Shown here piece after piece: positions 1 to 36,529 of a DNA stretch of 36,529 nt. A program made the position numbers and the translations under genes. The first letter of the stretch is position 1. Every line of letters starts with the position of its first letter. Source of the stretch: Candidatus Ornithoclostridium faecavium (GTDB taxonomy: Bacteria > Bacillota > Clostridia > Christensenellales > UBA3700); the NCBI GenBank assembly GCA_018714045.1, contig DVNX01000035.1, positions 1 through 36,529 on the forward strand, given 5' to 3'. The notes beneath the pieces were generated by a model. That model was not told where the DNA came from. It did not search any database and saw nothing but the letters and a program-made list of their open reading frames with translations.

Positions 1-2
1 AC

Positions 3-65
3 AAGGCAAATGCCGCAGGTAATATTAAACATATTATCAAGGCATTTAACGCAGTAGCTACGTAA
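3..65 (+). CDS. Possible C-terminal end of an upstream gene (partial)
   Basis: The frame from position 3 is open for 20 codons and ends in TAA at 63-65. The peptide it gives (ending KAFNAVAT) has the composition of a real protein tail. The product cannot be identified from so few residues. The gene would start outside the window and read toward the ABC-F gene. No clear terminator separates the two. An open frame of this length can also arise by chance. Confidence 0.3.
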   Translation, partial: KANAAGNIKHIIKAFNAVAT

Positions 66-84
66 ATTTGCCGCTTTAAACCTT

Positions 85-108
85 GTTCGTATTATTCTGG
101 TCTGGTAT
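85..108 (+). repeat. 24-bp dispersed repeat, left copy
   Basis: These 24 bases (beginning GTTCGTATTATT and ending CTGGTAT) recur exactly, in reverse complement, at 36362-36385. The match stops at both edges of the 24 bases. It lies just upstream of the ABC-F promoter. An exact match of this length in 36 kb is not expected by chance, so it is probably one member of a dispersed family. Confidence 0.75.
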
Positions 109-120
109 ACTTTTAAAAAG

Positions 121-149
121 TTGACTGTTTCGCCCTTATAATGTAAAAT
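121..149 (+). promoter_or_regulatory. Sigma-A-type promoter of the ABC-F gene
   Basis: TTGACT at 121-126 and TAAAAT at 144-149 are separated by exactly 17 bp. Transcription would begin near 156, only about 4 nt before the ATG at 160. No Shine-Dalgarno sequence precedes that ATG, so translation is probably leaderless or nearly so. A TATAAT at 137-142 is present but lies too close to TTGACT (10 bp) to use it. Confidence 0.7.
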
Positions 150-159
150 AGTCGGTGCT

Positions 160-1722
160 ATGAGTATTCTTTCGATAAAGGGTCTTACCCACGTATTCGA
201 CAATAAAGTGCTTTTCGACAACGCGGATCTCACCGTCAACAACGGCGAGCATATCGGCGTAGTCGGACTGAACGGCGCGGGCAAATCCACGTTTATGAAT
301 ATAATTTCGGGACGACTGTCGCAGGACGCAGGCGAAATAAAATGGCTTTCGGGCATACGTTTCGGTTACCTCGATCAGCATGCGAATATAGACCGTTCCC
401 AGACCGTCATGCAGTATCTGCAAGGCTCTTTCAGCCACCTCTTCACTCTCAACGAGGCTCTCGAAAACCTGTACGCAGCTATGGGCGAAGAGACGGATCC
501 CGATAAGCTGGACGCTATGATAACCAAAAGCAGCCGCATGCAGGAACAGCTGGAAGACGCTGATTTCTACGACCTCGACTCTCAGATAAAAAAGGTCGCG
601 GGAGGTCTCGGCATAAGCGCGTTCGGCTACGACACCGTGATATCCAAACTGAGCGGCGGACAGCGCGCTAAACTCATGCTGGCGAAGCTTCTCCTCGAAA
701 ACCTGGACGTAATGCTTCTCGACGAGCCGACCAACTTCCTCGACTTAGAGCATATCGAATGGCTGAGAAAATTCCTGGACGGCTATAAAGGCACGTTCAT
801 ACTCATATCTCACGATACCGTATTCCTCAACGACGTATGCAAGATAATCGTCAATATAGAAAACGGTCAGATAAAGAAATACTGGGGCAATTACGACGAA
901 TATCTCGCCCAGCACGAACAGAACGCGAAACAGTATGCCGACAACTACGAACGTCAGCAGCGCGAGATAAAGAAGATGGAAGACTATATCGCACGCAACA
1001 AAGCGCGCGCGGCGACCGCGGGCATGGCTAACAGCCGAAAGAAAATGCTCGACCGCATAGAGGTCATGCAAAAGCCCGTCAACGTTGAAAAGCCGTCCTT
1101 CAACTTCCCCTACTCACTCGTCGTCACCAAAAAGCTCCTCGAAGTAAAAGACCTCGAAGTCGGCTATGACGGCAAGGCCATCCTGCCGCCCGTATCGTTT
1201 ACGGTAGGCAGCAACACGAAACTGTGGATACGCGGTACCAACGGCATAGGCAAGACCACCCTTTTAAAAACGATTATGGGAAAGCTGAAACCGATCTCGG
1301 GCGGTTTTTCGTACAACCCCAACGCTAAGGTGAATTATATCGAACAGGATCTCATATTCAGGACTTACGGTTACAACGCGGTGTCGTTTATGAACGAGAC
1401 CTTCCCCAGAATGTCCGCTAAAGAGATACGCACGAAACTGGCGGGAGTCGGTATAAAAGGCGACCTTGCGACAAAGGCTATCGGAAACCTCAGCGGCGGC
1501 GAACAGGTCAAAATAAAGCTGTGCGCCCTTATGCAGAAGGAAAGCAACCTTCTTATTCTCGACGAGCCTACTAACCACCTGGACGTCAACGCGAAAGAGG
1601 CGCTTTTCGAAGCGCTTGCAGAATACGAAGGAGCGGTGATACTTGTAAGCCACGAACCTCTTTACGCCGAAAAACTCTGCGACAATGTGTTTGACGTAGA
1701 AACGGTAAAGCTGTGGCATTGA
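160..1722 (+). CDS. ABC-F family ATPase (ribosome-associated)
   Basis: A 520-aa soluble protein with two ABC ATPase domains and no membrane segment, as in the ABC-F class that acts on the ribosome rather than in transport. Domain 1 has Walker A GLNGAGKST (36-44), signature LSGGQ (164-168) and Walker B LLDEP. Domain 2 has GTNGIGKTT (359-367), LSGGE (444-448) and LILDEP. Between them, at about 245-310, is a charged helical linker rich in Lys, Arg, Glu and Gln. In this family that linker reaches the P-site tRNA. The N-terminus (MSILSIKGL) is typical, which supports the ATG at 160 despite the missing ribosome site. It appears monocistronic, with a terminator at 1780-1812. Which ABC-F subgroup it belongs to, and whether it gives antibiotic protection or general translation support, cannot be decided by eye. 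Confidence 0.93.
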   Translation: MSILSIKGLTHVFDNKVLFDNADLTVNNGEHIGVVGLNGAGKSTFMNIISGRLSQDAGEIKWLSGIRFGYLDQHANIDRSQTVMQYLQGSFSHLFTLNEALENLYAAMGEETDPDKLDAMITKSSRMQEQLEDADFYDLDSQIKKVAGGLGISAFGYDTVISKLSGGQRAKLMLAKLLLENLDVMLLDEPTNFLDLEHIEWLRKFLDGYKGTFILISHDTVFLNDVCKIIVNIENGQIKKYWGNYDEYLAQHEQNAKQYADNYERQQREIKKMEDYIARNKARAATAGMANSRKKMLDRIEVMQKPVNVEKPSFNFPYSLVVTKKLLEVKDLEVGYDGKAILPPVSFTVGSNTKLWIRGTNGIGKTTLLKTIMGKLKPISGGFSYNPNAKVNYIEQDLIFRTYGYNAVSFMNETFPRMSAKEIRTKLAGVGIKGDLATKAIGNLSGGEQVKIKLCALMQKESNLLILDEPTNHLDVNAKEALFEALAEYEGAVILVSHEPLYAEKLCDNVFDVETVKLWH

Positions 1723-1779
1723 TATGACTGTTATCTCCACCGCAAAACGCTCCGCGACCGCGGAAATAAACGATCCGAC

Positions 1780-1812
1780 AACGCTTCCTTTTTATCCGAG
1801 GAAGCGTTTTTC
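1780..1812 (+). terminator. Rho-independent terminator after the ABC-F gene
   Basis: A 10-bp perfect stem AACGCTTCCT/AGGAAGCGTT (1780-1789 with 1799-1808) has a 9-nt loop and runs into a T tract. Confidence 0.85.
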
Positions 1813-1831
1813 ATTCAGAACGTATTTCGCG

Positions 1832-1860
1832 TTGAAATTTTGAATTTAAAGCCTTATAAT
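1832..1860 (+). promoter_or_regulatory. Promoter of the Rsm22-like gene
   Basis: TTGAAA at 1832-1837 and TATAAT at 1855-1860 are spaced by exactly 17 bp. The predicted transcript start (about 1867) coincides with the first base of the ribosome site GAGGTG (1867-1872), so the leader would be only about 10 nt. Confidence 0.85.
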
Positions 1861-1876
1861 AAAAACGAGGTGAAAA

Positions 1877-2827
1877 ATGATACTTCCCGATTACGTAAGA
1901 GCTCAGACGGAAAAACTCGCAGAAAGGTATAAACCCTCGCAGCTGAAAAAGCTTTCGTCCGCTCTTTCCGACGCCTATCTGAATAACAAAAGCGACGGCG
2001 CGCGCCTTGTCACGACCGACGAACAGGCAGTCGTATACGCCGCGGTGCGCATGCCCGCGACTTACGCCGCCGTATACTCTGCGCTCGAAGCGGCGACGGG
2101 AGACGAAAGCTTTTCGTCCATGCTCGACGTAGGCGCGGGAACGGGCGCGGCTTTTTTCGCGGCGCACGAAGTCACGGGAGTAGGTAACGCCGTTCTCGTA
2201 GAACGCGAAAAAGCGATGATAACCCTTGCCCGCTCTTTCTGCGAAGCGGGCGGATTGAACGCGAAGATAATAAAAAGCGACGCTGCCGACTTTACTCCCG
2301 ACGGGAAATACGACCTCGTCACCGCTTCTTACGCGCTCAACGAAATGAGCAAGGATACACGCGAAAAACTTCTCGACAAACTGCTTTCCTCAACGAAAAA
2401 GCTGCTTCTCATAGTAGAAAGCGGCACCCCTAAAGCGTTTTCGCTGCAAAAAGAGATAAGAAAATATATGGCGGATAAAGGCGCTGCGCTTATCGCTCCG
2501 TGCCCTCAGAACGAGACCTGCCCTCTTCCCGAAAACGACTGGTGTCACTTTACCTGCCGCGTGGAAAGAAGCCGTCTGCACAAGTTCCTGAAAGACGGAG
2601 ACTCCCCGTTCGAGGACGAAAAGTTCACCTATTCCGCATTCTGCGTCGACGGCTCCTTATCCGCCTGCAAAGCGCGCGTGCTCCGTCACCCGCTGACCGA
2701 AAAAGGCAAAATAACGCTTACCGTATGCGACGGAAAAAGCGTATCTCCCGTAACTCGCAGAAAAGGCGACGACGGATATAAAGAGGCAAAAAAGCTCGGT
2801 GCGGGAGACGAATTCAAGCCGATCTGA
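1877..2827 (+). CDS. Rsm22-family SAM-dependent methyltransferase with four-Cys cluster motif
   Basis: A 316-aa protein resembling the Rsm22/METTL17 family, which is tied to small ribosomal subunit assembly. The SAM-binding motif DVGAGTG is at residues 84-90, followed by an acidic strand end and a SYALNEMS segment (about 151-158) typical of the family. Four cysteines at 209, 215, 223 and 227, in the pattern CPx4CPx6WCHFxC, lie in the C-terminal half. Mitochondrial relatives bind an iron-sulfur cluster with such cysteines, so this copy probably does too. The start is fixed by GAGGTG five bases upstream of the ATG. The gene stands alone, with its own promoter and a terminator downstream. Whether it still methylates RNA is unknown. 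Confidence 0.85.
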   Translation: MILPDYVRAQTEKLAERYKPSQLKKLSSALSDAYLNNKSDGARLVTTDEQAVVYAAVRMPATYAAVYSALEAATGDESFSSMLDVGAGTGAAFFAAHEVTGVGNAVLVEREKAMITLARSFCEAGGLNAKIIKSDAADFTPDGKYDLVTASYALNEMSKDTREKLLDKLLSSTKKLLLIVESGTPKAFSLQKEIRKYMADKGAALIAPCPQNETCPLPENDWCHFTCRVERSRLHKFLKDGDSPFEDEKFTYSAFCVDGSLSACKARVLRHPLTEKGKITLTVCDGKSVSPVTRRKGDDGYKEAKKLGAGDEFKPI

Positions 2828-2869
2828 AGATATGAAGATCTCACTTACAAGGAAAAACAAAGCAACTGA

Positions 2870-2947
2870 AAAGCTCCGCGGAATATGAGGTGAACCCCAA
2901 AAGTTGGACACTTTTGGAGGTGCACATCAAATATGAGGAGCTTTTTT
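2870..2947 (+). terminator. Terminator interrupted by a small palindromic insertion
   Basis: The outer stem AAAGCTCC (2870-2877) pairs with GGAGCTTT (2937-2944) and is followed by T residues. It would end the Rsm22-like transcript and could act weakly in reverse for the converging ClC gene. The loop holds a 39-bp insert flanked by a 9-bp direct repeat. Without the insert the loop would be a normal short one. Confidence 0.7.
2882..2938. repeat. Mini insertion: 39-bp palindromic element flanked by 9-bp direct repeats
   Basis: AATATGAGG occurs at 2882-2890 and again at 2930-2938, framing 39 bp (2891-2929). The insert is an imperfect inverted repeat with the core CCAAAAG (2897-2903) and CTTTTGG (2911-2917). 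Its ends, such as AACCCCAAAAGTTGGACA, recall the terminal repeats of IS3-family elements. It has no coding capacity. It may be a MITE or an excision or circle-junction scar; the 9-bp duplication is longer than IS3 elements usually make. Confidence 0.5.
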
Positions 2948-2994
2948 AACGACCGTTCAATTTCGCTTTTATAAAAGCGTTTAAGAAAATCCGT

Positions 2995-4557
2995 TTATTT
3001 TATCATACTTTGTATATACTCGAAAGTCTTTTCTACGTTATCCGTATTAGCTTTTATCACTATTATGTCGCCGGGTTCGAGGCGCATTTCCCCGTCTGCT
3101 ATAACGCTCTCATCTCCCCTTATGACTTTGGTCACAAGACAGTTGGCAGGCCACAGCACGTCGTTTATGCTCTTTCCCGCAAGGAAGCTGCCCAGTTCGA
3201 TCTCGACCTCCATGCGTACGTCTTTGGTCTCCTTCTTCTGCCTCCTTTCGAGAGTGCGTTCAAGCATCTCGTCGTAAAGCGGACGGTTGCCGAGAAGTTC
3301 GGCTACGAGGAACGCGGTAAATATCGCTATCGAAGCGGGTAAAAATCCCGCATTGTAACCCGTGATCTCGACTATAAGCACTATCGCGGTGATCGGAGCA
3401 CGCACGCTCGCGCCGAAGAATGTCGTCATCGCGACGCATACGACGAGTTTATAGCAGTCGGAATCCATTCCCCAAAGCATGAACAACTTGCCGAATATGC
3501 CGCCGACCAGCGCGCCTATCGCAAGCATGGGAATAAACATACCGCCCGTCGCGCCGCTGTTGAAACAGATAACGATCATCACCATTTTCACTACGAGTAA
3601 AAGCAACAGCATCTGTATAGTGAAATCCTGTTCGGCAATCTTTCCGATAAGTCCGTGACCGCCCGTGTTTGCGTCCGTAAGCAGAAGTCCGACCACGCCG
3701 GTAAGCAGGAACGCGACGAGAAGTCTCGCCCAGTACGGAGTCTTTTTTTCTATCTTATCGGTAGCCCTCTGAGAACGGTTGAGCGCGAAATTAAAGAATA
3801 TCGCCGCCGCGCCGCAACCCAGACCGAGCAGGAACAGCATCCACAGCTGATTTATCGGAAGCATTTCGAGAACGCCGAGTTCGAAGAGCATATTGTCCGC
3901 GCCGCCCCACAGCTGAGCGACCGTTCTGTAAACGATAGTAGCGAATATGACAGAAGACGAAGCCGAAAGCAACAGCATCGGGGTAACCCTTCTGTGCCCT
4001 TCCTCTATCGCGAAAAGTATGCCCGTGAGCGGGGCATTGAACGCTACGGCAAGACCTGCGCTCGCTCCGCCCGTAACGACGTATCTCTGCCAAGCCGCGC
4101 GCGCTTTCATAAGTTTCGCCGCACCTTGAGCCGTCGTCGCTCCTATCTGAACGCTGGGTCCTTCGCTGCCCAGAGAAAGTCCCGCGAAAAAGCTGATAAA
4201 ACCACCTATACAGGTCGATATCAGCACTCTTAACCACCTGAAAGTCAGAAGTCCTCTCATTACCCCTTCCGTCTGCGGGATACCGCTTCCTCTTACCTCA
4301 GGGGTAAACTTATGGACAAGCCACATTGCTCCCGCAAGAACAGCGAGACCGACGAACAGAAGCGGGATATAAGCGGGGTTTTCTTTGAACCAGCCGTAAA
4401 GTTGATTTGAATAACCCGTGAGCAGATTTGCCGCACGGTTGAAGAACGCGACCGTAAGCCCTGCGAGTATGCCCGCAATGCCGCAGTAAAAAATCACCGG
4501 GATCACAATATTCTTGATCTTATAAGCGTAAGCGCTTCTTCTCTCTTTTGCAGTCAT
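2995..4557 (-). CDS. ClC-type chloride channel/antiporter with C-terminal TrkA-C domain
   Basis: A 520-aa integral membrane protein of the ClC family that moves chloride or similar anions, probably in exchange for protons. The selectivity motifs are all present: GSGIPQ (90-95), GSEGP (130-134, with gating glutamate E132) and GATGGMFIP (336-344). FAIEE (182-186) supplies the internal proton-pathway glutamates, which argues for an antiporter rather than a channel. About ten or more hydrophobic helices span residues 15-430. The last 70 residues form a soluble TrkA-C/RCK-C-like domain, a known fusion in bacterial ClCs that may sense a ligand. The start is the ATG at 4557 with AAGGA upstream. It is monocistronic with a strong promoter and converges on the Rsm22-like gene. 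The exact anion cannot be told from sequence, but the fluoride-type ClC signature is not seen. Confidence 0.93.
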   Translation of the reverse strand: MTAKERRSAYAYKIKNIVIPVIFYCGIAGILAGLTVAFFNRAANLLTGYSNQLYGWFKENPAYIPLLFVGLAVLAGAMWLVHKFTPEVRGSGIPQTEGVMRGLLTFRWLRVLISTCIGGFISFFAGLSLGSEGPSVQIGATTAQGAAKLMKARAAWQRYVVTGGASAGLAVAFNAPLTGILFAIEEGHRRVTPMLLLSASSSVIFATIVYRTVAQLWGGADNMLFELGVLEMLPINQLWMLFLLGLGCGAAAIFFNFALNRSQRATDKIEKKTPYWARLLVAFLLTGVVGLLLTDANTGGHGLIGKIAEQDFTIQMLLLLLVVKMVMIVICFNSGATGGMFIPMLAIGALVGGIFGKLFMLWGMDSDCYKLVVCVAMTTFFGASVRAPITAIVLIVEITGYNAGFLPASIAIFTAFLVAELLGNRPLYDEMLERTLERRQKKETKDVRMEVEIELGSFLAGKSINDVLWPANCLVTKVIRGDESVIADGEMRLEPGDIIVIKANTDNVEKTFEYIQSMIK

Positions 4558-4578
4558 GGTAAATCCTTTTCCTTGAAT

Positions 4579-4607
4579 ATTTTACTCGCAAATATTCCGA
4601 TTGTCAA
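4579..4607 (-). promoter_or_regulatory. Promoter of the ClC gene
   Basis: On the - strand, TTGACA (4602-4607) and TAAAAT (4579-4584) are separated by 17 bp. The start codon is about 22 nt downstream of the -10 box, leaving room for the AAGGA ribosome site. Confidence 0.85.
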
Positions 4608-4616
4608 CGTTTATTT

Positions 4617-4645
4617 TTGCGCGCGCAGTACGCGTACGCGCGCAA
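4617..4645. repeat. GC-rich perfect inverted repeat upstream of the ClC promoter
   Basis: TTGCGCGCG (4617-4625) and CGCGCGCAA (4637-4645) are 9-bp perfect arms around an 11-bp spacer. GTACGCGTAC, itself a palindrome, overlaps the spacer and the first base of the right arm. The repeat starts 9 bp upstream of the ClC -35 box and has no T tract in either direction. It could be a regulator site or a cruciform. Confidence 0.6.
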
Positions 4646-4825
4646 GCGTAAGATATTACCCCTTTTTTACGACTTTGTACCTTTAGTCTTATTGCCTATG
4701 AAAATAAAAGCTCCTTTTCGTTTGTTAAAAGCGACTTTTTTCTCTTCATCGGGAAATAATCGCCTCAGATACATGCTTTAAAAAAAACACAACGCTCAAC
4801 TTTCTTAAAGCGTTTTAAGAACATG

Positions 4826-4852
4826 AAAAAAGACCGCCCATGACGGGCGGTC
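4826..4852 (-). terminator. Terminator of the three-TM membrane protein gene
   Basis: The 8-bp stem GACCGCCC/GGGCGGTC (4832-4839 with 4845-4852) is followed on the - strand by six T residues (4826-4831). A T run about 4 bases past the stem on the + side could make it bidirectional. Confidence 0.85.
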
Positions 4853-4867
4853 AGCGATTTTTTAATA

Positions 4868-5173
4868 TTAACCGAAATTGATATTGCCGCATATCGCGAG
4901 TATGAAATAAAGCACAAGCAGTATGATGCAAAATATCTTCCAACCTTTACCCCTCGCGCAAGCGTAAGACCACGCAGGGAACGCGATCGCTATACCGAGC
5001 ATGACTGTCGCAATTATTGTGCACAGATTTGCAAAACTTCCCAAGTTAACGCCTACCGCGTTGAGGATGAGCTGTACCACAAACAGTACGATTGCAATTG
5101 CAAGCGACCAGAACGCACATATTTTGGTCAGGTCTCTTTTTGCCGCGCCTTCGGTTCTTTGTTTCTTTGCCAT
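4868..5173 (-). CDS. Small three-TM membrane protein of unknown function
   Basis: A 101-aa protein not recognised as a named family. It begins with a basic soluble stretch (MAKKQRTEGAAKRD) and then has three hydrophobic segments at about 20-40, 47-70 and 78-98. A Lys/Arg-containing loop (ARGKGWK) separates the last two. The start is secured by an excellent ribosome site, GGAGGAAAGG, just upstream of the ATG. It lies 94 bp downstream of gap on the same strand with no clear promoter of its own. A stem-loop in that gap suggests it is expressed by partial read-through from gap. A terminator follows 15 bp after the stop codon. Confidence 0.75.
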   Translation of the reverse strand: MAKKQRTEGAAKRDLTKICAFWSLAIAIVLFVVQLILNAVGVNLGSFANLCTIIATVMLGIAIAFPAWSYACARGKGWKIFCIILLVLYFILAICGNINFG

Positions 5174-5201
5174 AATCCTTTCCTCCGTTTTTTAATAAGA
5201 T

Positions 5202-5232
5202 CGCCCCGAAGCAGGTATACTGCCGCGGGGCG
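5202..5232 (-). terminator. Strong stem-loop after gap, possible partial terminator
   Basis: CGCCCCG (5202-5208) pairs with CGGGGCG (5226-5232), with an inner GCAG/CTGC stem. On the - strand it is followed by ATCTTATT rather than a clean T run, so termination is probably incomplete. It could act as an attenuator or an mRNA-stabilising 3' end for gap. Confidence 0.6.
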
Positions 5233-5267
5233 AAAAGTTTCGTTTAAAGTTGAGAAATTCCGCCCGA

Positions 5268-6326
5268 TTACTTGAGTTCAGCGAAGTACTTGATGGTTCT
5301 TACCATCTGGCTGGTGTAGCTGTTCTCGTTGTCGTACCAGGAAACGACCTGTACCTGATAGGTGTCGTCGTCGATCTTGGAAACCATGGTCTGAGTAGCG
5401 TCGAACAGAGAGCCGTAGGTCATGCCGATAACGTCGGAAGAAACGATCTCGTCGGTGTTGTAGCCGAAAGATTCGGTCTTCTGAGCTTCCATAGCTGCGT
5501 TGATGCCTTCCTTGGTAACGTCCTTGCCCTTAACGACCGCGATAAGGATCGTGGTAGAACCGGTAGCCGTAGGAACACGCTGAGCAGCGCCGATGAGCTT
5601 GCCGTTGAGTTCGGGGATAACGAGACCGATAGCCTTAGCCGCGCCGGTGCTGTTGGGAACGATGTTCTGAGCGCCTGCTCTGGATCTTCTGAGGTCGCCC
5701 TTTCTCTGCGGACCGTCGAGGATCATCTGATCGCCGGTGTAAGCGTGAACGGTGGTCATGATACCGCTGACGATAGGAGCGTAATCGTTGAGAGCCTTTG
5801 CCATAGGAGCGAGGCAGTTGGTCGTGCAGGAAGCTGCGGAAATGATGTTGTCCTCTGCCTTGAGGGTCTTGTGGTTGACGTTGTAAACGATGGTGGGAAG
5901 GTCGTTGCCTGCAGGAGCGGAAATAACGACTTTCTTAGCGCCAGCATTGATGTGAGCCATAGCCTTAGCCTTGCTGGTGTAGAAACCGGTGCATTCGAGA
6001 ACTACGTCTACCTTGAGGTCGCCCCAGGGAAGTTCAGCCGCGTTAGCTTTAGCGTAGATGGTGATCTCCTTTCCGTCGACGATGATGGAACCGGGAACCT
6101 TAACGGTCTTTCCGTCCTCTTCCATAACGGCGTCCTTGTAAGTAACCTCGTGATTTCTCGCGTAGTTGCCCTGCATGGTGTCGTACTTGAGAAGATGAGC
6201 CAGCATTTTGGGGCTGGTGAGGTCGTTGATAGCTACTACTTCGTAGCCCTTAGCGCCGAACATTTGTCTGAAAGCCAATCTGCCGATACGGCCGAAACCG
6301 TTGATAGCGACTCTAACATTTGCCAT
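5268..6326 (-). CDS. gap: Glyceraldehyde-3-phosphate dehydrogenase
   Basis: A 352-aa type I GAPDH, the glycolytic enzyme that converts glyceraldehyde 3-phosphate to 1,3-bisphosphoglycerate with NAD. The nucleotide-binding motif INGFGRIGR is at residues 8-16. The catalytic cysteine C167 sits in SAASCTTNC and the partner histidine H194 in TTVHAYTGD. Asp35 (INDLTS), at the end of the second strand, favours NAD over NADP. The length is about 15-20 residues above the usual 335. The ATG at 6326 is chosen because GGAGG lies 11 nt upstream. A longer reading from a TTG would start inside that ribosome site and is rejected. Two consensus promoters in tandem upstream suggest strong expression. No other glycolytic gene is next to it. 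Confidence 0.97.
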
Positions 6327-6382
6327 AATATATAAATCCTCCAAAAAATATATTCGAATTTACGTCTTTCGACATCGCTATA

Positions 6383-6411
6383 ATTTTAACAATTATTGCG
6401 TATTTTTGCAA
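6383..6411 (-). promoter_or_regulatory. gap promoter P1 (proximal)
   Basis: On the - strand, TTGCAA (6406-6411) and TAAAAT (6383-6388) are spaced by 17 bp. Confidence 0.7.
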
Positions 6412-6426
6412 CTGATTGTTTGTAAA

Positions 6427-6455
6427 ATTATACTTTATTGTATTCTTTTTTGCAA
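6427..6455 (-). promoter_or_regulatory. gap promoter P2 (distal)
   Basis: On the - strand, TTGCAA (6450-6455) and TATAAT (6427-6432) are spaced by 17 bp, 44 bp upstream of the proximal promoter. Confidence 0.75.
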
Positions 6456-6470
6456 TAAATGCGTTTTCAG

Positions 6471-6509
6471 AAAAAAACCGCCCGTCTCCCCTTCAGAGAA
6501 AACGGACGG
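6471..6509 (-). terminator. Terminator of the LRR protein gene
   Basis: On the - strand a long hairpin (CCGTCCGT... with ...ACGGGCGG, closed by TGAA and including G-T pairs) is followed by seven T residues (6471-6477). It lies just after the LRR stop codon and 16 bp upstream of the distal gap promoter. Confidence 0.8.
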
Positions 6510-6518
6510 ATATTTCCG

Positions 6519-8126
6519 TCAATCCGGCCAGTTTACGCCGACCGAGAACTGTACGTCGTTGTTGCCCTCTTCGTTCAGAGCGTCGATAAACTCTTTGACG
6601 TCTCCTTCGGTAAAGCCGAGAACTCTGAGAGTACCGCTTATTCCGTCAAATGCTTTTTCGTCGAGGGTGCATCTGCCGTCCTCGAAATAAACCGTCTTGA
6701 CCTCGCTGCCCGAAATAAAGCCCGCGCCTATTTCCTTGACAGTATTGGGAATACACAGTTTATCCGCCCTGAGTCCGCTGAAAGCGTACGCGCCTATCTT
6801 CTTCAGGGTCTTGCTTATATCCGCAGAGATAAGGAACTTGAACGAATCCGCATTGGGATTTTCCGCGTCGTTTATGCAATCGTCGAAATTGAACTGACCG
6901 ATATAAGCCAGCAGCTCGCTCTTATCTGCATTCATAAGAAGGTAATGCGACTTAGCGGTGTTTCCGTCGGTGCCGACCTTGTAGTAGTCGTCGAGTTTGA
7001 CGACGGTGAAATTCTTATTGCCGTCCGCAACGGTGAACTCTATCGCAGAGGAGCTGAGGTTGGCAATACCGCCGAACGCGCCCTCGCCTATTTTCTCGAC
7101 GTTCGCACCGATCGTGAATTTTACCAGTCTGCCGCAACCGTTGAACGCAAGAGCGGGGATCTGAGTGATCGTATCGGGAAGAGTTATCGAAGAAAGATAG
7201 GAACAGTTCTTGAAAACGCCCTCTCCGAGATTTTTTATCTCGCTGTTTTCAGCAAAAGTCACCGTCTTGAGATAAGTGCAACCGCTGAAAGCGTAGTCGT
7301 CGATTATCGTAACGGAAGAAGGGATCGTCAGCGTGGTAAAGGAACTGGACGTATCGTCGGCAAAAGCATACTCGCCTATCGAAGTCAGGGCTTCGGGCAA
7401 AGTAAAGCCGTTTACGCGTGTCTTGTAGAACGCCTTTTCTTCTATTTTAGAAACCGCGCTGTCAGTGCCGAAATCTATCTTGGAAAGCTGAGTGCAGCTC
7501 TCAAAAGAACTTTCGGATACGGTCTGCAGCTTGCCACCGAACTTTACGGAAGATATCTTCGTGCAGTCCTTGAACGCGCTGTCGCCGAGAGTCTTGAGTT
7601 CAGACGGCAAAGTAACGACTTTGTTAGTACTGTCGTTTCCCGTATAAGTCAAAGAAGTGCAACCTTCGAAAGCGCTCACGCCGATCGAGGTAACTCCGCC
7701 GGGGATCACGATATGTTCAAGCGCAGTGCAGTCCTCGAAACAGCTCTCGGGGATCTCCTTGAGCGCTGACGGCAACTGGATATAAGTCAGAGTCGTCTGC
7801 CCTTTGAAACATTCGTCCTCAAAAGTTATCTGAGCGATATCGTCGTCAAACACGAGACTTGTCGCCTTGGACGAAGAAAACGCGCCTTTCGCTATCTTAG
7901 CGACGCGCCTGCCGCCTATCTTGGCGGGCACGGTCACAGTCGTATCGTTTCCCGTATACGAAATTATCGTAACGGTTTTTCCGTCTACGTCGTATGTGAA
8001 ACCGCCGCTCGTCCTCTGCCCGCTTGCGGAAGAGAACACAGCGATGAAATATCCGCCTACCGCCACGAGTATGACGGCGACGACGACGAGTACGGAAACG
8101 AGTATTATTTTTTGTTTCGAAGTCAT
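6519..8126 (-). CDS. Membrane-anchored BspA-like leucine-rich repeat surface protein
   Basis: A 535-aa exported protein. Residues 7-31 are one strong hydrophobic segment after a short basic start (MTSKQK), with no lipobox. It is therefore a signal anchor or signal peptide. From about residue 45 come tandem BspA-type (LRR_5) repeats of about 23 residues with the pattern IPxxVTxIGxxAFxxCxxLxxVxF (for example FSGCTYLKTVTF, FEDCTALEHIVIP). The regular array covers most of the protein, with a less regular insert around 370-450. Proteins of this type are surface adhesins or recognition modules; a specific ligand cannot be inferred. It has its own promoter, a leader of about 90 nt and a terminator, so it is independent of the giant operon further on. 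Confidence 0.9.
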   Translation of the reverse strand: MTSKQKIILVSVLVVVAVILVAVGGYFIAVFSSASGQRTSGGFTYDVDGKTVTIISYTGNDTTVTVPAKIGGRRVAKIAKGAFSSSKATSLVFDDDIAQITFEDECFKGQTTLTYIQLPSALKEIPESCFEDCTALEHIVIPGGVTSIGVSAFEGCTSLTYTGNDSTNKVVTLPSELKTLGDSAFKDCTKISSVKFGGKLQTVSESSFESCTQLSKIDFGTDSAVSKIEEKAFYKTRVNGFTLPEALTSIGEYAFADDTSSSFTTLTIPSSVTIIDDYAFSGCTYLKTVTFAENSEIKNLGEGVFKNCSYLSSITLPDTITQIPALAFNGCGRLVKFTIGANVEKIGEGAFGGIANLSSSAIEFTVADGNKNFTVVKLDDYYKVGTDGNTAKSHYLLMNADKSELLAYIGQFNFDDCINDAENPNADSFKFLISADISKTLKKIGAYAFSGLRADKLCIPNTVKEIGAGFISGSEVKTVYFEDGRCTLDEKAFDGISGTLRVLGFTEGDVKEFIDALNEEGNNDVQFSVGVNWPD

Positions 8127-8220
8127 TGTTTTACCTTTGCGTTTATTTTAGTATTGTTCCTGTAAGGCTTATTATACTTTCCGCACGTAAGTATGCGCGC
8201 AGGAAACGTCCTCAACCGCT

Positions 8221-8249
8221 ATTATAACACAGCATTTGTTTACAATCAA
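8221..8249 (-). promoter_or_regulatory. Promoter of the LRR protein gene
   Basis: On the - strand, TTGATT (8244-8249) and TATAAT (8221-8226) are spaced by 17 bp. It gives a leader of roughly 90 nt before the ATG at 8126, where AAAGG is the likely ribosome site. Confidence 0.8.
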
Positions 8250-8340
8250 TTAAAAAAATCGTTATAAAACAAAAACAGATACGATAACTTCGGCTGCCCT
8301 TATTCATGCAATATTACGGCTTGAAACCGTGTTTTCGACG

Positions 8341-9924
8341 TCAGGAAAGCTTTTTCAGCAGATTGAGAGCGGTTTTTATGCCGTCTACCGCCGCAGAAGT
8401 TATGCCGCCCGCGTAACCCGCGCCCTCGCCGCAAGGCATGAGCCCCTTTACGGAGCTGTCGCCTTCTTCGTCTCTCAATATCCTGACGGGAGAACTGGAA
8501 CGCGTCTCTACTCCCGTAAGCAACGCGTCAGGCGAAGCGAAGCCTTTTATTTTGCGCTCGAACTGCGGCAATGCCTCCCTGAGTCCGCCGCAGACGTACG
8601 CGGGAAGGCAGTCGTCGAGAGGCGCGTATTCCACCCCGCGCGGATAGGTCGGATTCACTGCTCCGCATGCCGAAGAAACCTTTTTCGACATGAAATCCCC
8701 CACTCTCTGGCATACGGCTTTGCCTCTACCGAGCGCGAAAGCGGCTTTTTCGTACCTTCTCTGAAAACGTACTCCCGCAAGAGGATCGTCCGCTCCGAAA
8801 TCGGCGGTATTCACTCCCACGAGAAGCGCGCTGTTGCAGTTTTCGCCGTCTCTCGCATAAGTACTCATGCCGTTGGTGACGACTCCGCCGTTTTCGGACG
8901 CTGCTGCGACGACGTAACCGCCCGGACACATACAGAAGGAATAGCAACCTCTGCCGTCCGAAGTCTTAGCGACGACCTTATAATCTGCGGGCGGAAGGTT
9001 TTTGTGTTCAAATCCGTAACGCGCGGCATTCAGATCTCTTTGCAGATGTTCTATCCTTACGCCGATCGCGAAAGGCTTCTGCTGCATGAGAACGCGGCGG
9101 GAAAACATCTCAAAAGTATCTCTCGCGCTGTGCCCTATCGCGATTATACATGCTGAACACGGCAATTCGTATTCTCCTTGAGAACTTACGACTCTTACCG
9201 CGGTCAACGCTCCGTTTTTTTCGACGATATCGGCAAGCTTATTGTTAAAGCGCACCTCTCCGCCCGCGGCTATGACGGCTCTGCGCATATTGGAAACGAC
9301 TTCGACAAGCTTGTCCGTACCGATATGCGGCTTCGAATCGTAAACTATCTCTGCGGGCGCGCCGTAAGCGACGAACTCCGCAAGCACGGTCGCGATGAGA
9401 GAACTGCTTACTCCCGTATTCAGCTTTCCGTCTGAAAAAGTCCCTGCGCCGCCTTCGCCGAACTGGACGTTGCTTTCGGTATCCAGCTCCCCGCCGTCGG
9501 AATAAGCTTTCACCTTACGCGTTCTCTCCTCAACGCAGTCGCCGCGCTCAAGCACTATCGGTCTCATGCGCGCATAAGCAAGAGTAAGCGCCGCAAAAAG
9601 TCCTGCGGGTCCGCTGCCGACAACGACAACGGGTTTATCGGGAGCTTTCGCACCGATACTTTCCGCTATATCCAGAAGTCTCATCGTCTCCTCGCAAGGC
9701 GAATATTTTTCTTTGCTTTTCTTTAAAAACTCCTCTTCGTCTTTAAGAGAAACGCCGACGGACAGAACGAAAGCCGCCCTTCTTCCTCTGCAATCGAGAG
9801 AGACTCGCAGCGGTTTTATATCATATATCGCGGCATCGTTTACTTTAAGCAAACGCGCGACTTCCCGCCTTACGTCATTTTCTTTATACCCTTCGGGCAA
9901 AATTACGTTATTAAGCTTAAACAT
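8341..9924 (-). CDS. FAD-dependent dehydrogenase of the COG2509 type
   Basis: A 527-aa cytoplasmic flavoprotein of the uncharacterised FAD-dependent dehydrogenase group. An N-terminal domain of about 95 residues precedes the dinucleotide-binding motif VVVGSGPAGLFAA (100-112). The family motifs QFGEGGAGTFSDGKL and a C-terminal GEGAGYAGGITSAA are present. The substrate is not known for this family. The start ATG overlaps the last 8 bases of the upstream gene (9917-9924). A GGAGGG ribosome site lies inside that gene, so translation is probably coupled. It is the second gene of a two-gene unit. The pairing with another FAD enzyme suggests a shared redox pathway, which is inference only. No convincing terminator was found downstream; a weak stem lies near 8317-8331. 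Confidence 0.88.
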   Translation of the reverse strand: MFKLNNVILPEGYKENDVRREVARLLKVNDAAIYDIKPLRVSLDCRGRRAAFVLSVGVSLKDEEEFLKKSKEKYSPCEETMRLLDIAESIGAKAPDKPVVVVGSGPAGLFAALTLAYARMRPIVLERGDCVEERTRKVKAYSDGGELDTESNVQFGEGGAGTFSDGKLNTGVSSSLIATVLAEFVAYGAPAEIVYDSKPHIGTDKLVEVVSNMRRAVIAAGGEVRFNNKLADIVEKNGALTAVRVVSSQGEYELPCSACIIAIGHSARDTFEMFSRRVLMQQKPFAIGVRIEHLQRDLNAARYGFEHKNLPPADYKVVAKTSDGRGCYSFCMCPGGYVVAAASENGGVVTNGMSTYARDGENCNSALLVGVNTADFGADDPLAGVRFQRRYEKAAFALGRGKAVCQRVGDFMSKKVSSACGAVNPTYPRGVEYAPLDDCLPAYVCGGLREALPQFERKIKGFASPDALLTGVETRSSSPVRILRDEEGDSSVKGLMPCGEGAGYAGGITSAAVDGIKTALNLLKKLS

Positions 9925-11089
9925 TCCTGCCCTCCGCTATTTTAACGGCTACGGCGTGCGCGCTCGCCCACGCCCAATGGAGATTGAAACCTCCGCAATC
10001 GCCGTCCACGTCGAGAGCTTCGCCCGCAGCAAAAAGTCCTTTTAGCTTAAACGACTGCAAACCGTGCGGATCGAAATCTTTCAGGTCGAGCCCTCCTGAA
10101 ACTACCTGAGCGTTTTTTATATCGCAGACTCCGCCAAATACGACCCTGTAATTTTTCAGCACGGATGCGAGTTTATCCGCGTTGTCCTCTGCCGCCCCTT
10201 TCACCCCCGCTTTTTTCGCGATCGCGACGGCAAGCGCGCGGTGAACGTACGCACACAGCGCGTCAACGCAATCGAGGTCGCATTTTTCGAAAAACTCCTT
10301 TAACTGAATTTCGCTTCTGTCGGGCGTAAAATCTATCCTTCCTTCGCAGGTTTTCCCCTCTCTCAGCATACGCGCATATCGCGAAGAGGCTTCAAAAGCT
10401 AAAATTCCCGAAAGCGCGTTGTCTTTAAAGAGCAACTCGCCCTCGCCTGAAAAAACGGTCGTACCGCCGCATATCAGCTTTAAAGCAGCCTTAGCGCGTA
10501 CGCCAGAAGCTCCTTTCACAGAGTCTGAAGGGATATAGCTCACGCTCGCGAATTTTTCAGTGGAAAAATGTCCGAAAGAAGAAAGAAGAGACAGAGAGTC
10601 TAAGCCGCTCGTAGCGTTGCTCCCCGCAGTGAATATCACATTTTCGGCATAATACGTTTTGCCCGCCGCACTTACACAGAAAAGCCCGTCTTTAGTTATC
10701 CTGTCCGCCTTTGCGCCGCAAACGGTAACAACGCCCGCCTTTTCAGCCGCACGCAACAGCGCGTTGACAACGCTTCCCGCGCTCAGGCTGTAGGGATACC
10801 ATCTGCCGTCCTCTTCCCTCAGCTCTATGCCGACGGAAAGAAAAAAATCTTTGACATCTTCAAGTCCGAAGGCGCTCAATGACGGAGCAACGAAAGAAGG
10901 CGCGTTATACCTTTCGGGACAAACCGCAGAATTGGAAAGATTACACCTGCCGTTACCCGAAGCAAGCAATTTTTTAAGTGCCCTGTCCTGCGCTTCGAGA
11001 ACGAGAGTTTTTCTGCCCTTGCGGGCGAGCATTATTGCCGTGACGACGCCCGAAGCGCCGCCGCCGACTATTATATCCTGAAATTTCAT
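9917..11089 (-). CDS. HI0933/BaiN-type NAD(P)/FAD-dependent oxidoreductase
   Basis: A 390-aa flavoprotein of the HI0933-like (YhiN/BaiN) family. The FAD-binding GGGASG is at residues 9-14 and the family signature SGNGRCNLSN at 44-53. The C-terminal GEALDVDGDCGGFNLHWAWASG-like segment (here ending ASAHA) is also typical. One family member is reported to reduce bile acid intermediates, but most are uncharacterised, so no substrate is assigned. The reading frame stays open to 11188 through repeat sequence. The ATG at 11089 is preferred because the family N-terminus begins there and a consensus promoter ends 6 bp upstream. That makes the transcript leaderless. It is the first gene of a pair with the COG2509-type dehydrogenase. 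Confidence 0.9.
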   Translation of the reverse strand: MKFQDIIVGGGASGVVTAIMLARKGRKTLVLEAQDRALKKLLASGNGRCNLSNSAVCPERYNAPSFVAPSLSAFGLEDVKDFFLSVGIELREEDGRWYPYSLSAGSVVNALLRAAEKAGVVTVCGAKADRITKDGLFCVSAAGKTYYAENVIFTAGSNATSGLDSLSLLSSFGHFSTEKFASVSYIPSDSVKGASGVRAKAALKLICGGTTVFSGEGELLFKDNALSGILAFEASSRYARMLREGKTCEGRIDFTPDRSEIQLKEFFEKCDLDCVDALCAYVHRALAVAIAKKAGVKGAAEDNADKLASVLKNYRVVFGGVCDIKNAQVVSGGLDLKDFDPHGLQSFKLKGLFAAGEALDVDGDCGGFNLHWAWASAHAVAVKIAEGRNV

Positions 11090-11095
11090 AGATCC

Positions 11096-11124
11096 ATTAT
11101 ATCCTATTCCCGCGCATATTTCAA
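11096..11124 (-). promoter_or_regulatory. Promoter of the flavoprotein pair (leaderless)
   Basis: On the - strand, TTGAAA (11119-11124) and TATAAT (11096-11101) are spaced by exactly 17 bp. Only 6 bases separate the -10 box from the ATG (11089-11087), so the expected first transcribed base is the A of the start codon. No ribosome site is present. Confidence 0.8.
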
Positions 11125-11132
11125 GCCCGCGC

Positions 11133-11369
11133 GCCCGGTGTGACCGGGAGCATGAGTCGGCTGGCGCGCCCGGTGTGACCGGGAGCATGAGTCGGCTGGC
11201 GCGTATCGATACTTATTTCGCTTAGCAAAGCCTGTCAGACTGCCCGGTGTGACCGGGAGCATGAATCGGCTTACGCATATCGATACTTTCCACGTTAAGC
11301 AAAGCCTGTCATACTGCCCGGTGTGACGTGTGCCCCGTGTGACGGGGTGCCCGGTGTGACCGGGAGCAT
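11133..11369. repeat. Palindromic repeat island with TGTGA-loop hairpins
   Basis: The unit CCCGGTGTGACCGGG (5-bp stem, TGTGA loop) occurs at 11134-11148, 11169-11183, 11243-11257 and 11350-11364, with a broken copy at 11317. A variant CCCCGTGTGACGGGG at 11333-11347 changes both arms and keeps pairing and loop. The copies at 11169, 11243 and 11317 are 74 bp apart; the first two are 35 bp apart. Flanks such as AGCATGAGTCGGCT are also shared. No coding function is seen. It is REP-like in form. Confidence 0.85.
11201..11233. repeat. 33-bp direct repeat, copy A
   Basis: The 33 bases starting GCGTATCGATACTTATTTCG and ending CAAAGCCT recur identically at 11499-11531. A diverged third copy lies at about 11274-11306. 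It is part of the 74-bp composite unit that carries the hairpins. Confidence 0.85.
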
Positions 11370-11498
11370 ATGTCGCTTCGCGGATTGTTGCTTTTTAACG
11401 CTGATATCAGCCTTTTTCGTTTACTTCACTTCTTACACGCAACAAAGCCTTCCATGCTGCTGCTAAGCGGCTGTGTCGGGGTTCATTGGTCGGCTTAC

Positions 11499-11531
11499 GC
11501 GTATCGATACTTATTTCGCTTAGCAAAGCCT
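11499..11531. repeat. 33-bp direct repeat, copy B
   Basis: Identical to 11201-11233, 298 bp away. It is not followed by a CCCGG hairpin copy, so it marks the far edge of the repeat island. Confidence 0.85.
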
Positions 11532-11556
11532 ATACGGCTACCCCCCGCGGTAGCGC

Positions 11557-11588
11557 AAAAACCCTCTCCCCGACGAGCGGGAAGAGGG
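11557..11588 (-). terminator. Terminator of the giant surface-protein operon
   Basis: CCCTCTCCCCG (11562-11572) pairs with CGGGAAGAGGG (11578-11588), one mismatch, loop of 5. On the - strand it runs into five T residues (11557-11561). It lies 64 bp after the stop of the last gene of the operon. Confidence 0.85.
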
Positions 11589-11652
11589 ATTTTCTTGAAT
11601 TTGCGTCGTCCGCTACGGAGGGTGTGCGGAACGACTTACGCTTCACCCGATA

Positions 11653-12168
11653 TCAGTTGTAGTAAGGGGTGACGGTGACTATAACGCTGCTGCCGCCCGC
11701 TCCGACGTACTCTATCTGCGTCGAAATGAGCTTTTTAGCCTCGCTGTCCACCTTTATCGTGATCTTTGCGTTTCTGGCGTTCTCGATATCGAGTACGGCT
11801 TTCGTGTTCTGGATATCAGCCTTATAGGTCGTGATATTGTCTTCGAAACTGGTTTGCTCGTTAGCGAGATAGTCAGTCGACAGATTAAGCGAAGTTCCGT
11901 TTTTCGAAAGATCGAGTTCGGGCGCTTCGATGCCGTCGCGCTGGATAATGACGCCGCCGACGCCTTTTTCCGTCTTGTATTCATAGAAGGTGACGCCGTC
12001 TTTGCTGACTTTTACGTACACGTCTCTGCCCGCCTCTCCGCTGGACGTTTTGAACGTAGCGAGATTCCATATCTCGTCGGTGGTTATCTTTACGTTACAG
12101 CCGACGAACGAAAGTACGAGCACAAGCGCCGTAAGTACGATCAAAAATGCTGTTATGGTTTTTTTCAT
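11653..12168 (-). CDS. Small lipoprotein, last gene of the giant surface operon
   Basis: A 171-aa protein of no recognised family. Residues 1-20 are a signal sequence with a basic start (MKKT) and a long hydrophobic core. FVGC with C24 is a slightly atypical lipobox, so it is probably lipidated and held on the outer face of the membrane. The mature part is predicted by pattern to be mostly beta-strands with alternating hydrophobic residues (VYVKVSKDG, ITIKVDSEAK, VIVTVTP). This recalls small lipid-binding or LolA/LppX-like folds, but that is a guess. It starts 14 bp after the stop of the 2210-aa gene, with GAGAGGTGA as ribosome site, and is followed by a terminator. It is therefore the fourth and last cistron. 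Confidence 0.8.
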   Translation of the reverse strand: MKKTITAFLIVLTALVLVLSFVGCNVKITTDEIWNLATFKTSSGEAGRDVYVKVSKDGVTFYEYKTEKGVGGVIIQRDGIEAPELDLSKNGTSLNLSTDYLANEQTSFEDNITTYKADIQNTKAVLDIENARNAKITIKVDSEAKKLISTQIEYVGAGGSSVIVTVTPYYN

Positions 12169-12182
12169 AGTTTATTCACCTC

Positions 12183-15100
12183 TCAGAATACGAACTTTTT
12201 CTTTGCGACTATTGCCGCAACAACTACAGCGAGCACGCTTGCCGCCGCAGCAGCCGCGCCCTTACCCGCAGCCTTTCTCGCGACGTTCTGAGCCGCGATG
12301 ACGTCGCCGTTTACCTCTGCGATCAGAGCGTTGTAAGACGATTGCAGTTTTTTGAGTTTAGCGCTGTCGATCGCCGCCTTATCGCCGTCCGCGAGCTTGT
12401 CGTAAGCATCCATCATAGCTTCGTACTTGTCGAGATCTGCCGCGGTAACGGTATCGCCGAAAGAGTTAAGAGCGTCGTTGAACGCCGCAGGGTCGCCGCC
12501 CGTAGCGATATTCTTTGTCACGACGTTGGATTCGCCTGAAGAAGCACTCTCTTTGATCTTGACGGATACGGAATATTCGGTATTCGCCTTAAGACCGCTG
12601 AGGGTATTGCTGTCCTGCCAGGTCTTGCCGCCGTCCTTGCTGTAAGCGTAAGAATCGTCGCCGTCAACGGTCACGACTATCCTGTTGTAGTAGACGGTAT
12701 AAGTTATATCGTCGGGATCGAGCACAGCCGCTACCTTTTTGCCTGTGGTGACGGTCATCGAGAACACTCCGGATTCTACATAGTTGTCGTCGCCTGCAAA
12801 CTTGACGTATACGGTATATTCTGTTTCAGGCATAAGACCCGTGATCGAATCGGTAGCGCCGTCCCAATCGCCTTCGGTAAGAGTGATAAGCACGGGATGT
12901 ACGCCGTTCTTATCGGTGATCGTAAATCCGTTCCAGAATGCGGTCACGGTGAGGTCGTTTCTGGTCGGAGCGTTTACGTTCGCCTTTGTGATCGTGTAGA
13001 CGAGACCTTCAACCGAGCCGGTGTAGTTGGAATTTTCGCCCGCGGTAACGGTGATCGAATAATTACCTGCGCCCTTTATTTCGTCAACGCTTTTGCCGTC
13101 TTTGGTTATCGTGAAGGAAACCTCTCCGTACTTCTTGTCAACGAGGCTTGCGAGGTCGACCTTAACGCCGTCGTAGACCTTACTGCCCGTAAACGAAACA
13201 TCAAGCTGAGCTTTTTCTACGGTGTAGGTCAGAGTCGCTTCGCCGAAGTAATTTTCGCTGTCGGAAGTGACTTTTACGGTATAGGTACCCGCGTCGACCA
13301 CGCTTTCGACCGCTTTACCGTCCTTGGTGATGACTACGGTCACGAGGTCGGACTGTACGTTGATGACGTTTATCGTCTTAGCATTGCCGTCGTAAACGGA
13401 GCTTTCCTCTTCGAGGCGAGCTACTTCGGCAAGATTTGCTGCGCCGACCGTAAGATCAGCCTTTGTGAAAGTCACGTTGTAGCTGCTGCCCGCGGGGCCG
13501 TTGAAGCCGAGGCTGAGAGAGCCTGCATATTCGCCGGGGAACAGTTCTGAAACGTTTTCGCTTCCGTCGTCGTAGATATAGTAAGGATCGAGGTCGTCGC
13601 CGTTGAACATCTCGTTATCAGAGGTGAAATATGCGCCTTCCTCAACAGGTACGATAACGCCCGTACCGTAAGCCGCTTTACCCGGCAGCACGGTCACTGT
13701 CACGTCGACCTTATCGATCGTGACGGTAGCGTCCTCGGTAAAGCTCTTTACAGAGTAGTTCCGGGTCGAGAAGCCCGTTACCTGCGCAGTATAGATACCT
13801 GCGTATACGGGTTCGCCGGTTATCGGCTGTCCGTCCTTCAGATACTGTACGGTAGCGGTAACGCCTTCGTCTCCCGCTATAAGACCGTTTATCGTCGCGG
13901 TGACGTGATGAGCGCCCTTATCGTAAGTCGCTGTCGCGGAAGTGAGCGTAACGTCTACCGCCTTGGGATTGACGGTAAATTCTCCGCTGTTCTCGACGAC
14001 AATGGTATAGTTGGTATTCGTCGCCGTCGCGCCGATGGTATAAGAGCCCGCCGCGAGGTTTGCGACGTCGGTATAAGTCTCGCCGTCCTTTGTGAGAACG
14101 TACGCAAGACCCAGATCATCGCCTTCGACTATGCTGCCTTCTGCGATAGCGTAGTCGCCTTCGCCGATCGCGAGAGTTCCGTCTCCGTAGATCTTATCTC
14201 TGTTGTTGAACGTCATTTTGAGTACTCTCGCCACACGGATCGCAGTACCCGTGTTGTACTCGAGATTATAATTAGATTCGTCTCCGCTCTGTAAAGTCGC
14301 GGTGATTTCAGCGGTATCGCCTACGTTTTCGCCGAGAACGGTCTCACACTTGAACTGGAAATTATCCTGTTCGCCTTCAGCGAAGCCGTCGCCGCCGTAA
14401 GTAACGCCTGCGGATACGAATTCGTTGCCGTATTCTACCTCAACGTCGACGGGAGTTATCTGTACGTTTCTCTTGTTCACGTCGAACTTGAGAGAGAATA
14501 TACCGTCGGGTTCGCTGGTCGCGGACTTATCTGCTCCTATATAGTAGACCTTATTCGAGTCTGCGGTAAGCTCGAAAGTCACGGTATTGCTGTCCGCAAC
14601 GTTTTTGAACTTGTAACCGCTTACGAGCCACTCGATACCGGGATTGTCCTCTTCGAGGTTGGTCGCTCTTACGGTAACGTTATAGTCGCCGCCGTAGTAA
14701 AGCGCGCTCGCTTCGAAAGACGCTCCGCTCTTAACGGGATAAACCGCGACTTCCGCTCCGTCCTTATCGGTAACGACTACTTCGAGTTGAAGTTCGAGAC
14801 CGGTTATCGTGCAGTAAGAATTGTCGCCTGCCTCGTTCACCTTGTTGATCTGATAGTTGGTGGCGTTCGGATTCACAAGGCTGGGGAGGAAGGTATACGG
14901 ATAGGTGCCTCTGACAGGGGTCTCCTCCATCGGGATATCTCTGAGATAGAACGTCAGCATATTTCCGTCTTCAGGCAGGAATTCGTTGCTGCCTTCAGCA
15001 TAATACCACATATTGGAGAAACTTTCGCCTGTTATCTCGTCAAAGTGCGTGCCGTAAGGAACCGAAATGTTTTTGATAACGATAGTGACTACTCTCTGTG

Positions 15101-18100
15101 TGATCTCAAGCGACCCGCCCTTGATATCGTAGTTGACGAAAAGTTCGGGAGTGCCTTCCGCAAAAGTGACCTCAGGCGAAACGATATAGCTGCCCGCGTC
15201 TCTTACGCCGTTCGTACCGACGGAGTAATCGCCCTCTGCGGTCGTACGGATATATTCGACGTTGCCGGTAAGAGCGTATTTACCCTTATCGCCTTCCGCG
15301 AGCTGGCTTTCGAGATCGCCGCCTTCGAGCGAAAGCGTAAAGGTCTGACCGTTGTATTCGGCGTAATATTCGCCGTTTTCTTCATTATATTCGAGACCTT
15401 CTCCGCTGAACAGCCAGGTAAGCGTAGCCTTGTTTATCGTAAACGCAAGCTGTCTGGTTCCGGGATTGCTCGCAGTGTCATAGTTTGCGTTCGTGTCGAT
15501 ATCCGCGCCTTTGGTCTGCTCTATCACAACGATATAGTTGCCTGCGTTGACGACAGAAGAAACGCCTTCAGAACCTTCAACGATCTTCCATTCGTCCGAC
15601 TCGTATACAGCGGGATATATCTTTGTTTCGAAACCTATAAAGCTGACGTCGATGTAACCTATGCCGGAATAATGAGCGGTAAAGCTGACTTCCTTGCCGG
15701 TATAAGCATAGTTGCCGTCTTCGTCGGGAGTTCCGCTTACGCGATTGATGCCGAACGATACCTGAGCAGGAGTAATGGTCACTTTGATCTTATGCATAAA
15801 TTCCTCGTAGTTGCTGACGTTAGCATAGATCATACAATCGTAAACGCCTGCATCGACGATCGCCGCCGGATCGTAACCTTCCGTCGTTTCGTCGTCCACG
15901 CGGTAAGGTCTGAAATAAACGTCGTATTCTACAACGTCTCCTATCGAAGCGTTGCCAACGCTGATGGGGTTCGTCTCAAGGTTGTAGAACTTATCGTAAT
16001 CGACGCCGAGGCTGTCGTAAACGAACGAATATTCTGAAGCGCCCGTATACTCAAGCTTAGCGGGATTGATCGTAAAGGAAAGCTCAGTGTCTCCCTCAAG
16101 CTCGTAGTTCGCCTTTGCAGAAGTCGTAAGATCTACGGTCATAACGTAATCGCCGGCATTACCGCTGGAATCGATAACGTTGTTTCTCTTATACGTGACG
16201 GATACCACCGCGCTCTGATCTACGCCGGGGATCTGATTTGCTATCGTAACGCCGGGAGCCTGGAATTCAGCGTTATAAGTAAACTGGGTAACGCTGTCGT
16301 CTATCGTAGAATTCAGGACTCTCTTCGTTATCGTAAAGTCTCTTAATATCTGATCGGACGAAAGCGCATAGTTAGCGTTGCTTATGCTTTCGATCTTTAC
16401 CCTGTAATTGCCCGCATTCGTAGCGTTTTCGGTAGTAGTCAGAGTTTCACCGTCTACCGTATAGTACACGAGCTTGGGCGTAACGGTATCCCCGCCGCAT
16501 ATCTCCTCACCGAAATTCACGGAGAATATCTTTGCCGCGTTGTCGTATATCAGCTCTTCAGGAGTCTTCTCAACGATAGAAGGAGTGATGATCTTCTGGG
16601 TTATCGTGTATACGTAATTTCTCGTAGTGACCTTTGTCTCTCCGAGAGCATCGGATACGAGAGCGTTGTCGTTCTTATAAGCGACGTAATTCTTACCGCT
16701 GCCGTCGGTCGCCGTATAAAAATAGCCTGCGCCTTCATCTTCGGTACTTCTTAAACTCATATACCATATGCCTACGTTTTTGGTCTGATTGTCACCGACA
16801 GCGATATCCGCGCCGCTTCCGTTCTTACGTATGACCCACTGCGCGCCGTCCGCCGAAGTAGCGACAGGCGAACCCGAATAATCGCTGCTCAGATAAAGCT
16901 GTACCGTGGGCGCCGCAAGAACGTTGCCGTCGTACGGTCCTTCGCTGACGTTGTACGTTCTCGTACCGACGCTTCCCGTAAGTTTGTCTTCGTATCCGAA
17001 GCCGCTTTCTCCGTCCACTCTGTAATAAGCCGAGTAACCGGTAACGAAATCGTAACGTCTGTTCAGCACGGCGTTGTTAGCGACGGTAACGGTAAATGTC
17101 TTTACAGCATCTTCGTAAGAAGATATGATCTTTTCAGATCCGCCCTCATTCTTTACGTTCCATGCCTCCGTCGTCTCAGTGGTCGTCTGGTCTCCCGAAG
17201 TAACGTGTTCTACATACTCCCACAATATTGCGCGGGAAGCAACGCTCGCGCTGTCGGTCGCGTCATACGTGACAGTGAGACCTTCTTCGCTGAATCCTAT
17301 ATCGACTTTCTTGTCTCCTGTGATATCCAGCCATTCCTGCCCGTCTTCCTTTATCCTGACGTTGGAAAACTCAATGCCTGCCGCAGAATAATTTACGTTC
17401 GTGTTGGAAGCGTCTTTAATATAAGAATAAGAAACCGCGTTGCCAGTGGGTTGAGTATCCTCGCTGTAAAGTTTATAAATACCGTGCAGGTAATCGCTGT
17501 TGAGAGCAGAAGCGGACTGTCCTTCACCGTACGAATATTTTCCCTTTATTCCGACAAGAGCTCCGTATACTGTAGTATTATCAGCCAACGTATAGTTGAT
17601 CGAACCGTCAACTATACCCCACATGGTAACAGATCCTGACCATGTGCTGACGATATTGTATATATGCGTATTACCTTCCGCTTTGAGCATGAAAAAGTCA
17701 GCCTGATTCTCAGAATCGGCAACGATACCGACAAGTCCGCCGGCGATGCCCAGTTTTGCGGAACCTTTGACTTGGTAATATTCGCTGCCGCCCGGATCGG
17801 CGGTAAGAGCGCCCGCACCCGAAATTGCGATATTCTTTATCGTATTGTTATTCTGAGCAATACCTATAAGACCGCCTATGACCGCCCTCGGAGTACCCTG
17901 ATTGCCGGTGTACCAGCCGCCTTCTTTACCTTCCGCCTTTATATAGATGCTTGTAGTCGGATCGATATACAGGCTGCTGTCGCTGATCGTACTTTCATAT
18001 ACGTAACCCGCAAGCGAACCGAAAGAAAGCGTAAGATCGTACACACGGCTTCTCGCACCTGCATTACCTTCAACCGGACCGCCTCCGTACGGATTGAGAG

Positions 18101-18815
18101 TATACGTATAGTTGATATTGATCTTGGTCGTGAAACTGCAATTGGTGGCAGAAGAATTGCTCATAATGCCGAAAACGCCGCCGATCAGAATAGAGCCGAA
18201 ACTCGTATAACTGTGCGAAGCGGTTGCGGAACTGAGATTGAATTCGATGTTTCTGATAGTCGTATTCACCGCATAATCCGCCAGTCCGCCGTACGGTTTT
18301 ATATAGACCTGTTCGTTCAAAGCTATCGGAGCGTGATAGAACATCGTATTTGCGCCGAGACCAAACTCAGGGATACCCGTCGTACTGCTGGAACCGACCG
18401 TACTTGCGTCGCTGAAAGCCTCGCTTGCGTTGATATTGAGGTTTACTTTCGCTCCGCAGCCGTCTATCACTACGTTTTTCAGGTATTTCGCGCTCTGAGC
18501 CGTGAATTCGACAGAAGGATTGAGCGCATATTTTCCGCTGTCCTTCGTTGTGCCGGACGCGAAATATTCGGTGAATTTTTCCTGGCTGTCGACAGGCGTA
18601 TAGCCCTGATTTGTGATAAGATCCTGGTAATACGCCTGTGCGTCTTCAGGTGCGTTGTACACTCCCGTAATAACTCCGTCGGCACCGACCTCGATATTCA
18701 CGGGATCTTTTACAACTCCTGTGTTCTGACCGAAAACCGTACCGCAGATCACTACGGCAAGGATTATTGCCGCAACGATCGCAGACGTGACCAGTCTTTT
18801 CTTTGTTTTTTCCAT
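12183..18815 (-). CDS. Giant surface protein with beta-helix, MBG-like repeats and C-terminal membrane anchor
   Basis: A 2210-aa exported protein. Residues 5-28 are a hydrophobic signal or anchor. About 110-430 has the glycine-rich pattern of a right-handed beta-helix with GLUG-like turns (IGGVFGIMSN, IGGLIGIAQ, AGGLVGIVAD). From about 600 to 1930 there are roughly a dozen MBG/YDG-like modules of 70-110 residues, each with a YDG/YNG-type start, a GAGNY/DAGTY turn and a link such as YTITKA. Two fibronectin III-like modules follow (about 1930-2090). Then come a charged helical stalk and a C-terminal hydrophobic helix (about 2186-2204) ending KKKFVF. There is no LPXTG. The ATG at 18815 is chosen for the GGAGG 7 nt upstream; 22 further codons upstream overlap the intergenic hairpins. 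Probable role: long adhesive or scaffold fibre. Confidence 0.88.
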   Translation of the reverse strand: MEKTKKRLVTSAIVAAIILAVVICGTVFGQNTGVVKDPVNIEVGADGVITGVYNAPEDAQAYYQDLITNQGYTPVDSQEKFTEYFASGTTKDSGKYALNPSVEFTAQSAKYLKNVVIDGCGAKVNLNINASEAFSDASTVGSSSTTGIPEFGLGANTMFYHAPIALNEQVYIKPYGGLADYAVNTTIRNIEFNLSSATASHSYTSFGSILIGGVFGIMSNSSATNCSFTTKININYTYTLNPYGGGPVEGNAGARSRVYDLTLSFGSLAGYVYESTISDSSLYIDPTTSIYIKAEGKEGGWYTGNQGTPRAVIGGLIGIAQNNNTIKNIAISGAGALTADPGGSEYYQVKGSAKLGIAGGLVGIVADSENQADFFMLKAEGNTHIYNIVSTWSGSVTMWGIVDGSINYTLADNTTVYGALVGIKGKYSYGEGQSASALNSDYLHGIYKLYSEDTQPTGNAVSYSYIKDASNTNVNYSAAGIEFSNVRIKEDGQEWLDITGDKKVDIGFSEEGLTVTYDATDSASVASRAILWEYVEHVTSGDQTTTETTEAWNVKNEGGSEKIISSYEDAVKTFTVTVANNAVLNRRYDFVTGYSAYYRVDGESGFGYEDKLTGSVGTRTYNVSEGPYDGNVLAAPTVQLYLSSDYSGSPVATSADGAQWVIRKNGSGADIAVGDNQTKNVGIWYMSLRSTEDEGAGYFYTATDGSGKNYVAYKNDNALVSDALGETKVTTRNYVYTITQKIITPSIVEKTPEELIYDNAAKIFSVNFGEEICGGDTVTPKLVYYTVDGETLTTTENATNAGNYRVKIESISNANYALSSDQILRDFTITKRVLNSTIDDSVTQFTYNAEFQAPGVTIANQIPGVDQSAVVSVTYKRNNVIDSSGNAGDYVMTVDLTTSAKANYELEGDTELSFTINPAKLEYTGASEYSFVYDSLGVDYDKFYNLETNPISVGNASIGDVVEYDVYFRPYRVDDETTEGYDPAAIVDAGVYDCMIYANVSNYEEFMHKIKVTITPAQVSFGINRVSGTPDEDGNYAYTGKEVSFTAHYSGIGYIDVSFIGFETKIYPAVYESDEWKIVEGSEGVSSVVNAGNYIVVIEQTKGADIDTNANYDTASNPGTRQLAFTINKATLTWLFSGEGLEYNEENGEYYAEYNGQTFTLSLEGGDLESQLAEGDKGKYALTGNVEYIRTTAEGDYSVGTNGVRDAGSYIVSPEVTFAEGTPELFVNYDIKGGSLEITQRVVTIVIKNISVPYGTHFDEITGESFSNMWYYAEGSNEFLPEDGNMLTFYLRDIPMEETPVRGTYPYTFLPSLVNPNATNYQINKVNEAGDNSYCTITGLELQLEVVVTDKDGAEVAVYPVKSGASFEASALYYGGDYNVTVRATNLEEDNPGIEWLVSGYKFKNVADSNTVTFELTADSNKVYYIGADKSATSEPDGIFSLKFDVNKRNVQITPVDVEVEYGNEFVSAGVTYGGDGFAEGEQDNFQFKCETVLGENVGDTAEITATLQSGDESNYNLEYNTGTAIRVARVLKMTFNNRDKIYGDGTLAIGEGDYAIAEGSIVEGDDLGLAYVLTKDGETYTDVANLAAGSYTIGATATNTNYTIVVENSGEFTVNPKAVDVTLTSATATYDKGAHHVTATINGLIAGDEGVTATVQYLKDGQPITGEPVYAGIYTAQVTGFSTRNYSVKSFTEDATVTIDKVDVTVTVLPGKAAYGTGVIVPVEEGAYFTSDNEMFNGDDLDPYYIYDDGSENVSELFPGEYAGSLSLGFNGPAGSSYNVTFTKADLTVGAANLAEVARLEEESSVYDGNAKTINVINVQSDLVTVVITKDGKAVESVVDAGTYTVKVTSDSENYFGEATLTYTVEKAQLDVSFTGSKVYDGVKVDLASLVDKKYGEVSFTITKDGKSVDEIKGAGNYSITVTAGENSNYTGSVEGLVYTITKANVNAPTRNDLTVTAFWNGFTITDKNGVHPVLITLTEGDWDGATDSITGLMPETEYTVYVKFAGDDNYVESGVFSMTVTTGKKVAAVLDPDDITYTVYYNRIVVTVDGDDSYAYSKDGGKTWQDSNTLSGLKANTEYSVSVKIKESASSGESNVVTKNIATGGDPAAFNDALNSFGDTVTAADLDKYEAMMDAYDKLADGDKAAIDSAKLKKLQSSYNALIAEVNGDVIAAQNVARKAAGKGAAAAAASVLAVVVAAIVAKKKFVF

Positions 18816-18852
18816 ACATTTCCCTCCGTAAACTGTTTTACAGTTACTTTTG

Positions 18853-18874
18853 CCCGCGGCGGTCACGCCGCGGG
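18853..18874 (-). other. Intercistronic hairpin between the two C-terminally anchored giant genes
   Basis: CCCGCGGCG (18853-18861) and CGCCGCGGG (18866-18874) form a perfect 9-bp GC stem with a 4-nt loop, 10 bp after the upstream stop codon. No T tract follows. A second stem, AACTGT/ACAGTT with a 3-nt loop (about 18832-18846), lies just upstream of the ribosome site of the next gene. They may set differential expression by partial termination, RNase protection or control of translation. Confidence 0.75.
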
Positions 18875-18884
18875 ATATCACTTT

Positions 18885-21800
18885 TTAAATAATGTTGTAA
18901 CGGTTTTTGTTCTTCTTCTTGGACTTCATTACTGCCGCGACAATTACTCCCGCTATCGAAGCGACTATCAGTACGCAGCATATCGCAACGACAACGTACA
19001 TTGCTACGTTATTGTCTTTGGGCGGAGTAACGTTACCCATTGACGCGCCGCATTTATCGCATTTGCCGTCGCCGTCCGAGTCTACGTGATCGCACTTATC
19101 GTCAACGTCGCTGAGCTGAGTGCCGCACTTATCGCAGATACCGTCGCCGTTTTCGTCCGCGTGATCGCACACGATCTCTCCCGTACCTTGCGCAAGAGTG
19201 AGCTCTCCCACCGTTACGGCGCTGAGGTCGTAGTTGTCTCCCGCATCGTAAGTTACCTTATAAGTACCCGCGGGCAATCTTCCGAGCGCGTCGGGGAACA
19301 CTATCTTGTTATCCTGCCAGAAGGTAGGCTGGGCTTCTACGGTCTCGCCGTCCACGCCGGTAAACGTAACAACGAGTCTGTAAAGATTGGTATCCGAAGT
19401 AAGACCTTCTTCCGCCTGGATCTCATCGTATATCGACTTATCCGCTTCAGTGATCTTCTTGGGTACGATCGTGAAGCTGGTATCGTGATAATAGGTTTCG
19501 TAGTTACGCAGAAGTATCTCTATAGAACCGTTGTATTCTCCCACGTCGGTCGCGCTTGTCGCGTTTGCGCTCACGCTGAGGATCTCATCTTCGCCGTACT
19601 TGCCGGTGTTCAGCGTATACTTTATCGAATGTTCCTTACCGTCATACTCGATTTCATCAAGCATTATTCCGCCGGGGTTGGAAGAGTCGAACGCGACAAT
19701 ATCGTCGGGAGCCGGAGCCGCAGTGATTATAACGTATGCCGTAGTTTCGTAAGGCAGATAATTGTCGCCGCAAGAAACTCTCAGCCATACCTGGTTCCTG
19801 CCTACGCTGATGTAAGTCGGCACGTCTTCCGTGTAAGCGCCGATCGCGATCTTTCTGTATTCGACTTTAACGTCGGGATTGTTCTTTACGTTAGTGCCGC
19901 TTATGTCAGCCGCGAGAGATATCTCTTTGCCGTTGTACTGCTGCGAGATACCCGTTACGGTTTCTCCCTCGATAGCAGAACCGAAGATGACGCCCGTTAT
20001 CTCTGCGGGATCTATCTGTAAAGTCAGCTCTACCGATGATTCGTTGTAATTTTCGTTGCCTTCGTAAACGAGTCTGTACTTATAAGTACCTACGTTTTCG
20101 TATTTACCGTTGTTCGAAGACGCATCGAAATTCACGTACGACTGCTGAGCGTCGTCCCAGTACTGCAACACGATGTTTGCTCCGCTGACGTCTTTCTTGC
20201 TTGCAAGAGATTTGACCACAGCGTCGGAATATTTGATCATCTGCGCAGCTGCATTGTAAGTGGAAACCTGGCTTTCAACGCCGCTTATCGCGGTATCCGC
20301 TTTGACCACGTTGAACGCGATATAGCTGTCGAGACCCGTGCCTCCCTCTTTGGTGTACTCTTTTCTCGCGAACTTCTGCAGATCGGGATCGGTCTGCTGC
20401 TCGGGATCGAAAGTCACGCTTACGTAGTATTCGCCGACTTCGGTTATCTCAACGTTGGTACCGAGGAGCTGTATCGAATCCGCAAGTTTTTTGTAATAGG
20501 TTATCGTATATACGACTGTCTTTCCTGCGATCGGAGAGTTTTCGGGCAGATCGGGAATGTACGTTACCGCGCTGCCGTCGTTATACTGCACCGTCTTATC
20601 GGGTACGAGTATGTCGAGGTAAGTCGCCTGTATCGTGATCGTCTGCCTATACTGACCCTTTATCACATAGTTGCCGTCTTCTATGCTCGCTTCCGCGGTA
20701 TAAACGCCTATCTCCTTGATAGAGTTGAGCGTCGTTACCGATCCTGAGCTGTTTCTCCATGTTACCGTCGCATTCTGAACGTTGCCGTCGACGTCCGTGT
20801 ACTGAGCCGTCATCACGTGTTCTTCTGTATCGTACGGTATGGAGAACGAATATTTCGTCGACCCGTCGAGCGCAAACGTAAGTCTGACCTCTTTAGCCGC
20901 CACTATTATCGGTATCTCTCCGCTTATAGAAACGGTGTAGTTCAGACCAGCGTCTCCCGTATACGATCCGTCGTTATTTACCAGCTGAGCGAAATCGTCC
21001 ATCTGATATACGGGGCTGTCGATCTTGATCGCGTCTACGTAAGCGGTGTAGCTGCCGCCGACGTTCATATACTTTTCGTCATTCTTGCCGTTGCAATTGA
21101 ATCTGAACGACATCGTACCGCCCGACTCGTCGTTGTTTATAGTAACGACAAGTCCGTCGAACACGTCGCCGTATACCCAGTTGAAGGTCACGTCTGCTCC
21201 GTCGATGGTATAAGAGCCTTTACTCATCGTAATGTCTGCGCCTTCGCTGAATATCTGGTCGATATCGAACGCCATATTGATCCTGTCGATGCGCGTGGGC
21301 ACTGACAAGGTCTGCTGTACGCCGGTGTCTCCGCCGTAATTGATGGCTATGTTCATATCTATCGGGCTTTCCGACGTAGTCGTCATATATATTCTCAAAG
21401 CGCAACTTCCGGAATTCACCTCGTCGTATTCTGCAACGACCTGAAGCCATGAGGTTCTGAAATTACCCTGCTCCGATACCGCAAGGAAGTCGCCCGTATA
21501 ATGTGTGCCGCTTATGAGCGCAACGCTTTCGTCTATCGTAAAACCGAATTTAACGTTTTTGTTGAGTACGTCGGTTCCGTCGTAAGTCTTGCTGAAGAAA
21601 TCGACAAGATTTACCCCTTCGTACTGTCCGTTGACAAGCTGATCGAGGTTATAAGTCGTTTCGACCTGCTCTCCCGCTTCGTTTGTCGTCGTCTTAATTA
21701 CCGTGACATACTGCGCGTTGAACTGAATGTTCGCGCCGTTGAGGTCGACCGTAAACGTAGAGTACATATTAGTGGTAACTCTCATCACTACAGCTTCGCT

Positions 21801-24800
21801 CTCTTCAACGCCGTTCTTGAACATCAGGAACAACGCGGCGTTTTCCATTCCTTCAGGTATGATTATGCTCGCTTCGTTTCCCGAAACGACGCTGGTAGTG
21901 AACGTATACTGTTTCCACTCCGCGCCCTCGGGTACGTCAGTAGAATCCGCGGTAAGCTGAGTATCGTTGTCGATATAATACCAGACGTTGAGACCGGAGC
22001 CGCCGAACGTAGCGTTGAACTTGACCCTGATCCTGCTGAAAGCTTTGCCTGCGACAGATACGATATTGTAAGTCGTTTCAAGCGTCTTGTTACCGAAGCC
22101 TACGCTGTTGAACGTAAGTTCGACGCTGTCTATATTTACGCTTTCGCCGCCGTTGAGGATTATATTGCTGCTGTTACCCTTGACGTCGCTTACCGCGATC
22201 TGCAATCTTACCTGACCGGTAACGCGCACGACGATCACCGCATTGCCGTCACTGCCGACCGTGCTGTAATAATTCTCCTCAGGAACGTTTCCGAAAGTTC
22301 CGTTGGGAACAGCTTCCTGCACGCCGACAGACTGTGCGTTGACGCCGCTTCTGGATTCGTCTCCGACGTTAGCGACGGCGATTATCTGTTCGCCGAACCA
22401 TTTGCCGTTCCTGACTTCGTCATTGCTGACGGCAACGTATTTCGAAGGATCCGCGGCGATCATTCCGCCGATCTCGTCTATCGTCGCTTCACCGAACTGA
22501 TTTGCGAGATAATACGTTTCGTTTGTAAGCACAGGCACTGCGTTATCTACTTTTATCGTAACGGATTTTTTGTCTACCGCCGCCTTTGCAGTATCCGCGA
22601 CCTGAACGTAAGTGCCGTCTGCTTTCTTCACGAATGCGACCACATTGAATATCTGTCTGCCGTTCTTGGGGGTAGTCGTATTTTCAACGATAGTGAAATT
22701 ATTTGTACCCGACAGATTGAGATCTATTATCGAATTGTTTGTGCCGCCCTGATACTGATAAGCGTCTATTATGGTGGTATACGATGCAGAGCCGTTGGTC
22801 GTGAACTCTACGCCTATGCTCGCGCTGTTGACCCACGCCGTCTCAGTATAATTCAGCGACAACGTAGCCATAGAAACTATGACGGTGGATACATAGCCCT
22901 TATTCAGAGCAAGCGTTCTCTGCGCCGCGTCGTAATAGACGTATTCAGAGTTTGCCACGTCGTCGATAACCGCCATCGGCTGTATCGTATACGTTGCAGG
23001 ATATATCGTATCTTCCAATTCGACCTGAGATCCGCCTGTGGAATAAGACCACTGATAGTAAGCGGTATTGGGGTTGTTGATGCTGTCTCCGTTGGAATTC
23101 TTCAACGAAAGCGACGGCAACATATCCGAAACGTCGTCTCCGTTATACTGCCTCGTAGTCGCGTTTTTGTTATCCGTAACGGTGTAACTGTACGTCGAAC
23201 CGAACTTTACGACGTAAGAACCTTTCGTCATGTTAGCGTTGAAATAACGTACGAACGAGCCCACCTTTGACGTCGGTCTGATAACGACGCTGGCAATGTT
23301 ATCCGCAGATTCCGGCGCGATATCGGGACCTATGGTATAAATATCGGTGCCCCATATCATATTACCTACGTAAGAATCGTTGTACGTGGGCATATATCCG
23401 CTCGGATGCGAACTCCTGGTCACTGAATCCAGATCGACGCCCGTCGCGTTTACGTACTGATCCGCATTTGCCTGAACTCTCAGATATCCGTCTTCGAACG
23501 TTACCGAAACAGAGCTTTCGCCGCGCGACAAAGAGTGCGTCCAGCTGTAAACTTCAGACCAGTTGGAGGTCAGCACTGCGCTTCCGTTCGTCGAACCGTT
23601 ATAGTTTGAATGAGGCATATCGAGTGCAGTGTTGCCCGTCTCGTATTTATAGTTGTAAGTGAACACTATCATGTCCTGCTTGTCGCTTCCCTGGTCAGCC
23701 GATTTCAGGAAATCGAAAGGCATACCTGTTGCTTTCCTTGCCGACGTCATGTAGTCGGAAGTATGGGACATATAAGTGCCGCTCGCATAAGAATCTCTTC
23801 TGATACCCTTCCAGTTGGAGATTATACCCTTGACCTGGTTTGCACCCATGTCCTGAGGGGTTACGTAGCTGTATCTGTACAAAGCCTGCGACTGAATATA
23901 AAGCTGGAATTTACCCGTGGTAACGCCGCCGGCAAAACTGATACAGTAATTGGTGCTGACGCCGGGGTAATCTGCACCTCTCATCGCCCAGCTGTTCACC
24001 TCTCCGTTGCCGTCTATATAGCAGTATGTGATCTGGCTGTTGTTACCTCTTATCCAGCCGGTGATACCGCCCGCGAACGCCGCGCTGTAAGCTGCAGAAA
24101 AACCGGCGTTCCACGCTCCGTCCGCCTGAGCCCAGATCGTGTTGCCGATATACATATAGCAGTTGTTGATCTTACCGTATCCCATATTCGCGCCTGCGAT
24201 ACCGCCTACCGAAGCGCAGTTTTCAAACGCATTTGCAGGATAATCGTAGTTTGCCGTTCCTGCATGAGACTTCGCGTTGCCGGTAAATATCGACTGCTGA
24301 TTGACGTAAACGTTGTCTATCGTGCCTATATTGATACCGGTGACGATACCGAAGCCGTACGGCACGTCGGGATTGGACGCAGAGTCGAGAGAAGCGCCGT
24401 CGACGGGTTCGCCGCCCGATTGAGTGACGTTGGTCATCGCGCTGCCCGAAGCGGAATAGTTTATGGTCATATTCGCTATCGTACCTGCGTTTACGCCCAC
24501 GACGAGACCCATACCGCGCATACCGTTGCCGTCGGTTCCGGAGAAGTTGTCTGCCGAATCGCCGAGGTCGTTCTGGGTAACCTTATAGTATGCGTTGTTG
24601 TTGTCCTGTTTCTTACCGTTGCCTCCGCCGGTGCTTGCGGTGAGATTTATGTTGAGCTGATAGCCGTTACCGTCGAGTATACCCACGAACTTCTGAGTAC
24701 CGACGTCATCCGCTATACTGCTCTGATTCCAATCGATGTTCTTTGTGAAAACAATGATGGTATTTGTTCCTGCGGTTCCGGCTGCGGTAGCGGTTTCCAA

Positions 24801-25097
24801 CTCCCTTTTAAGTTCGTCGGACGAACTTACCCAGGCTACTCTGTAATTCGTGTTTCCCAGCAGTCCCCATCTTTCAAGAACGGCATTGTCGCCGCCGGAC
24901 TGAGCGAGATGTTCAACCTCGCCCACTCCGTGGTCACCTATCGTTGCGTTTTCGACTTCCTCTACAGAGATCGTCGCCGCTTCCGTCTTGAGAACGTCGT
25001 CGTTCCCCAACACGGTAAACAGTACTGTTGCAAGCAATGCGACTATCACCAGAAGAACTACCGATACGGTAAATTTGTTTCTCTTAATTTTCTCCAT
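18885..25097 (-). CDS. Giant surface protein with beta-helix, Ig-like modules, metal-site repeats and C-terminal membrane anchor
   Basis: A 2070-aa exported protein. A basic start and hydrophobic core (residues 9-31) form a signal sequence, perhaps cleaved near TEAA (38-41). About 138-420 is a beta-helix-like region with GLUG motifs (GLVVGVNAGTIANM, GIVTGINIGTIDNV, VGGIAGANMG). The long middle is beta-rich, with Ig-like and MBG-like modules toward the end. Residues 1977-2017 carry two copies of CDHxDxxGDGxCDxCG, which combine an EF-hand-like acidic loop with a CxxC pair. A transmembrane helix (about 2030-2057) and a basic tail (KSKKKNKNR) end the protein. There is no LPXTG. The ATG is 1 bp after the preceding stop, with GGAGG inside the end of that gene, so translation is coupled. 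Confidence 0.88.
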   Translation of the reverse strand: MEKIKRNKFTVSVVLLVIVALLATVLFTVLGNDDVLKTEAATISVEEVENATIGDHGVGEVEHLAQSGGDNAVLERWGLLGNTNYRVAWVSSSDELKRELETATAAGTAGTNTIIVFTKNIDWNQSSIADDVGTQKFVGILDGNGYQLNINLTASTGGGNGKKQDNNNAYYKVTQNDLGDSADNFSGTDGNGMRGMGLVVGVNAGTIANMTINYSASGSAMTNVTQSGGEPVDGASLDSASNPDVPYGFGIVTGINIGTIDNVYVNQQSIFTGNAKSHAGTANYDYPANAFENCASVGGIAGANMGYGKINNCYMYIGNTIWAQADGAWNAGFSAAYSAAFAGGITGWIRGNNSQITYCYIDGNGEVNSWAMRGADYPGVSTNYCISFAGGVTTGKFQLYIQSQALYRYSYVTPQDMGANQVKGIISNWKGIRRDSYASGTYMSHTSDYMTSARKATGMPFDFLKSADQGSDKQDMIVFTYNYKYETGNTALDMPHSNYNGSTNGSAVLTSNWSEVYSWTHSLSRGESSVSVTFEDGYLRVQANADQYVNATGVDLDSVTRSSHPSGYMPTYNDSYVGNMIWGTDIYTIGPDIAPESADNIASVVIRPTSKVGSFVRYFNANMTKGSYVVKFGSTYSYTVTDNKNATTRQYNGDDVSDMLPSLSLKNSNGDSINNPNTAYYQWSYSTGGSQVELEDTIYPATYTIQPMAVIDDVANSEYVYYDAAQRTLALNKGYVSTVIVSMATLSLNYTETAWVNSASIGVEFTTNGSASYTTIIDAYQYQGGTNNSIIDLNLSGTNNFTIVENTTTPKNGRQIFNVVAFVKKADGTYVQVADTAKAAVDKKSVTIKVDNAVPVLTNETYYLANQFGEATIDEIGGMIAADPSKYVAVSNDEVRNGKWFGEQIIAVANVGDESRSGVNAQSVGVQEAVPNGTFGNVPEENYYSTVGSDGNAVIVVRVTGQVRLQIAVSDVKGNSSNIILNGGESVNIDSVELTFNSVGFGNKTLETTYNIVSVAGKAFSRIRVKFNATFGGSGLNVWYYIDNDTQLTADSTDVPEGAEWKQYTFTTSVVSGNEASIIIPEGMENAALFLMFKNGVEESEAVVMRVTTNMYSTFTVDLNGANIQFNAQYVTVIKTTTNEAGEQVETTYNLDQLVNGQYEGVNLVDFFSKTYDGTDVLNKNVKFGFTIDESVALISGTHYTGDFLAVSEQGNFRTSWLQVVAEYDEVNSGSCALRIYMTTTSESPIDMNIAINYGGDTGVQQTLSVPTRIDRINMAFDIDQIFSEGADITMSKGSYTIDGADVTFNWVYGDVFDGLVVTINNDESGGTMSFRFNCNGKNDEKYMNVGGSYTAYVDAIKIDSPVYQMDDFAQLVNNDGSYTGDAGLNYTVSISGEIPIIVAAKEVRLTFALDGSTKYSFSIPYDTEEHVMTAQYTDVDGNVQNATVTWRNSSGSVTTLNSIKEIGVYTAEASIEDGNYVIKGQYRQTITIQATYLDILVPDKTVQYNDGSAVTYIPDLPENSPIAGKTVVYTITYYKKLADSIQLLGTNVEITEVGEYYVSVTFDPEQQTDPDLQKFARKEYTKEGGTGLDSYIAFNVVKADTAISGVESQVSTYNAAAQMIKYSDAVVKSLASKKDVSGANIVLQYWDDAQQSYVNFDASSNNGKYENVGTYKYRLVYEGNENYNESSVELTLQIDPAEITGVIFGSAIEGETVTGISQQYNGKEISLAADISGTNVKNNPDVKVEYRKIAIGAYTEDVPTYISVGRNQVWLRVSCGDNYLPYETTAYVIITAAPAPDDIVAFDSSNPGGIMLDEIEYDGKEHSIKYTLNTGKYGEDEILSVSANATSATDVGEYNGSIEILLRNYETYYHDTSFTIVPKKITEADKSIYDEIQAEEGLTSDTNLYRLVVTFTGVDGETVEAQPTFWQDNKIVFPDALGRLPAGTYKVTYDAGDNYDLSAVTVGELTLAQGTGEIVCDHADENGDGICDKCGTQLSDVDDKCDHVDSDGDGKCDKCGASMGNVTPPKDNNVAMYVVVAICCVLIVASIAGVIVAAVMKSKKKNKNRYNII

Positions 25098-25098
25098 T

Positions 25099-28000
25099 TC
25101 AGTTAACCTCCGATGCGTCCATATTCGTTCCGGATACGCCCAGTACGCATACCATACCCTTCATGGTGTATTCGTAATAATTACCGCCTCCGTCCGTAAA
25201 CGTTACGGGAACGTCGTATGCGTTTTCTCTTGCCAGAACGTTGGCAGGACTGTCTGCAGGATTGTCTTCAAGGTAATACAGGGATACGCTTTCAGTAACA
25301 TTCTGCGGCATACCGGTAAAGTCTGCGTAAACGTTGATCTGACGCGTCGTGTATACTTTGATATAATTTACTACTTTGTCGCCTTCCGTCACAGTGACGA
25401 TGTCGTCTGCGATATCTTCAGTGATCTCTCCTTCGTAAAGTTCGAGATCGCCTTCGCACCAATAGGTCATCATCAGGTCTACGTATCCTTCTCTGAGTCC
25501 TCTGATCTCTTCGGAGAAGTTTGCGAAATAGACGCCGCTGTTCGTGTCGTACATTACCGCCATGAAATCGTAGCCGTAATATGCGTAAGACAGATCGAGC
25601 TGACCGTCTTCTTTCGTCGCGATCTTCTTCATTCTGACAGGCACCGTTACGTTCTGATAAGTGCCGTCCGACTTAGCGACTTTCGCGACCGCTTCGCCTT
25701 CAGAACCCGACGTAAACGTTATTCCGGTGAAATCCCATTCAGCGACGTTGACGCTTACGACGTTGCTTTCCGCCTCTTCGGCTTCAGGCTCTTTTGCCAC
25801 TCTGTCGAATACAACGTCCAGCGTAGTGCCGAATTCTTCATACGTTCTGACGGTCTGACCGTTCTCGGTAACGTTTACGTATCCGAACGGGTCGAGGACG
25901 AGTTCGTCGTACGCATAAACGGGATCGTTCTTTGCAACGACTTTGTATCTGACCGTATAATTGTTGAGGCCGTCCTTTGTCAGCATAACGGTTATCTCGC
26001 GCACGTCGCTGCCTGCCATCGAGAACTCGATATCCTCGACGCCTAACCACTTATAAACGCCGATCTCAGCCGTGCTGCCGTCCGTATAAGTAACTTCTAT
26101 ACTCGACGGGAACGCGTCCTTGCCGAGGTAAAGCACCTGTATCGGATCGACCTCGTAATAATCGTCGCCGCTGCCTGCGCCGGGCATGTTGAGTTTTTCG
26201 ATCTCCATGCCGTCTACGAACACGCCTACGTTTGTCTTCTGCAGGAAGTTCGCTTCGAGCGTCGCGGGATCGATACCGTTTGCGGTAGCCGCAGCGCTGA
26301 ATTCGTCCGTCATGAATCCGATCTCTATCTGCCACTGTTCGCTGTAGCTATCGTAGTCGGGCACATAGGTCAACGGATCGAGGAGATTGCCGCCGCCGTC
26401 ATACCAGCGTATCGGCATTTCCATTACCGCATTGGAAGAGAACTTGATCCATGCCTTCGACGGGAAGTAAGCAAGTTTGCCTGCCTCGTCGAGAGCGTTG
26501 TATTCGTACGGATGTATAGTAAAGATCTCTTCAGTCAGTTCTTCGTCGAAATAGACCGCTATGATGGAGTTCTTTACTACGTTGACGGTGATATCCTTGC
26601 TCCACTTGAAGTAACCGCCTTCGAGAGCGTCGTAACCTTCTGTCTCAGGATCGACACCGCTTCTCGCGCCGTAATAAGACGTGTCGAGGCTGACCGTGCC
26701 GCCGTATCTGCCTTCGCTCTGATATGACAGCTTCTGTTCGTTGAACTGGTTGCCTTCAGTATCCGTGCTTATATCGATAAGTACGTTGACCTGTTCGTTG
26801 TAAGACTGGATCTTTCCGTCTCTGTCCTCATAGTAGTAAGCTACCGCGGTGTCGGGTTTGATCGTTTCCTCGCTGTAACCTATCATATTGAGGAAATAGG
26901 TGTAAGGATTGATCTCCAGAGAGTCGAGCGTACTGCCCAGACCCAGCGCGGAAATGACCTTAGTCTTAATGTTTACCGTCAGGGTGACCGACTGTGCCGC
27001 CGCCGTCGACTGAGCTATAAGCGCTTCAACCGGAACGCTGACGTAAGTCATATCGTTCTGAGCCTTATTCTCTATCGCCTCTGCGGACTCTGTCGGGACT
27101 ACCCACTGATCTACCGCTATTCTGGTCGTCGCGCCGTCGGAATATCTGATGTACAGATATTCGGGCGTGAACTGATCGATGGTTCTGTTGCTTGCGGTAA
27201 AGTCGTAAAGATCGATTTCGTAAGTTCTGGGTTCACTGCCGCCTCCTACGATATCCGCGACCGTACTGTCGATGAAGTTTACCGTCATCGGCATTTCAAC
27301 GCCATTCCTGAACTTGACGTTCACCTGCTTGGAATGTGCGGTAAACGTGTTCGCCGAATAGCTGAACGTATCCATCTCCTCAGTACTGATATCGCGCGTT
27401 TCTCCCGTCACGAACTCTATCGTGATATCGTCCACGATAGCGTCGTAAGCGTGCGTTTCGATCGGGATTATCGATCTGATCTCGTTGGCAGGCATGACGT
27501 TGACTGCTATTTCGAGAGTCTTTTCTTCTCCGCTGAACGTAGCTGATCCGATGACGTATACCGTTGTTGCCGCTGTATCGCCTCTCGCCGCCGCGTCTTT
27601 AGCTATCTGCCATACATTGAGCAAGTTTACCGTACTCGACGTCAGCTTCTCGCCCTTGACCAATTCACCGCTGCCGTTCTTTGTCGCGATATAGAACGTA
27701 ACGTCTGATTTCTGGACGGTAGTGTTGTACTGATAACGCGCGGTCTTGTTGGCAAAATACTTATTGTACAGCTCGCTGTAAGACGCCGCGCTTGCCGCGG
27801 ATATCTCCTCGGGAGTCGTCGCAAAGAAGTTGCCGCTGTATTCATACGGCTCGTAATTGACTGAAAGCGTTATATCTCCCCAGTCTACTACGCCAGGCGT
27901 GCTCTCGCCGCTGACCGTATTGTCCTCAGAGCCGACGGAAGCCGACTTGTTGAACAGGTAGATCTCCGTCTTATAGCTCGCGTTTCTCGTGCCTGCAGTA

Positions 28001-31000
28001 TACTCAGTCGTTCTTTCGCCGCCGTTATAAGTGGTGTTAGAAAGCACCTTTCCGTCATCGTCAACGACCGCCTGATTGTCGTCGTATCCCTTTATGTAGA
28101 TATTTGAGAACGTACCGTCAAGCGTCGTGATACCCACGTTGAGTCTGTTGAATACCGGGAGCGGCAACAATCTCATAAGGATATCGTGGATAACATCGTA
28201 AGTGCTGTTAAGAAGCGTATCCGTGATGAGCGGCGCAAGCGCACTGCTGACCATGTTGGTGACGACTTCTCTGAGCATCGGAGTCAGTTGAGCCTTGAGC
28301 GTCTGCCAGAAGCCTCTGCTGTCGTTGTTTACTCTGTCCCAGTTAACGTTCGCGAGATAGTTGTTTCCGAACATATCGGGAGCGAGTTCTGCAAGATTCA
28401 GGATAGTGTTGGGTCCGAAGATAAGGGACATAACGCCGTCAATCAGCTTGTTTATCTCGTAAGGATTGAACGAGACGTCTATGTTGAACACGCCCGCAGA
28501 CGTAAGTCTGACGTCAATGCCGCCGTTGAGCAGTTTGAGAACGTCGAGGTCCGCAAACAGTTCCGCAAACGGGCTGGGCTCTTCGGTCGTATCTCCTTCC
28601 GCAAGCGCGACCTCTTCTGCTCCGCCTTCGCTTGCCGTGGAAATTTCGTTGGTGCCGTATGCCGCCGCGTCTATCTGATCGATAAGACCCTGGAACAGAT
28701 TTCCGAGAGTGGTGACAAGATCCAGATCGATGTCTATCGCCACGTAATCGCCCAGGTCGACGACGAGCGAAATATTGTTCTTCGCAAGATATACAGACAT
28801 CTTGCCTGTATTATAGTTGAGCACGAGATATGCCAGCGCCTTCGTGTTGGACGTTGAAGTCGTGTCGTTGAAGTCGCTGTCCGAATTGACTCTCGCGATA
28901 GTCACGAGGAATGCTCCCGCCGGGATCGTCGGGGTCTTCGCGGCGTCGCTGAGAACTCTCTGCGACTTCAGCTTTTCTACCGAAAGTCTGAGATACTTCG
29001 CAGAACCGCCTGTATCGATATTGTTGCTGAGCACGTCTATCGATACGGCTATATCGAGGTTGTCGAGGAGGGTCTTAGCCATCGAATCGCCCGTAGAAGC
29101 GTCAATGTCTGGCACAGAAGTGTTGACGATGAAATCGTCGTCCGTACCATGCTTACCTACCTGCAGTTTGAATTCGGATCTGAAATCGACTACGTCGCTG
29201 AGTCCGAGGTCAAGGTTGATCTCTCCGTCGACCATATCGAGTTCGAGACCGAGATCTATATCGAATCCGAGGCCGATGCCGAGCAGCGAAGAGAATATCT
29301 TGTCGATGGTCGGAGCTGTCAGATCAACGAACAGACTCACGTCTTCCGCTCTGACGCCGGTAAGCAGCATCATTATGAGATCCATCGTGATGACGCTTCC
29401 CTCTTCCGCCGCCGGTTCAGCCATATGCAGTCCCTGAGCGATGTCTCCTGCGACCTCGTCAAGCTGAACGTCGTCTTCCGGATTAAGCAGACCGTTGATT
29501 ATATCCGTAAGATTGAGATTGCCTATATCCGCTATCATTTCGTCAATATAACCCATCAGCAACGATACGAGATTGCTGTTGGAAAGCTTGAACGCGAACA
29601 GTCCCAGACCGGAAAGATCGACGACTATGTCGCCGCCCGTGATACCGAGGCTGATTATCTCTTTTTCACCGTAATTGAACGCGAGAAGCAGCTTCGAATT
29701 GGTGACGACTTCAAGGTCGAGATCCCACTTGAGCGTAAGCGTAGAAACGCTGTTCCAGTCATCGAGATACATATCTATCGGCAAGTCGAGGTATTGTCCC
29801 TGAGATACCAATATATTATTGATTATCTTAGTAAAATCTATATGACTGTCGTAAGTAGCCAGATCCATGGTTACGTCTATCGACAGGTAACCGACAGTGT
29901 CGATGATCGCCTTGATGAGATCGTCGGTATAGCTTTCGACTTCAGCCTCTACCCTGTTTTTGGTTTCCGTGAGCTTATCGCGCACATAACCTACCGTGAG
30001 CGGATATTCTTTTGTTCCTATTTCGATCTCCATCAGCAGGTTCTGCGGCTGATCCGCTTCTTCAGGCTGCATGAGCTCTCCGCTTGCCGTTATCGTCCAG
30101 CCTTCGGTACGGGTTATATCCATATCGAGCGCGAGATCGATCGTGCTGAGATCGAAGCCGCCCAGGTCTACGCCCATCTTGTTGAGCAGCATACCGACAG
30201 CGCCGAGGGTGAGCGACGCGTAGATCTTTTCAGCATTCAGACCGAGTACTATCGAACCGAATTCCGAAAGAGTCGTGCCCGCAGCAGTTCCGTCGCTTTC
30301 CGCGAACAGAGCGCTCTCGGAAGCATCTCCGGAAGTGCTGTCGTTTCCTCCGAACAGCGACATGATATCGAACTCGAGATCGAAATCGCTCAGCAGCTGA
30401 TCGCCGATCTTTATGTTATCGAACAGATCGAGAAGCGTCTGAACAAAGTCGAATTCGAGACTGAGTTTGGGCAACGTGATATTCATGATCTTAACGTTGG
30501 ACATATCGAGAAGGATATGCGGTTTCCATTCGCCGGTACCGCTGCTGGTATCCTGGGTATAGAAGCCGTAAACGCCCAGCATAACCGTACCCTTATCCAT
30601 ACCCGTCATTCCGCCGACGTTTATGTCTTCAAGAGCGGTGATCTCTATAGCAAACATAGAGTTTGCCCTCGTATTTCTGTCTATAGAGATCATTATCGAA
30701 AGCCCTACGTTCATATAAAAGTCCTCTGTGAATTTCCATTCGAGAGGTACTCCTTCGAGTTCTTTGAGTCCGAGACCTTCGAGGAATTTACCTATCGCGT
30801 AAGTTCCTTCGTTGAAAGTCACCTTCGCTCTCGCGTTGAGATCGACGCCCGAAAGCACCGAACCGAGCAGATTGCCGAGGTTGCTCTCGTAATTGGTCTG
30901 CGCGAGCTTTTCGTCGATATACTCCGCGAGAGAGGTCGCGTCGGAATCGATGAATTCGTTCTGAGTGAAACCGAGCATGAAGTTGTGAAGTTTAAGTCCG

Positions 31001-33414
31001 ACTTCTATCGGATCGCTCGTAACTATATTGCCGTTTTCGTCAACGACGTTATTTCCTTCGGCATCCTTGTCGGGAACGCCTACCGTAGCGCTTATCTCAA
31101 CGCTTTCGAGTCCTTTGTCGAACATGTTGAGCGCTACTTTACCGTCGAGGGCGATGGGCAGTTCTATCGGATTTTCACCCATGAACTGGTTGATCGCCTC
31201 AAACAGTTTCTGATTGACTTCGACTACTATCTGATCGTCGTTAGCGTACAGGCATTCTTCGAAGCCTACGATGCTTGCGACCGCGGTGATCAGCGTCTGG
31301 ATGGTCGGGCTGATATAGACGACTTCTTCGCCTGTCGATTCGTCTTCAGCGACCGTTACGATATCCCTGCCCGACTGCGAGAGAGCGAGCTCTTTAGCGC
31401 CGGTCTTGTAATCGTCCCAGTTCGTGCCGAAATATTCGTCAATCGCCGTAGTTACCATCTCCACGAGATATGAAACTACGCCTTTGAGATTTATTCCGTC
31501 AATTCTTATATTGTCCGCCTTCCAGTAATTGGGCATCATACTGTTGAGCGATACGTAAAGAGAACCGTTGCGGTAATATATACCCAGAAGCATCGGGACC
31601 TTATCGTTAAGGATAATGTTTCCGGATTTATCCACAGCGTATATTTCGAGTGATATGAGATTGTTGTCGTCCTCGCTGTTAAGATAATTAAGGTCGAGGT
31701 CGACGTTTGCCTTGATCCTGTATCCGAATTCGGAATGCAGGACGAGAGTGTCCTCGGGCAGACCGATGTCGGGAGCAAACAGATTGACGAGTTTAGCTAC
31801 GTCGAGTCCGTTTTCGTCGCTGTACAGCTGCAAATCGACGTCGAACTGGATATTGCTGAGCGAGAAATCTCTGGTCTCATCGTTTTCGATATCGGCGATA
31901 ACGTCGGCGAAATCTATCGGATCCGTCGTTCTGATATCCGCCTTGTCGACCATCCAGTTGAACACTTCGCCGTCAACGTCGTTGTTCGGATCGTTGTCTT
32001 CCGCTACGAGTTGCATGCTTGTAACGACCGTCTTGTTTATCGTCTCGTCGTACTTCGTATCGGCATACATATAAACTTTAAGCTGAGGAATGTTGCTGTT
32101 CAGCCAGTCGAACAACGGAGTAAGATTGAGGTTGATGCCTATCAGCGAGCCGATATCGAACATGCCGATCAACGTATTGATACTGCTGACCAACGAATTC
32201 AGCTTGATCTCAAACTGATAGGATTCGTTGATGATCATGTTGTCGGCAAGTCTCTTCGTTGCGGTATAATACGGAGAATTGAACAGCAGGTTGATGAGCG
32301 TACCGGCTATATCTATGCCTCCGAGTTTGTCCTTGAGCATATCGAGAAGTTCGTCCACGTCGATATCTACCAGCAGATCGCCGAGGAACGCTACTACGTA
32401 ATCGGGTTTGATGTCGCTGAAATGCACAAGCGGATTGCCGTCGCCGAGGTCCATATACATATCGTTTCCGATAAAGTAGACCGCGAACGTCGTCTTATCC
32501 AGCATGGTCACCCTGAACATGAATTCGTTCTTACCGCCGACAGTGAAGTTACCCTGCATATCTATCTGCGCGGTACCGCTGTCTGTAGTCATAGTCGTCT
32601 GCAGATCGAGGGTAGCCGTCTTTTGCGGATCGGGCAACAGACCGAAAATGGTTTCGAGCGAGCTCTTAGCGTTCTTGTACTCTGTTATGTACTCGTACTC
32701 CTTATCTCCCTCGTCTTCCACCCATTTAGCGTAAAGCGTAAGGTCTTTAGTGACGTTGTACGGGAACGACACGGGGTTACCGACCAGACGGCTGCTGGTG
32801 TACCAACCGGCGAAAACCATGCCGCTCTTTGTCGTAACGGGCAATTCTTCGATCCTCGTACAAACCATTTCTTCTACCGGCGTACCGCCGTTCGTAACGA
32901 ACTTCACGGTAAAGCCGCCTTCACCGCCCGTAGACCATCTTGCATAGAAAGTCGTGTCCTTTTCAAGAACGTACGGATAGGTGACGGCATTCTTGTAACT
33001 CGAATCGAGATACCATCCAATGAAAGTATAACCCTCCCTGTCCGGCGGCGTAGGCGCAAGTTTAAGCTTCGCAACAGACTGGGTCGTATTGTCCGAACCC
33101 GGGCTGACGAGCGTAAGCGTAAACTTCTGCAGATACTTGGCGTACAAAGTTATATCCGACTCCAGAGGCATCGGGAAAGTCGCCTTGTTCTGCAATTCCG
33201 CATCGGTATACCAATCGTCAAACTCGTAGCCGTCTTTAGTCGGAGCTACGGGCGCGACTTCCAGATCCGTAAGATTGCGGACTTCTGTTTCGTCGCCGAG
33301 ATTAAGCGTTACGGCGTAGGTTTTTTCTTCGGGCGTACAGCCTATCACCGAAACGAGAACCAATGCGAGGATAACAATTAAAACGGATGTTACCAGCAAT
33401 GCTTTCTTTCTCAT
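25099..33414 (-). CDS. Giant lipoprotein with InlB-type repeats and repetitive beta/amphipathic modules, first gene of the surface operon
   Basis: A 2771-aa secreted lipoprotein. The signal sequence ends in the lipobox VIGC (C26). Residues 33-231 hold three InlB B-type (Listeria-Bacteroides) repeats, each with a GYxFxGWY-like turn and a closing LYAKY/FYARW/LYAKW. About 240-1690 is a long region where beta-strand runs (GNDMYMDL, NGSLYVSL, GGDIVVDL, TGKMSVYL) alternate with Leu/Ile/Asp-rich amphipathic helices. From about 2030 to 2560 Ig-like units share the motif YxDGxTxxIxVxxW. No C-terminal anchor is present, so lipid is its only anchor. The ATG at 33414 is chosen for GGGAG upstream and the lipoprotein N-terminus; 15 codons upstream are rejected. 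No known family covers the middle region as far as can be judged by eye. Confidence 0.88.
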   Translation of the reverse strand: MRKKALLVTSVLIVILALVLVSVIGCTPEEKTYAVTLNLGDETEVRNLTDLEVAPVAPTKDGYEFDDWYTDAELQNKATFPMPLESDITLYAKYLQKFTLTLVSPGSDNTTQSVAKLKLAPTPPDREGYTFIGWYLDSSYKNAVTYPYVLEKDTTFYARWSTGGEGGFTVKFVTNGGTPVEEMVCTRIEELPVTTKSGMVFAGWYTSSRLVGNPVSFPYNVTKDLTLYAKWVEDEGDKEYEYITEYKNAKSSLETIFGLLPDPQKTATLDLQTTMTTDSGTAQIDMQGNFTVGGKNEFMFRVTMLDKTTFAVYFIGNDMYMDLGDGNPLVHFSDIKPDYVVAFLGDLLVDIDVDELLDMLKDKLGGIDIAGTLINLLFNSPYYTATKRLADNMIINESYQFEIKLNSLVSSINTLIGMFDIGSLIGINLNLTPLFDWLNSNIPQLKVYMYADTKYDETINKTVVTSMQLVAEDNDPNNDVDGEVFNWMVDKADIRTTDPIDFADVIADIENDETRDFSLSNIQFDVDLQLYSDENGLDVAKLVNLFAPDIGLPEDTLVLHSEFGYRIKANVDLDLNYLNSEDDNNLISLEIYAVDKSGNIILNDKVPMLLGIYYRNGSLYVSLNSMMPNYWKADNIRIDGINLKGVVSYLVEMVTTAIDEYFGTNWDDYKTGAKELALSQSGRDIVTVAEDESTGEEVVYISPTIQTLITAVASIVGFEECLYANDDQIVVEVNQKLFEAINQFMGENPIELPIALDGKVALNMFDKGLESVEISATVGVPDKDAEGNNVVDENGNIVTSDPIEVGLKLHNFMLGFTQNEFIDSDATSLAEYIDEKLAQTNYESNLGNLLGSVLSGVDLNARAKVTFNEGTYAIGKFLEGLGLKELEGVPLEWKFTEDFYMNVGLSIMISIDRNTRANSMFAIEITALEDINVGGMTGMDKGTVMLGVYGFYTQDTSSGTGEWKPHILLDMSNVKIMNITLPKLSLEFDFVQTLLDLFDNIKIGDQLLSDFDLEFDIMSLFGGNDSTSGDASESALFAESDGTAAGTTLSEFGSIVLGLNAEKIYASLTLGAVGMLLNKMGVDLGGFDLSTIDLALDMDITRTEGWTITASGELMQPEEADQPQNLLMEIEIGTKEYPLTVGYVRDKLTETKNRVEAEVESYTDDLIKAIIDTVGYLSIDVTMDLATYDSHIDFTKIINNILVSQGQYLDLPIDMYLDDWNSVSTLTLKWDLDLEVVTNSKLLLAFNYGEKEIISLGITGGDIVVDLSGLGLFAFKLSNSNLVSLLMGYIDEMIADIGNLNLTDIINGLLNPEDDVQLDEVAGDIAQGLHMAEPAAEEGSVITMDLIMMLLTGVRAEDVSLFVDLTAPTIDKIFSSLLGIGLGFDIDLGLELDMVDGEINLDLGLSDVVDFRSEFKLQVGKHGTDDDFIVNTSVPDIDASTGDSMAKTLLDNLDIAVSIDVLSNNIDTGGSAKYLRLSVEKLKSQRVLSDAAKTPTIPAGAFLVTIARVNSDSDFNDTTSTSNTKALAYLVLNYNTGKMSVYLAKNNISLVVDLGDYVAIDIDLDLVTTLGNLFQGLIDQIDAAAYGTNEISTASEGGAEEVALAEGDTTEEPSPFAELFADLDVLKLLNGGIDVRLTSAGVFNIDVSFNPYEINKLIDGVMSLIFGPNTILNLAELAPDMFGNNYLANVNWDRVNNDSRGFWQTLKAQLTPMLREVVTNMVSSALAPLITDTLLNSTYDVIHDILMRLLPLPVFNRLNVGITTLDGTFSNIYIKGYDDNQAVVDDDGKVLSNTTYNGGERTTEYTAGTRNASYKTEIYLFNKSASVGSEDNTVSGESTPGVVDWGDITLSVNYEPYEYSGNFFATTPEEISAASAASYSELYNKYFANKTARYQYNTTVQKSDVTFYIATKNGSGELVKGEKLTSSTVNLLNVWQIAKDAAARGDTAATTVYVIGSATFSGEEKTLEIAVNVMPANEIRSIIPIETHAYDAIVDDITIEFVTGETRDISTEEMDTFSYSANTFTAHSKQVNVKFRNGVEMPMTVNFIDSTVADIVGGGSEPRTYEIDLYDFTASNRTIDQFTPEYLYIRYSDGATTRIAVDQWVVPTESAEAIENKAQNDMTYVSVPVEALIAQSTAAAQSVTLTVNIKTKVISALGLGSTLDSLEINPYTYFLNMIGYSEETIKPDTAVAYYYEDRDGKIQSYNEQVNVLIDISTDTEGNQFNEQKLSYQSEGRYGGTVSLDTSYYGARSGVDPETEGYDALEGGYFKWSKDITVNVVKNSIIAVYFDEELTEEIFTIHPYEYNALDEAGKLAYFPSKAWIKFSSNAVMEMPIRWYDGGGNLLDPLTYVPDYDSYSEQWQIEIGFMTDEFSAAATANGIDPATLEANFLQKTNVGVFVDGMEIEKLNMPGAGSGDDYYEVDPIQVLYLGKDAFPSSIEVTYTDGSTAEIGVYKWLGVEDIEFSMAGSDVREITVMLTKDGLNNYTVRYKVVAKNDPVYAYDELVLDPFGYVNVTENGQTVRTYEEFGTTLDVVFDRVAKEPEAEEAESNVVSVNVAEWDFTGITFTSGSEGEAVAKVAKSDGTYQNVTVPVRMKKIATKEDGQLDLSYAYYGYDFMAVMYDTNSGVYFANFSEEIRGLREGYVDLMMTYWCEGDLELYEGEITEDIADDIVTVTEGDKVVNYIKVYTTRQINVYADFTGMPQNVTESVSLYYLEDNPADSPANVLARENAYDVPVTFTDGGGNYYEYTMKGMVCVLGVSGTNMDASEVN

Positions 33415-33436
33415 AACACATTCTCCCATTTTTTTT

Positions 33437-33467
33437 GTGCACGCATATAATGCCCACACGCGTGCAC
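33437..33467. repeat. 8-bp inverted repeat upstream of the giant lipoprotein gene
   Basis: GTGCACGC (33437-33444) and GCGTGCAC (33460-33467) are perfect arms around a 15-bp AT-containing centre, about 23 bp upstream of the start codon. The adjoining run is A on the transcribed strand, so it is not a terminator. It may be an operator or a leader hairpin. Confidence 0.65.
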
Positions 33468-33631
33468 TTATTCACTTTCAATATTGCAAGCAAGCGCTTA
33501 AAAATTCCTTAACGATTTTTTTATAAGCAAAAGGAAATCAAGCCGAAAACCCTGTATTATCAACACATTTTCACGAATTTTTTATAATTCGCTTTAATTA
33601 TGTTTTTACATAAATTTTACATTGGTTTTTT

Positions 33632-33644
33632 ACGTTTTACGACA
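33632..33644. repeat. 13-bp direct repeat ACGTTTTACGACA, copy 1
   Basis: An identical copy lies at 33807-33819, 175 bp away, and a related GCGTTAAAACGT is near 33761. Both are in the gap upstream of the giant operon. They are candidate binding sites for a transcription regulator. Confidence 0.5.
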
Positions 33645-33806
33645 TTTCAGACGATAAAAGGCTGGTTTTAAACGCATTGCTGAAAAATCCGTATCTCATT
33701 ATTGCCGGATTCAGCGCGAAGAAGCGCAAATGTTTTTTACACATTTTTTAATCGTTATAAGCGTTAAAACGTATCAGATCCGACGTCCTGTTTTACCCCG
33801 ATTTTC

Positions 33807-33819
33807 ACGTTTTACGACA
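33807..33819. repeat. 13-bp direct repeat ACGTTTTACGACA, copy 2
   Basis: Same 13 bases and same orientation as at 33632-33644. It is the copy farther from the giant operon and nearer the kinase gene terminator. Confidence 0.5.
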
Positions 33820-33946
33820 GCTCTGAAAAGTTCTTCCTTTCAGCATCTGCCGCCTGTCTTTCAACTGTTTTCGTATCATCGTCATTTTGCCGTCAATACG
33901 CTGAAATACGCGTTCTCCGATACCGCCATTTGTCGCTGCGCAAAAT

Positions 33947-33971
33947 AAAAAAAGCGGCAACAAGCCGCTTT
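33947..33971 (-). terminator. Terminator of the histidine kinase gene
   Basis: AAAGCGGC/GCCGCTTT (33951-33958 with 33964-33971), 5-nt loop, with a T tract extending to 33947 on the - strand. It separates the two-component unit from the giant operon. Confidence 0.85.
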
Positions 33972-33993
33972 ACGATACACTTTAACATCCGCG

Positions 33994-35286
33994 TCACAGC
34001 GCTTTTCGGAACTTACCGCTTCCTTCTTTTTTAGCTTTGACTGCGAATTCTATTTCTATGATAAAGCCGTGAGGAACGTTGTTCCTTACGTATATCTTTC
34101 CGCCGAGAGAGCGTACGATCTCCTTTACTATAGCGAGCCCGAGTCCGGAGCCTCCGGTCTTGCCGTTCCTCGACTCGTCGCTGCGGTAAAAGCGGTCGAA
34201 TATCTTCTTCATATCCGCTTCTTCCACTCCCTTTCCCGTATCCCTTACGCTCAGATATATCTTGTTGTCGTTTGCGGTAAGAAATACCCCGACAGTCTCT
34301 CCCGCAACCGTATATTTCAACGCGTTGTCAAGCAGCGCAATAAGCATCTGGCGGTATTTGTCCTTGTCGGTCGTAAATCTTATCCCGTCGTTTATCCCGT
34401 CGACGAACTCCTTTTCGTCCATCTCGCACATCATCGCAAAGGGCTCCACGACGTCTCTTGTAAGATCGCTGATATCCAGTTCTTCCATATTCAGCAAAGT
34501 TCTGTTTGAGTCTGACGACGACAATATCAGCATCTCTTTTATCATCCTTTTGAGACGCTGAGTCTCGTTGATGGCGCTGACGAGCTCTTCCGAAACGTCT
34601 TCGACTTTCTTCGCCGGATTCGCAAGCGCTGCCGATATCTTGGTATTTATTATGGCAAGCGGGGTATTGAATTCGTGCGAAATATCCGATATCAGCCTTG
34701 AATTCCTTTCAAGCGATCTTACGAGCGGTTTAGTCTGACTCTTTACGGCAAAAATACCCAAAAGACTTTGCACGATGAACACGAAAGCTATCATTAAAGA
34801 ACATATCAGAAGAATGCTGTCTTTAAGCGCGTCCGAAGTAGACAGGTCGATATATACCCTTACGTAAGTCGCCTTTTCGTTGTAAGGCGCGCTCATCGTG
34901 TGCGTAGCCGCAAGGTAGGGGACGCCGTTTATATCCTGCTGCACGAGGCTGTAATATTCCGAAGGCAGCGAATACGATACGCCTTCGTAATCGTAATTCC
35001 CGAAGCCTTCTTCGGTAATGAGCTGTTTGTTTATATCGTAATAAACGATGATATAGTCGGGATACACCCGTTCAAGCGCGTCTTTAGACTTCACTTCGCT
35101 CTGAGACAATCTGAGCGCGGCAAGCTCAACTTCTTCGGAATTGTATTTGAAAAACGAATAGTTTACGCCTATCGTCAGGCAGATTATCGCAACGATAATC
35201 ATAAGCAAAGGAATGACGACGTCCGTAACGACGAGCGCGCCAACCTGCGAAACTATTGCTTTGTCGTCAGCTTTCTTTCCGCTCAT
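33994..35286 (-). CDS. Sensor histidine kinase
   Basis: A 430-aa membrane kinase that should phosphorylate the response regulator encoded just upstream. Two transmembrane helices (about 17-42 and 156-180) enclose an extracytoplasmic sensor domain of about 110 residues. The phosphorylated H204 is in the H box DISHEFNTPL, with N321 in the N box. DTGKG (349-353), IFDRFYRSD (about 362-370) and GGSGLGL (378-384) complete the ATP-binding domain. Only about 15 residues separate the second helix from the dimerisation helix, so a full HAMP linker is missing. The signal sensed is unknown. The ATG at 35286 has no clear ribosome site; GCGGTT precedes it. Translation may be weak or depend on read-through from the regulator gene 76 bp upstream. 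Confidence 0.92.
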   Translation of the reverse strand: MSGKKADDKAIVSQVGALVVTDVVIPLLMIIVAIICLTIGVNYSFFKYNSEEVELAALRLSQSEVKSKDALERVYPDYIIVYYDINKQLITEEGFGNYDYEGVSYSLPSEYYSLVQQDINGVPYLAATHTMSAPYNEKATYVRVYIDLSTSDALKDSILLICSLMIAFVFIVQSLLGIFAVKSQTKPLVRSLERNSRLISDISHEFNTPLAIINTKISAALANPAKKVEDVSEELVSAINETQRLKRMIKEMLILSSSDSNRTLLNMEELDISDLTRDVVEPFAMMCEMDEKEFVDGINDGIRFTTDKDKYRQMLIALLDNALKYTVAGETVGVFLTANDNKIYLSVRDTGKGVEEADMKKIFDRFYRSDESRNGKTGGSGLGLAIVKEIVRSLGGKIYVRNNVPHGFIIEIEFAVKAKKEGSGKFRKAL

Positions 35287-35287
35287 A

Positions 35288-35314
35288 ACCGCTTGAATAT
35301 TTTTTGACCGCTTG
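35288..35314. repeat. Short direct repeat before the kinase start
   Basis: ACCGCTTG occurs at 35288-35295 and 35307-35314, 19 bp apart. On the - strand it reads CAAGCGGT, the second copy ending 1 base before the kinase ATG. It could be a protein-binding direct repeat or chance. Confidence 0.3.
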
Positions 35315-35362
35315 CGTAGCCGTCACGGCGTATCCCGCAGACGTGACCACACGTGTTTCCCG

Positions 35363-36037
35363 TCAGTCCTCGGGATATTCGCTCCACATATATCCGACGT
35401 TCTTTACGGTCTTGAGATGATTGCTTTCGCCGTATTTCGCCAGAAGCTTTCTGAGATTGCTTATATATACTTCCGTGACAGTGATTATCGTCTCGCTGTC
35501 AAAACCCCATATCCTGTTGAAAAGCTGTTCTTTCGGAATTATTATGTTTCTGTTCCTGATAAGGTATTCGAGGATATCGTACATCTTGCCGGAAACCTTA
35601 ACGTATTTTCCGTTTATTTTGAACATTTTTCCCGCAAAATCGAGCTCTATATTGTCGCAGACGTAGTTCGTCTTGAAATTATTGTTGTGTCTGCGCAGTA
35701 TCGCTTCTACTCTCGCAAGAAATTCGTCGCGTTCGAACGGCTTAGTCATATAATCGTCTGCACCCAGTTTGAGCCCCTCTATCTTCTTCTGAACGTCGTC
35801 AAGCGCCGTAAGTATCAGAAGGGGGCAGTTATTGGTCTTCCTGAGTTGTTTGAGAAGTTCGAGTCCGCTCATCTTGGGCAACATAAGATCGAGCACTATC
35901 AGATCGTAGCTTTTAGTGCCTGCCATGAAAAAGCCCTCTTCGCCGTCGTAAGCGCTGTCGCTTTTACCCATCGGGGACAGTATCTCGACGATTGAACGGT
36001 TGAGCGTTTCGTTGTCTTCTATGACCAGAAATTTCAT
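35363..36037 (-). CDS. OmpR/PhoB-type response regulator
   Basis: A 224-aa DNA-binding response regulator, partner of the adjacent kinase. The receiver domain (1-115) has acidic E7 and D8, the phosphoacceptor D50 (VLDLMLP), T77 and K99 (TKPF). The C-terminal winged-helix domain (about 125-220) ends with the typical NVGYMW segment. The family binds direct repeats upstream of target promoters. The ATG at 36037 is preceded by GGAGG (14 nt) and AAGG (5 nt). Its promoter carries an extended -10 box and a 16-bp palindrome in the leader. The closest possible target on the same strand is the giant surface operon beyond the kinase gene, which is an inference from position only. Confidence 0.94.
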   Translation of the reverse strand: MKFLVIEDNETLNRSIVEILSPMGKSDSAYDGEEGFFMAGTKSYDLIVLDLMLPKMSGLELLKQLRKTNNCPLLILTALDDVQKKIEGLKLGADDYMTKPFERDEFLARVEAILRRHNNNFKTNYVCDNIELDFAGKMFKINGKYVKVSGKMYDILEYLIRNRNIIIPKEQLFNRIWGFDSETIITVTEVYISNLRKLLAKYGESNHLKTVKNVGYMWSEYPED

Positions 36038-36056
36038 ATTTACCTTGTTAGCCTCC

Positions 36057-36072
36057 GTTGAAAGTTTTCAAC
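36057..36072. repeat. 16-bp palindrome in the regulator leader
   Basis: GTTGAAA and TTTCAAC are perfect 7-bp arms around 2 bases, located between the -10 box and the ribosome site of the response regulator gene. Position and size fit an operator, for example for a repressor or for autoregulation. Confidence 0.55.
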
Positions 36073-36082
36073 TTGTGTTTTA

Positions 36083-36111
36083 AGTATACCATCGGCTGAC
36101 GCAAAACACAA
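36083..36111 (-). promoter_or_regulatory. Promoter of the two-component genes
   Basis: On the - strand TATACT (36083-36088) is preceded directly by TGG, making an extended -10 box. A weak -35 TTGTGT (36106-36111) lies 17 bp upstream. The weak -35 suggests an activator may be needed. Confidence 0.6.
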
Positions 36112-36134
36112 CAATTTATTCGTGCGCAATCTAA

Positions 36135-36180
36135 GCAGCGACATAGCCGCGAGATATACTATCGCTGCAGTACGCGGCTA
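36135..36180. repeat. Two interleaved inverted repeats
   Basis: GCAGCGA (36135-36141) matches TCGCTGC (36162-36168), and TAGCCGCG (36144-36151) matches CGCGGCTA (36173-36180). The pairs cross, so they form either alternative hairpins or a pseudoknot, but not two nested stems. They lie about 24 bp upstream of the regulator -35 box. Confidence 0.65.
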
Positions 36181-36361
36181 TAAACGCTCATATGCGCGGG
36201 TTAGCGCTATTCCACTGAAAGCCCTGGGAGACCTTATCCGAAAGAGCTCTGCATCATTAGCTCTGAAAACGGTCGGCAAGTCAGCCTTTATCCGCAATGT
36301 TTGAATATCCGTCTCGGGACAGGCGCGCTGAACGTTCGCAATGCCGCTTGAATTTTGTTGC

Positions 36362-36385
36362 ATACCAGACCAGAATAATACGAAC
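36362..36385 (-). repeat. 24-bp dispersed repeat, right copy
   Basis: Exact reverse complement of 85-108. The surrounding bases differ from the left copy. It lies inside the gene-free end of the window. Confidence 0.75.
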
Positions 36386-36529
36386 CAGCCTTGATGCGCA
36401 CGCGTGACGGAAGCAGTATCGCTGTCGCATACAGTTGTCTGTATCAAATAGCTAAGCTTTTTTGTTTACACCATAGGCTTTGAACACATACTGAAATCAT
36501 CGCCTGAGGGTGCGCGCAGTTTTAAGCTG

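Follow-up and report, generated by a model that had tools for sequence, protein, structure and literature searches.

Closest described systems

Known members of the LolA fold carry, to our knowledge, one such domain per chain, LprG, LppX and LolB being lipoproteins, and VPS13, a bridge-like lipid transfer protein, varies in length by repeat number. The DNA considered here (the window, meaning the whole stretch analysed) is 36,529 nucleotides from Candidatus Ornithoclostridium faecavium, contig C10 of a 1.71 Mb assembly that is 91% complete, and four of its genes, A to D, are the subject. Modules of the giant protein A are tentatively predicted to share the curved sheet with helices of LolA, LolB, LprG, LppX and RseB (CATH 2.50.20, PMC6363788), A differing from these in having at least five such putative domains per chain and in matching no LolA-type sequence family. 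Bridge-like lipid transfer proteins (VPS13, TamB/AsmA) are likewise long repeat chains, but the fold searches with A returned separate clams, not one continuous groove, and A is not known to reach a second membrane. A different type of parallel is SaeRS of Staphylococcus aureus, where, in the part of the published account drawn on (PMC5083920), two-component control of surface proteins acts via directly repeated TTAA units set N6 apart, the SaeR site being GTTAAN6GTTAA; here the box is TTAAG-N6-TTAAG, such control would be exerted by an adjacent regulator likened to SaeR by its putative site, and the best solved relative of that regulator is DrrD (1kgs). A published account of the four-gene system, or of tandem LolA-fold giants, was not found in the open-licence literature.

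The reading favoured here, to which we give about an even chance, is that a gene set of conserved order, behind a direct-repeat box and under two-component control, specifies a sortase-independent membrane-tethered apparatus in which A is a lipid-anchored chain of LolA-like cups for amphiphiles. Two open questions are touched on, how large surface structures are built without sortase and how lipids pass outward in a one-membrane envelope, and the locus is one testable genetic object, with a conserved gene set, a likely on-switch and a repeat chain whose length varies with genus. What appears new is the A core as a repeat chain with, from modelling, a predicted LolA/LprG-like fold and, from gene comparison, the probable belonging of D with C.

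The four genes and their conservation

The genes concerned are as follows.

11562..11588, minus strand: terminator-like hairpin and T run, after D
11653..12168, minus strand: gene D, 171-aa lipoprotein
12183..18815, minus strand: gene C, 2210 aa (ATG at 18815), with MBG domain and C-terminal helix plus KKK tail
18885..25097, minus strand: gene B, 2070 aa, with N-terminal signal and C-terminal helix plus basic tail
25099..33414, minus strand: gene A, 2771-aa lipoprotein (ATG at 33414, stop at 25099)
33994..35286, minus strand: histidine kinase gene, 430 aa, HisKA and HATPase_c by Pfam, two hydrophobic segments by eye
35363..36037, minus strand: OmpR-type response regulator gene, 224 aa, Response_reg and Trans_reg_C by Pfam, upstream neighbour of A

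As a first-pass annotation of the sequence had it, the four reading frames share one strand, code for 2771, 2070, 2210 and 171 aa and are separated by 1, 69 and 14 bp (A/B, B/C and C/D). The open reading frame list also holds longer GTG forms of A (2786 aa) and C (2232 aa). The ATG form is used for both, for A because the sequence around ATG 33414, including the GGGAG ahead of it, is kept in close relatives. The terminator that had been noted after the last gene is present at 11588-11562; since the hairpin scan over 11000-22000 counted 10 against 11.1 by chance, the case for it rests on this single strong stem.

Synteny was compared in 39 of the 46 genomes of the family, which is of Christensenellaceae type (G003, G023, G029, G032, G063, G065 and G067 being left out, and G012 entering for paralogous loci only). 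Contiguous A-B-C-D, with D separate or fused to C, is present in 25 of the 39, comprising 8 of the window's genus, 2 of g2, 13 of g4 and 2 of g6, and A is followed by B in 32, with B in the three g5 genomes, which have A and B only, recognised by a weak N-terminal match. Several of the incomplete sets lie at the ends of contigs or fetched pieces, and D of G061 has masked bases. The four genomes of g3 differ, having an A of ~7,100-7,400 aa, one B/C-like protein of ~4,340-4,480 aa (cut at the piece end in G034) and then D (fused in G027). The gene order is retained while identity of A drops to ~22-40%. In 24 of the 39 genomes A has a response regulator gene immediately upstream, with or without the kinase. 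The first-pass annotation had looked to relatives for the same order, and would have counted scattering of the genes there against its own proposal; scattering is not what is seen. Its view that the four are made together draws support from the conserved order and from a promoter box ahead of A only, with co-transcription as such something that we infer.

That order alone is conserved, with the four proteins having no common job, is very unlikely. General synteny does contribute, as flanking housekeeping-type genes, the HI0933-like gene after the C/D end (28 of 39 genomes) and that for a FAD-dependent protein, are also retained. However, it would leave unexplained the fusion of C to D in two genera, the box placed ahead of A only, and the paralogous loci in which A-type genes are again paired with large proteins anchored by helices, in some cases next to D-like genes. 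Among such paralogues, giant pairs in the same genus (L098/L099, 3390 and 3091 aa) lack the TTAAG box, as do L100, L101 and L169, where genes for 2424-2616 aa are accompanied by C-like and D-like ones.

Anchoring

The N-termini of A (MRKKALLVTSVLIVILALVLVSVIGC) and D (MKKTITAFLIVLTALVLVLSFVGC) each have a lipobox after a hydrophobic segment, as had been noted earlier, and their own genome encodes LspA, as do 42 of 45 family genomes in all; both are thus of the form of bacterial lipoproteins. B and C each have one N-terminal hydrophobic segment and one C-terminal segment with a basic tail, as the first-pass annotation had described for the two middle proteins. With sortase-anchored InlB/MBG adhesins the locus shares the InlB and MBG modules and the combination of a signal with a C-terminal helix and basic tail, but a motif scan of the four proteins gave no LPXTG-like motif, in agreement with the earlier annotation, and none of the 45 family genomes searched matched sortase PF04203 (the control search matched in 3 of 14 genomes, those of B. 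subtilis, C. glutamicum and L. lactis), so that the four are not of the sortase-anchored type. Mixed anchoring by lipid and helix, as had been proposed, fits the missing sortase and, given this and the prevalence of LspA, is the mode to be expected in the family, not a peculiarity of the locus.

Protein A

Approximate boundaries of its modules, and its other parts, are these.

33337..33414, minus strand: signal peptide and lipobox VIGC, with a similar Cys-bearing start in relatives
32683..33336, minus strand: three InlB/Flg_new repeats (PF09479, by Pfam) and linkers
27925..32682, minus strand: core, residues 245-1830, of tandem modules m1-m5 (self-comparison, module profiles, models and fold searches), predicted LolA/LprG-like
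32682-31855, minus strand: module m1
31854-30880, minus strand: module m2
30879-29926, minus strand: module m3
29925-29065, minus strand: module m4
29064-27925, minus strand: module m5
25495..27327, minus strand: C-terminal repeats, residues 2030-2640 (internal self-comparison), Ig-like Big_4 in some homologues

Of the module types named in the first-pass annotation, InlB is confirmed in A, where PF09479 matches in three stretches (E 3.1e-31, 107.7 bits against a cut-off of 27), and MBG in C (PF18887, 30.2 bits against 25); GLUG, listed neither for B (up to E 1) nor for C (up to E 0.01), is not. As to the Ig-like call, none of the window's own proteins has such a domain above threshold, but Big_4 (PF07532) is precomputed on 9 of 39 homologues of A, and A itself has the repeats at residues 2030-2640. 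Besides InlB and MBG, Pfam and NCBIfam gave nothing over cut-off on the four proteins.

What had been missed is that A is probably not mainly an InlB/Ig adhesin, as ~1,590 residues (245-1830) form a module chain that models predict to be LolA/LprG-like. A structure model of a 1001-aa stretch (pLDDT 68) gave fold matches, RseB among them, resembling the LolA/LprG clam, of modest Z and at that modest pLDDT; they span model residues 23-334 and 339-609, i.e. m3 and m4, with m5 barely covered and m1-m2 lying outside the model. Modelled alone m4 fared worse (pLDDT 55 against 68), which may mean that the module cuts miss the true domain borders or that neighbours swap strands, and its Foldseek list has LolA and, below it, MHC/CD1-type chains whose probability does not exceed 0.25. 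The most probable Foldseek match of the longer model was 4egd_A (probability 0.99), of the staphylococcal SAOUHSC_02783/Csa1 proteins, whose chains among the matches listed are of ~160-230 residues with no giant chain, unlike A. At the level of sequence, a PDB profile search with A gave no match up to E 1 and no LolA-type Pfam family matched any of 34 members up to E 5, and similarity inside the superfamily is so low that a family match is not required (CATH 2.50.20, PMC6363788). TAM/AsmA and VPS13, suggested by the repeat pattern, were considered for A and set aside, the fold searches having returned LolA-type matches instead.

The core was found in 44 of the 46 family genomes, paralogues counted (all except G023 and G029), and a database of 5.8 billion proteins yielded 39 homologues of it, of which the sole one with a source name is a 'hypothetical protein'. 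The window's A has five modules and a paralogue has nine, and 20 matching stretches were counted in a relative of ~7,100 aa. The order from m1 to m5, with m5 last, held over large divergence in comparisons with module profiles, which were built from 20 rows. These rows include the P2 and P3 paralogues, whose agreement with the profiles is thus in part built in, and leave out G014 and G022. The g3 relatives of ~7,100-7,400 aa (L153/L154, L155/L156, L157/L158 and L159) place ~1% of a 1.7-Mb genome in a single gene.

It is possible, if on the unlikely side, that the locus is an adhesin or matrix operon, with A, B and C as long spacers plus adhesins and the LolA-like modules a ligand-free building block, like Ig or MBG stalks. 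The InlB and MBG domains would suit this, as would Big_4 in the homologues, the acidic composition of the A core (pI 4.05) and lengths that vary strongly between genera. However, a plain spacer would need neither the fixed module order with m5 last across large divergence nor the best alignment of distant paralogues to the m3-m5 core, and known members of the predicted fold bind hydrophobic ligands.

C, D and their fusion

In the main operon, as in the paralogous loci L100, L101 and L169, the gene next after a C-type gene is a homologue of D, and in 14 genomes, 13 of g4 plus G027 of g3, a single protein consists of C with D as its tail (the G061 D, with masked bases in frame, was left out of this count). 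In the fusions C is followed by a membrane helix, a basic loop, a second hydrophobic segment and then D.

L058-L063, L157 and L184-L190: C-D fusion loci, internal lipobox in 14 of 14, D region at the end of the C frames

The second hydrophobic segment ends in FAGC, FAAC, FTGC, FVGC, LAGC or MVGC. Because D is fused to C in so many genomes, the two very likely work as a pair. The segment with its lipobox between them would bring D outside again and predicts processing by Lgt/LspA, making the fusion a candidate bacterial polyprotein for which a specific cut is predicted; no description of an internal lipobox was found in the open-licence literature. That D might share the fold of the A modules is not claimed, as the profile comparison matched the signal peptide only. 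Close ahead of its membrane helix, at 19038-19169, B carries two Cys-rich DGxCDxCG-like motifs, and relatives have matches to them in several other large frames.

Upstream repeats and the regulator

Three elements lie ahead of A.

33481..33486, minus strand: -10-like CAATAT, 10 nt past the TTAAG box, by consensus only, similarly placed in relatives
33497..33512, minus strand: direct repeat TTAAG-N6-TTAAG across the -35 region, a likely site for a response regulator
33604..33621, minus strand: TGTAAAA-N4-TGTAAAA direct repeat, with WalR-type spacing

Both repeats have 11-bp periodicity and are exact in the window and six close relatives, and a -10-like hexamer is often 10-16 nt after the TTAAG box in relatives. 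Among 29 A genes, hand-listed with 35 B or C genes for which upstream sequence was in the retrieved pieces (a shorter stretch for 4 of the 35), TTAAG-N6-TTAAG precedes 25 (300 rounds of dinucleotide shuffling gave a mean of 0.10 and at most 2) and TGTAAAA-N4-TGTAAAA precedes 17 (shuffles 0.003); neither precedes the 35 B or C genes or five paralogous giants. The source genome has two TTAAG-N6-TTAAG boxes against one for the reversed pattern, the second (G000:C71:20625-20640; L192, L194:5570-8563, minus strand) preceding the gene for a 990-aa lipoprotein beside one that we take to be glmM-like, and orthologues of this lipoprotein in G005 and G012 have the box. Since the reversed control outnumbers the boxes in eight further genomes (45 against 20), the argument rests on place and not on number. 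The 22 boxes in the nine genomes are distributed as 7 before A, 3 before the 990-aa lipoprotein orthologues, 2 before other lipoproteins, 1 before the regulator and 9 elsewhere; the only box of G002, like that of G010, stands before A, and the only one of G012, where the main operon is missing, before the lipoprotein.

The TTAAG repeat is shaped like an OmpR-type response-regulator site and may well be bound by the adjacent regulator. The TGTAAAA repeat made WalR, whose consensus is given as TGTWAH-N5-TGTWAH in the portion of the source drawn on (PMC9210968), a candidate regulator, and the source genome encodes three more regulators of OmpR type.

Another reading is that the locus serves cell-wall stress or surveillance, with LolA-like modules that, like RseB, sense lipid or wall damage and feed the adjacent kinase. 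We regard this as improbable. The two-component genes do adjoin the operon, 17 of the 29 promoters have the WalR-type repeat and RseB is among the fold matches, yet six operon genomes (G013, G018, G033, G062, G064 and G068) have the regulator and no kinase match, and a protein as large as A would be unusual as a sensor.

Proposed working

For a membrane-tethered apparatus of amphiphile-handling cups, the following working is proposed. The histidine kinase would read a signal at the membrane, and the response regulator, on binding TTAAG-N6-TTAAG, would switch on A-B-C-D together with the 990-aa lipoprotein, which is encoded at another place in the genome. A would be lipidated at Cys26 and so held at the membrane, its five modules, m5 last, with the Ig-like repeats behind, extending through the wall, while B and C, given the lack of sortase, would be held by their C-terminal helices and the lipoprotein D would act beside C. 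Where D is the tail of C, it would be lipidated and released at the internal lipobox by Lgt/LspA. The cups of A may gather lipids, lipoglycans or lipoproteins, or pass these on, between the membrane and the surface, and the four proteins may form one complex.

An extension that we hold to be doubtful is that A is the prokaryotic wall-spanning counterpart of lipid bridges, a covalent series of relaying LolA clams in which the number of modules (5, 9, perhaps 15-20) fixes the length and which would move lipids or lipoglycans from membrane to surface in a one-membrane bacterium, together with a C-D polyprotein whose cutting at the internal lipobox would give giant and lipoprotein in an exact 1:1 ratio.

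Other features of the window

Long open frames opposite the four genes are probably coding shadows. Downstream of the operon are the HI0933-like, FAD-dependent and BspA-type LRR genes, the last (PF13306, 6519-8126) being retained downstream of the operon in many relatives, and LRR_5 matches occur on nine contigs of the source genome. Between D and the HI0933-like gene there are short tandem repeats, with units of the GCCCGGTGTGACCGGGAGCATGA type, at 11129-11364.
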